The translations under genes were made by a program, and so were the position numbers. 64,000 nucleotides of DNA from Morchella semilibera (taxonomy: Eukaryota; Ascomycota; Pezizomycetes; Pezizales; Morchellaceae), in contig CM018603.1 of assembly GCA_009192285.1 (NCBI GenBank), positions 124,001 to 188,000 on the forward strand, read 5' to 3'. Under the pieces are notes generated by a model, which did no database searches, had not been told where the DNA came from, and saw only the letters and a list, made by a program, of their open reading frames with translations. Shown here one piece after another: positions 1-64,000 of the stretch. Every line of letters begins with the position of its first letter. Position 1 is the first letter of the stretch.

Positions 1-2975
1 GATGAACCCCCCCCCCCTTTCAGCTTTGACCAGTAACTACATGCACGCTTAATAGAAAAGCTATAGCCAACTCTGACTTACAGCGTGGGCTCTTTTTTCT
101 TTTTTCCCTTTCTTGTGCCGCGCTATGGTATACGTGCAGGTACTTACAGCCCAGAAGGGGGAGGGTTAGGCGGTTCGGGGGGGGATCACACACTACGTGC
201 CTGACAAGGCTCGAAAGTAAGGCCATGATATCTGAAGTGCCTTACAATTGTGTTCCTAGAGAGTTCTTTGTGCCTAGAAACGTTTTAATCTTCGTACAAA
301 TCTAATGCGCATGTCAGGAGCGTAATCATTTGAAGCTTGTAGGTATAATAGATACGTACGACCTGGTACAACGTGTAAACAAGGCAATAACGAATACGGG
401 CCCAACTCGGCCTATCATCTAGGCTGTGATGTTACTATTGCCGGGGGTGACCACAACATCAAGGGTCCTTCAGTGTATATGTAGGTATCTTTGCCAAGCT
501 ATCGTCATCGATTAGCAGATAATCCCGGGGTATTGATTATTTTGCAATTGCACGTATGATCGATCGCCTATCTAAGCCCCTGCCCACGGATTAAGAGCAG
601 GAACTACCCGAAGAGTCGGCTTGATTTGTAAAAGAAGTTGGGCGGATTTTACCTTGTGAGCCGAGTTTATTATTATTAATACCCGCACCGATGACTGTAT
701 TATTCCACCAATTCTAGGAATTAATGCAAGGCATTGCAATTGTGGAAGGGTTTAAGAGTATTGAGACCTCATAGGCAGTAAGCTTATAATTAATGGAATG
801 ACGCGTCTGAGAGAGAGTGGAGTAGATCATGAAGAGTGTGTAGAGTATGAGTACTACATGTATATACATGTACCTACTCATAGACTCATGATCATGTAGT
901 TGGAATGTAATTACATAATGGGGATGAACACAAGAGACCCTGCAGGACGGATGCAAAGACGTAGACACTGCATGATGTGTTCTACTTAATTAGCCTCTGC
1001 CGCTTTCATCCCAGGTTTGGTACCCCACTAAAGATACCTATCAGACGGAACAAATTTACATGTATGTACATAATAGACTGGTATATCTATTACATCCCAT
1101 ATTTTATCGTTTTATCCGGGCTTGGCCTTATAGATGGATTTAATAACGAATTGTGTGCAACTTGTAGCCAGGAATGCTCAGCTTGGCCTTATCGAGAAGG
1201 TGATGAGGAAATTCGGGCCTTTCGTGGGAAATACATGTATACCTGCATACAAAGTAATATCGGGGGAACGTTGGTCCATGTAAGCAGGCCGTATCGCTTG
1301 AATAGGCGAGTATTAGTAGATGTGTAAGTACAAGTACCCGGAGTAGAGTAACTACGTTCACTCATGACGGAGTGAGTGCAGATCCAATCTGGTTGCCTAA
1401 CCGACTATTTTTGCCCATATGCAGGCCCCAGTCCGGCTAACTTCGGAAGAAACCGATGCATCAATACCTTATCCATCATACATACATACAACACCAAATC
1501 GCCCGTGCTTATTAGTATATATATGTACTTACTTGATAACACATCGAGGTCCTTAAGGTATTCACTAACCCCCTCAGATTCCGATCAACTCGCTCCTCTC
1601 GATCTCGCCCATAAATCTAGCAATTCTTGGGGTACTAACTATTGTTGAGAACCACTCGACTGCACACAGTTAGCTGGGAGACTTTAAGAGCCTATGCCCG
1701 AATTGCTGCAGATTTGCACGTGCACCAGTCTTGGCATGCACCGTCTGCTGTTTGTGCGGTGCCAACGTCGACAATTTTGCAGAGGAGCTGAAACCCCTTA
1801 AAGGAAGGGATCAGAGCCTTTTAGACAATTGCTGATCTGTACAGCGCCTATTGCGACTTGCAGGACGATTGTCAGCTGTCAAAATTCTTTGCTCGCGAAA
1901 AAATATTAGGGCGTTTGCAACGTAGATGTTGGATAGTTCCCATTTATGTGGTGCTTCACCAAATACAAGCCCTACACCAACACTGGGCGCAATGTCTAGG
2001 ATGGCCAGATTGGGAACTTGAATATTTCTTTCCTCTGTCGGCCCCGGGGACAACTGGCCAGGAAATCGCAATAGGTGCTCTACTAGGTACACCCTCGACG
2101 CTGGACTGCCGCCCTGTTTGATAGTGGTGGCGCGGGTATTTTCGAGCACAAACTAGCTAAACACTTCACTGCGGCTTCTCGATATAGATACATAAATGCG
2201 CTATAGCGCTTGGATAAACCACGACCATACATTCCCATATGTATAGCTGCTAGGGCAATTCTAAAGTCGCTACTCAACCTATCGGAGGATGCGAAGGTGG
2301 TTTTGGAGGATATTCAGGTAATACCAGCATCCTGTGGAGAGCTGGCGGAAAGATTAAGCACCTAAGATATCTCGGAGGTGAATACATGCAGAGAAACTAC
2401 CCGAGTTAGTTTTCTCCCATTACGAAGAGGTGTGCAATAGCTTGTCTAAAGGGCTTAACATGCACCTCAAAGGGTTAGAGTATTAGAGTATAAGTTCATC
2501 AGTGGATTGAATGAGGTACTGGACGACGTTAGATCAAACTATTTTCACCGGGAACCCGTGGAACAAAGCCCCTGGTACATGTGGATTTGAAGCCAGTGAA
2601 GGGGGAATTGGTAGAGCTTTGTAAGTTGATGGAGCAGTTGGAATTTATGGCCATGAGGCCGAGAATAACTCTCGGGGGTGCTTCATAGAAGGGGATTGGG
2701 ATTTGGGACTTGTAAATACTGTAAAGAACATATTTGAATATCATGAATTTTATTATTATATAACCTGTGAATCTATACAGTTGGGGCTAGGAGAACAGGA
2801 AAACATCTTGTCAATCAATAATCGCCAATATTGGAAGCAGTTGCCACCGGTATCAATAGACCACGGTAAAGTAAAATAGATGGCATTATTATTTTATGCT
2901 GATCCTCTAGCTTCTAGTGATTTATTTATATCGGTAGGAAATACAACTAATAATGAAGTTCATCCAGATGGTAAA
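1..2975. other. Intergenic, no supported gene
   Basis: I see no gene here that I can support. Short open frames occur on both strands but have no recognisable domains and often no ATG. Around 2,580-2,745 (+) there is about 40 codons of open frame that reads like degraded coding sequence, flanked by stops; I could not assign it. TACATGTA palindromes are at about 854, 865, 1057 and 1232. Confidence 0.5.
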
Positions 2976-4046
2976 TTAGTTTCCCCCGAATCGTTCACGG
3001 CGGCGATGCACACTCCTATTGCGGACGCCCTTTGAGACTGCCTTAGTCCCCGCCGCAACATTTTCATTTGCACTCCCAGTAGCGGTAGCATTATGACCAT
3101 CAACCCAGATATCAGTCTGGGCACCGTCAAAATATCCATACCCAGTATTGTAAGTAGGTGCATAGTGCCCCGGCTCAAACATGTTGTTACCCTCCAGGTT
3201 TTTCCAGTACATTGGAGACTTTGCACCCTGCACACATTTGCTCTTGTCGCCCTCGCAGTTTACAGGAGCAACAGGCTTTCCCAGGGGAGTGGTGTTTGTG
3301 GCATTGGTGACATGGCAAACGAAGGGGACCATGTACATCTGGTCAGTCCCACCAATCGATTTGTGGATCCAGAACCAGGAGCACATACAGCGGTCGTTCG
3401 GGCATGCAGGGAGGTCGGGAACGTGGAAGGTCTCGAGCTGACGGGCGGGGCTGTCGTGGACAACGGAGAAGACTACGAAATCGCTGGGGAGAACGGATTT
3501 TGCGTCGCTTTTATAGGCGATTGCAAGGGCGCTGCCGGCGACGTCTTTGCGACTGGGAGCGTGCATGTCTGGGGTTTTGGTCTGTTAGACGCTATGCTTT
3601 TCAAGGCGGAGGAAAGATGGGTTATACTTACTACCCCAGCCGTTCACATTGAGCCATGGGTCGGGTGCAAGTCGGGGGTTTGCATCTTTGAAGCCGCGTC
3701 CAAGGGTTGTGAAGGCCTTGTTAGAGGATATCTCGACATCTACGGATCCTTTTGCGGGGAGAGCAAAGCTCTCGTTGTCTGCGGGTGGTTTTTCGAGGTT
3801 TCCATGCCACCACCTAGCTTGGTATTATTAGAATCCTACTACTTGGAACTTGATGTTTGGAGGGCCAAGTTCATACCACTCATTAAAAGTATAGTCTTGA
3901 AGAGGTTGGCTAGCACTATCACTGTTAATGTTTGTTGGGTCGAGACCAAACATGGAGGATGTCCAGATCGAGAGATGGGCGTTGGATACTAAGGCCTGTG
4001 AGAGGACCAAGGGGAGGAAGGCTGAAAGGTTCTTGATGAAAACCAT
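2976..4046 (-). CDS. AA14-like lytic polysaccharide monooxygenase, secreted
   Basis: Predicted secreted copper enzyme that would oxidatively cleave plant cell-wall polysaccharide; characterised AA14 enzymes act on xylan associated with cellulose. Exons on the minus strand are 4046-3877, 3813-3632 and 3568-2976, with two 63-nt GT-AG introns and phases that match, giving 314 residues. The ATG at 4046 opens a signal peptide of about 23 residues ending SNA, so the mature protein begins at His24, as needed for a copper histidine brace. Family-like stretches follow: HLSIWTSSMFG, YTFNEWWWHG across intron 1, WGNMHAPSRKDVAGSALAIAY across intron 2 (shown here in part), then CMCSWFWIH and MYMVPFVC. Several cysteines suit a disulfide-rich extracellular fold. 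The C-terminus after about residue 285 is basic and not recognisable. A TATA-like stretch lies 65-80 bp upstream (about 4110-4128). AA14 assignment is from motif memory; another His-brace family is the alternative. Confidence 0.83.
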
Positions 4047-5756
4047 TTTTGCAGTTATTAAACCGGTAATAACGGAATTTGGTAATATAAACAAACTGAA
4101 AAGCAAATAACTATATATTTATAAAAAATAAGAATGAATGGACCTGCCCTGGGGTGAGTGAAGTGATCAAGCGGAAAGAACGAATGTGCGAATGAGTAAG
4201 AACTAAAGGGCCGGGAAGGTCGTCCTTTATGTACATTATTACATCAAGCTTTGGCCATGAGGAAGGATCGATTAATGTTTCGTGAGGTTCCAAGCTACTG
4301 TACCTGCATGGGAAGGAGGGTATTGGGCGATCCCTAATCGGTATCCGGTAGGGTGATGATTAGTTATTTAGCAAAACTACATGTAGTGCTTAAGAGCTTA
4401 ATATAATATACTTATATGGCTGGAATAATAAACTTGATACACACAGGACATCAAGATGCATTTACATGTCTATAAAGAGAAAATGGGTGTAAAAAGGATA
4501 CATACCGTACCTCGTTTGTACCTTAGTCGAATAAAACACCAGAACTGCATTACGTTTAGACCTTTAACAGAGCCAGATTTGAGAGGCATCGCATAAAATC
4601 ATAAACAAAAGGTCCACTACATGTGTATGTAGTTGAATAATCAACTCATCCGTCTCGGGCCGATGAGGGGGTTCTTCACCGGTAACTATACCGCTGAAGA
4701 AGCCTATTTCTGCGTCTCTTATTCACCATCTGCGTGTACCGGTAAAACAATGGGTGATGTGATAACGATGTTACACCATGTACCAGCTCTGCGGAGAACC
4801 TCCTGCTCTCGCCTCCTGTTATGTGAACCCACCCCTAGATCCGTCTGCTCCGGGGCTGTGGAGACTTTTACTTTAAAGTTGCGGGGCGGGCTTCTTGAAG
4901 AGTAAGGCTGATGCTACTAATAGCCAGGGTAACCCAATCTATTAAGGTGGAGTGCATTTATATGAGTTTCGATCCCTGCACACAATTGTTTGATCGATGG
5001 TCTTAATGCCAAGATTTATTCGCTCAGCCTCTTCTCGCCGCGGCCGCTGCTTGGGTTTATTTGGTTTGTCATCATGTAGTTCATGCAGGACTTTCAGCCG
5101 ATCGGTCTCTTCATAATGTAGTTAACAGTCAGGTATGAGTGATATAACTGGAAGTCTCTTAGTTGCGGGCGGACAGGTCTCGGTCTGCCAGACTGTCCTA
5201 TCAGGTAATGAGGCAACAAACACCAGTCCATTCGTGATAGAGATCAAGGACCGAGTTTCAGTAATCATCGAGGCCTTTGGGTCTGTTAAAGGTGTCTGAA
5301 CATCATGGGTTGGGTACAGGTATGTATAGTACTGGCACCGCGCTCAAGGTCCAGTCACACAATGCCATCAATGCCACCGGCCCTCAAACCCCAAACATCT
5401 CGGGAAATGATAGTGATGGCGCGCCAGGGGGGATAATTCGGTTATCCATGCCGAAGCCCTGAAGAAATTTAAGGCTTGCTCGATATTATTTCATGGACTA
5501 GGGGTGTCCATAACTCTCTTGAGTGCTCCTCCTAGGCACATATAGATTTAAAGCCTTTCACACAATTATGTTCATTTTTTAAATAGAATATAGTTATTGG
5601 CTTTTATCGTCGCCACTTCCAGCAATTATGCGCTCAGTTGCTACGCTTCCTGCTCTGCATTACTTCAGTAAGCAAAAACCCATACTAGATCTGATACAAA
5701 GAAGGTTTTGTAAGCCAATTAAATATACATGGACCTACTTACTACTAACTAATATA
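4047..5756. other. Intergenic, no supported gene
   Basis: This holds the AA14 promoter side at its left end and otherwise nothing I can assign. One TACATGTA palindrome is near 4379. Open frames such as 4633-4905 (+) show no family features. Confidence 0.5.
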
Positions 5757-7524
5757 TTACTCCTCAGGATCTCTTGGCCCTTGTTTTTCCGGGATTTCTA
5801 AATAATCCCCGTCATCCCCGATGTTGAATTCCAATGGCAAAGTTATCGGTGTTAATGGTATCCCCCTCTTCTTCAGCTGTGCAAGCCGCATCGCTGTGGG
5901 TTTCTTAGTCCTATTAACACTATAAACAAAAAAGCGGTGACAACTTGAAGTCACATGCAGATCCCGGTTCCTACATGGTCTGAGATGGGGTATGTGATTA
6001 TCACTACCATGCCGAACGGACATAGGTTGGCTGAGTGTTGGGACAGTTATCCCAGCATCTGCACACAAACTCTAACCACCCTTTCGCATCTACCGGCAAA
6101 TCGATAGACCAGAGCCTCCATGCGTGGTAGTACTTTTTACCTAGATTTTCCCATGGGACTTCATACCATATGGAGCATCCATCAGCTGAGACCTCTACTC
6201 TCTGCGGCCAGGAACCTCCACCACTATAAGCCTAGCCTTTGACTGTAATTTTACCATCATGTTCAGTGACGTCCCTGTCGGTAGGTGTCATCATAGCGCT
6301 AGACAGGCATTTCTTGGATCGAAACTCCAGAGTTATAGGTAGTATTATGTTTGCCAATTTGTTGGTTGTAGTAGAGATATTCTTTGCGTTGGACAACATT
6401 GTTGCTTGGCTCAGGGAGAGCGCATCAAAAGTGTAGTAATAAAGAAAACGTAGGCATACATATATCCAAAGGTGACAATCCGTAGCATCCATGAATCTTA
6501 GGCAATTGTTTATCGTTCATCTCCCACGCTAAAAGAACTTCGTTTAGTTTAGCTTTCCTCCATGGAACCGAAACGCCGTAATTGGAGACATTTCCCTTCT
6601 TGAAATACGTATCCGCCCCAATAAATTCTAGATGTTTCGCTTCTGGCTTTAGACCACTGCAGTATTTAATTACCTTCCTCAAACTAACGCTGGTCCATTT
6701 TGCGGTCCCAACTGCCCCCTCTACCCACTATCCACAATATTAGTTCATGTTTATACCAAGCTGTTAATTCTAGAAGAGCTTCTTACGGGAGCATTGATAA
6801 GCTCATCACCCTCTCCGGAATATAATGCGATCTGCTCCAGCCTTCTAGTTCCCGAACATTGTATTGTAAAGATATTGCTCTGTCTTGGGAACAGCTCCTG
6901 ATTTTTGAGCTCAGCGAGAGTTAGGCTCATTAACAAGTCCTCCGACATCGAAAAAATAGGCCAATTCGTCGATTTATGGGATTCCCCCATGGTTTCGAAC
7001 AAAATGGAGGTTGTTGGGTGTAATTGGGGATTAGAACGATCCTTTTAAGCACAAGTTGTAGATACTTTAGTATATATGTCATTATAAAAATTATGAAATG
7101 GCCGGTATTAACTTACCCTTGGGGGTTCTCTATTGTACGGAAGCTATAACACGTGTGTCATATCTTCCGCCTTCTCCTGCTTAACAATATTCCAACTTTC
7201 CTCTGGCATCTTCGTAGGTGTTGAACCAAGAGCTGTGTGGTATTGTTTCCAACGAACACCCTCTAAAATCGTGTTTGTTTTCGGTAATGGAACGAGTTGG
7301 AATCCAGGTGGCTATCTCAGAGGTAAGTAAAGATAAATATTCAATCGACATGATTCGAGCATGATGGGACATACTGGGGCAAAATTATGCGTTGCTAGAA
7401 TCTTTGCAGCTTTCTCACGTGGGTAGTATTCCCACTCGATGTATCCATACCACCCTTCCCTTTCCTCAGGGAAGTGAGGGACAATCGTGTCATTCGTTCG
7501 AGTAGAAACTCTGATAGTAGCCAT
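5757..7524 (-). pseudogene. Sulfite oxidase (molybdopterin) pseudogene
   Basis: A decayed copy of a fungal sulfite oxidase, the molybdenum-cofactor enzyme that oxidises sulfite to sulfate. It can be followed from ATG 7524 (MATIRVSTRTNDTIVPHF) through GWYGYIEWEYYPREKAA, EGVRWKQYHTALG, LHFVRNHGGIP, TIQCSGTRRLEQIA, GDELINAP, EFIGADTYFKKG, VSVPWRKAKLNEVLLAWEMN and LHVTSSCHRFFVYSVNR to the C-terminal GPRDPEE at 5757. Two introns still have good ends: 7312-7374 (63 nt) and 6728-6786 (59 nt). Breaks: in-frame stops at 7144-7146 (TAG, where Gln is expected), 6974-6976 (TAA) and 6232-6234 (TAG, where Trp is expected), and frame changes near 6900-6950, 6490, 6430 and 6300. Two of the stops are transitions of the kind made by RIP. 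The conserved substrate- and cofactor-binding stretches remain readable, so inactivation is probably recent. An intact paralogue elsewhere is likely. Confidence 0.92.
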
Positions 7525-8104
7525 TGTAACTGCGGTGTTCCTAAGTTGGTAGAACTAGTATATTGCTGTACACTCTGCTCCTTAATATTCTTTTCATAGA
7601 GCAATCCGAGCGGCTACGTGCTACCAATATCCGACACTGGGGCTGTAACGATGACGGCAAGGCGTTGCTGCCATTTTTCCGATGATTCTTTCCGATGATT
7701 CTTTTGCGGTATACTCCAAACAACTGCTCAGGCTGGGTTCGAGGGCTGGTCTAGCGGCGGACTTGGGGGCACATGTGGTTGAATAAGTCTACTTCTGCCG
7801 TAGGTGGTTGAGTGTTGCTAGCACTTTACCAGGACCCTGACGAGCTAGCTAATAAGCACGTACTACACACACTCGAAAACCAGGAACAATTTCCAGGCTT
7901 CACCAGTTCAATGGAGTTACACTTCGCTTAGAAAAGCCTTCAATTATCATCCAGTACTTAGGTTCTTTCCCGGGCATTTATGTATCATACAATATTAACA
8001 GAAGGATTTAATTTGAAGTGTAGATACAGCCAAGAATGCGAGACGTAAGAAAGACGAAGCTTTATGATACCGAACTTCCGATACTTCTTCCGATGATCTA
8101 ACTC
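7525..8104. other. Intergenic between HGD and the sulfite oxidase relic
   Basis: This holds the 3' side of HGD and the former promoter side of the sulfite oxidase pseudogene, both transcribed leftward. Short direct repeats of TTCCGATGATTCTTT lie near 7678-7702, and related TTCCGATnnTT runs near 8085-8130. No gene seen. Confidence 0.5.
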
Positions 8105-9668
8105 CTACCTATCACTTCCTTCCGATTTCGGTCTGTGAGATCCCCATTCCCCGGCTGGGGGGTTAAAATTCCTTTTCAAATTCCCCCAGCTTTCCGCGCT
8201 ATAGTCCGCTTGGACTTTTCTACATGTTTTCAAGCCCCATTCTGTTACTCCAACCATAAACATACCTGGATTCTCGTTAGCTGATGGAAATACAGAAAAG
8301 AAAGTCGATGGTCCATACTTTCGAACATAAATGCCATGCTGCCTTCTCCAACCTTTTGGGGCTTGAGTATAGCATTGCTCGCTTTCTCATGTGTACCATG
8401 ATCTGGGCCATGGGCAGACATTACATTGTGCAGACTCGCGCCGGCCGGGAGGAAGCCACCGCTTGCCTTAGCATCGTAGTCTCCTGAAATCAAGCCCATG
8501 AACTCTGACATTGTGTTTCGATGATACCACGGAGGCCGAAAAGTATCCTCACCCACCAGCCAACGCGGTGGGAAAATGACAAAGTCCGCGACGGCAGTAC
8601 CATTAACAGCAGAATGTACAGTCAGCACTGTAAATATACTTGGGTCTGGGTGGTCAAATGAGATGCTGCCAATGGTATTGAAACGCCCGAGATCATACTT
8701 CATAGGATAGTAATTCCCATGCCATGCAACCACATCAAAGGGGTTGTGTGGTTGTACAGCAACAAAGAGATTTCCATCGAATTTGGCAGTGATATTATAA
8801 GGTTTAGACGCACTTCCAGAATCATCTGTAAAGGATGCAACAGGTGCCTGAAAGTCACGGGCGTTTGCTAAACAGTTAGAACCGATAGGACCAAGCTCGG
8901 GAAGCTCAAAGTGCCCTGTTGTGAATGTTTCCAGTATATATCCGCGGATCGGGCCTTTGGGGAGAGTAATTCGGAAGCGAATCCCACGTGGGATGATAAG
9001 TATCTCGTTAGGGCGAACATATAACCTATTTGCTTGAGTATATCACTTAATAAAAACATAGAGGAGGGCCACACCTTCCGAGCTCCGTCTCGACATCCAT
9101 TTCACCATGTTGTAATACAACGAGCCAGTCCCCATCGGCATTGTAAAAAGCGGAATAGTAATCCATGTCCTTCCCAGCAGCGAATGCGTAGATACCAATT
9201 CCGTTCTTCGTACTCGCATCACCAGCTCCGGCAATCATATTTAGTCCTTGAACAAAATCTCTATCTTGATAAATCTCAAATGGATCCCATCTCAGTTGGT
9301 TTGGAATCTGGTGAAATGCTGACGGGCGAAGAGTAGATTGAACCCCCGGTACTGAATCTGGGACCGGGGAAAATGAGGAGTGTGAGGCTGATGGCATAAT
9401 GCGGTAAAGCCAGGACTGCTTGTTTGTTGCTCGAGGAGCTGTAAAGGCTGTACCAGAAAGTTTTTCCGCATAAAGTCCAAATGGTGGCTTCTGTGGAGAG
9501 TTCATACCGACCGGAAGAGCACCTGGGATAGCTTCTGTTCTGGGTGTGGTGGGGGGTTTCAGCAACTGTAAATTAACTTCCGTGACAGGTCATGTCTTAC
9601 TCATGATAGGAATTAAACCCATTCTGATATTTGTACGGGTCTGGTGTACTAAAAGCTGTGAAAGGCAT
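8105..9668 (-). CDS. hmgA: Homogentisate 1,2-dioxygenase
   Basis: Fe(II) enzyme that opens the ring of homogentisate to maleylacetoacetate in phenylalanine/tyrosine breakdown. Exons (-) are 9668-9601, 9539-9075, 9025-8319 and 8265-8105; introns of 61, 49 and 53 nt have GT-AG ends and consistent phases. The product is 466 residues, close to the family length. The start ATG 9668 gives [18 protein letters not shown], matching the usual N-terminus, and intron 1 falls inside the expected [12 protein letters not shown] motif. Conserved blocks include [55 protein letters not shown] and [16 protein letters not shown]. By alignment with the human enzyme the iron ligands are His346, Glu352 and His383 (in AHGPD). 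The C-terminus after about residue 445 is longer and less conserved. TATATAG lies about 50 bp upstream. Neighbouring fungal HGD partners (fah, mai) are not in this window. The reading frame is intact throughout. Confidence 0.97.
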
Positions 9669-11221
9669 CGTGGTGGCCGTGGTAGTTGTAGGTCTGTTTA
9701 TAAGATGAGGTATAGTCGCTATATAGAAATTTCCCTACTATGTTCTGCTTCGGGATCGAATTCGTATCGTGATGTTGAGGGGAGAAGGGATGATGACGTC
9801 TCTTAAGGTTTATTGAATCTCGGTTATTCACGGCCCTTTGCAGATCATCACTTGCAAGCCAGCCCCTGTAAGGATATGCAAGTAGATAGCGATAAGACCT
9901 TCGTGTCAAGTCATGCACGAGCAGCGCTGCTAATACAGACATTACATGTACTTATTAAGACTTAGGGACCTATGGAAGCCTCTTACTTGCCTACATGTAC
10001 CTTCCCACAATGTAGAGTAGGTACCTACATGTATACATGTACTATCGTTGTGAGATACATACATGTATATACTTGTAGATAAAGTAGACCAGACCAACTT
10101 TGCGGCAGGCTAATAACGTTTAAAGCCAGGGTCCAAACCGTTGCCAAGCTGACGATCTTATACTAGTACGGGCAAACAACCACAATACAATCAGTTGGAT
10201 GGTTCGCCATACCATGGTTTGAACAGGTTGTGGTGCAGTTAATCGGAGGTTGAACCCGGAGGTTTACTTAATAAAAAAGTCAAGCAATGTTTTAGTTTCC
10301 GAGTAGTAAAATGGCTTATAGAGGTATTTTACTACGTTAGATTTATGGTCATGGTAATCCACGCAGTTATCGGTGAGTACATTCTTTCATGGTTTCTCAC
10401 AGCCTGGGAGGGGCTGGCGTATTAATAACTACATGTAATATCTATTAGTTGGGATCTCTTTCGTCGATTGGCCGCTGCTTGGCAGGTTCACTCGTTCGGT
10501 TTTTACAAAGGCAAGTCTCAGGCCTCGATGGTTTTCTTTTCTATAGGTTGCTTTACAGGAGGATATATATGCTCGGGGTACATCCCGAGTCAGTAATTGG
10601 CGGAGAAGTAGAACATGAATTCTATGCGAGAATACGGTAGCTGAACAAGTTCTCAAAATAAGACAAAGTGAAAGTTTGCAACACATTCATTTGGAATATA
10701 CTAAATAGCTGTATAGAGAACCAAGTGCAAAGTATCCATCAACTGGCTGAGAAACTTAATCATTGGAGCCATGGGAACTGGTGCTCCTGGAGTATATGGT
10801 CTGATCGAGAATGATGAAGAGCACGGTGTTTACAAGAGGTTATGTACTCATCCAAAGAAACTGTGTACAGTGTGACATAGGTAGTCTTGTGTAATACGTG
10901 CTCGGAGTACTCATTTATTCTGAGCGGGGCCTGTTTGGAGAAAGTGTCAAGATTTGAAGTGTTGATTTGTAGTCCATCTGTCTACAATAGTTAGGCCCCC
11001 CGCAAAGGAGTTTAGTTTATGAGCGGTCATATTATTAACGTTACCTAGCCACTCGAACACCCCCCTCACTCGAACAACTGATAACGATTGGTGAGTTGGT
11101 AGTAGAGGGGCCGGTTACAACGAAGATCCTTTTCGAGTGACTAGGGAAGTCGCGCCTATATGTAAGCGCTCCGTTGCGGCCGGCGGGGGATCTCTTAAAC
11201 TTATCAGGCAACCGCGAAGCA
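9669..11221. other. Intergenic, HGD promoter side and upstream of MYND-CVNH gene
   Basis: Contains a TATATAG box for HGD near 9719-9725 (minus strand) and a dense run of TACATGTA palindromes between 9944 and 10066, with another at 10431. The MYND-CVNH gene starts at the right edge; a longer in-frame extension back to 11174 begins with TTG and was not used. No other gene seen. Confidence 0.5.
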
Positions 11222-11857
11222 ATGACGAGTCGTGCGATAACGGATTGTTGTGGACATTGTCAACAAGTGACTGAACTGAAGAGATGCGCGAGGTGTCTAT
11301 CAATCAGTTACTGTTCGCGTGATTGCCAGAAGGCAGATTGGAAAGATCACAAGAAGGTTTGTGGTCGTGGCGATAATAGGGCAGGTTCAGGTTCTTCTGG
11401 CCATCCAGGTAGTAGCTCACGGCAGATCACAAGTTTGCATATGAGCCGAGTCGATATGTCGTTGCGAGACGGTAGGTGGTTGCAATATTACAGTGATGAT
11501 TTGGGATTGAGTGAGTTGGATCTATCAAAGTATATTGGAAATGATGATGGTAAGCAGTCGTTGAGTGGATCGAGAGTGTACGGAGCACCAGAACTAATGT
11601 ATTCCCGAAATATAGGAAAATTGGTGTGGGATTCTTCCGGATTTTGTTCTTCGACTGTGAAGGCGATGTTGGTCAATGGACATGTGTTGACCGCAAAGTT
11701 ATACCGGTCGGATGGTTCGACGTTGACTAAGTCATGGATTAATTTGGATACGCGGATTCACAACGATGATGAAGTACTGGTTTATGACGCTGAACGTGCT
11801 CTTCTTGGGGATATTATTTGGCCTTGGACTATGAAGGACTATCATGTGTTGGATTGA
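11222..11857 (+). CDS. MYND zinc finger - cyanovirin-N homology (CVNH) fusion protein
   Basis: Single-exon gene, 211 residues. Residues 10-47 form a complete MYND finger: C10-x2-C13-x8-C22-x2-C25-x5-C31-x3-C35-x7-H43-x3-C47, expected to bind two zinc ions and proline-rich peptides. After a Gly/Ser linker (48-68), residues about 70-200 resemble a CVNH lectin domain with its two half repeats: [15 protein letters not shown] in the first, and [12 protein letters not shown] plus [14 protein letters not shown] in the second. CVNH proteins bind mannose-type glycans; CVNH domains are known from Tuber, Neurospora and ferns. There is no signal peptide, so it should be intracellular, odd for a glycan binder but shared by other fungal CVNH proteins. 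The ATG at 11222 is the first in frame; a longer TTG-started frame is unlikely. A 311-bp TIR element sits 130 bp downstream. The CVNH call rests on motif resemblance; the MYND call is firm. Confidence 0.84.
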
Positions 11858-11986
11858 GGTGGGTTTGCAACTGCAGATTTTTGTTATTTTTTTTATCTGG
11901 CTAACGATTTGTTGAATCCATTAGATTCCTTTGGTTGTTTTGTGTGATTATGATGCTTGCAAGAGCTTTGTTTTCATGTCTCTGTT

Positions 11987-12297
11987 TAGTCTCGTTCCCA
12001 GCCCATACGGTGATGTTAGTGGTGGTGGTGGTTTAATATAGGTTCATCACAGTAGGGTCTGGAGCAATAACTTTTCGGAAAAAAACCGGGTTTCTAAATG
12101 ACCCCGCCGGACTTTTTTTGGTGCAGAATCCGGAGTTTTGGGGGGCTCTTTGGCATAGAAACCGGACTTTTGGCATAGCAACCGGGCAAAAAAAGGACTG
12201 GTACAAACTTTTTGGGTAAGCACACCAGACCGTTCCGGTTTGTGAAAATAATACCCCTGTAATTTCAATAAACCAGTTAGGTCTGGGAACGAGACTA
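11987..12297. mobile_element. 311-bp TIR element (MITE)
   Basis: Bounded by a perfect 15-bp inverted repeat, TAGTCTCGTTCCCAG at 11987-12001 and its complement at 12283-12297. The TA at each end may be a TA target duplication, as in Tc1/mariner-type MITEs. The interior has no coding sequence but repeats variants of CCGGACTTTT and GGCATAG(A/C)AACCGG. It lies 130 bp downstream of the MYND-CVNH stop codon, so it could be in that gene's 3' UTR. Confidence 0.72.
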
Positions 12298-14602
12298 GTC
12301 TCTGTTACGATACTACAACTGGGTTTCTACATGTACCCGGAGTATGACATTACTATGAGCGGGGGGCCCCCGAAATAAAAATGAATGAGTTCTCTGAATA
12401 AACACTTGAATCAAAATTGTAAATTGTAAATGTAGACACGTAGACTATATATCGTCAGTCGAAGAAAAATCAATGTATATATCACCAATTATGTAACTGA
12501 ACAGCCCAAAATGCAAACCCCGTCCTCCCATGACCTCACCCATCGATCATATTGCCCAACTCAAAAACAGGCTCGCCAGCTCACCAACACAGCCCGCCTG
12601 AAATGCCGCCGCAAAAGCTCGGAGCGAGCTAGGAGGTCTCCGATCACCGCCAACTAAAGCGTCCAGGCATTCCCTGGCGCCCTAGCTAACGTCCGGCGCC
12701 TGGCGATGCAGGCCCTTGATGTAAAACACGACCCTACTAAGGTAAACATTTTAACCTATATTCATCTTCTTTTGGAAAACGATCTGCGGGGAATTTCGAA
12801 TTGCTGGTAAGAACCTACGTGCATAATTGGGGCTACTAAAGATACTTAACCACAGCGTACTACTGCCATGGGTTTATACTTCATAAGCCATAAGAAAGCC
12901 ACCCGGTGTACTAGTCGATCTGAACTTTAGATTATATTTCTAGGGTCCGGATCCCATCGGAACTTAACTAACGACAGAGATCCGGTAATCTCTCCCGAAT
13001 AGTCATGTATGTAGGTAGGTACTACGGGTGTAGGGGTAAGTCTCCAGAACTATGGCCTGTTGCAACCATGGCCGTAGTTCTGGAGACTTACCCCTACCCC
13101 CGTAGTACATCTATATCTACAAATTACTCTAGGCACCTACTCTAACGGGTTTGACCCCTGCATAGCTAGTTCCACTACCCGTGGTTACAACATCAATAAC
13201 ACTTCCAATGCGCTATCATACCCTCTACACTTTAAATAACCTATCCGATGAAGGTCCCCTGGAGCAGGGCCCGCCTTCTCAAAAGCTCTTTACGTACGAC
13301 CTACAACGTGCAACCATCCATGGTTAATGGTATAAGCTCCTATGTACCCCGCGCTCAACGGGTGATTTACACACTTCCCGCTGCCGTCTTCACCAGCCCG
13401 CTCTATCTAGCTAGCACATCGAGAGGGGGGGTGGGTTCTAAAGAATCTGGACCTGTATTTCACCCAGGGTACACCATTCGGGGCGAGAAACACGATTAAG
13501 TGGCACCCCTTGAAATTTCAAACAGCCCGCTAGAATGGGGAGGTGGAGGATCAGCATGGGTTAACGGAAATGAAGCTTTATCTCGACCAACCAATCATCG
13601 GGATAGAGCTCTAACCGTTTTTAACACAGAGTCATCTCTGCAGAGGCTGAGAGGAACAAGCCGGGCGCCTATGGGGGCCGGGGAACAGGCGTTACAGTGT
13701 AACAGAGTTACAATCCGTATATGCATATATAATTATTATCAAGACGGTAACTTCTTGCGTTACAGTATCACAAGATTTAAAGAGGGGTGAGAAAGAAAGA
13801 AGAAAGAAAAAAGGAGAAGGAAAACAAGAGCATCTGTGAAACTACATACCTAAGATTAATTCAGGAAAACGTTGTAATGACTGCGGTACTGCCACTATAC
13901 TCTTGACTGGGAGAATAAAACTTGACTTCCCAGAATCCCGCACTGACCCGAGCAATGTCATTCATTATATTAGTCCTAGCCTGCATTTCCGAGATTGAGA
14001 ATAGTGGTCATGAACTATCACTCGACGATGCAACCCTCTCAAAAGGCTCCCCCCCCCCCAACCGGCCCGCAAAACCTGCTGCCCAGAGAACCATATAACA
14101 GTGCCCGGGCTACAGCCATGTCCCACACAAAGATCGGGAATATGTTATTACATCGGACTTGTCCATGGATAACAGAACGACCACGCAACTCGAGCATAAA
14201 ACCTTCCAGTCGAGTGGAAAAGCCTGTAGAGTCTGAGGATCAGGGGTGAGAAACTTGTAAATATACATGTATATATAAATACACCGACATTGCAAAAACA
14301 CGAAGACGCCCACTTTCCGGACCACTATACGTCCCCCCTCCCCTCTCCCCCGGGTCATTAGTACAATAACCACACTCAGCTGTAGTATTTACCCATCTCC
14401 AGACTCTCGTGTTATACTATTATCGTTCCCCGTGTGCGGAGTGCCCTTTTTCGAGCTTAGCTACGTACACCACCGTACATAGCGGCAGAAAGCGTGTGTA
14501 GCCTATCTATCTGGGATACTAGCCCTCCATATATGCCAGTAAGTTTTCTCCCAGCCAGCTCATCTCACCATAAACCGCAGTCAGCGCGATATCCGGCCCC
14601 TG
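12298..14602. other. Intergenic, no supported gene
   Basis: No gene seen. It holds a strong hairpin at 13019-13108 (listed separately) and TACATGTA palindromes near 12327 and 14263. Open frames at 13248-13790 lack ATG starts or family features. Confidence 0.5.
13019..13108. repeat. Long near-perfect inverted repeat (38-bp arms)
   Basis: Left arm 13019-13056 and right arm 13071-13108 are complementary at 36 of 38 positions, with a 14-nt loop. The arms begin GTACTACGGG and include TAAGTCTCCAGAAC. Either a foldback/MITE insertion or a transcribed hairpin would explain it; no coding potential. Confidence 0.85.
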
Positions 14603-14715
14603 TACAGCGGTAGGTAATAAGTGATGGAACACAGTGATGCCTGTTTTGGTAAAACGCCACCAACATTTGGTGTTTGTACCTCAGGGCGTTCCATCACTTA
14701 TTACCTGTCGCTGTA
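14603..14715. mobile_element. 113-bp TA-bounded MITE, copy 1
   Basis: Inverted repeats of about 28 bp: TACAGCGG(T)AGGTAATAAG at the left and its near-complement at the right, meeting GTGATGGAAC inside. The core, including ACGCCACCAACATTTGGTGT, is almost identical to the core of the second copy at 47616-47729, 33 kb away in the same orientation. TA at each end suggests a Tc1/mariner-type non-autonomous element. Confidence 0.86.
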
Positions 14716-17238
14716 CTGTGCAGACGGACATGGACCATATCCGTATTCCTCCAGCTCCAGCTCCATGATCCAGCCACGTATACGCCGTGCTCAAGGGCGC
14801 ACAGAGTGGTACGTTATCAGTATGTAATAGGTACATATACATGTACTCTACATGTATGGGGGCCTTCGGCGCCCCCTCTCCCCTCTGCTCCTTCCCCCAA
14901 TTTCCGCCAGTTTGACCTTTCATTTCCCTGTGATGCAATTCAGTCCACAAGTTTTGATGCGTTGCCAAGGAAAGGATCTTTTCACTCATAAACTACAACG
15001 ACACAAAGAAAAGCATCGTGGCGTGGCCTAGTGGTAATACACTGGGCTTCGTCATATGACCACGACAGGTTCAAACCCTGGTGGGAGCAGTGATGAGAAT
15101 GCCCAACATGGTAGCGACGCTCTTGAGGGATGACACTCACTCACATAAGTCTTTTGTTGCCGGCTTTTTTTTATCATTTAATTATTTTTTTTAGCCTTGG
15201 GCGCCCCCGGGGGCCTCTCCGCATTCTTCCTCTATGTTAATTATGGAACCCTCTGGCGGTACCCTCATGTGTCGTGCTTAGTCAAATACCCCATATTACA
15301 GAAATATTCGAAACGGGTGTAATCAAGTACAGTATATAATAGACATACAGTTTATACATCAAATTGAAGTAATACCTGAGGTTGAGAACAATTGCTTGTA
15401 TTGAGGAGAGGAGAGGTTTCAACCTGCCCCTCTCGATATAAGTACAGTTCCTTCTTAGTAGACAACCCTTACTATGTAATTAATGAAGTAAACAAAAACA
15501 AAAAAAGACAACTCTTACTCCATGCTTATTAATATATCTTTAGCGGTATCGTAAAGTAGACTACCACACAAATGGCCTGTATATACATGTACTTAACCCT
15601 CGCCCTGCAACCGTGGCCCTGCGAGCCTTGTACACAAACGGGCTGAAAAGACTATCCTAGAAGAAGAAATACATTGGTTGCGACGATCGTGATAACTCCT
15701 CTGTGCCATGACCGGGTTGCATGTCGACAGCTAAGTAATTGATTCTTGATATAAAAAAGCATGAACCCCAAGCACAGCAACTAAGCCCCAGCGAACAGCT
15801 ACAGACCGGCCCTTTGCGGAGCACGCATGTTGTGCTGAGGTATAACCATGTAGACAGATATGTACTAGTTCTATCAATGCCTCTCCTGTGTTGTATTATA
15901 TTATTAGACCCAGCTATCGCGACAAAGAAACCAGCCCTATCACACACATATGCACGCACGATCAATGTCTCACCACGGCCCGACCCAAGATCCCCCCAAA
16001 GCCACACAGCGCCTCACCCGGTGAAGAGGGCATTGTATCTATCTATCTATGTACTCCATCTACACCATCTACCTGCACACGCGATCGACTGCACTGCACA
16101 CTGTCTCGGGGGGCTGCAGCCATGTATGTACATATGTACTCGGGTCCCAGTCTCAGACCAGGTCTGCACTCCAAAGTCCATGACCCCAAAAACGCACTTA
16201 AACCCCCCCAACCAGCAAAAATCCCTCTCCCGAAACCTGGCGAGTGACGGCCCATGACTGCGGCCAACCAGAGGTAGGGAAGGAAGTATGTACCTCCGCG
16301 GGCGGGCCGGGGTGCATACATACACATACACATAAACAGATCTTCATGTGCACTTTTACGCATCAACCAACCACCGACCAACCGGAGCTCATCAGCTCCC
16401 AGCCACCCACCACCCACCCAGCCATCTCATAAACGATTTGGTATCACACCGGAGGGATGAGCATCACAATATGACGGTATGACGGGTTGTGAAAACGGGT
16501 TTTGGTAATAGATAAATATACATATGACATACAGGGCGATAACAGAGACCAGAAGTGGAGTGCTGCCATCTACTCGTCTCACACAATGCAATGCCCCCCC
16601 CTAAAAATAAATAAATAAAAGAGATCAAGCCAGTTGGTCGATATAGTAGTAGGTAGATATTCAAGTATTGTTGTAGCTTATTTGCTTTTCTCGCTGGAAA
16701 TAAAGAAAAATGGAAAAATGGAATCCCAAACCCCAGATGAATACGCAGAAACGCAGAAAAAGCAGAAAGGAAAAATAAACCCCCGGAAAGAATAGTCCAT
16801 GGAAAACCAAAAGGAGAAATTGTACAGCAATGCTAAATAACCAGCCGCCGCCGCCGCCCGCAAACATCTAATAAACAGTCAGTACCCCCAATCCGATCCA
16901 TTCCGCTCCGATCCATCCTCTAGTTAAGTTAATCCCAAGCCTCCTGCACCGCTCTCCCGAACCGCTCCCCTCGCCCTTCGTAGTCAAAAGAAGAAAAATT
17001 ATAAAGAAGGCCAAAGAAACTATGTAGGAAAAATTAAGACAAAAAAAAAGGAAAAATTAAAGAAGGGCGCTTTTTTTCTAAACCGACTCACTATCACATT
17101 CATCTCCTTCGCAACCGGAACCCAAAAAAAAAGAAAGAAAAGAAAGAAAACTCCGGCTGTCAAATGAGTCCCTGAATCACCGTCGTAGCTCCATCCTTTT
17201 TGTATTTGAAGAAAGAAAAACCCTAGCTTGCCGCATCA
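14716..17238. other. Intergenic, 3' flank of the DUF8004-like gene
   Basis: No gene supported. It contains the SINE candidate (15019-15172), A-rich stretches at 17030-17150 that probably belong to the 3' UTR of the leftward gene at 17239-20500, and TACATGTA palindromes near 14836, 14849 and 15583. Overlapping open frames at 15657-16420 on both strands lack family features and are judged chance. Confidence 0.5.
15019..15172 (+). mobile_element. tRNA-derived SINE candidate
   Basis: A pol III A box (TGGCCTAGTGG, 15024-15034) and B box (GGTTCAAACCC, 15068-15078) are 33 bp apart, and the B box sits in a good T-arm (CAGG/CCTG). The anticodon arm does not fold, so it is not a working tRNA. About 90 bp of unrelated sequence follows, ending in a run of eight T (15165-15172) that would stop pol III. 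This is the layout of a short tRNA-derived SINE; a lone tRNA pseudogene is the alternative. Confidence 0.6.
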
Positions 17239-20200
17239 TCAATTTCGCCCGGCAAAGGCGGTGTTCAACTGTGACTCGAGAGTGATAGGTGCATCATCCT
17301 TGTGTGTAGGACTCATCGGAATCATAACGATAGTCGAGTTACCTGGGCCTTCGAAATCAAGAGGGGGTAAGGCTTTCATCTTGATAGAGCTTTGAGAACC
17401 CTGCGACCTATGCGATCCGTAGCTTTGCGGGCGTTCGCTCTCAGTGGGTGCGGCGGGCATATATGTCAGAGGCCTATATTTTGGCTGGTAGTTCTGGGAC
17501 AGGATGTCCTCTCGTGACTGAACCGCCCCCTGCTGGTGGTACGGGACATATCCGCCCTCGGTGACGTTGATCTCTGGTGACTGCGACTCGCTCCTCTCGC
17601 TGTTTGGATAGCTCTGTCTGAATGGTGCTGGGCTCAATCCCGAAGGGCTCGTTGGGCTTTCGGCCTTGGGAGAATCAGGCATTGGTTGATCCAGTGGGCG
17701 GTACTCGATAAAGTCCTCACCACTAGAGTCCCCATCCATCTCAAACTCATCGTCAGCTCCAGGTACCGGCTGAACCATCCTCCAGTCCTCGGCGATATCG
17801 AAACAGTGACTGCGTCGATAGGTGTAATCTATCTCGTCATCACCGTTAAGATTGCCTGTGGATCCCGCAGGGCCGAGACCTCCATAGGGCCCTGAAACTC
17901 CCCAGATACCACTCATGCGGCTGGCCCTGTTGTTGCTCCTCTCCCATGGCAGAGATCCCTTGACATTTTCGCACAGGAAGTACTCTACGCCATCCCCGTA
18001 CTGGCAACCTACAGCATCAACAACCGTCATGGGAAGGTTCTGGAGAACACAGTACATGAAGATCCATCGTCCCCTACGGGCCTCAATGATATCGTCCAAG
18101 TTCTTTCCCTTCGCAAAATCAGCCTCGAGCTTCAGGTAAGCGCTAGCAAACTCATTCTGCCTTGCTCGCTCAATAGTATCCTCGTTGTACGAGTCCTTTA
18201 ATATCAATGCCAACTCGTCCGACTTCAACTTCTTCTGCGACCTCGGCTTCTTTGACTTCTTTTTCTCGGTGGAAGCTGCCGCTGCAGGGATGTGCAAAAG
18301 GCGGGGTTGGTCGAAAGGAATGTTGGGCTGTACAGGGACAGTGGAGTTGTCCAATGTCTCCATAATCTTCCTCAACGCCGTCCGCGCGTTTTCCTCCTTT
18401 GTCCTCTGCTCCTTTCCCTCTTCACCCTCAGAGAAATTGCTGGCGTCAAAGCGGATCCGCTCACCATGGATCCACTCACGATCCACCAACAAGTCATACA
18501 GAACACAGAAATCGTCATAAAGCCGTTTCAACACCAGCCTGTTCAGACCACCAGTCTCCGTGTATCCACCTCCCTTCCCATGCTTCCCAGCCTTTGGTGG
18601 CCACGATCCGTAATAATTCTTGTAATAACCCAGCGTAAGTTTCCTCATGGCTTCAAATCCTGCCTTCCAGGGCTTCAATTCTGGGTACTTTTCATCGCCA
18701 ACCCATACGGATGGGTAGTCAAAATTTGTCAGTCCAGTCGTAACATTGTACAAGCGAATCTGGTGGAGGTTGAGCGAAGCACGATCTAGGCGTTTCTTTG
18801 TTTCCTGGGAGATGTATTGCAGTCCATTATGACCCTTGATATCCTCCCATCTGCCACTAGCATGGATGAATCCCTCCCTGTACAACCTCTGGCACCTCCA
18901 GCGCTCGCCCATTATCAAAGCCTCGATAATCGCGTCATCATCATTTCGGATGTCATCAATCTTCAACTCCTCGACGTAATACAAGAAATTTCCCTCTGCC
19001 GCGTTGATCCTCCTTGACATATTAAGATCCTCGGCATGTAACTCTGATGAATGGGAGCCCTGTAGCTGCTTGAATATCTTTTCCATAATCTGAAAGGGAG
19101 TTTCCCTGTGCAGCGTAGAGACAAGGAACGTATAATTGAGAAACGCAAACAGGTTTCGTACGTCAATAAGTCTCTGAAACGAGTCATTGTTTGGGTCCGA
19201 GTTTGAATGCTTATGTTTCTTCCCCTTCATAGGAGGAGCAGCAGATGGTTTCTGCTCCGAGTCGGTCGGCGGATAGTAAACCTTGTACGCGACATATTGG
19301 TCCATGAAACTCTCACCCTCTCCTAATTGGGCTAACTGGTTGAGAATCCCGGGTTGGCCGGAAAGGCCCTCATCTCCCCCTGGACGTGATGACGTTGGCG
19401 CACTCCCCGGCCTGTTATCCTGCTTGAAAGGGGCCGATGGAACACCCCTTGGAACCTCCAAAAACAGATCCTGCGAGTCCTCGGGGCCTTCGGAAAATTG
19501 CAAATCCTCGATATACTGACCCAAAGCAGCAAACATTAACGGTCCCGAATTAATTCTAAAGCTCGGTGCAACGGACTTTGCTGCGTTCCTGGGCGCTAAA
19601 AATACCAACGTATCACCCGTGGGGTCCCACAGATCCGGAACCTGCAACCAAGTAAAGAATCGATGAGTCAGCCAACCTAATTAAAAATACAATACGAGCA
19701 GGGTTCAGCAAGTCAAATGTCCAACGTACCTGACCACCCCGAGTCAGGGGGCCGAAATTGTACCCCTCCAGGCTCTCGCTGCTTCCGTGAGCTAGCCTCC
19801 ACGCAGCCGGGATCTCAACGTTATCCTTGCGCTTCTTGCCAAAGATCCCGCGACGGCCCTTCTTGCCCTTGAGCTGCCTGGGGATATCCGCTGTCGTCGG
19901 ACTGGGTGGCATCGGCAGTGCCTGTGTCTGTGTCTGTGCCTGTGAGGATGTGGGTCGTGAGGAGCCATACGATGTGTAGGATGCAGCTGAGACAACTGAG
20001 ATGCCAGACATTCCCGACATTGCCGACATTGCTGATGCTCCGGAGAAGTTTCTAGAAGCTCTCGAGGATCCTACCGGCGAAGGTGAAGAAGGGTGGAGAT
20101 ATGGCGATAATGAGCCAGATGCAACGGGTGGATGAGGTGCAGGTGCTAGTGATAATGATTCAACTCGTCTTGGATGGTTTACTGATGTAGTAGGTTCCTG

Positions 20201-20500
20201 AACTTTTGGTGATGAGGGTAGTGGCATAGAAAACGTACGGGTAGCCTTTGGTGTGATGCCGCTGGTGGGTGTCCCGTTCAGCGCGGTGATGGGTGTTTGA
20301 AGACTATCCGACCTTTGTTGTCGAATGTTTGTGTTGAGAGGAGGGAGAGGCGGTGGTGTTATTGTTTGTGGCACACTTTCCTGCACTTTCTCTTGCACAA
20401 CTTCCTCACTGGCGGGAGAGCCGCCAAAGAAACCAGTGAGCCGTTTCATGGAAGTGCTGTCAAAGATTGACGAAGCTCTGCGTCTGGACGTCTTAGCCAT
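17239..20500 (-). CDS. Large conserved fungal protein, DUF8004-like
   Basis: Two exons (-): 20500-19730 and 19641-17239, with an 88-nt phase-0 intron, give 1057 residues. Residues about 1-215 are low complexity, rich in Ser, Pro, Thr and Gln, with short SAMSGMSG-type repeats; a basic patch KGKKGRRGIFGKKRK follows. From about residue 235 to 850 the sequence is ordered and conserved-looking (RNLFAFLNYTFLVSTLHRE, ALIMGERWRCQRLYREGF, KPWKAGFEAMRKLTLGYYK, GLNRLVLKRLYDDFCVLYD), which I recall as the fungal DUF8004 family; the pfam name is from memory. A Lys-rich segment (KKKSKKPRSQKKLKSDE) and a disordered, acidic and Pro/Ser-rich tail end the protein. No membrane segment or signal peptide. Function unknown; the disordered flanks and basic patches suggest a regulated cytoplasmic or cortical scaffold, which is inference. 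A (CA)n run begins 10 bp upstream of the ATG. Confidence 0.9.
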
Positions 20501-20509
20501 GATTATTCA

Positions 20510-20534
20510 ACACACACACACACACACACAACAC
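20510..20534. repeat. (CA)n microsatellite in the 5' leader
   Basis: About 11 CA units directly upstream of the start codon of the DUF8004-like gene; on the coding strand it reads as a TG run in the 5' leader. Confidence 0.9.
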
Positions 20535-23500
20535 GAATGATAAATAAATAAACAAATCCAGCTGCTTGCTTGCTATTTGCCCACTGTTCTGCTGATCGGA
20601 TCTGTGGCTGTGATAGAAATAAAAGGTGTGTCCAACTGCAAGTGGAAACACCCAAATGAAGATAAAAATAAAAATAAAAAAAATGATATGACAAAATATG
20701 AGGAAGATAAAAAAAAAAAAGTAGATGTGGGGCGCCGGGATTTTCTTTATCGAAACCACTAGCAAGAGGATTGAGGGGAGAGGATTTGGGGGGGGGGGGT
20801 GTGGGGAGATATAAAATAGAAAAAAAGAGAGAGGAGAGGTACACACCGATGAATGGGGGGAGCAGTCTTGAATTCCAACAATCAAGAGATTAAGTGTGTC
20901 TGGAACGGGAGTGTAACCACGGGGATCCTCACAGGCCAGTTTCTAAGGTAAGGGAAAGAAGAAGAAAAAAAAAAACTGCTATGAAATGATAGTCAGTACA
21001 ACCTGGCCGTTTCCAGTATTTACCTCTGCGGTCATTGCCGCATAACCTGTTATGGGGCGATAAAATAATGGGATATATGTACGTACTTGGCTGCTGGCGT
21101 TGCAAAAAAGCAAGTAGTGGACCTAGAAGTGGAGATGATGGTAGATGGTATGATGCTTGGGGGAGGGTGGGGGGGGGGGGACGACAACAAAAAAACACTG
21201 CGCAACGTCTACTATATACCAAACGGGATGTGACGAGTAAGGGATAGGATGTAAGTGACGAGGATGGTTGTTGTGGTTTGGGATCTTGGAAACTATTATA
21301 TCAGTTTAAAAAGGCGGTGATATGCAGTCTGTCCCTGGATGGATGGATGGTGGGCCCTTGAACCTGGCTGCAGTAACAGGCGATGGGTAATGCTAGGTAT
21401 AGCTGATATATAGCTCTCCAGCTCTGGGGGCTGATGATGCCGATGATGATTGACGTTTTAACTCTGACTCTTTTTTTTGTTGGTGGGGGTAATAGTATTA
21501 ATATAGCGAGCGAGAAAGAGAGAGATGGACCAGTCGGGTTATTCAGGTCATGCCCAGCTTGATGTATTTAGGGATTATAAACCAAGATCAAGTGTGTCCA
21601 CATTAAGAAAGATATATATTTAAAGAATAGGACGGTTATGCAGTTGGAATGCACCCCTAACTATGCGTGCCTGTATGTACGAAGTATGAGCGTTATATGT
21701 AAGTATGTACTAGTAGTGGATAGAACGGAGCAAAAATGAGGCAGAAAAATCAAAAGGCTAAAAGTAGCTAGTCTAGTCGATCTAGTCTACAAAGGAGACG
21801 CAAGCAAAAAGACCTCTCAGAGATCGAACTACGAGAAAGAAAGAGAACCGAGGCTTCCTTTCTCTCCGGTCCACGGCCACCACCAAGTAGCTAGCTAGCT
21901 CAAATAGATTTCGTCGGATGGATGGGACGGACATGCTGAGATCTAGCAGGTGTAATTTTAGAAACCCTCCTCCCTCCGGTCCCTTCCCCCTCCGCAAACC
22001 CTCTTTCCACCACCTTACCTGATCACTAAGAATGATCAATTCAAAGACAGGAACCAGCGGAACAGAGAAAGAACGAACGATCCAATTCATGCAATGACGC
22101 AAGCCCCCAGACTCTTTCCCGTCTGGTAATTGGCCGTCCCATACCTGAGGCTCAACCACCAGTAGTGCCTCAGTACCCACCCACCCCTGAACTCTAACCG
22201 TTGCCCACTTACCCTACCCAATCGAGGAAATTTTATTTTAAACTCCGCCCCACCCTTCCATGTCCTTCCCTCTTACGGATCAGAGGCTTTTCCAAAAGGT
22301 TAATGGGCGCATCCAAAACCGTCAGACAATTAACGCCTCGCCCGACAGCAGACCCATTTTGGAGAGAGAAAAAATCTACACACATGCAGTCTGAGAAAAA
22401 TAATAATAATAACTTCACTTTGATGTAGGATGGATGCACTTTTCTGACGGAATGAGAAAGAAGAAACGAGCGCGGTGCATGTCCACGTTTCACAGGCTGC
22501 GTGTTTGTATGGCTACATTAGAGTAGGTACACCACTCACTACCTACTAAGTACGGTACCCGTCGCTTTCGAGTTTTCCTAAAGGAAAGCTGAAACTCGTG
22601 TCTAGCGTACGTTCTACCTCTAGGAATGAGTAAAGGAGAGGAGTAAACCATGAAGCTTGGGGGTAGAGTAGGTACATACATGTACTTTCAAGGTAAGGAA
22701 AGATGTGTAAGTACATGTACATACCCACATGTAGGTACCTAAGGCAAGGTAAAGGTTGTATCAGTGCCAACCCGAGCCCTTGTTTACATCCACCACGGCC
22801 CATGGCTATGGCTCACAAATCCAGAACCGGTACCTTTTCAGCCGATGGTGCTCATGTGTAGGTACTCATATTATCTATATCCCCGAATGTTAATGCATCG
22901 GTTAGGTTAGGAGATGTGCTTTTTTAACTCCTTCTCGATCTCCCCAGCCATCGATCCTGTGACAAAAACATTTTTGTCTTGAGGCTTGATATCTTGGGTC
23001 ACACCCACCCCCGTGGATCCTTTCTTAATTCTCTCCTCAACCACCGCCAAGGAAAGTGGGGACATTATTATTAGAACTCGACATCTTTTAGACTCTGAAT
23101 ACTTCCTCTCTCTCTCTCGCTTGGATCGAGCGCGGGTAAAGGAGAGTAGAATCAACCCACATTTGGTCTGAAGTCTTGATATTGAATACAGGTATATTGC
23201 AAGGGCACCTACATACAAGTACATAGCTGCAAACACATCACCAACAAAACAAAACCGAGTATGCACCCTACATACATCACTCGGCGGCATAAATATACGA
23301 ACCTCCCCAAGCACCCCCGTGGCGGCGAAAAGGTTAAAAAATACCCCCACCGATCCCCGATCCACTACCTTCCTACCTTAAATTACTAATGTTGGCACCC
23401 GGGGAAGGGGGGAGGCGCCCATCCCACCAACCAGCGCAATGTGTAACAGTTCCGACATCACGTGCGATATAGCCAACGTTCGCGATGCAAGTGCTGTTTG

Positions 23501-26500
23501 TCGTTCACGATGAGGAGGGGCAATGGAGCAACCGTAAAAGGTATGTACCCTCTGTAGGTAAGTGCCTCTGCCACCCCCCATTTTCCATATATATATAGGT
23601 ACCTACACTGGAACCCAAGCCAGCGCCGACCAATCGATACGCACCGCATAGATCAACCAGGTACCTGCCGCAGAAAGGAAAATTTAAAGGGGGATATTTT
23701 TAAGCCAGAGACATGCAGTCAGTACATAAGAGTCAAGAACCAAAGACATTTAGGCCGCGAGACAGCAGCGCAAAAAGGATTTGCGGCGTGGCGTCTGCAG
23801 GGACCTAACACCACCAACAATCCTCCTCTCTCGAATCGGAATTTTTTTTTTTTTTCTTTCCCTTGGGCGACCGACTCAGCTCACGCTTCGAGTAAGTAAC
23901 TCGCCCTGACACTGCAGCAAGCAGCAAGCAGCAAGCAGCAGCACGCAAAGGAACAAAAGGAAGCAAAAGGGCAGTAATATGTCGTGCCGTCAGTCGCGCG
24001 CGCGAAAGAAAAGCAGAAGCACTCACTCACTCGATCACTGATCACTCCCTAGGCAACAGTTCACCACTCATGGCCCATAAGGCATCATCACTACACAGCA
24101 CAGCTCCCCCAACCTGACAGCCCCGAGATTATTGCACTCCCCAGGGGGCCTGTTTCGGGGCCCGGCTTGTGCAGCTTCCGTCTTCTTCTTTGTATTCCAG
24201 CTGCATCTGTCTGTGCTGTGCTTACATAGTACCTAATAGCAACTACTATTCTACACTTCACCCAATACTGCACATACATAATATTGCACTTTGCACACAA
24301 TACGAGATGGGCATAATAAAAAGGGCTCGTACCTGCTCCCGCGCGACACGACACAACACCTATGACTAGACTGGACATTTATTTATTTATTATTATTATT
24401 ATTGCAACCGTACGATCACAATTAACTCACCAGTCCTTAACTAATTACCCATCGATCGCAGCCCCCATCAATACCCATTACTCAACCCAACACACCTAAC
24501 CCACCAGTGCTCGACCCCCCCGGAAATTAAAGGGTCGGGAATCCCAATTGCAATATTGTTTTGCGGAGCGCCGAGCGACAATGTCACTCATGTACCAGCG
24601 GACAAGCAATACTTGATGCGTACCTACTCTCATGTCGGCCCCGGATTCGGCATACAGGTAGGTAGGTAGGCAGACCACGGCGGTTTGGGCAAGAACGGCG
24701 ACCGGCGGTTGAATGTGTGGGTGTCTCTCTAGAGGCACAGTACGGCTGGACGGGCCTGGGGGGGGGGGTGTGCTGATCGATGGAAGTAGCGAAACGTAAA
24801 ATACACTCGGATCTTTGCGCTCTGCACGTGTAGATATAATGGATCCGGTGCTCAGCCCTGCACAATAAAATGCAAACCTCAACTAACTGACTAGCTAACT
24901 AGTATAATACACCCCTCCTCTTTCGCTTGTACATAGTACTCCACCCGGCGCAGAATAGTCTTCTTCTCGAAAGTCGATAGACTACTTCTATATTAATTAC
25001 TTGCCTATATTGCTTGGGGTCCGTTACCAGGTAATACAGTGTGTAGAGATTAATCGACATTATAATTATTGCCTGTACTACGACGTGCTCTCTGTCCTAC
25101 ACTCCCTCCTTCATTCCCCTAGCTCATGTGCAGCCATACACATATATTATCACTGCAGAGTATACCAGACACCCACAGTATAGTAATACTAGGTGACACT
25201 TCTCTCAGTCTTCATACATCAAAAGCGTAGATCCAAAACACACGTGGTGCTCCTCCAATTAATACCTGGTGCAGCGGCCCCCAATCGTACCGCATCCACT
25301 CTCTTGGACCGTACCGCAGAATAGAGTAGAGTATGTACATACAATACACGCTACACCAGGGGTTCAGATGCAATACATGCCAGAATCTAGCTATGTACGT
25401 GAGAGTGGAGAGTAAACGTTAAAAGGGCGAATCAACAGAGTCCGCTCACGACTCTAGACCCCCCGGGCTCTTCCTCTCCACTCTTCTCTCTCCACCCCAA
25501 TCCCCGGGAGCGGCGGGCGCCCCGAACACACGCAAATTAGAGCGTGCGCTCGGCCGCCCACGCCCGACCCGCACAAGATCTCACGACGTCATCCGATCCG
25601 TCTCCCCCGGCCCCCCTCCCCTAGTATGTAGTCTAGCAGTACATGTAGGTAGGCCTCACCACGAATTGCTGTAGCGGTGCAGTACCTATCCCCGTCGCAT
25701 CAACTTTGGGCGGAAGGGGTGTCTCCCTGCCCTGCCGGGGCCGGGGGGCCCGCGCCCGGGCCGTACGTGGTGGGTGCGGGGGTAGCATGTTACAAAAACC
25801 GAGAACAGGTATGGACTGTAGAGTAAATACACCAATGTTGGAGTAGTATGTGTGACTACATGTATTTACAATATATTATCTGTATGTACTACGAGAGACA
25901 GAGATAACGGGTGCTAGCTGCACTATGAAGGTACATACATGTAGGTTCCCCCCCCCATACCCTACCTTGGGAGGAGGGGGCGGGGGGACGCATCTGGGAT
26001 GGGCCGCGCTGCGGTTCCCCGTACGAGAGCGGGCAGGGTGCTTGAGCGGGCAGGGTGCTTGAGTTCTGTGTGTCTGTACTCGCATGCGGTTGGAAAAAGA
26101 TGCTACATGTATGCATGGAGTCCTCGACCACTACTCTACGTGCTGCGTGGTGTAGTAGTAGGTACAACTACAAGGCCACATCGGTATTTATCTATCTACT
26201 GATCTAATCGGCCCGGTATTCAATTCTAACTAACAGTAGCCATTGACCCTGAAATATGTACATACGTATCGCCGTACGTGTCGGATGGTTCAATTGTAGT
26301 AGGATCGATATAATTCCCTCCAACTAGTGCCTCACGTTATGAAAACGTGTGTACGTACTCGTTGATAGTAGATCTAGCTAGCAGCTAGCTAGAGATTCCG
26401 TCGTAACCGGGGTTTACCCTCTACGCTGCAGAGATCATCCCGGTTGGTATAATAACTGGTATTGGTATTCTCCGTATATATGTATTGCATCTAGCTAGTA

Positions 26501-28839
26501 CATACTCCCAGTACAGTGTGTGCGACGCGTGTGAAATGCTATTACTCGTTGCTACTAAAGTAGAGTATCTGCTTGTAACTGCACTGGCTATATTTCGAGT
26601 TCTGCATCTGATAAGATCCGCCATATCTATCACCACCATCCTAATAGCTACACCGCATACCAACCCTCTTCCACCTATATATACATGTATATATATATGT
26701 AGATCTGGAGTACACCGATGACGTGTGGTTTACCCCGAGTCCTCCTTCCCGACTGATATCGATAGCAATGGGGCTGTGTAGATACCCTGACATATGTATC
26801 TAGGTAGCCATAGGTACACACGAGAAACGTGATTGTGGCTGTGCTAAATACCTATTACCTACTGGCTAGCAGGTATTCATACCTCCTGTACATAAATGTC
26901 GCACCACCTTAGGATGTACCTAATTGAAATGCAGCTCCCGTCGTAGCAACTCAGCTACATATATATATAGAGTATATGATATACCCCGCTCGAGTTCTCC
27001 GCCCAGAGTCCCGTAGTATTGTAATTAACCCATGGCCTAGGGCTAGTTAGGGGCCGATTCGCTGTTCGTCACGCACGTAGCTGACGTATCGGCTGTCGTG
27101 GGAGAATTGGAGAACATCCGATATTCCAAGATATTCCGTGCTAGAATAAAGAGAGGTAGGTTCACTGGCTCTCAGCCTCCTGGAATTTTGCGTTAGCTAA
27201 GATATACCTACCATGACCAATGTATATGCTAGCTGGGGCCACGATGTTTCGAGGATATGATATGTGAGTCGATTATTCAACCGTGTCACCCATAGAAGGC
27301 TGTGTCACTCTGTGCAACTCGACTGAGGATGTGTTGTACGTACCTACATTTCCGTCAATTGGGGTCGCAGATATACGAGTGGTTTGTGTAATTGTGGAGT
27401 TGTACTGCCCCCGGTGGATATCAGGAGCGTGGGGGGAAGACCTCCTCATGAGTCATTCGGTAGCTTCCTAAGGTATCATGTATGTATCATCTTACACTCT
27501 ACAGTAACATGTCATTATCACGGACCCCCAGGTTGATTGGGTACGCTATGCTTGGGTGAATTTTCCCGGTAAGGCGAACTACTGCTCGGGAATAAGCGTC
27601 TGATCAAATTGTAAACCACGTATTCGGGTTCTTGAATCTCAAAAGAGTCACACCACCTTGTAGATCCTGTGCCTTTGTGCTGTGTAGGACCTACATGCTA
27701 AGGTACGCTCTCGAGTGATAATTGGTGACCAAAATTACCATTACCACGTGAACGGACCTAACCAAATGTTTCATGCTTGAACATGCACGTACGCATATTT
27801 CATCTAGAATCAGAACAGCTCCAAATCTATAGTAAAAGAAAGAAGGAAGGTGGGATACATCTGCTATTGCCCTTACATGTAGCCACGAGACTAGTTGTGG
27901 CATGGGTCGCGAATTACAGTGAGGTTACGTGCTGCTTGGTATCCACGGAATTGATTTGCTTGCTTGATTGATTGATACTTCATGCATGCAGAAAGATTTG
28001 CTTGGATACCTAGGCGTTTCGAAGATTTCCCCAGGATGTTCCTTCGCGCGGTCTCTCTGGTGTGTAGAATGATACTGGTTACTCGATCCTACTCTCGGAT
28101 ATATCAGATTTAAGGGGTGTGACTACCACGCATCAGTCTCGAAACGAGCCAACGCGAAGCCAAGCTAAACACATTCTCAATATGCGGGGTAAGCTCGCAG
28201 AGCTTCACCGAAATAATCAGGACTGACCGGGTGGCTGTATATGTAGATGAACAAAGAGCTACGTATAAGCTACATGCAGTGGTTCCACAAACCATTTCCT
28301 CTAATGTTTAAAGGATTTCTCCAAGCTAAAGGTACTGTACACCTGTCAGTATAGCTTATGCTCGAAATTAATTCATAAGAATCCCAAGATCTCACTGGCT
28401 GACTCATACCCCGCGCTCTCCAATATGCTCCAATCATCGAACCGGATCCGACTATCTTTTCCCAAAACGCACAGGCGCCCCCACACGAGAACCCCGCCCG
28501 TGTGCGCCGTATAACATCCGTTAGAGCATTCCATTATCCATTACCTGGCCTGTGGTGTTTCAACATGTCTAGAGACCGTTCCAGTGGCAGCCCCTGGGGA
28601 ATGTCCTTTCTATTATATTAGATCATCAGTTTCATCTAGCTGGGTATAGGGGAAATGAGTGTATTTATCGCCCCAAACTACATGTACTCGGGCTCATATA
28701 TGGGTATGAGTATAAATTCCCAGATTTGCGGCCCAATCGGATCTAACCGGTTCATCCATGCTTCAGTTTTGTATTCCAGGGCCTGGCCGGGCTGGGGTTT
28801 TGTGGGTGTACTTGGTTAGAGGGAATGTAGTGATAAATG
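20535..28839. other. Gene desert, left part
   Basis: No gene that I can support over 8.3 kb. The first few hundred bases are purine/pyrimidine-biased leader sequence of the leftward gene. Open frames such as 21782-22180 (-) and 22907-23365 (-) have no recognisable domains and the latter starts with GTG. Around 25,450-25,780 the DNA is GC-rich. A 17-bp unit is repeated twice at 26029-26062. TACATGTA palindromes are at about 22677, 22712, 25637, 25858, 25934, 26103, 26683, 27873 and 28679. Confidence 0.5.
26029..26062. repeat. 17-bp unit, two perfect tandem copies
   Basis: GCGGGCAGGGTGCTTGA occurs twice head to tail with no change. Confidence 0.9.
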
Positions 28840-29196
28840 TGTCAAAGGTAGTTTTAACAGCGGTGGTATAAGCACTGAAATTTAGCCCTTAATTGCGCAA
28901 CGCTATACGTATATACTACATTGGTACACTCAATCATTTTCTACAGGTGGTATAGACACTGAATTTCAGTCTTTATATATAATTATGCTGTGCTATACTA
29001 CATGGGTAAATATTCGATCACTGAAGCCAAAACCTATGGGATTTTCCTACCGGTGGACAATGCTGATATATATTGGCATTAATATTATAAGGTCCCCTTT
29101 GGCTAAAATTAAAGGTCTATGCTTTTGTAAGGTATACATGCAATTAATGCTGGCACCACCCTCACCACCGGCGACAAAATTTAAAACTACTTGACA
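28840..29196. mobile_element. 357-bp TIR element with internal GGTGGTAT repeats
   Basis: Ends are inverted: TGTCAAAGGTAGTTTTAA at the left, complement of TGTCAAGTAGTTTTAA at the right, each followed inward by GGTGG. The interior carries two diverged copies of an 80-bp unit starting GGTGGTATA(A/G)RCACTGAA (28862 and 28947) and a partial third near 29052. No coding sequence. It resembles a non-autonomous DNA transposon with subterminal repeats. Confidence 0.62.
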
Positions 29197-29631
29197 TGTT
29201 TACCACCCTATGTAGGGGATATATAGATTTCCAGTACCGTCACATATAAAACACATGCCTCCTTAATTACGTGACGGGAACAAAATCAACCAGTAAGTTA
29301 ACTTTGCAGCCCGAGTGATTATTTGTGACTAGGGCCCAGTATTCATCTATTTCTTATAGTGACTATATAGGGCCCCTCATGTTGCCTAAATATAAAGACT
29401 AATATATGTTTTACGCGGGGGGTAATGGTATAGGTACGTTACATCACTCTACTTACAGGCAAAAAATATAGCCATATTTACACGTACTTGTACCAATGGG
29501 TTTGTGTTTTTTTCCAATAGCTATGGGATTGATCCACGTCGTCACATATTATCACTCGACCAAGAAACAACCGCACTTGTGACTGACTACATGTGCTTAA
29601 AAGCAGGTGCCCGTTTGGTGGAGAAAAATTA

Positions 29632-29660
29632 AAGTTCAGGGTTAGGGTTGAACTTTAATG
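29632..29660. repeat. Short hairpin with TTAGGG-like loop
   Basis: ATTAAAGTTCA is repeated inverted as TGAACTTTAAT around the loop GGGTTAGGGT, directly left of the MITE at 29672. Confidence 0.8.
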
Positions 29661-29671
29661 AATGTAGCATG

Positions 29672-29895
29672 TATTGCGAGTTGTCAAAAATAAAAAATAA
29701 TGGGACGCACCGAGAAGACAAGGCTCAACGAACACTGCGACACTCACCCCGACCCCGTAAGTTCCAATCAGCCCAATGCCAAATCTGATGTAATTTGAGT
29801 CTCTAATCTTTTATTATTACTATCTACTTTGTTTGTGGCTTCTTCCTGGTTGGTCCTGGTTGGTTGCGTCTCATTATTTTTGACAACTCGCAATA
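29672..29895. mobile_element. 224-bp TA-bounded TIR element (MITE)
   Basis: Left end TATTGCGAGTTGTCAAAAAT and the complementary right end TTTTTGACAACTCGCAATA form an inverted repeat of about 32 bp, continuing to TAATGRGACGCA at both sides with a short A-rich insertion on the left. The TA at each end fits a Tc1/mariner-type target duplication. The core has no coding sequence. Confidence 0.85.
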
Positions 29896-32800
29896 CTTAC
29901 ATGCACATAGCGCTATATCTACGATCAACCGACGGTTCCAGACTCCAAGGTCCATCCGGGATGAACTCTATGGACGAGACGACCGTGGTATGCTCTTGCC
30001 ATTATATGAATAGCGAATCCCCCTCGCCCGCCCTCCAGAAACTCTGCATGTATCTCTCTACAGTACCGGTATCTCCACGCGGATCGTGGCCCGTGAGGTA
30101 ACCCCTCCTCGTGAGGACGTGGCTATCCTATCCCACTATCTACGAGCTGCTAGTGGGGTTACAGGTGGATTTCCCTGGAAATTTATGTCTCCCAACTCTC
30201 AGAACTTGGAATACGAAAATCGGGTCTAGCTACCGAGGATGGTTCCAATCGGACTGGCTCACTAAACAGCCGGCCCAGCCCGGAACCAAGACTCTACTCA
30301 ATCATTTTTTCGTGTTATGTCATTGTGGGCGGGCCTTTTTGTTGGTCCGGATGATTAGACGACTTGATGATTGGATCAATCCGCCTTGGGCATGAGGTGA
30401 AACACTCGGAAGTACAAGGAAACGAATGGCTCAAGTTTTCTCTGATAGGAGTGGCCGAAGAAACAGAAAACATTAGAATCATCAGTCTCATGTTCTCTGT
30501 TCCAAATAGGCCTGGAAATGAGTTTATAGGACCATAATTCGGGTCTCTGAATATAACCTATACAGGACAGTTTGATCAGAGTTATTTTTCGGTTCTTTTT
30601 AACCACAATATCTCTTCTGCTTGTTCGGGAGTTGGTCTAGCCGACTTGGCTTGGGCTGACCAGTCAATTTCTGGAGTAGCCTGGACCACTGGAAGCCCTC
30701 TACCTACTGCCAATATGGGTTGAGCTTATCAATAATAGCAGAAAAATGAGTGACAAATGATCTACTTGTGGCTAACCAAGACGGAAAGAGAGTGCGGGGT
30801 GTGTGGTTACATTTAAAACACCAGGGAAACATCGAGGGTAAGGAAACTCTGAAGAATAAGTACATGATGAAAAATAAGCATATTATAAAGCTCTCAACTT
30901 ACGGTACCTTGTCTGGGCTAAGCCAGAAATCTATCTAGGCCCTAGATCTTGCCAAACTAGCTGGTAGTTTTCAACGTTATGTTCAATGAAATCTGACGGT
31001 TGCAAAGAGATTAGGTGGGCTGGAGAAACTCCCGGGTCCCGCGGGGCTCTGGGAGGTTTTAATTAGGAATTATGGTAAAACCACCAATTCTACACTCTTA
31101 AGACCCCGAGGGACAAATATTCAAGCCCATAACCTGGGGCTTATACGGGGATGTATCGGTGATAGAGCGGGTTTAACGGAGAGAGGGTCGTGCAGTTGGA
31201 TAGAACATAGATACAGATGCCTTGGATACCAAAGAATATGGATCGGTGATATATAATACCGGAAATCAGTACTAGGTACTTGACTGGCTTACGGTGCTGA
31301 CAAATAACGATCGTATATATCCCTTGTATAGAAGCCCCATTTCGACGAAGTACTTGCATGAGTTCTCGTACGTCTAGGATTTAGGGCTTGTGCCCGCTCT
31401 TCCCGCCCTGGTTGATTAGACTGTCGCCCAATATGGTATCTCGAGTCAACATGGCCACCGAGATATGCACATAGTGCCTAAATTCTCCTCAGAGATAGTG
31501 CGCTCTACACCCATGGTACAGCTCTCGAGGCTGCCGCAAAGTCTGGGTACATGTGCACAGCTGCTCATGTATGCATATGTATACATACAAATACATGTAG
31601 GTATAAATATCTTCGCCTACCAATATGGAGTACACCGCGAGGGATATATATGGAGAGGTCTAATAAATGGTGCAACTCAGTTCGACCGGATCCTCAGCTA
31701 ACGTGAGCTAATAAGGTCTCTGATAGGATAGATCATCACCATCAGCTGTTTCTATACCGCCAGCCTTGTAATAGTTTCGTCATGAACTAGTCAAGATTTC
31801 AAAGAATCGGAAAGCTAGAACTTTGAGTCCGCGGCTGTACCTGCAGGACAGGGTAGGGAAGTTCCACCTAAGGGTATTCACCGCTTTAAGTACTGGATAA
31901 GCCGTCTTACATGTAGCGGTTGTGCTCGGAGGTTATTGCGTCTATATAAAAAAACAACTCATACATAGGGCTATCTCAGAAGAGATGAACTCCCGCTATT
32001 TAATCTAGAAGCATTAATTAAGCTTTTTAAGTCTCTATCTTTGAGGGGTTTTAGGGGTGGATCACTATCGTCATTCAATGAATCAAACGGTTACGCTTGC
32101 AGGGCCCATGTCTTGATATACACAAAATTATAGCCGTACCGTCATTTCAAAACCATAGACATAGGGTGATTAGGCCTAGAGATCGAGAAGAGATATCGGA
32201 CCTACATTAATGCAGATCTTCCGGACCCGGAAGGCAGAGAAAGCGCATAGACCACTGATAGTATCATAGATATATATTCAGGCTAATTTAGAATTGGGTT
32301 TAGTTATCAGGATCTGTATAGTACACTAAGAGTATCTGGAGATTGGAGATCGTGGCAATTGGTTGTGGCAATTACTTATCCCGAGCCGCTTGTCGGTTAT
32401 GGCTGGGTGTAAATCCATGGGGTGATCCGTCCGAATATGGTGTATTTGCCGATCTTAGGGTTGTGCTTAGAATTTCATATACGTTTTAGCTGCGGTTTTT
32501 GTAGGATAAACCGTTTTATGTAAAGCCCCACCAAAAAGTTTTCGTGAAGGCCTGAAAGCAGTTGAGTGGTCAAACCCGTACAAATCTGCCTAGCAATGGG
32601 GTTCTCCATTGTTTTATTATACCCCAACCGCTCCCTTTTAACAATTTAAAAATTTGCAAAAGTCTTCTCCCAAGCTTAAGGGTCAAAATATTTTACCCCT
32701 GTTCATCATTATTAATTGTGTTGTGGTTCTACGCTTGGAACCTGGTTCTAGTTTGGGTAATGGGCCCTTTCACGAAGGCTTTTGGGCAGCGGCTTTACAG

Positions 32801-33853
32801 TTGAGCCGAGTATTTGCTGATTATATTGATTGTATCGGAGTCGTGTCATGAATTGTCACTCGGTTTTAAACCCCACGGCTTCTTCCCTTTCTTTGCGATT
32901 AGTTAAAACAACCAACAACACCGCCACACAGACTGGCCTCCCGCTTGATAGATGATTTAAATACACGGAAATTCTGTGTACATTGCATCTCGTGCATATG
33001 GCAGGTTGTGATCGTGGCATCGGTCCGATTAGTCCCGACTGGTACAACTATCTTGCGCAGCGGGTTAGGTGTACTTACAGCCGAAGCATTTTTCATGAGT
33101 GGAATTTTTTGGAATGGAATTGATGTCTTTTGGAAGTCATCTATCGTTAAATTTTGGGGCCAGATATATTGGCTGCCTTGTTTGGACAGTCGAGACCGTG
33201 GTGTAATACACTTACTAAGGTCTAGTCAGGTCCGATGACATTGATTACATGTAGTTGAATTCAAAATACCTCAGTATGGGTTAAGTTTTCCACAATATTA
33301 TCTTCAATAGCTAGGTTGCTATTGAGAACTGAAACCATCGTCCCTTAGTGCAGCCATGTGGGATTATACATTAGTTGACGGAATCGTTACGAAAGAACCT
33401 GCATAATGTCAACATTTCAGGAACTAATTATGAGGACTGTCTTTTTATCCGGGATGTTAGTATCTAAGGACCTGCGCCTAATTATTTTCATTTTTCAAGT
33501 CGAGAATGGGTTCAGTACCTGGCACCAGCGTCGGCGCCTAGTTGTGTGCCTAGAGATGCCGTTCATCCGATGGAAGGCCAGGAGTCGCGAATCTCGGTCT
33601 TCAGATCGAGCAGTTGAGACAAAAATTTCGAGCTATGGGTATCTCCCCGTCGTTGCGTACATATGTATGCACATAAAGTCTAATCAAGGATTGCGGTTGG
33701 GTCATAGCCAATCACTCGAGCACTAGCATTGAAGGAGCCCTACCTGTCACCGGAGCTGATGTCACTTTATCCAGCTTTATAAATTTATCCGGTGATTGAG
33801 ATTCAGAGGTAATCTCTCTTATCCGTCCATACATTACAGACGGAGAATCTTGT

Positions 33854-33917
33854 TATCCGACCGGAAAATCATGGATATACGTTGATATCCGACCGGAAAA
33901 TCACGGATATACGTTGA
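33854..33917. repeat. 32-bp tandem duplication
   Basis: The unit beginning TATCCGACCGGAAAATCA is present twice, differing by one base, followed by the first few bases of a third copy. Confidence 0.9.
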
Positions 33918-36248
33918 TATCGTAGGACCGTCTTAGATACATGTATACACGCTGATATTGCTATATATGCTAGTTCGGGTACAATCTAAAATTGGTGTTT
34001 CCTCCTGAATACCCTTCGGGAAATTTGGAGCCATATTAGTAGACGAGTAGTTTACAATACTATGCTTTAATGTGGGGCTCTAACGTTCGGCCGAGATTTA
34101 GCGTTCACGAACCTTGTGGCCGTATATGAGAAACGTAGCTCTCCGATCGATGCTCTAGTCTGCAGGTTTCTTTTAATAATAACCTGTAGGTATATACATA
34201 TGAGCAGATTCTATAGGGGTTCCGGAAGCATGGAAGGTACTCGGAGAAAACGGGTGGACAGTACAATGCACGTATTGTAACACTACATTTTTCAGTGATT
34301 TCCAATGCAAGAAGATCATTCATTCCTCAGTGTCTCCTACCAGGTAGATGAAGTGCTTCTCTCAGATCAGCTAGGGTGCGGGCAGCGAAAGGGATAGTGC
34401 AAGAACCTCTGTGTATTTTTCATGGTCTATGTACTTGTAGCTACGTAGATGTATGTATACCCCCATGCAATATACATATGAAACCTGGCAGTTATACCCC
34501 AACTAGGGCTAGTAAATTCCGCGCGAGGATACCTTATGTTTTGCCGTTAGTCTACGTTATGGGCCTGGACTGTAAACCCCGAATACCTATTGTCTTAACA
34601 TTGTACCGAAGCTAGGTATTTTGAGGATCGTATCCCCGTACCCTGAACCCGATCAGGGTTTGTTGTTGCCGACCCGTGTAGGAATACATGTTCCAGTAGC
34701 CGTAGATTACCACTCCACTATATACAGCGTGTAGTACGGCCGATAAAGCTTTCAACTGTTTACTTATCTCATAGGATCTGCACTGTCTCAAGAATCTTTC
34801 CACAATAATTAATGTACGTACCTTATCATGTCAAACGAAAATTATGTGTTCATGTCCAACCCAGTTTAATACGGCGGGGAAAAATCTAGATAATCTTGCA
34901 ATTGCAACTTAACCATGCTGTGAGGCAGGTTTAACCGGTGTTTAACCCTATGCATTTACTTTAAATGTACACCAATAAGTATAGATTATCAGGGAATGTA
35001 GCCGTGTAAATTTCCAAAAGAGTATTAAAATCCAGGGATTCGGACAATATCCATCCAGGCCAGATAGACATATGGCAGGTATTTGCGTATACGCTAGATC
35101 GAGATTGACTCTTCTTGGGATAGATCACTATATCTGAATTCGTAATGATCCCCATCATCTATACCCACCTATTATCGAGGGAAGGGGAGGAAAAAAAAAG
35201 CCTCCCTTATCCTTGTACTGGCCATGGGGAAGGAAGTATTCCTGATTAATAATTCTCATGTCAATCATGATGAAAAACTGCGAGAGATAGACACCGCGGT
35301 ACCGGCCCACCATACGCGTGCGGGTCGGATGCAATGGAATGAAAAATTGATATATCCGAGAATCATTTTTTTCCACTCTTCCAAGACATACGGGGAAATA
35401 TTATAGCGAAGCTTGGTGAGGGATAAATCATGTTGGCTTAGATTTTGGAGTTTCCATGTAGTATGTGGTTGAAGCTTCGGGCCTAGCTAAGGATTCGAAA
35501 TGGGCGCACGTGGTAAAGCCAAGATCGAACAGTTCACCAATAAAGTAGGGTTGCTTGGCGCGTGGGGTTAGTTACATAGTTGGGGGCCAAAGTATGGGCA
35601 GTTTCGCCCCCATATATGGGTCTTTAAAATCTGGGGTCATGAGCCAAGGGTTGTTAATACAACGCCTTAGTTTAGGGCTTGAGTTAGGACGAGAAATGCT
35701 TTTTGAAGATCACCTGGCCTGATATGAGATGTAGTAATGAATCTACGCTTTGTAATCAGAAAAAAAGAGGGAAAGAAGAGAGACCTGGTTTTGAACTTTC
35801 TGTCATGAGTGAATCAAGGCAGGTCAATTAATGTCGATCGCGAGTTCCTGCTTAATTGTCTGCATGGTACTATTGCTAGGGTGGCGTACATGATATAGGT
35901 ATTCAACATTTAAATTCTAGGTATATGGAGTAAGCGGTATGTATTTGATGTTTCTCCTCTGTATTGTGATTGGTGATGGTACTGTACCTATAGCTACATA
36001 CAAGTATTCTCGTGAGTTTTTCAATTCCAAGGATTGGTGACACTAGATCATTTATCCATGCCAAAGTCGGAGTCGTTAGTAAAATGTGGCTAACTACTAG
36101 TTTGGCGCCTGTTTCCTACGGGTAGAGTAGCGAGATTAACCGGCTGTGGGGTAGAAAAGCGGGGATGGGAGCGATGCACGTACTTGGGGGGCATCCTATC
36201 CTGGAAATTAATATGCTCTAACAAATGCTTATATAGGTCGAGCTCGGT

Positions 36249-36275
36249 AAAAAAAAAAAAAAAAAAAAAAAAAAA
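36249..36275. repeat. A(27) homopolymer
   Basis: Uninterrupted A run; could mark the tail of a retroposed copy, but no coding or SINE body is visible to its left. Confidence 0.9.
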
Positions 36276-36914
36276 CTGATGTGGCTTTTAATTTGTGGTA
36301 AGACGCTGTGGAGGTACACGCTAAGCTTGGCATAGTTGTAAGGTCATGGAGGTCACGTACATGTACGTACGTTTTGCCAGACAAGCTGGCTATACATGTA
36401 GTATTCTGTCGGCATCTTATATTAACTTGGCTTTTCTTTCTTCCTAAATAGACAAGTAAAGAATACACCGAGCCTCAAAACGCCACTGGAATAACGACTG
36501 CAGACTCCACACCAACTTCACGTACTGATGCCTGTCGGGTTAAGATAAGTCTTCCGAAAGCTAAGATTCAACCCACTGTCCTGTCATCCACACGTGGTAA
36601 ATTTCATAGATCTTGCACCAAGGAAAAACCAAGGCGCTCAAGATTCTCCCGAGCACCGATAACTAAATGTTAATAGACTTTACCCTACCCCTAATGAGGC
36701 AGGCAAACTAGAAGCAAGTAGTGGCAAAGGCGCATATCATATGCACGACAGATCGATACTTTATGTGGATATTCAATATCTGGAGTAAGTAGGGGTGTGT
36801 AGCTAGGGGGGGTCATCGAGTGTATATATGAATGTCCAAAGGCCCCCCCTTCGATCCCTCTTTTTCGACAGGACAGTGGGTTCATTCAGAAACTCTCCAG
36901 AAACAACTCTCAAG

Positions 36915-38754
36915 ATGTCTTTCCTCACAAAGATCGTCAAGAATGATGCCATGAAAAATGACCCTCCCCAAATTTACAACTGGAGGGTTTATGTCCTATC
37001 ATGCTCAGCATGCTTTGCTGGTATGTTGTTTGGTATGGATATTGGTATCATTGGTGGTGTCCTGAAACTCGACACTTTCAGAGCGTATGTTTTCTGTTCA
37101 CGATATTGCTAAAAAGATTTAATCCCACATGAGACTGACGAATCTGTTTTGCTTAGCATGTTTGGCCTTGAACACCTAAACTCTGTTGGTACTGCAAACC
37201 TGGAGGCAAACATCGTGTCTACCCTACAGGCAGGGTGCTTCCTTGGTGCACTGGCTGCCAGTTGGTTTGCAGACAAGTTCGGACGGAGAGTCACACTCTT
37301 CGGATGTGCTGTGATTGCTATCGTTGGAACGGTCTTGCAAGCTGCATCCATGGGTCACTTAGCTGCTATGTATATTGGGAGGTCAGTATTAAGTAGTTGA
37401 CTATTATAAGTAAGAGAGACTAACAATTGAGTAGATTTGTCTCTGGGGTTGGTGTCGGTGCTGCCTCCATGGTCAACCCTCTTTACACATCTGAGAACGC
37501 CCCTCGTGCCATTCGTGGTGCTTTGACTGGTCTTTATCAACTCTTTGTAAGTATCCCAGAGTTTCTCTAGCTTTGATATATATATCCATCTAACCCGTCG
37601 CAAATAGATTGTCACTGGTGTCTGTATCGCTTTCTGGATCAACTATGGAAACCTTCTTCACACCAAAGGCAACGCTCAGTGGATTGTATCCCTCGCCATG
37701 CAAGGCCTTCCTGCCGTTTTCCTCGCTCTTGGTATGTTGGTTAGCAACGAGTCTCCACGTTGGCTGGCGAAGACCGATCAATGGGAAAAAGCTACTGCCA
37801 CTCTTGGTCGTGTCCGCAATCTTCCAGGTGATCATGAATACGTTCAAGCCGAACTCCATGAGATGAGAGAGCAACTTGAGTTTGAGGCGCGTATGACGGG
37901 TGGAAGTGGTTTCTGGGATTTGCAGAAGGAAATGTGGACCATTAGGGGAAACCGTAACAGGGCTATCCTTTCGGTCGGTCTCATGATTTGCCAACAGATG
38001 ACTGGCACCAATGCTGTCAATTACTACGCCCCTCAGATCTTTGTAAGTACCTCCGTCCTATCTGACTTAAGCTTGTCTAATAGGAGCTTCCAAAATCTAG
38101 GCCAATCTCGGTCTTACAGGAACTGAAACTGGTCTCTTCGCTACGGGAATCTATGGAATTGTCAAGATGATTACCTGCTCTATCTTCCTTCTCTTCGTTG
38201 CGGACTCCCTCGGTCGTCGTAAGTCGCTTCTGTGGACCTCTATCGCTCAGGGTGCTTGCATGTACTACATCGGTTTTTACATCCGCTTCGATCCCCCTAA
38301 GGCTGGTGAAGCCGTTCCCCCAGCCGGGTACATCGCTATCGTCATGATTTTCCTCTTTGCTTCTTTCTTCCAGTTCGGATGGGGCCCGGTCTGCTGGATC
38401 TATGTCTCTGAAATCCCTACTGCCCGTCTCAGAGCCACCAACGTTGCTCTAGCAGCCGCTACCCAGTGGTTGTTCAACTTTGTGGTCGCAAGAGCTACGC
38501 CAAACATGATGGCTACTGTTGGTAGGGGAGGATACGGAACCTACTTCATTTATGGATCTTTCTGTTTCTCTATGTTCTTTTTCACATGGTTCTTTGTGCC
38601 GGAAACCAAGGGTGTCTCACTTGAGAAGATGGATGAAATCTTTGGCGTTGTTGATACCAAGATTTCAGACTCGGAGAGGGGTCTGCCTCAGGGTGATTCG
38701 AACCTTGATGATGAGAAGTTCCCTGTAGCTACCCATGTTGAGTCCAGAAACTAG
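36915..38754 (+). CDS. MFS sugar/quinate-type transporter
   Basis: Plasma-membrane proton-coupled carrier of the sugar porter family, closest in feel to fungal quinate permeases. Five exons: 36915-37084, 37157-37381, 37435-37546, 37608-38042 and 38101-38754; introns of 72, 53, 61 and 58 nt all have GT-AG ends and matching phases. Product 531 residues with the usual 12 hydrophobic segments. Family marks: the loop motif ADKFGRR between TM2 and TM3, [10 protein letters not shown] in the central loop, the SLGRRKS loop, and [16 protein letters not shown] after TM12. ATG 36915 in CAAGATGTC follows a TATATATG box about 90 bp upstream. It faces the oxidoreductase gene 1.5 kb downstream (convergent), with a pogo-like MITE between them. 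The substrate cannot be told from sequence; sugars, quinate or sugar acids are all plausible. Confidence 0.95.
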
Positions 38755-40296
38755 GAGGGTGTAGTGTGGAGACGAATTTTTTCTGTTTTTTATGATCATG
38801 ATAGCCAACTCATGTTTTGAGAGTGGGGGGTTTTATTTGATTTTTGTGGATATCAAAAATACCAAAAAATAATTAATTTGCATAACCCAAACTCTGCCAG
38901 CGCAAAAACCAGTACCGAAACTCCCATGTTGAGAATCCTGACTAGAGCTGTTCGTGAGAATTAATGACATATTTAAGCACTTGTATGTATAACTACATTG
39001 TGTGCAGCCATACCTCGCTATGAGAAACCTCGCTATAAGAAAGACCTTGCTGTAAGATCTAGGGACAACACACAGGGTACACGCTAAACTCTGCACCAAA
39101 ATCTCACCTGCTATGGATTTTTCCTATATGAAACAAAAACCGCCGCAGCCTTGGCGTTTCCTATAGCGAGGTGTCGCTGTACACGGGTCTAGCTGACAGC
39201 AAGTACTTGCCAAATTTTTAAGTTTAGGACGGGATATGACCAAAAGTTGGGTGGCAACCGAAAATTTGGTAAGCACATAAAACTCCAGCCATGGGTCAAC
39301 ACAATCAAAGACAACTATCTCCGGACCAACAAAGATCGATCATTGAAACAAATATTGTTGCCACCTACAGCTACACCTTCTCACATGCTACCTGCTTCAT
39401 ATAAACGGTTCAAAGTATTATGCCTGCGACTCCCTAGGCCTAGCTATAGGAGCTTGCGCCGCCTACATACACGCATCTATATAAATCCATTAATTTGCCT
39501 AGCTTCCCGGGGAAGGTTCCCAGTGGACTGGTTCTATATATCAGCCTCCAAGGATAATTTGTCGCCCCCCCCCCCAATTTCCATCGTCCGATCCATCCCC
39601 ATATATAAAAAAGTCCGCAACCACTCTATGTGACCTGGCCCTGGTATTTGCCCTAAGCTTCCGCTGACCCATCTGGCATTAATTTATTTGCCCATCTATC
39701 AGGTGAGAGATACATACCATGATCTGGCTTACTGACCGATTTACTAGTTTACTCATGCCAATCTCTCAATGCACTTTATCTATCTTACTTTATCTGAATT
39801 TATAACTACAGTAGCGCACTGGCTGGAACGGCAACTGAATGCTTGTACCATAGAGTAGAATACGTAGCTACATGTACATCGCCAAGCCAAATTAAGCAAG
39901 TACATGTATGTATGTATCTGGGGCGCCACTATATTTTCCGGTTAAAAGCTTGACCCTGGCTGGCCTGTGCCCTTGACCTTGCAATTGTCTTGCCTCAGGT
40001 ATCGGGCCGTGATAGCTCTTGCCAATCAGATACTCATGTTCATGGTGCTTTCGGGGTATATTTGCCCGTTACATATGTGGATGCGGCTGGTTATTATTTA
40101 TTTATTTATACTTCATACATACGGCTGGTTAATACACTAAGCCTTTTTTTTTTTAAACGAGAATTAATTTCCGTGTGATCAAAAGTACGCTAGTGTGCTT
40201 CTCAAGAAAAAAGAAACGAAACGGTAATGATCAAGGGAAGGCCAAGAAATTTATTTGGATGGTAGTTACGTAGAGTACAAAGGCAGCAGCAACAAT
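38755..40296. other. Intergenic between convergent MFS and oxidoreductase genes
   Basis: Holds the two 3' ends, the pogo-like MITE at 39000-39184 and TACATGTA palindromes near 39868 and 39900. No gene seen. Confidence 0.5.
39000..39184. mobile_element. Pogo/Tigger-like MITE, copy A
   Basis: Ends are inverted: GTGTGCAGCCATACCTCGCT at the left, complement of GTGTACAGCGACACCTCGCT at the right. The motif CCTCGCTATAAGAAA is also repeated directly inside the left end, a habit of pogo/Tigger inverted repeats. Internal pieces (CTTGCTGTAAGAT, CAGGGTAC, CGCTAAA, TCTGCACCAAAATC) recur in copy B at 44577-44793 on the opposite strand. Confidence 0.75.
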
Positions 40297-41780
40297 TTAA
40301 ACCAGCGTCAAAACACCTCCCACCTCTTTGATCTCCACACTTCTCTTCTCGTCTAACGAGACTCTTCCTGCATGTAAGATGGCTCCCGTAACCACTGTGT
40401 TCCTCAGTGTTGGAAGGCCACGCTTATCCAGTGCCTCTAGAGTGATCTTCTTCTCGTTGAGCAGGTTGCAGGCGTCTACGAATTTCTCAAATGAGATGTA
40501 TCCATATCCAGTTTGACCACCAAAATTTCCCTCTTCATCGGGGGCATAGCGCATATAGAATCTGAACTTATCGTCAGTACATAAAATAATATTATTTAAT
40601 GATAATTGGGTTATGGGGAAGCCCTACGGATTATACCACGCCAAGGAACCTAGGTTATCATCTGTGACATCATAGCCTCTCTTCGCTTGGTTTGCCCTAA
40701 TCTCACCCTGACTGGCCATGTAGTGAAAGTACTGATTTGAGTGTACTCCGGCCTTTTGTGGGGCGGTCCAAGAAGCTGTATAGACACCTGTTCCCACCTT
40801 TGACTTATCACTGTTCTTCCGCCAGTCGACAAGAAGGGTAATTGTGTCCTCTGTGCCCTCGGCACATCCAAGGTCAGTGGCAGTACCACGGGAGCCAGAA
40901 GCGGTCACTTTGAAAGGTGTCCAGTCTGGAATCATGGATGCGTTGATATCAATGTGATGTGAGTTGAGGTAGTAGGAGATATCAGAGTCGACACCAGCCC
41001 ATGCTTTGAAGGTCTCGAGCTGGGACTTGGGCTGCGACATATAGGAGTAGAAGTAGTTGAAGTCACCCAGAGTTTTGGCTTTGGCACGGGCGTCTGAGTA
41101 TGCTGGATCGAATCTCTTGTGGTGCTCGACATAGACAAATACACCATGTTTGTCCGCCTCCTCGATAAGCTTAAGGTGATCTTCCAAGGTTTTCGTAGCT
41201 GGCTTAGTGACTAGTACGTGGATTCCCCTCTGGATGGCGTATAGAGCGATAGGGAAATGTGTGGTGTCGGGTGTGAAGATTGTGATGGCATCGCCGGGCT
41301 TCAGAGCGTCAATGGCAGTTTTGTAGGCCTCAGGGTCGCGAGTTTCGCCGGCGGGGAAAGAAGTAAAGGAAACATCAAGACCGTTGTACACGTCTCGGAT
41401 GTTCTTCTCGAGGTGGTTTTCTATGGTTTGTTGGTAAAGCTCTAAAATAGTGGAGATCAACGTGAGGAAACATACTAATTGCGGGAAACTTGGAGCCATT
41501 GGTTCCAACCATACTGAGCTCGCCGACCTTTCCGCGACGACGGAGGTCGAAAAGAGTTAATCCGACAACACCAACCTATTGTAAGAGAACTGCAATTAAT
41601 ATCTTTTGTTCTTAAGACCGATAAAACTTTAATTATACCTTCTTATCTGACTGAGATCCACCACTTCCGGTCCAGCCAGTGGTGTACTCTCCAGTACCGA
41701 CCTATCAATAAATCGTCAGCGATTAGCTCATTATCTTCTCATAGCGAGATACAAACCATCAAAACATTGACAGGTGCCAT
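40297..41780 (-). CDS. Gfo/Idh/MocA family NAD(P)-dependent oxidoreductase
   Basis: Five exons (-): 41780-41757, 41701-41639, 41575-41476, 41420-40628 and 40561-40297; introns of 55, 63, 55 and 66 nt with GT-AG ends and consistent phases give 414 residues. The first exon codes only eight residues (MAPVNVLM) and joins to VGTGEYTTG, the glycine-rich nucleotide loop. Further marks are [31 protein letters not shown] (the EKP-type motif, here TKP), [10 protein letters not shown] and [11 protein letters not shown], which places a His/Asp pair where the family has its catalytic residues. Family members oxidise or reduce sugars, sugar acids, inositol or pyrroles; fungal D-glucuronate/D-galacturonate reductases are among them. 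It shares a 623-bp divergent promoter region with the DUF2264 gene, so joint regulation is likely. Substrate unknown. Confidence 0.93.
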
Positions 41781-42403
41781 TTTTAATGTGTGTTTTCGAT
41801 AGGAAACTAAATCAGAGAATGGTATTGAGGTGATGTTGATGTCAAGCTTCCGGAGTAGAGGGGCATTCAGGGCCTACTTATCTAACTAACCAACCCCACC
41901 AGACCCTAGGTCTACTCGACATTCTTGGCTAGAAGACATCATTGCCTCCTCTTCATCAATTAGTTTTAATTTTTCCGAGATGCGCCGCGGTAATGCTATC
42001 TAGAGTTGGAGCTGCAGGCGCTGGTTCCCAACATGTAACTACCTCGCTGTTTTGTTCCTGAGAGACCGAATGTTTTATCCAGAGTTCGGTTGCACTCTGC
42101 TAACGCTCACGATCGAAGTGTAATTATACCGAAAGAGCTCCCAGATGTTTTCTCCGCATTTTCGGTTAATAATGTCGTGATACAGCTAAGCTGCCAGGCA
42201 CGATGCTACTATTTAGCCGAGATGATCATTGGTTCCCCGCAGTACATGACAGTGGGTTAGGGTTACGCTACCTCTCTAGTGCAAGTGGTTTGTGGATATA
42301 TGGAGATGTGGGTAGCTACATGTAACTGCAAATACTAGAGCTGAGAGTCTTGGAATCTCCCCGACTTTATTCACGAAAAAAGACATACATTTACGCATCA
42401 GCA
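41781..42403. promoter_or_regulatory. Divergent promoter region
   Basis: The 623 bp between the start codons of the Gfo/Idh/MocA gene (-) and the DUF2264 gene (+). It contains one TACATGTA palindrome (about 42317) and a GTGGATATATGG stretch near 42291 that could be the TATA box of the rightward gene. No open frame of note. Shared control is inferred from the arrangement. Confidence 0.6.
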
Positions 42404-44489
42404 ATGCCCTTTCCACCACATCCATTCTCTACAAACCCTTTGAAAACCCGAGAGGATCTACACAATGCTCTTGTGTCTTTCCTTAACCCTTTAGCACCTC
42501 ATACATCCCCTAATGGCGCCCGTATTAAGATTGGCAGCACTGCCACACATTATGACGAGACTGCCGCACAACTAGAAGGGTTTGCACGTCCTCTTTGGGG
42601 TCTTGCATCTCTTCTTGCTGGCGGTGGTGAATACGACGGCGCTGAGAGGTGGGTTCATGGGCTAGCTGCAGGAACGGATCCGGAGAGTGATGAGTATTGG
42701 GGAGAAACGAGAGCGAGAGATCAGAGAATGGTTGAGATGTCACCGATTGGGTTTTCATTGGCAGTTGCGCCGGAGGCAATGTGGAAACCGTTAGGAGAAA
42801 GGGAAAGGGTAAACGTGGTGAAATGGTTGAACGCAATTAATGATAAAGAGGTATACATAAACTTTATAGCTTCGCTTTGGAATAGAATGCTGACTGAGCT
42901 TGGAGTAGATGCCAAACACGAACTGGTAAGGATCTCCTATAGTAAAACAGCTTGGCAGGGTCGCTGAATATATCCGCAATAGGCTCTGGTTCAGAGTATT
43001 TGCAAACCTTGGGCTTTCAAAAGTGGGGGCACCATTTGATCCTGAAAGGCTGAAGGCTGATCTTGATCACTTGGATACCTTCTACCTCGGCGATGGATGG
43101 TCCCGCGATGGACCTGAGGGGGTCCGCCAGCTTGATTATTATTCTGGATCATTCGCGATCCAGTATGCTCAGTTGGTCTACTCAAAATTAGCTGCAGATA
43201 CAGATCCGGTAAGAGCGGATGAGTACAGGGACAGAGCCCGGAAATATGCTGCTGACTTTGTGCACATGTTTGACGAAGAAGGTGATCAACTCCCCAGCCT
43301 CAGCAATTAGGATATTTCTAACCTTAACACAGGTCGTGCAATTCCCTTCGGCCGTAGTACAACTTATCGAATGGCAATGGCTGCCTTCTGGGGCGCTGTA
43401 GCCTTTGCAGGAGTTGAGCTTCCCGCTCCTCTTTCTTGGGGGGTCATCAAAGGGATTCTCCTACGTAATCTTCGTTGGTGGTCCCGACAGGACATTTTCT
43501 CGTCGGATGGTACCCTTTCGATAGGTTATTGCTACCCCAATATGTACTTCACTGAAAACTATAACTCCCCTGGATCCCCATATTGGGGAATGAAAGCATT
43601 CATTCCTCTCGCGCTTCCGGAATCACATCCTTTCTGGACAGCAGAAGAGCTGCCATATCCATCTTCGCAGCTTCCAAAAACTGTTGCATTGCACCACCCA
43701 AGTCATATCATCAGTCACTTAGGTGGACACACTTTCTTGCTATCTTCGGGTCAGGCGTGTCACTACCCACTAAAAGCCACACAAGCCAAGTATGGAAAAT
43801 TTGCATACTCTTCAGCATTCGGATTTAGTGTGCCGACTGGATCATTTGGCCTCGACCAGCACGCAGCCGATAGTATGATTGCGTTTTCTGAGGATGAAGG
43901 AGAAACTTGGAAGACGAGACGGCTAGCACCTGAGGCACGAATTCAGTCAATAGACGGTTTGCCGGTGCTCATATCTAAGTGGTTTCCATGGGCTGATGTG
44001 GAGGTTGAAACATGGCTGATTCCGCCCGTCGAGGGAGCATCTGAGAACTGGCATTTGAGGGTCCATAAGATTAAGAATCCTAACCGAAAACTTCTGTCAG
44101 TAGAGGGGGCATTCGCAATCTACGGGCAGACTAGTAAGGATGGGAGGACTCTGGATACGTTTGATGGGACAGAGGGGAGGTTTACAAAGGTTGGAGAGGC
44201 ATTTGCTGTTTCTTCTGCAGGAGCAGTGGGTATTTTGGATATGTCGCCTGGTGAAGAGAGGAAGGGGGTTGTGATGAACGTAGATGCGAATGCCAATATA
44301 ATAGCGGCAAGAACGGTTTTGCCACAGCTAGAGATGGTAAATCTACCAAAGCAGGGGGAGACATGGTTGGTCTCAGCGGTGTTTGCCTTACCGGCAGCTA
44401 CTGGAGAAACAGGTGTGAAGGGCATTTGGGAGGAGAGGTGGGAGAATAAGCCGGTGGTCCCCGAATCAATTCTTAAGTTGATTAAGTAA
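42404..44489 (+). CDS. DUF2264 family protein
   Basis: Four exons: 42404-42850, 42909-42925, 42983-43281 and 43333-44489, with introns of 58, 57 and 51 nt; phases agree and give 639 residues, usual for the family. Exon 2 is a 17-nt micro-exon; with it the product reads [20 protein letters not shown], exactly the family pattern, while reading through either intron meets a stop. Other family blocks: [70 protein letters not shown] and [20 protein letters not shown]. No signal peptide, so intracellular. DUF2264 proteins occur in bacteria and ascomycetes, often near glycan-use genes, and the alpha/alpha-barrel-like N-terminal half would suit a lyase or hydrolase, but activity is unproven. It is divergent from the oxidoreductase and 3.6 kb from the MFS carrier. 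ATG 42404 is the first in frame; the upstream frame starts only with TTG. Confidence 0.92.
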
Positions 44490-47134
44490 TAATGGTATGT
44501 AGTTTATTTATACGTACATCTGAATAACAGATTATTATAAGCCTGGATTTCCTATGGCTTTTACCTTACAAAAACTTCACTGTACCCTCATAATTAATGA
44601 ATATAGATGGACCTTGCCATAACGCCAAAGTGGAGGCCAGTTCCCATTTCTTATAGCAAAAAACCAGCCCCCCAGATTTCTTACGGCAAATAGGATTTTA
44701 GTGCAGAGCTTTAGCGTATACGTACCCTGCAGGTTATATCTTACAGCATAATTTTTCTACTGCGAGGTTTCTTGTAGCGAGATGCAGCTGCACGTCAATC
44801 AATTTATCAAGGGGTTAGACATGAAATATCACTCGGATGTTTTTAAACCGTACCTATGTAAATAGGCTCAACCAATCACCTTTCAACACTTAAGCTTTTG
44901 TTCTCGCGGTAATTTGTCCCGACATCCCGATATCCCCACACTCCGAGTCAAAGGCCAAGAGAAAATATGTCGCGCAAAATGCGTGTGAAGGGCTGAACCG
45001 ACGAGAGTGGGGGTTAGAATAGATGTGCCCGTGCGGTTATGAAACATTCATTGAGCTCATGGAGCTGCAGGATTGGCGTCATCAATATGCATCGCAATCT
45101 CCCACTCCAGCTTTATGTTCAATAGAGTGGGGATAGCCTCCCGCAGTACCGGGAGGTGGGAGGGTTTAGATTTGGGCACCTGAATGGATTCGCTTCAGAG
45201 CTAAAATACCTCGAGGAAAATCTAGCCCTACGAGCATCGGTAGGTTCTGGTGACACTAAACAGAAATAGGCCAGTGGCCAATCACGACGGACCATAGGCC
45301 GGTCTACTCGCGACAGGTAAGAGGTACGTACCCGAATATGCAAGGGCTGAGATGCAATTGCTGTGGAAAATACATGAATACAATGTGGCTACATTTCCGG
45401 CTATTTGTTACCTGCCGCGAGTATATATCTTTCCAAGAGCTACCAGGAGAAGTACAAGCCTAAACAACCTAGTGTCTTTTTTTGAAATTTAGACATAGAG
45501 AAAGACTTAAAGTGACAATCTGTAAAGTTTAATAAAATACAATACGACATCAATTCTCAACTAGCGTCGCTCAAGTACCATAGGTTAGAGTTAAGGCTAA
45601 ATCGTTAGTAATTCATGTAGTTACGATAAAGATAAAGCTTTAAAGAGTGTATGAACACCATTCGCGAATGGAAGGGCATCTAGGAAGGCAAATGGAAGGA
45701 GGGAGGTTTTCAAGATTATGAAATACAAATTTAATCGTATAAGGGAGCAATTGAATATGGACATCGCCCTTTAGCTACATACAATCAATAATTTAACTAC
45801 AAGGAGCAAACGAGTTGGCCCCATGAGGGAACCTTCGGGGGGGCGAGCGAGGTCGCAAGTTCGTATTTTCTGGCTTGGTATTCGAGTGGGTTCTCTGCTC
45901 CAAGAGAGTTCTCCTAGCACTCGGTGCCCGAATCGGACATGTGGATTTACATCAATGGAATATTATAAGGTGGGCAGGTGCAAGTTGGGTTATTCCAAAC
46001 TCATTGGTGAAGCTCTGCATGCGTGCTTAGAGCTGGCTGAGCTGGTTAACGAAGTAATAACTAAATAAACAACAAACAACAGGGAGAAAAAAAAGCCCAG
46101 CCCACCAATCGAGTGCGTCACTATGGAGCACTCGAATTTACCAATACATGAGTTTAGTCCTATGATCACTTTACTGTTCATCGTACAGCTGTACAGTATA
46201 AGGTGGAACACAATTATGTAACAGCTGTATGAAACACCAAAAGCAAAAATACCCACATATCTACGTATATTCTGGGCTCAACCTTCGAATACATTCTCAT
46301 CCGAACGGATGTCCAGGTTTGACATAATACCCGTCCGTATATAATGAATTGCATTGGGATAATGGTAATATTCGTATTCATAGGACATAACATCACTCGC
46401 TCTTACTATATCGGAATCCTCATATCTTTAGTATGTTTCGGGCCCAGCCGTGTCGATCCCGTCGAAGCCAGCACCGAAGTTAGCACCGAGTGCGATTCCA
46501 TGAAAGGAATTCAAAAACATGCACAATGCACGTGCATACATGTACATATAAATCATGGATAGACGTACTACACGCCCCCCACTTACCTCCTTCCCCCACG
46601 ACCAACAGAATAAAAAGAAACCCTCCCATTGCCCACGCGCAGCCACGTGGGGGCCGGGTTATAACTATCCCAAGACTGTACAAACCATAAGACCAACAGG
46701 AGCTCTAGCATTCTAGCTATATATATATATAGCTACATGTATGTTAGGGTTTGGTCCTGTCGACATGCCTAGACCTCAAAAGGCTAATCTACTAATTGCA
46801 TTGGCGAGGACAGATCTAGAGCCCTTAGCTCTAGGCCTCTGGCTTTAACAAGGTGACCCCCGCTTTTTAAATACAAGACTTTTGCCCATCTATGAAACAC
46901 AAATCACATATAAGACAATAGGTTCTTTTTTAATCGGGAGATAAAAGCGTCATGCATACATGTACATGTATTTACCGTTGAGACTCGAAATAAGAGCCCG
47001 GGATTAATTAATGCAAAAGAACGGAGTTATATATAGCTGCGGGCAAGACATAAAGCAACCGATCAGACGACCTAGATCTAGATTTGACCCCTTGTATCCG
47101 GGCCGTTCTTTTGAGAACTGGCGGTACCCGAGTC
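44490..47134. other. Intergenic, no supported gene
   Basis: Contains the pogo-like MITE copy B (44577-44793) and TACATGTA palindromes near 46537, 46732 and 46956. A TA run with AGCTATATATATATATAGCT lies near 46715-46734. No gene seen. Confidence 0.5.
44577..44793. mobile_element. Pogo/Tigger-like MITE, copy B
   Basis: Reads as copy A (39000-39184) on the opposite strand: from the right end, GTGCAGCTGCATCTCGCTAC, AAGAAACCTCGC, GCTGTAAGAT, CTGCAGGGTAC, CGCTAAAGCTCTGCACTAAA, ending with AACGCCAAAG near 44622. The left end is more diverged (ACTGTACCCTC), so the exact boundary is uncertain. It starts 88 bp after the DUF2264 stop codon. Confidence 0.7.
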
Positions 47135-47255
47135 TACTCCCCATTTCACCGCGTTTTCGAACACAACCGCTATTGCATGCCACACAAAAACCCACTAAGT
47201 CGCATTTCTATATGTAGTAGTGGTTGTGTTTGAAAACGTTGTGAACTGGGGAGTA
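47135..47255. mobile_element. 121-bp TA-bounded MITE, twin 1
   Basis: Inverted repeats of about 45 bp at roughly 80% identity: TACTCCCCATTTCACCGCGT at the left, complement of TACTCCCCAGTTCACAACGT at the right, continuing through TTTTCRAACACAACC. The loop holds CACACAAAAACCCAC. A relative begins 80 bp further on. Confidence 0.82.
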
Positions 47256-47334
47256 TACATGTATGTATCATCTAGCTTATATGTATTTATGTATGAACTC
47301 TAGTTAGAGTATTCTATGCATATTTGTAGCCATC

Positions 47335-47467
47335 TACTCGTAATTTTATAGCGTTTCTGAACTCAGCTGCTATCACATATACAGAAAAAACCCGCCAAAG
47401 CTACATGTACCTTTTTGTATGGTATGCAATAGTGGCCGTGTTCGGAAACGTCACGAATTTACGGGTA
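47335..47467. mobile_element. 133-bp TA-bounded MITE, twin 2
   Basis: Same family as twin 1 but more diverged: ends TACTCGTAATTTTATAGCGT and the complement of TACCCGTAAATTCGTGACGT, then TTTC(T/C)GAAC. Its right arm contains CCGAACACGGCCACTATTGC, close to the left arm of twin 1, and its loop has AGAAAAAACCCGCCA. Confidence 0.72.
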
Positions 47468-47615
47468 TTACAGCCGACACAGCGTGGTACTTACGAATTA
47501 GAAGTAATAAAATGTATGTAAATATGAACCAGACATAAAGGCCGCCTTATGAAGTTTCACGGTACATGCCCCCTCGCACCCAGTAATATTACCTGACCGA
47601 CAGTCGGTTATTATG

Positions 47616-47729
47616 TACAGCGGCAGGTAATAAGTGATGGAACGCAGTGATGCCTGTTTTGGTGAAACGCCACCAACATTTGGTGTTTGTACTCTCAAGG
47701 CGTTCCGTGGTTCACCAGCTGTGGCTGTA
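47616..47729. mobile_element. 114-bp TA-bounded MITE, copy 2
   Basis: Core and left arm nearly identical to copy 1 (14603-14715): TACAGCGGCAGGTAATAAGT at the left and ACGCCACCAACATTTGGTGT inside. The right arm keeps only its outer GGCTGTA and inner GGCGTTCC; the 16-20 bp between (GTGGTTCACCAGCTGT) no longer complements the left arm. Confidence 0.84.
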
Positions 47730-47807
47730 CATACGTCTGGCGCCCAGAGTCTAAAACCCACACCTTGTTTCAAATCCCTAAGGCTTGTCACCACAGCATA
47801 CTCAATC

Positions 47808-47895
47808 TGCCAAGATTAAAATGCCGCTAACTTTATATTCTACCACCAAATGATACTTAATTGGGGGGTTGATCGGCGGCATTTTAATTCTGGCA
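47808..47895. mobile_element. 88-bp TIR element
   Basis: TGCCAAGATTAAAATGCCGC at 47808-47827 is complementary at 18 of 20 positions to 47876-47895. The 48-bp core is non-coding. It is the fourth short inverted-repeat element within 760 bp. Confidence 0.75.
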
Positions 47896-48689
47896 CCATG
47901 AGTAGAGGCTTAGAGAGCTATCCCTTGGACAGATTAAATCGTCGCCTGGACCGTGTACGCACTGAGTTGGGTATATTCGTTGCCCTTAGTGGTTGATAAT
48001 AGCCATAAAGCCAATATTAGCTGCCTGCTTAAGCTAATTTTATTTCAAAAAGGCAAACTCCGAATTTAAAAGTTTCATCCGCCCAAGGCGTCCAAGGGAT
48101 ACTCCCATAAAGACAATCTAGGCCTAGGTGAATATAGTTAGTTTATCGCCGCCAAGATTATTTCACTTGAGGTGTGGGAATTACAAATTCTGGGATTTAA
48201 TATCGATTGTAATACTATAGTGACGTCATAATTCTGCGAGCACTGTACTGAACTAAATTCTTATATCGTATTAGATATTTTGTTTACTTTAATTGTTGAT
48301 TTTAGTATTTGTTTTGTTCTCTTATATCATCAACATCCCGACAGATTATACGATTCCATTTCCAAAGACTGAGAATGATCTCTCAGAAGACTCAATACTC
48401 AGTCAACAACCCTTGAGGATATGCTTGTGCCCTGCCACCAAAGTCTCAAAGTGCTGTTTACAAACATTGCGGGAGCATACTAAGTAGAAGCCACCAATAC
48501 CTCTTTATGATCGACCATTATCTTCAAATCCAGTACTATGTGCCTTTGCTATGGAGAATGCTCTGCTCTAAAGCTAATCTAGATTTAGACTAACAATCTA
48601 TAGAATCATCCATTCTCACTCGAAACATTATTACTTACCCCACTCTAGATTCTGTCACAGGTTACCGTCGCAGATTTGCCCCTCAGGAA

Positions 48690-48731
48690 TTCCGCTTCCT
48701 AAACTCGGGGTTCCGCTTCCTAAACTCGGGG
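48690..48731. repeat. 21-bp unit, two tandem copies plus a partial third
   Basis: TTCCGCTTCCTAAACTCGGGG occurs twice without change, followed by TTCCGCT. Confidence 0.92.
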
Positions 48732-49953
48732 TTCCGCTACCCCCAACTCTATAGACCTCGTATCATATATGTATATGTGTTTTTTTCTCCTCTATTCGCC
48801 TACAGTCTCTGTTCCTGCCTTTCCGTATCCACTTACTAACTCTAAGTGGCTAGCAGTGTATATGGGATAGATAGCGTGGGGTGTGCTCTTAAGTCACATC
48901 GAAAGAGAGGAGACAGGGGTTTAGGATTATTCTAGTTCGACGCCTCATACTGCCGGCGGCGAGACACAGGATATGTTGACACATCGGTCAGGCGCCAATA
49001 AATGGTCAAGGCAGATCATAAGGGGAGAAGACATACGTTAATATCGTAGGTGATTCATTTCTTTCCTTCTTTAACATTCGATTCGATTCTCAAGGCAGTC
49101 ATTCTACTCAGCCCTTCATTGACTCAAACCGATTCAATTCAGCTTTAGTATATACGTACATGTACATCTTAGAGCTTACAAATCTACCCATCTCGATCAA
49201 GACCAAGCGCCTGCAGTTGGTGTTCATAAGGCATCACTCGACAAGACTATGAATACCGTGCTCAGATCAGACATGTGAATTCTGGGGCTAATACTATCTT
49301 ATTGTTATTGTTAGACGACGTCGACTTTAAATTTGTTGATTGCATGAGGATAGTACGCGCCAAGGAATTACTTTGATTACATACATACATGTATATGATG
49401 TTACATAGGTAAAAAGGAGGCTCAACTCATGCATGTACCGCATGTACCGCATGTACCTGCGTGAAGTGACACTTACACCAACGTCGTATGATGTCTAGCT
49501 AAAAAAGAAAAGAAAAAAATGCTAGATAATAGAAGTAAGTCTTTACCCAATATCAACAAACACCTGTTTATTGAGCGAAAATGACAGTATTGAAGTTGAA
49601 ACATCCGGGTTACATCTGCAAGCTGCAGGCTATATATGCCCGGGCTTTCTAGAAAAATAAAAACCTCCATTGTTCCGGTGAGCTAGCTCTGAAATATCGT
49701 ACGTACGGGGGCTTTTTAATACCCTTTATAACTAAATATTGTCTAGCCATGGTTCGACGATAATCGAGAACATGACAGTTTATATATTCGGGACTCTCGG
49801 CCCTCGGTGGCTTGCTTCGTCAGCTAGGAACATCCTAGAGCTGTACTGAATACATTTACCTTACATTTGCCCTACATGAAACATTCTTCTCATCTCGATA
49901 GATCGATCTATCAATTCAATTCACTCTAAGGTTACAAATTGCAAGATAACGCC

Positions 49954-49989
49954 CCACCACCACCACCACCACCACCACCACCACCACCA
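49954..49989. repeat. (CCA)n microsatellite
   Basis: About 12 CCA units, outside any supported gene. Confidence 0.93.
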
Positions 49990-50363
49990 GCACTAACCGG
50001 GATGACGCGATCGATTCGATCCATAACCAGGTCTCTAGAATAAAACAAAAAGTACAAACGGAAAAGGAAAAATAAATGGAAAGAGAAAGAACAAAAAAAA
50101 ACAAAAAAAAAACAAAAAAAACAGATACAGCCACCCAGGTTTCGCCTTAACAAATGAAAGGGAAGAAGAATAGTTCCCGCTCGGCGGAAACATTCACATC
50201 CGTCAGATCGTACTGGCGTTACGTACGTCACACGCGTCAGTCATCTAGCCTGCTAGGACCGAAAAAAAAAAATAACAAACAAAGAATATGAAAATATTCG
50301 TCTTGCCGATGAAAGCGCTGTGCCTTCTTTATATTTCTCTTGCTCTTGATCGTCAATGCATGA

Positions 50364-50579
50364 CTAGCCGCGTTTGCATCTATCGCAACGATGGTGAAGG
50401 CAGACAGAGCATTCGCGTGTACCGAGACCATACTGGGAAGCACAATTGCAACATGTCCAAATACCCTGTGTTGCGCAGTTTCCGCATCGTGTATGCCGGC
50501 ATACACTGCATCCTGGTTTGTCAAGCCCATAACCAGATGAGCAGACGCAGCAAAGGGAGATTTTTGGAGGCGCTGGCAT
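50364..50579 (-). CDS. Small Cys-rich, probably zinc-binding protein
   Basis: Single exon, 71 residues, ATG 50579. Fourteen cysteines are arranged as two related modules: CCVCSSGYGLDKPGCSVCRH then TRCGNC, and CCNCASQYGLGTRECSVCLH then HRCDRC. Each has the pattern C-x-x-C ... G-L ... C-x-x-C-x-H-x-R-C-x-x-C, the kind of zinc-ribbon-like knot seen in many short fungal hypothetical proteins (for example with a WTCC motif, here WTCC at residue 42). No signal peptide, so probably intracellular and zinc-bound rather than a secreted effector. A TATATAAATA box lies about 55 bp upstream (50633-50642, minus strand), which supports expression. It stands alone in a gene-poor stretch. Precise family unknown. 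Confidence 0.7.
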   Translation of the reverse strand: MPAPPKISLCCVCSSGYGLDKPGCSVCRHTRCGNCATQGIWTCCNCASQYGLGTRECSVCLHHRCDRCKRG

Positions 50580-53500
50580 GATTGATTGATTGGCTTTTCT
50601 GTTGAAAGTAGACGAGTTTGCTTGTGATTGAGTATTTATATATTGCCGCTTGTGGTGGCCGGCGGGAATATAAAATTGCAGCTGCCCGGAGCTATAGTGT
50701 TGTGATGTATCCTGATTTTCGTTTATTGGGTCCTTTCTTCCTTAGCTGGCTGTTTGAATGTTCCCGGCCGATGAATGATAGTTCTGGAAGCTTTGCGGAG
50801 GACCGTATGGGAGATATATAAATTTGGATGTGGATAGGGTGCGTTGACTATCTAGGGTTGTGAATTTAAAGTTTATAGACGTTGGAAATGCCCTTATTTA
50901 TATGCAGCTCCCATACCTCCCACAGTACATCTGACGCGGCCGGTAATGGCAAATGAGAAGGGGTATCTCTAGTTTTCCGGGCTACCTTGAGCTGTTGCAT
51001 CTTGGCCAGGGGTGCTTGCTGTGTGTCTAACTCTGTATGTACAATTAGTATGTATCTAATGTTTACACTCTTTCTTGTTGGCTAACCAAGCAGTGTCAAG
51101 ACATACAAGTGATTCCTCGTGTCAATGAGACCCTTGGAGTTAAGAAGAATCTAGGATGCTACGGCAATCGCCATTGATCGTATATCTCCCTCCATCGTTG
51201 ATGGTTAAGCCCTTGGATACCCATTAACTGTCTGTGCACGAGGGAAGCTACAGACATGCGATGAAAGTCATTCATGCGCAATCACTCGAGACCGTTATAC
51301 TCTGCGTGCATGCGCCTAAGCCTTTCGTCATGGTCAGGTGGGTTCTAAACACACGATAGGCCGAGGGGAGGTAGAATTAGCTATGTGAGCAGGCTTCCAA
51401 TACGACAGTAAGGCTTTCTAAACCTATATTTTTTCTATATACTCACTAACTCCTAGGCCTATATTACTAATTTGGTATATAAATTCTCAGTAGTATACGG
51501 GGCCTAGAGTCCCCGAACCTCAGAGTCCAGGTAAGAATTACAAAAGGCCAGATCACGGATGATACTAGTCCCGTCGTGTGTATCTAAATGGCTCAGAGAT
51601 TACCCAGCGATACCGCCGCCGCCAATAACTTCACATCATGACCACCCGACTGCTGCTGCGCCGCGAATTCGAAAGGGATCTTTGGGTTCTAGAACTGTTT
51701 TAATTTTGTTTTGCACATGTCAGGGGCACTGAAAGCCATCGGGTTTATTACCGACTCAAAGTGCGAGGCCAAAGTCGAAGGTAAAGGATCAATATTCGAA
51801 TAATCAAAATCTACTAATTCTATGTCGGTATATAGTACGATAAGGGGATGACTAGCTTTCATGGGTAATCACTCGCCAGTGTGGACAAGTTCAGCTGAAC
51901 GCACCTACATGCACCTATGTATGTACATGTACCTGAGGGTGGGCTATGGTGGTCCCATACTTAGGCCATGGCCACTGCCCGATGGTGTTTCGAACACTAA
52001 CTACATGTAATATAGTCGCTATAGCAAAAGATATTATTCTATCGATGGGTGGTTACGGGGGTCCGGCATTCCGGAGCTCCTAGAGTAGTAGCTATGGGAT
52101 GTGTGGGTTATTGATTTATCCCCGACCGGTTTAGCTATGTAGCAGGCTACTAATTGTTGCGGTTGTTTTCCCGTACTCTACATACAACCGGGCCGAGCTC
52201 GAGTTATCATCCCCATCTATATTCCCTACCACCCTTTACCCCAGCTCGAGCTCTACAAGTACCCCGACAAGCACCGATAATATATGGAGGATCCTAGCTA
52301 AATTGCGTGTAGGCTGTCGACCGTTGACGTACGTTAATATTATGATGTCACCCTGTAGGATCACCGGCCGGTGCTCCTCTAGTGGGGCTTCTCTGTCCCT
52401 GAAATGCAGGGCGTAGGCATCATTGTGTAATTTCACATTCCCCCTGTGGTGGTGGTACTTTGTGTAACGGTTGCTGAGATCCGGGGTAGCTAAATTGGGG
52501 AGTCGCATGCCCTTCTAAATACATTCTAGACCATTTTCTGTATCTGTCGCCCAAGAATAACTTTGCGAAACCGATGTCTTTCATGTGTTAAAAACTCGGT
52601 TATCACAGCGGAAGAACCTTATTTGATCATCCCCCCCTACCCACTGTAGCTACTAGTAGAAGTTTATCCAGCAAGTTACTACATGTTCGTAGGGATCCCT
52701 TGCATACTGGGACGTTGTTAGGTTGGTTACGATTGGGGAAACGACGTTTGGTTCACGCATCACCCAATTACCTTCAACGGGCTTGGCTCCGGAACATAAA
52801 TTGCCCGGTATATATGTAGATACATGTTAGTCTCAGGGTCGGAGTGTTTGTCTCGAGCCCGGAGATACATGCGGTTTGAGATGCCGGCCGTCGACTTTAT
52901 CACCGTAGGTGGATATGTGCCGAGGTTCGCCCGCCCTAATTATTTCGTGAATCCAATATGGTGAGTGGTGGTGATAATGAAATAAAATCCAGAACCTGTT
53001 TCCTCTGCGTGATACGATGCTCAGTAATATGTATATAACACTGCTCGCCTTGCAGTCACTACGTAAATTCAATAGGCACAGCTGTACAGGTGATCAATCT
53101 CGTGAAGGATCGAACCAATGATTACAACAGGCCATATAACTAATGTTGTATGTACGTACGTGCAGTCATAGCTACGATGCTATCTATATACTGGCCCTTG
53201 CAGTGTTATCTGAATTAAGAGTGGAGGTAGAGGTCATACGAAGGCTATACCCACGTGGGCAGTGTCTTTCTTTGGTGATTTGTACCTGGACAGGCCCAGG
53301 ACCCTAGGAATAATATAATATATCGCTGATCAACTACACAATATGAATGTATCTAGTACATAGATCAATCCTTGCATGAAGTTCCTAAAGTCGCGTTTTT
53401 TTTTGTTACTATTATATTGTATAGCCTATCCTTACTCCAGGAACGATATCCGATAAGAAAAGGGCCCGCGAGTCTCTTATAATCCAGTTATTGTTATGTT

Positions 53501-54242
53501 TGATTCGTTATTACCTGAAGGGTACCGGCGAAACTAGTGACGTGACTATTATCTACATGCGAAACCAAAGATCCCCCCCCCTCTCCGATCAATATGACCG
53601 ATATATACCCACTATACTATGCTGGGTTGTTCTAACCTTTCCAAATACTACTACTACTACTTATTCCTTGCCCATATGAGCTGTCGAAACGCCAGTCAGT
53701 AAGTTAGCCTCGTGCCCTTTCCAAAACATTAAGAAGATCGTCTGAAACATGGAACAACCCCCATCTTCACAAGTCACCTTAGAAACCAACTTTCCCCCTC
53801 ACCCCCAACACCACCCGTCACGGAACGGCTCCGAGGATTAAGAAGTGGGGGAAAGGGAAAGGGAAAGCTGTGAATACCCGTTCGTTCATGGGACGATCGA
53901 CGATAAAAAAGACTCCGAAACTAACTTACTTTCTTTTTCGCCCACTTTTGTTCGGACAATACCCGAGAAACCGTCGAGTTGCATACGCGGACATTATACT
54001 CGTTATACAGGAAGGTCCTCATCTCAACCAGACACGCCGTGGGTTTCTCCTCAAGGAAGTTTCGCAGGCCCTAAACAATTTCGCTCCCCCCCGTCGGAAA
54101 GGTATTAGCCATGAAATTATTAAGTTATATAATCTTTCCTATATATGTATCATATATATAGAAAAAATATTGGAATAGATCCCAAATCCGGTGCTATTAA
54201 TCTATATGGCTGAGCTGGCTAGGTAGCTAGCTAGCTAGCTAG
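50580..54242. other. Intergenic, no supported gene
   Basis: No gene seen in 3.7 kb. TACATGTA palindromes near 51924 and 52003. Open frames at 53845-54178 have no family features. A (CTAG)n run, GCTAGCTAGCTAGCTAGCTA, lies at about 54225-54245 against the truncated transposase. Confidence 0.5.
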
Positions 54243-54524
54243 CTATAGGTAGACAGGACAGGCAGCAATTACATCAAGCATTTCATCGTTCAGTGTACGT
54301 GGTCGTCCTTGTTTCAACGATCGTGGCGCAGTTGTTTTTCCAAACAGACAGATGTTCCGTTGTATCCGTCTCACTGTTATATACGCGCAAGGGACTGTAG
54401 GCGCGATCTTTTCTGGGAGAAGGCCCGCCTCCAAGGATGTACGAATGAACTCCCGCTGGGTCTCTGTCAGAAGTTTGCGACTTTTGTAGGGCTTCTTTGC
54501 GGTCTTGACGGTGATGTATCTCAT
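54243..54524 (-). pseudogene. Tc1/mariner-type transposase, truncated N-terminal relic
   Basis: From ATG 54524 the frame codes 93 residues that resemble the DNA-binding half of a Tc1/mariner transposase: a helix-turn-helix (TETQREFIRTSLEAG, TVRRIQRNI), then FGKTTAPRSLKQGRPRTLND and EMLDVI, the GRPR linker that links the two helix-turn-helix units. The frame stops where the second unit should go on, at the edge of a CTAG microsatellite, and no DDE/D catalytic domain follows. It is thus a 5' fragment. It could have belonged to an autonomous parent of the TA-bounded MITEs in this window, but no matching TIR is visible here. Confidence 0.78.
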
Positions 54525-54726
54525 GGTTGATCCCGGTGTTGGGATGTGGAGAAAGCTTGGTCTCTTTGACTTGGGTTGTTGGTTACAGAAATTTGCCAGG
54601 AACAGGGTGGAAGAAGGGTCCTAGAAATGGCTGCGAGTGACTAAATATATATGTACAGCGCAGCCAGCTAACAAGCAAAGACTTTTGGTTTCCCAAACGG
54701 AATGATATAGGTAAGGAAGCTTCTTC

Positions 54727-54754
54727 TTTTTTTTTTTTTTTTTTTTTTTTTTTT
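54727..54754. repeat. T(28) homopolymer
   Basis: Uninterrupted T run on the plus strand. Confidence 0.92.
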
Positions 54755-57700
54755 CGATATGTGGTACTATTATGTCCCTTATTATTATTGATCATTCTCC
54801 TTATTGCAGAAACCTAGCTAATGTTCGCAGGTGTCCAATCTTAGGGCCTTTATCGCAGAGAAATGCGGGGAGATGTAGCAAATAACCTGCACTTGGCAAG
54901 CAGTCAGTTCTAGACTTGTGATAGAGCTCACGTTAGTTGTCTTGAAGGGGTAACAAAATGCAACAAATTAGCTCTTCCAGGCACTAAGACAACTCAAGTA
55001 GAATTCTTGTGCATGATGTAGGGTAGGTTAAGAACCAATAGACAACACGTAAAACATCTACTATTACTGTAATTGCCGTGTCCAATAACACCGATAATAG
55101 TCTTAAATAAGTTCATGGCATACCTAGGACCCCTCTTTCCAACCACTTCCACAAGCCTGACAGTCTTTCTGAAAATGACAACATTATCCCCACTTTTTTT
55201 TTTTTGCTTTTCCTCACTCTCTAGTGATTAGTTCTAAATGATAAAAACCATAACTATATCCTTGGGCTCGCGGAGGTCCTACCAAAAAGTCAAATCCTCC
55301 CACGTTAAGCCCAGCTCATCAATTGAGGCAATAATCACTTGGCTCCCTCTCCCACAACCTGATTTGTAGGGGAGCTTTATTAAACCAAATATTCTCCTCG
55401 CGTAGCAGCTACCGTATTAGACCCGGAGTGAATGGATGCGGGGTAGAATATGCACCGAGTGCCGGCCTCGTGCGCTTCCAGTTAAGCGCAAAAGAAAGAA
55501 ACTGGTATCGTGACTACATGCTGATAACTGTTGGATGTCTCAGCGGAGGAAAATACCCATAGAAGAACAGGCACCATACAAACCACCCACCCTAACCATC
55601 TAAGGCCAACGTTTCCCTTACCGAATTAGGATCTTCTCCATACCCCGCTTTTTAGTACTTCAATTGACAACTTTTTTGCAAATGACAGGAACACCTAGTT
55701 GTGTACTTATACGGGAACTCAACGAGGGTTGGAAACATCGTGTTTACAGAGCATATGTGGCGATACCATCACTAGTTTGGACTTTCCTAAAACCCTTAAT
55801 TTTTGTCTAATGCGAATTTAAGAAAAAGGGGGGGGTATATCAAGCAATAGTGCCTGAGACGTCAATGTCTGGATGGGAGCTTCCACAAGCCTAGGATCCT
55901 ATTCTAGTTAACCCAACGTGGCACTGTACCAAAATCCTCATGTCTGAGAGGATTAGGTATGTAGGTAACTACATACGTACCTTGTAGGGGTTGTAGGTAC
56001 TAGCTGCCCCGGATTATGCGAGTGGGTTGATACCCCACCTTCTCAGGTGTTTTGCAATAAATAAGGCGCCAATAGCAACCCATTAATGAGAACAGAGTTT
56101 TATTCCACTCCCTAAACCTCCCGAGATTTAGAACTCTGCTTTTGAGAAATAAAAATAAAAAAGAGATTCACGAAACTTCAATTGGCTGCGGAAAGGTCTC
56201 GGTCTAATCAGAACGTCTATGTATTTGTCGACAAATGTCGTAATGTGCTTAAGCCTGCAGACCTTCTATAAGCTCGATGTAATGGCGTTGGTGCGCACAG
56301 AGCCATTCATTGATATTGGTACTCTGGAAACCCTCTCAGGTATGCTCAAGACTCTACGATTCTCTAAGATGTTGACACACACACACCTATTTGTTCTTTT
56401 CTGTTCGCCTTGTCGTTGAAAAACATTGTCCAGGTCCCTAGACAGGATTCTCTTTTTTTGCGTGGCTGCCGAACAACGAAGCAAGGCTACATAAGCACTG
56501 CAGTCTTGTTTTGTTTTACTTTTGCAACCCAGCTCTTTTGTACCGTCGTTAATTTGTTTCTACACTTGCTGGCCCGTCGGCCCCCCAATTACCAATAGAA
56601 TGTTTTCAATCAAATAGCCTTCATACGGGAGATCTCTAGGTAGATCAAGACAATGATAACCTGGGGTAGGTAATCTGCGTTCGCACAGCACGATTAAGCG
56701 GGGTACATGGAGTATCATGCGTCCATCGCATATCATGCAGTTGAATTTTCAATTTAGACGTTACTCCAAACGGATTAGGTCCGAAATGGAAACTCATCTT
56801 TTAAATTTTGGGATTTGAGACTAACGATCCAGAATATAACCCTTCTAGCGATCCAGCCATAAAATGTTACAGATATGTATGTAGACTAAAATCAAGGCAT
56901 AATGACATGCATAATGCAATGTACTACACCTCGTGAGGGATTTATTTCTCTAGATTCACTTAATTAGCTTAACTAGCAGCTCTCAAGACCAGAATACGAA
57001 GATAAAGGTTCATACGATACCATCTGTCAAAGTGTACCGGATTTTCTAGCTAAGGTTATATCTAGGCGTGGGACCACGCTTGTAGGTAATACATACATTC
57101 ATGCATCACAGTTCCTCCAATTCGTGATCCTAGAAATGTTGGGATTCAAACGCAGAAGTATGTATAGTTCATGGTTGGAGTACTCCGAGGATATGTCAAC
57201 GTGGCACGTATTGGCCCCCACGAAGAATTCATAAATCTGTAGCATACTAATTCTCTGTATATTTCGCTTCTTCCTAAGCCAACTCGAGTATTCTGGGTAC
57301 TACTGCAAGGAGTAGGGTAAATAGTAACAAAACAAATCCATGTATTCCCTGATTGGCCAGTTAGCCCATAGGGTTAACGTGTGCACAAGCCGGCATATTG
57401 CCAGCCAGCTTTTGAAGATCTTTCAAACTCGGCTATAGAGGAGTATCAGGAGGAAACACAATTGTAGCAGGAATGTGCAGTCAGCTTCAAAATCTGATAA
57501 TCCATGTGTGTATTAAGGTACTTAGCCACCCAGGTACCTCAGCCATGAAACCGAGAATAAAAAAGAATGGAGGAGCCTGTTTGTAGAATGATTCATGATG
57601 TACGATCCTAGTAACTGTGAAAGCAACATCAAGGCTACACGCATAGAAAGTATAGGCAGTTGATATCCGAAGAGTGCTCTCGGTAGTTGTAGTCCCCATT

Positions 57701-58640
57701 GATGATGCCGTTCATGGACTCCCGTGTTCTTGCAGCATTGTACATATGTACATGTAGTTACGTATACTCTACGAGCTTGACTGAGTGTCGAAGAGGGTCG
57801 AAGGAGGTATGATGACATCCCATAATGTCGAGTCATCTTGATTGATTGATGCCTTCTGAATAGCGTACGTCTGAGGTAATAGTGAGCATGAGAGGTGCTG
57901 GTTCGAGTGAACTCTTCTCGGCAAAATTGCATATGTATGTAAGTGGGCAAGTATATATAATGTATGTACTACAATGTACATACTCATTTTCCTACATCGA
58001 TCTTTCTCCACTTTATTCCTCACTCAAAGATGACCCGCTCAGGTTCTCTCCGGTGGTATCCTCCACGGAATTACACGTATGTTAGCTCAACTCTATATAC
58101 CACTCCATAGCTTTACGGTAGAATATCTGGCTGCAAAAGTAATCATATATGTATGTTATAAAGCCTGAGTTAGAACGAAATCCCGCATATTATAACAATT
58201 ACCTACATTAGCTAGATCACACAAATAGACGACGAATGACAGACGCTGTATCTCATTAACGTATAGTTTTGGCTTTGTTCGATATCAAAAGAAACGAAAA
58301 GAAAATAAAACCCGCTCTGCACTGCAAGCCTTGTGAAATCTACCACCCTCTCGCTAAGACTCAACCCGGTTACTGCTGCCGCGTAAATCTCAACCATATT
58401 TGATACCCGAGATATGTGAGATGGCGGAGTTGCCGAGAGACTCCCGCGACGGGCCTCTGCGTATGCCTTGAGTGTAGATCCAGATAAGCTATCCAGTACC
58501 CCGCCATGTACACAACCCTAACCTTAGAAGCGATTTTCGGTCTTCAGATTACCTGTTCAAGGTCGCCTCCCAAAATTCATATGATATGATTGCTTCAATA
58601 AATCTCTATTAATTACATGTATCGCTGGTTGAAGCATCGG

Positions 58641-58761
58641 TATACTCGCTATCCACCATAAGAACCTGAAAATGCAAGTGACAAATACAGGGATAATTTG
58701 TATTGGCCCCATACAAATATTGGCACCTGCATTTGCAGGTTCTTATGGTGGATCCGAGTAC
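58641..58761. mobile_element. 121-bp foldback/MITE
   Basis: Arms of about 40 bp: TATACTCGCTATCCACCATA then AGAACCTGAAAATGCAAGTG at the left, mirrored at the right by CACCTGCATTTGCAGGTTCT and TATGGTGGATCCGAGTA. Only a few mismatches and one indel separate them. The centre forms a second small hairpin, ATTTGTAT-TGGCCCC-ATACAAAT. Confidence 0.86.
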
Positions 58762-59746
58762 ACATGCTCTTCATCACACCTAAAACTTCCTATTTCAACT
58801 TCTTACTCCACCACCCCATAAAGAAGGATACATGTACCTATAGTTTTAATAGGATCCTTGCCAAGACTCATTAATGTATCTGCCTTGGCACATTTTTATC
58901 AGCGTAAATCCCTTTTACACTCCATACATACATGTAGGGTGTGAATGCGCGCTTCTACGTGCGCACATATGACAACCCCCCAATCCCCAGTTACGATAGA
59001 CACATCTACATACGTAAGTAAGTACGTATTATTAGTTAAAATCTCGTATTACTCTAATGGATATAGCGAAACTAATAAAACTCTTGTTTACACCAAACGA
59101 TCCAAATAAACAGCTTATATTTATGCTGACCCCCTCCCACACGAATATCGTTAGTCAAGCAATAATTTAATAATATACTGCGGAACATTCATGACATGTT
59201 TGATGTAGGAGATTTCAGGAACCTTCCCGGCCCGCCGCAACGTGTGCGATCGATTCTGTATATTAAATTACCCAGTGTAACGGCCGGCTAATTTTTTCCC
59301 AGCGATCTCCCCCCAACCAGGTTCGGTCAGAGTGAATACGTACAGTCCACCCAAAGCTTATCAAGAGTCAAATGGGAAGGCGGAACCGGAAGTTAGAGAA
59401 AGCATCTATCAGAACGATATATGCTTAATTAAGGGACTGGTGGGTTTGAAAAAAAAAATCTTGATCGAGCAGTTTAATTGACATCCTACACCCCCCCCCC
59501 CCCAAACAACCTCTCTACAACCTCGCTAGCAAAAGCGCGAAGCCGGCCCGTATATTATTCGACTCAAAATCAAACGCACGATACGAGCTACGTGATTTCC
59601 ACAAACTATTGCAATCAATTTGTGTAGCAGATAAAGACAAGTGAGGTATAGGTGTATATGGTTGATGTGGTCACATCATATGTCACGTTTTACCGTCACA
59701 TCAGGGTAAAAAGGATTTGATCATAATTAGAGACCTGCAACTCAAC

Positions 59747-59818
59747 GGTTCTATAGTGTAATGGTTAGCACCCAGGATTCTGATTCCTGTAATCCCGGTT
59801 CGACTCCGGGTAGGACCT
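59747..59818 (+). tRNA. tRNA-Gln (anticodon CTG)
   Basis: A full 72-nt cloverleaf: acceptor stem GGTTCTA pairs with TAGGACC (one G-T wobble), the anticodon arm is CAGGA-TTCTGAT-TCCTG with anticodon CTG, and the T-arm is CCCGG-TTCGACT-CCGGG. The A box (TAGTGTAATGG) and B box (GGTTCGACTCC) are intact. No intron, and CCA is not encoded, as expected for a eukaryotic nuclear tRNA. It reads CAG codons. Confidence 0.97.
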
Positions 59819-60127
59819 GTCTCTTTTGCCATCATGGCCAATGAATGCCAAGAACACATCGAGAGTGCGACAAAAGATCTTTAGCGTGCAAAAAGTGAGA
59901 CAACGTCAGTCTAAACCGCAAGAAGTTTACAATAATGTCAACGGACCGCAGCGCCGGAAACGGCCCAGTTTTAGACGGGCCAAGGAGGAATCTACAAGAC
60001 TGCTTTAGACCAGAACTTCGACCTTAGTCTAGGACTATAGACTGCACATGTGGCGAACTATATAATCCTTATTGTGTTCTATTCCGAGAAAAACTAAACT
60101 ACTTCTGGCTCTTATCATCAAGTCTTA

Positions 60128-60295
60128 TACAGTCCACAGTCCATCCAGTCCGTCCAAATTTTGGGCGGACTGTCTTGGACGGACGGACCAGTCACAGTCT
60201 ACTGAAGTCCTACAGTCCAAACAGTCCGCCCTATTTCCTTCTACTGTCTCAGCTGGCGCAGTCGACTACAGTTGACTCTAGTCGGACGGGGCTGC
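60128..60295. repeat. AGTCC/GGACT-rich imperfect inverted repeat
   Basis: CAGTCC or its complement GGACTG recurs about a dozen times in 170 bp. The left half (CAGTCCACAGTCCATCCAGT, then CCGTCCAA) is loosely complementary to TTGGACGGACGGACCAGTCA just to the right. Mechanism unknown. Confidence 0.65.
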
Positions 60296-62314
60296 TCGCG
60301 GCGTTGAACGGACCACTACAGATCAATTGCATCTTGAGCGGTCCGACCAATTAGACATACATATATATGCCCTACAGCTGCCGTTCGCCCGATAGGACCA
60401 CGGCCTAGGCCATCACACCGACACGGGATTCAGACCGCAATGATAGCTTAGAACCAACGCCACGGCCCGCAGTCTAAGACATTCGGGATGAAGATCGGTG
60501 CGCCAGAGATGGATGCTCCTGGCGCGGCTACCAAACTCGTGCTAGTTGTTAGGGCGAGTTTCAAAATGCTTAAAAGGATTTAACTCGGTGGATGTCTTTT
60601 GGTGATTTCCCCCGAGTTTGAAATTGGGAGTATTGATACAGGGAGCTGGCTTGTTGTGGTTGAAGGCTTGTTTCGTTGGGGCGATGAATGCGTCTTTGGT
60701 GGTGGGCGAGTGAGGACCCATGATCCCCCCGGTTTATACCGTAGGGGAGGATCTTGTAACTGTCAACGGCGCATGGGGATGCTAGTAAGAGTTGCAATGT
60801 GGCCCACGAAGCACGATTATGGGGGTTGTTATTGATCGAGTCCCTCTGTTTCGAGAAAAGCTGTCCCAGACCGCCCCACATACATATATGCCTAGAGTTT
60901 TTCGACGGCTCTCGGGACTTGATAATGAATGATAAGCTCTGTGAAGTATGAATGAGAACAATGACCGAATTGGTAGTAGAGAGGAACTTCAGTATTTTCA
61001 CCACAGCTAGATTACAGCCACCCGGTTTAGGAATTAGTCCTAAGAATGAATGTGTTCTGGTTAGCGAGGCTTTGGCAGAAAATGCACTGTATCGAGCCCC
61101 TACCTTGGGCCTCGTAGACCGTACTGGCTGAACAGCTAGACTTTCTGTGACCGAAGGCTATCTGTTATTTCATCCTCCGAGTATTATTCAGTGCTTGAGA
61201 TGTTTGGTATGGTGTGATGTGTGTGGAAAGAGACATTGTCGTGTTGTAGAGGGAGTGGTTAAGGTTGCTGTAACAAAGACCTCAGGGTATGCGCGTATTT
61301 GTTGGGACCGTAACAAATATTACCGCGTATTTTGACAAAATGTAAAAGTCGTGGCATTGAGCCTAGGTGGCTACGTTGCTATGCATTCCAATACACATGT
61401 ACATGTATGTACATGTATATACATGCTGCGACAGTGTCAACAATCAAGCTCAGGTACAGATAACACACGCATTGCTCTACTAGATGGCAGTTAGGAAATA
61501 CATCGTTTGATTCTTGCTTTTGCTAATACGTTACCAATAGGGTCCTTTTAGAATGATTCTCCGAGAATCTTTCCAGCGCCTCTCCCACGGCCACTCGTAT
61601 GTATGAATTCCTCCTCACACAACAGATCTATTCTTTACTGATGTATTTCATATGATACATATTGTAGTATCATAAAAACAGGATGGCACCTCATACATGT
61701 ATCTTCCCAGCTGGTAATGGAGACCATCCATTACGCACTGCAGCTGAGCCTAGCTTCTCATTGGTGTAGCTTTTGGGAAGTGGGCTAAACATACGGAGAT
61801 GCATGGCTCCCACCAAAAATCCCTTGCAGTAGATCTCAACTGGCCTTTTACACGTTGGGAAATGACATGCATATATGTATGCCTACATGTAGTGACCTAC
61901 ATGTATTTCTCAGGTGTCGAGTCTGTGGGGAGGGGGGCTCACAATCATAATTGTATTACCCAACAATGGCGAGGGGCCAACGGCGATATATCAACGATTT
62001 TTCTTCGCCCGAAAATGCCTCTAGATCTAGATCGATCACCAAGTCATTCTCAATATACCACTGGGTATAATTGGGCGCATCTGTTTCACATCCAGTTAAA
62101 CGTATGAGATGTCCACGCGGGGAGATATAGATCTAATTATCTGTTATCGATAAGCTGACCCCACCAAACAAGCCTTGGCAACACTGCCAAAACGGGACAG
62201 ATCAACAAATTGTATCATAACCGCCCGCATTGCAACATCCAATAATACCTCATCCATATCACCAGAAACCCCCCCCCCCCAATCTTAATGACACCCCATA
62301 TGTGGATCTAGAGG

Positions 62315-62322
62315 TATATAAT
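62315..62322 (+). promoter_or_regulatory. TATA box of the TauD-like gene
   Basis: TATATAAT located 72 bp before the ATG at 62394, in an otherwise C-rich leader. Confidence 0.6.
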
Positions 62323-62393
62323 AACCTCCACTGCGCCCCCACTCTCCTTGTAATCACAAATTGCAATAATACCCACGCCCATAATTATTGACA

Positions 62394-63731
62394 ATGTCCA
62401 CAACAGAAACACTCACACTCACCAGGACCTCTGGCCAGCATGAACCCCTCTTCTCTCAGCTCACCCCTTACTCTTCCTTCCCTACAGAGATCCACGGCCC
62501 CACGGTCTGGACCGCTGACGAATTCCGCAACCGCCCCGATCTCTGGACCCACGTCTGGCGTCCCGAAGAAGTGCAGTCGATAGATGCCGCCGCAGATGCT
62601 TTCCTATCTAGTGGCCGAGAACTCACCGAGATAACAAAGGTCTCGTTCTAAATTTACACACCTCTATGAATAATAGAGTAATACTAAAGCTACTACTATG
62701 GTTCAAGGGTCTATTCCCTCTCCCGCCTGCACTCAGAACCCTCCTAACGACCACCCGTGAGGAGCTGATCAACGGCCGCGGGTTCATCCTCTTCAAAGGA
62801 CTCCCCACCACGAAATGGGGCCGCCGTAAGTCTGCCGTCGCATACATGGGCCTCGGTACCTACCTCGGGCACTTTGTATCGCAGAACGGGCGCGGGCATG
62901 TCCTAGGACACGTCAAGGACCTAGGCGAGGACTCGACGCAAATCGATAAGGTACGCATTTACCGTACCAATGCCCGGTAAGTGTAGTTGTTAGTAGCTGG
63001 CTAGTAGTAGCAGAAAAGTAGGCCCGGGGCTGACGAGAGGAAGTGGGGAGTAAAGACAGTTTTTCCACTCCGACGATGCCGACCTCGTGGGTCTCCTGTG
63101 TCTTGCGCGCGCGCTGGAGGGCGGTGAGTCGGACCTAGTGTCTGCGCATGCGGTATTCAACGTGCTGCAGCGCGAGCGCCCGGATGTCGTCGAGACACTG
63201 TGTAGGCCCGACTGGTACTTTGACCGCAAAGGGGAGACCTCGCGGGGGCAGCAGGAGTGGGTTCGTGCCGCCGTCTTCTACTGGTGGGGCGGCCGCATCT
63301 ATTCGAAGTAAGTCTCCCCCTCCCTCCCCCTTATAGTGGATTTTCCTATTAACTAACACCCGCCTAGGTGGGATCCTTATTATGTACGCTCCCTCACCCG
63401 CTTCTCGGACGCCGGCCTCATCCCGCCTCTCAGCCCCGCGCAGCTCACCGCGCTCGAGGTCCTGGAAGAAACGTGTCTGCGCCTGGCGCTGCACATGATC
63501 CTGGAGGTGGGAGATATTCAGTTTCTGACGAATAACCATGTGTTCCATGCACGCACTGCATACACGGATCATGCGCCGCCGGCACCGCGAAGACATCTAT
63601 TACGGTTGTGGCTGGCGACGCCTGAGAGTGAGGGCGGGTGGGCACTACCATTTACGGATAGCAGCGAGACCAAGAGGGGTGGTATTCAGGTGGATGATGT
63701 GCGGGAGAATGCGCCGTTGGATGCGGAGTAG
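62394..63731 (+). CDS. TauD/TfdA family Fe(II)/2-oxoglutarate dioxygenase
   Basis: Four exons: 62394-62639, 62708-62976, 63056-63307 and 63368-63731; introns of 68, 79 and 60 nt. Product 376 residues. The facial triad is visible: His176-x-Asp178 in QFFHSDDADLVGLL and His316 in NHVFHARTAYTD, followed by Arg in PRRHLLRLWLA for 2-oxoglutarate. Other family blocks are EELINGRGFILFKGLP, GHVLGHVKDLG, RIYRTNARQ and QEWVRAAVFYWWGGRIYSKWDPYYVR (in part). The acceptors at 62707 (TTCAAG) and 63055 (TAAAG) were chosen because they alone keep the EITKGLFPLP and NARQFFHSDD joins; both are less standard than the other sites, so these two edges carry some doubt. Family members hydroxylate or cleave small acids such as taurine; the substrate here is unknown. 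No signal peptide. Confidence 0.9.
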
Positions 63732-64000
63732 CTATGAGGGATGATGTATATTGTAAATTTGTATTTGTACTGCATGTTTTTATTTATTAGTGAACAGTAC
63801 TAAGATGCATATCTCTAGCTATTTAAAATGTGTTACAATGATATTCGTGATTATTCCACAAGGGTTTATGCAAGCAAGGGGTAATGATCAAGTTAGCATC
63901 AAATAACAAGCCTTTCATATATGCCACAGAAAAAGTAGGGGAAAGAAAGGGAGTAGAGGGAACGCAGCTACCCAACGGAAAGCAACCAACAGATTTAAAT
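63732..64000. other. 3' flank of the TauD-like gene
   Basis: AT-rich 269 bp with nothing recognisable other than probable 3' UTR. Confidence 0.5.

Follow-up and report, generated by a model that had tools for sequence, protein, structure and literature searches.

In the window, by which we mean the whole stretch of 64,000 bases of Morchella semilibera contig CM018603.1 that was analyzed, a coding model predicted 15 coding segments, and an exact-word count revealed 53 exact copies of the palindrome TACATGTA, none of which lies within these segments. The numbers expected from first-order and second-order Markov models are 1.4 and 2.4, respectively, in good agreement with the preliminary description of this DNA, which had put the palindrome at about fifty copies with near one expected. 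The clusters described there are present as well (855/865, 9943-10060, 14838/14849 and 61400/61410). MITEs of the window and all copies of TACATGTA (exact matches, given without strand) are listed below.

14603..14715, + strand: MITE of the TA-CAGCGGTRGGTAA family, inverted ends CAGCGG...CGCTG, TA-flanked
47135..47255, + strand: MITE with ends CTCCCC...GGGGAG, TA-flanked, abuts copy 39
47335..47467, + strand: older relative of the CTCCCC...GGGGAG MITE, holds copy 40
47616..47729, + strand: second MITE of the TA-CAGCGGTRGGTAA family, one mismatch in end, right boundary approximate
855..862: copy 1
865..872: copy 2
1057..1064: copy 3
1232..1239: copy 4
4378..4385: copy 5
9943..9950: copy 6
9992..9999: copy 7
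10026..10033: copy 8
10034..10041: copy 9
10060..10067: copy 10
10430..10437: copy 11
12328..12335: copy 12
14264..14271: copy 13
14838..14845: copy 14
14849..14856: copy 15
15584..15591: copy 16
22677..22684: copy 17
22712..22719: copy 18
25640..25647: copy 19
25857..25864: copy 20
25936..25943: copy 21
26104..26111: copy 22
26682..26689: copy 23
27874..27881: copy 24, retained in diverged duplicate C2:2478073 (L030)
28679..28686: copy 25
31592..31599: copy 26
31908..31915: copy 27
33246..33253: copy 28
33938..33945: copy 29
36358..36365: copy 30
36393..36400: copy 31
39869..39876: copy 32
39901..39908: copy 33
42317..42324: copy 34
46537..46544: copy 35
46734..46741: copy 36
46957..46964: copy 37, overlaps copy 38 as TACATGTACATGTA
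46963..46970: copy 38
47256..47263: copy 39, adjoins end of TA-flanked MITE
47402..47409: copy 40, 6-bp insertion at TA compared with L047
49157..49164: copy 41
49386..49393: copy 42
51924..51931: copy 43
52002..52009: copy 44
57749..57756: copy 45
58614..58621: copy 46
58829..58836: copy 47
58929..58936: copy 48
61400..61407: copy 49
61410..61417: copy 50
61694..61701: copy 51
61884..61891: copy 52
61898..61905: copy 53

AT repeats aside, the runner-up palindrome of the window, ATGTACAT, occurs 16 times. In the whole genome 22,206 copies of TACATGTA were counted versus 3,723 of the reversed control word, a total that is inflated because some contigs are near-identical duplicates; neither a genome-wide count near the Markov expectation nor an equal frequency in exons, which had been named as what would speak against the observation, was obtained. 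With about 22,000 copies, TACATGTA is some 20 times more frequent than predicted from base composition, and is found almost only outside genes. In non-coding DNA it exceeds a third-order model 12-fold, and the other 8-bp palindromes pooled (omitting six words, namely TACATGTA, ATGTACAT, and AT and CG repeats) are raised only 1.2-fold (853 versus 709 expected).

Sequence context and distribution

For a closer analysis of context, a deduplicated 244-kb sample with 137 copies of TACATGTA and 67.6 kb of predicted coding DNA was used. Among words of the form TA-N4-TA, those with CATG gave 270 both-strand matches, followed by the simple repeat TATA with 130 and the next word with 42, and CATG also had the strongest flank signature. 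The centre of TACNNGTA was AT 141 times and every other pair at most 10 times. Words with TA every four bases (TGTATGTA, GTAGGTAC and GTACGTAC) were raised too. One-mismatch variants of TACATGTA look like products of decay, because their total excess amounts to about 65 loci compared with 135 intact ones and they are mostly transitions affecting every position.

The extended consensus, TAnVTACATGTABnTA, is symmetric and combines a sharp core with soft flanks. A was found at -3 in 89/137 copies and T at +3 in 85/137, compared with an all-TA background of 0.31; these two preferences are independent of each other (both in 57 copies versus 55 expected). T at -4 and A at +4 are further preferred, T is rare at -1 where G occurs in 22%, and -2 is without preference. 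The frequent extension to GTACATGTAC noted previously was at chance (7/137 versus 6.7 expected), the real extension being -3A/+3T and -4T/+4A. The word TA-CA-TA, which would correspond to a one-sided scar, shows a weak form of these flanks (142/410; background 0.26), and so does TA-CG-TA (0.38), which corresponds to no such scar. The three-base scars TACAGTA and TACTGTA were not enriched.

Of the 16 rows reported by Tandem Repeats Finder for the window, three short arrays overlap copies of TACATGTA (10033-10081, 47251-47318 and 61397-61425), and 83/137 copies have no other copy within 100 bp and retain the flank consensus unchanged, so that the palindrome is not a microsatellite of head-to-tail arrays, as had been stated before. 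Copies nevertheless cluster, with 17% lying less than 50 bp from the next versus 5.6% for random placement, and inspection of pair distances by eye gave no fixed period.

Within the predicted coding DNA of the 244-kb sample, 1/137 copies was found versus 0.39-0.47 expected. Because this expectation is below one, avoidance of exons was rejected and copies in exons are considered to be at chance. The earlier observation that exons lack the palindrome holds for the predicted coding segments of the window and not for the larger sample, and the proposal of a target of an avoided modification is unsupported because the number in exons matches expectation. Copies are spread across intergenic DNA; in the 34 kb nearest to coding segments (up to 250 bp away) they are scarce, numbering 5. 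At 250-1000 bp from coding segments the density is 1.2-1.5 per kb upstream and 0.4-0.9 per kb downstream; farther than 4 kb from the nearest predicted gene, where some genes may be missed, it amounts to 0.76-0.80 per kb. Divergent, tandem and convergent intervals contain 0.91, 0.69 and 0.48 copies per kb, respectively, a trend that is not significant (p = 0.09).

Resident elements and paralogue comparisons

Seven DDE_3 transposase loci were examined and inverted ends were readable in four of them, all of which can be read as TA-CAG, although for L035 and L037 other TA registers fit equally and the register at CAG was chosen. Only three perfect ends of the L035-type element occur genome-wide, and it was discarded as a source of the palindrome. 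For the MITE family TA-CAGCGGTRGGTAA, 145 exact ends were counted, of which 137/145 show G at -1 and 94/145 show T at -2. The -3A/+3T preference of TACATGTA fits the general ANNTANNT rule, and its positions -1 and -2 misfit this resident CAGCGG family.

TACATG is found directly to the left of the inserted TA in 11/52 listed ends of the CAGCGG (GTAGG) MITEs, where 4.3% would be expected per GTA (p ~1e-5). Among fetched ends preceded by ATG, 11/19 have TACATG (28% expected, p 0.005). The share located in TACATGTA is given as 11/52 and not as 11/41, because the 40 fetched MITE copies are a non-random choice comprising all 24 listed ends with -3A and 16/28 ends without it. The flank table has 41 rows and omits one window MITE with a mismatch in its end. 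L082 and L103, neither of which is a TACATG case, have common flanks and probably represent a single locus that was duplicated; L069, from another MITE family, had no readable end.

Paralogue cases, from which short weak BLAST matches (E 0.007 and above) were excluded, were searched for insertions of TACATGTA, and one of four, the copy at 47402, was of the insertion type. This copy lies inside a degenerate MITE and, compared with the closest relative L047, represents a 6-bp insertion at TA; in a deletion scan, the one at the motif, after which TA remains, came out best among 107 possible deletions of 6 bp. With the more distant L048, L049 and L050 the 6-bp gap overlaps the motif and the best deletion starts 4-5 bases in, and with the neighbouring MITE of the window the scan lends the insertion no support. 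Automatic alignments of 47402 with L047 split the gap. In the L025 case TACATGTA differs from the paralogues by substitutions, the copy at 27874 is common to both the window and its diverged duplicate, and L028/L032 are too diverged. L051 and L070, chosen because they exceed the length of their families by about 6 bp, do not carry TACATGTA, and at L090 it stands at an ambiguous, possibly truncated end. No clear insertion of TACATGTA was seen in 20 aligned L027-type and 42 CAGCGG MITE copies, a few of which were only partly alignable; this is weak counter-evidence to scar formation, since only 1-2 scars were estimated for these 62 copies. The duplicated contigs L017/L018 and L020/L021, compared in one alignment block each, differ by only short indels, most of which are located within or next to base runs; no copy of TACATGTA fell within the indel contexts shown that would indicate its decay or polymorphism.

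Origin of the palindrome

We tentatively favour, with a probability of about 0.42, the reading that most copies of TACATGTA were left behind as excision scars by Tc1/mariner-type DNA transposons with 5'-CA...TG-3' ends. An element of this kind would insert at TA and duplicate its target, giving TA-CA...TG-TA. In Tc1 chemistry the transposase cleaves each 5' end two bases inward, and if this also happened on exit here, joining of the filled ends would leave TA-CA-TG-TA, which exceeds the empty TA by six bases. The palindrome equals this two-base scar formula exactly (TA + CA + TG + TA). Scars would build up neutrally in tolerant DNA and would be purged from exons and transcript ends. This reading starts from what was observed, namely an excess of a word whose core is sharp and whose flanks are soft, the resident CA-ended elements and one 6-bp insertion compared with a close relative, and the same mechanism would have made most of the roughly 22,000 copies. 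To our knowledge, such a number of fixed excisions is far beyond any known case. The abundant family of today would not be responsible: the CAGCGG MITEs do have CA...TG ends and TA duplications, but that they and their resident autonomous relatives specifically left the scars is highly improbable. This family is not the maker of most copies because G is present at -1 in 137/145 of its ends versus 22% at TACATGTA, a discrepancy that largely refutes it as a source; moreover, GTACATGTAC is at chance, and family members occupy TACATGTA sites as targets. The responsible family would, on this reading, be older than, or different from, the CAGCGG family. In an extended version, which we regard as quite doubtful, excision of CA-ended elements leaves TACATGTA, and new insertions in turn prefer TACATGTA as their landing site; scars would thereby breed scars until TACATGTA became the most over-represented non-coding word. 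The landing-site half of this version is partly seen in the CAGCGG MITE ends. The preliminary description had considered a proliferating micro-repeat, which comes close to the favoured reading, with excision scars that double as landing sites as the concrete mechanism in its place.

The main rival reading, which the preliminary description had also listed and which we consider somewhat unlikely, is that TACATGTA is bound by an abundant protein, sequence-specific or architectural (a homodimer on an inverted repeat), and is maintained by weak selection in intergenic DNA. The perfect palindrome with its symmetric extended consensus, the higher density upstream than downstream of coding segments and the order of divergent, tandem and convergent intervals are consistent with it, as is the identity of TACATGTA with motif-1/M93 of Phytophthora promoters, which correlates with expression there according to the excerpts considered below. 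The interval trend is, however, not significant, the density persists at more than 4 kb from predicted genes, and near misses are transition-like at all positions with no tolerant ones. An Irx-type partner, which had been suggested, fits poorly, since a six-frame search, which split exons can escape, gave a single PF05920 (KN homeobox) match, reading WFINARR, and no Irx-like KN homeodomain; Irx proteins have Ala at the relevant position of this motif. Alternatively, a mutational or slippage-type process might spread TACATGTA and TA-NN-TA words with neither transposase nor selection. The clustering of copies, the raised TGTATGTA, GTAGGTAC and GTACGTAC and the substitutions at L025 point in this direction, but slippage is an improbable source because the preference for AT in the centre of TACNNGTA is far too sharp; in addition, other 8-bp palindromes are hardly raised and isolated copies retain the extended consensus. 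If the copies were protein sites, a DNA-binding protein yet to be characterised would be at work, and its perfect sites would number about two for each gene, given 22,206 copies and the 11,565 genes predicted according to the excerpt of PMC7014384.

Comparison with known motifs

The sequence taCATGta is the excision footprint of Tc1 in C. elegans (Eide and Anderson, 1988, as cited in the excerpt of PMC3520976), and ANNTANNT is given as the Tc1-type target rule for Sleeping Beauty in that of PMC2756404. The likeness to the Tc1/mariner footprint comprises the identical 8-mer, the TA duplication with two bases from each CA...TG end and flanks fitting ANNTANNT, whereas the Tc1 scar is called rare in the excerpted text and here about 22,000 copies exist in 56.8 Mb. 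In excerpts of PMC3520976 and PMC3597505, TACATGTA appears as Phytophthora motif-1/M93, located upstream of 12,070 genes when three species are taken together, with 4,150 occurrences in the promoters of P. infestans. This is the same very abundant 8-mer, but in an oomycete, with an upstream focus and read as a transcription-factor site, whereas the copies studied here spread far beyond promoters; a scar origin of the Phytophthora motif was raised and then dismissed in the excerpt of PMC3520976, which gives no test of it. Among the literature matches listed, none concerned a genome-wide excess of TACATGTA in a fungus, and the whole-word matches were all on Phytophthora.

If the copies are scars, they would document past cut-and-paste transposition, like fossils, on a scale far greater than the surviving elements indicate. 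In that case, abundant 'conserved palindromes' taken as regulatory motifs elsewhere would need to be checked for transposon scars. Should the self-reinforcing version hold in Phytophthora too, a published infection-correlated motif would in part be transposon debris.

The cyanobacterial motif HIP1 (GCGATCGC) is present in coding DNA too. Like TACATGTA it is a single palindromic 8-mer in extreme genome-wide excess; unlike TACATGTA, which is at chance in coding DNA, it is bacterial and is discussed together with DNA methyltransferases in the excerpt of PMC4390886.

Abundance and distribution of the palindrome

The window covers positions 124001-188000 of contig C1. The palindrome TACATGTA was found 53 times in these 64 kb, where 1.4 (first-order model) or 2.4 copies (second-order model) are expected, confirming the extreme excess claimed in the preliminary description. 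The excess holds genome-wide, with 22,206 copies compared to 3,723 of the reversed control word (56,756,124 bases, 23 contigs), although these counts are inflated because near-identical contigs are duplicated in the assembly (C9/C10, C12/C13 and parts of C21/C22, the last judged from matching hit positions). Base composition alone (47% G+C) predicts about 1,100 copies genome-wide, so that the excess is about 20-fold. When two duplicate pairs were compared, in one alignment block each, the differences were short indels, mostly within or next to base runs.

The window and twenty 10-kb stretches from elsewhere in the assembly formed a sample of 264 kb with 145 copies, used for coding-segment calls, over-representation, the centre-pair count, clustering and gene-distance densities. 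After stretches L017/L018 and L020/L021 proved near-identical, a deduplicated sample of 244 kb with 137 copies was used for the coding-DNA, one-mismatch, isolated-copy and side-independence counts. The coding segments are not curated genes but predictions from a codon-periodic model, for which long open frames served as training data.

In non-coding DNA of the 264-kb sample, TACATGTA is the most over-represented 8-mer (12.3-fold versus a third-order model, among 8-mers with at least 24 hits counted over both strands). The non-palindromic ATCACTCG is likewise over-represented (45 versus 5.3 expected; non-coding sample, both strands). Only one of 137 copies lies within the 67.6 kb of predicted coding DNA, with 0.39-0.47 expected from codon-periodic models; TACATGTA is at chance level there and hugely enriched in non-coding DNA. 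The 34 kb lying within 250 bp of a predicted coding segment contain 5 sites, or 0.15 per kb; density is 0.19-1.67 per kb in the more distant bins and 0.76-0.80 per kb past 4 kb. Copies are moderately clustered. The stretch L025, which has internal repeats and no predicted coding segment, carries one copy. Reading frames of the window gave Pfam matches to homogentisate dioxygenase, AA14, DUF2264 and a sugar transporter, a set in keeping with a filamentous ascomycete.

Anatomy of core and flanks

The core is sharp, the centre pair of TACNNGTA being AT 141 times and every other pair at most 10 times. One-mismatch relatives occur at 170 loci (105 expected), an excess of about 65 alongside 135 intact loci; they are mainly transitions and affect each of the four symmetric positions. 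In the flanks the preferences are soft but symmetric, with A at -3 in 63%, T at -4 in 51% and T at -1 in about 10%, giving TAnVTACATGTABnTA. The pattern is repeated in the 83 of 137 copies that are isolated, and left and right preferences are independent (both sides in 57 copies, 55 expected, n = 137). These flanks share with Tc1-type targets the general rule ANNTANNT, as described for Sleeping Beauty in PMC2756404.

Resident transposons

A genome search for the transposase domain DDE_3 gave 69 matches. Four of seven loci inspected (L035, L037, L045, L046) have inverted ends, all readable as TA-CAG, with more than one TA register possible for L035 and L037. The CAGCGG family of MITEs, with TA-CAGCGGTRGGTAA ends, has 145 exact ends genome-wide (A at -3 in 68, another base in 77; duplicated contigs included). 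The genome thus houses elements that, if lost, would leave TA-CA-TG-TA behind. MITEs noted were:

14603-14715, MITE with CAGCGGTRGGTAA ends, CAGCGG family
47616-47729, MITE with CAGCGGTRGGTAA ends, CAGCGG family
47135-47255, MITE with ends CTCCCC...GGGGAG, relatives on C1, C4 and C23
L027:9110-9249, MITE of another family with TA-CTCGGGGCAGGTAAA ends, outside the window

The L027-type family has dozens of copies and is rather young, since these are 85-99% identical. CAGCGG MITEs strongly prefer GTA targets and often insert into TACATGTA, which they use as a landing site: TACATG stands immediately left of the inserted TA in 11 of 52 listed ends (p ~1e-5 versus GTA in general), and in a further member, L087, CATGTA stands immediately right of TA.

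Origin of the palindrome

We consider it possible, with a probability of roughly 0.4, that the TACATGTA copies are excision scars of Tc1/mariner-type elements, in which case each would be 6 bp longer than the empty TA. It is very improbable that the present CAGCGG family made them, since its ends carry G at -1 in 137 of 145 cases (and T at -2 in 94 of 145), whereas TACATGTA flanks have G at -1 in only 22% and no preference at -2, and GTACATGTAC is at chance frequency. If the copies are scars, most would therefore stem from an older or unsampled family. A mutational process seems unlikely.

A putative protein-binding site is a somewhat weaker candidate than excision. The identical 8-mer is likewise extreme in Phytophthora, a lineage unrelated to the morel. 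In PMC3520976 it is motif-1, which lies upstream of 12,070 genes across three species and shows a correlation with expression in the course of infection. That paper raises a Tc1 footprint, rejects it for abundance and conservation, and proposes Irx-type homeodomains. The sole KN-homeobox match in the morel genome reads WFINARR. In PMC3597505, TACATGTA is M93, with 4,150 occurrences in promoters of P. infestans, and M94 is TACCGGTA, which by our own reading would likewise fit a TA-NN-N'N'-TA scar. For one 8-mer extreme in two unrelated lineages, a shared transposon class would arguably be an easier explanation than a shared protein.

Candidate empty sites

The copy at 47402..47409 sits inside a degenerate MITE (47335-47467), where the window reads AGC-TACATGTA-CCTTTTTG and the closest relative, L047, GAC-TA-CCTTTTTG. 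Since automatic alignments split the gap, all 107 possible 6-bp deletions were scanned. For L047, the deletion exactly at the motif scored highest, with a gain of 10 compared to 6 for the next class. For L048, L049 and L050, the top-scoring deletion overlaps the motif, beginning 4-5 bases in, and its gain is 10, compared to 6 for a deletion placed exactly at the motif. A neighbouring window MITE gave no support for a 6-bp deletion at this motif. Four of five relatives therefore lack six bases here, in exact register in the closest.

The copy at 27874..27881 is common to its paralogue L030, two paralogues in L025 differ at TACATGTA by substitutions, and the L028/L032 case was unreadable even with ten more family members. 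L051 and L070, picked because each exceeds the length of its family by about 6 bp, lack TACATGTA. No TACATGTA insertion was found in 20 aligned L027-type copies (19 fetched plus the L027 reference), nor, save an ambiguous L090 end, in 42 aligned CAGCGG copies (40 fetched from the 52 listed ends plus two in the window), a few of which align partly. Near the right end of an L027-type copy, at L053, TA is replaced by TACTGTA, which is how a three-base scar of Tc1 type would be expected to look.

Other window features

The repeat at 28825-28979 was not called as tRNA by ARAGORN and had no Rfam match; its 66-bp conserved block occurs at more than 30 genomic places. The sole Rfam match above gathering score in the window was:

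59747-59818, tRNA-Gln (CTG) gene
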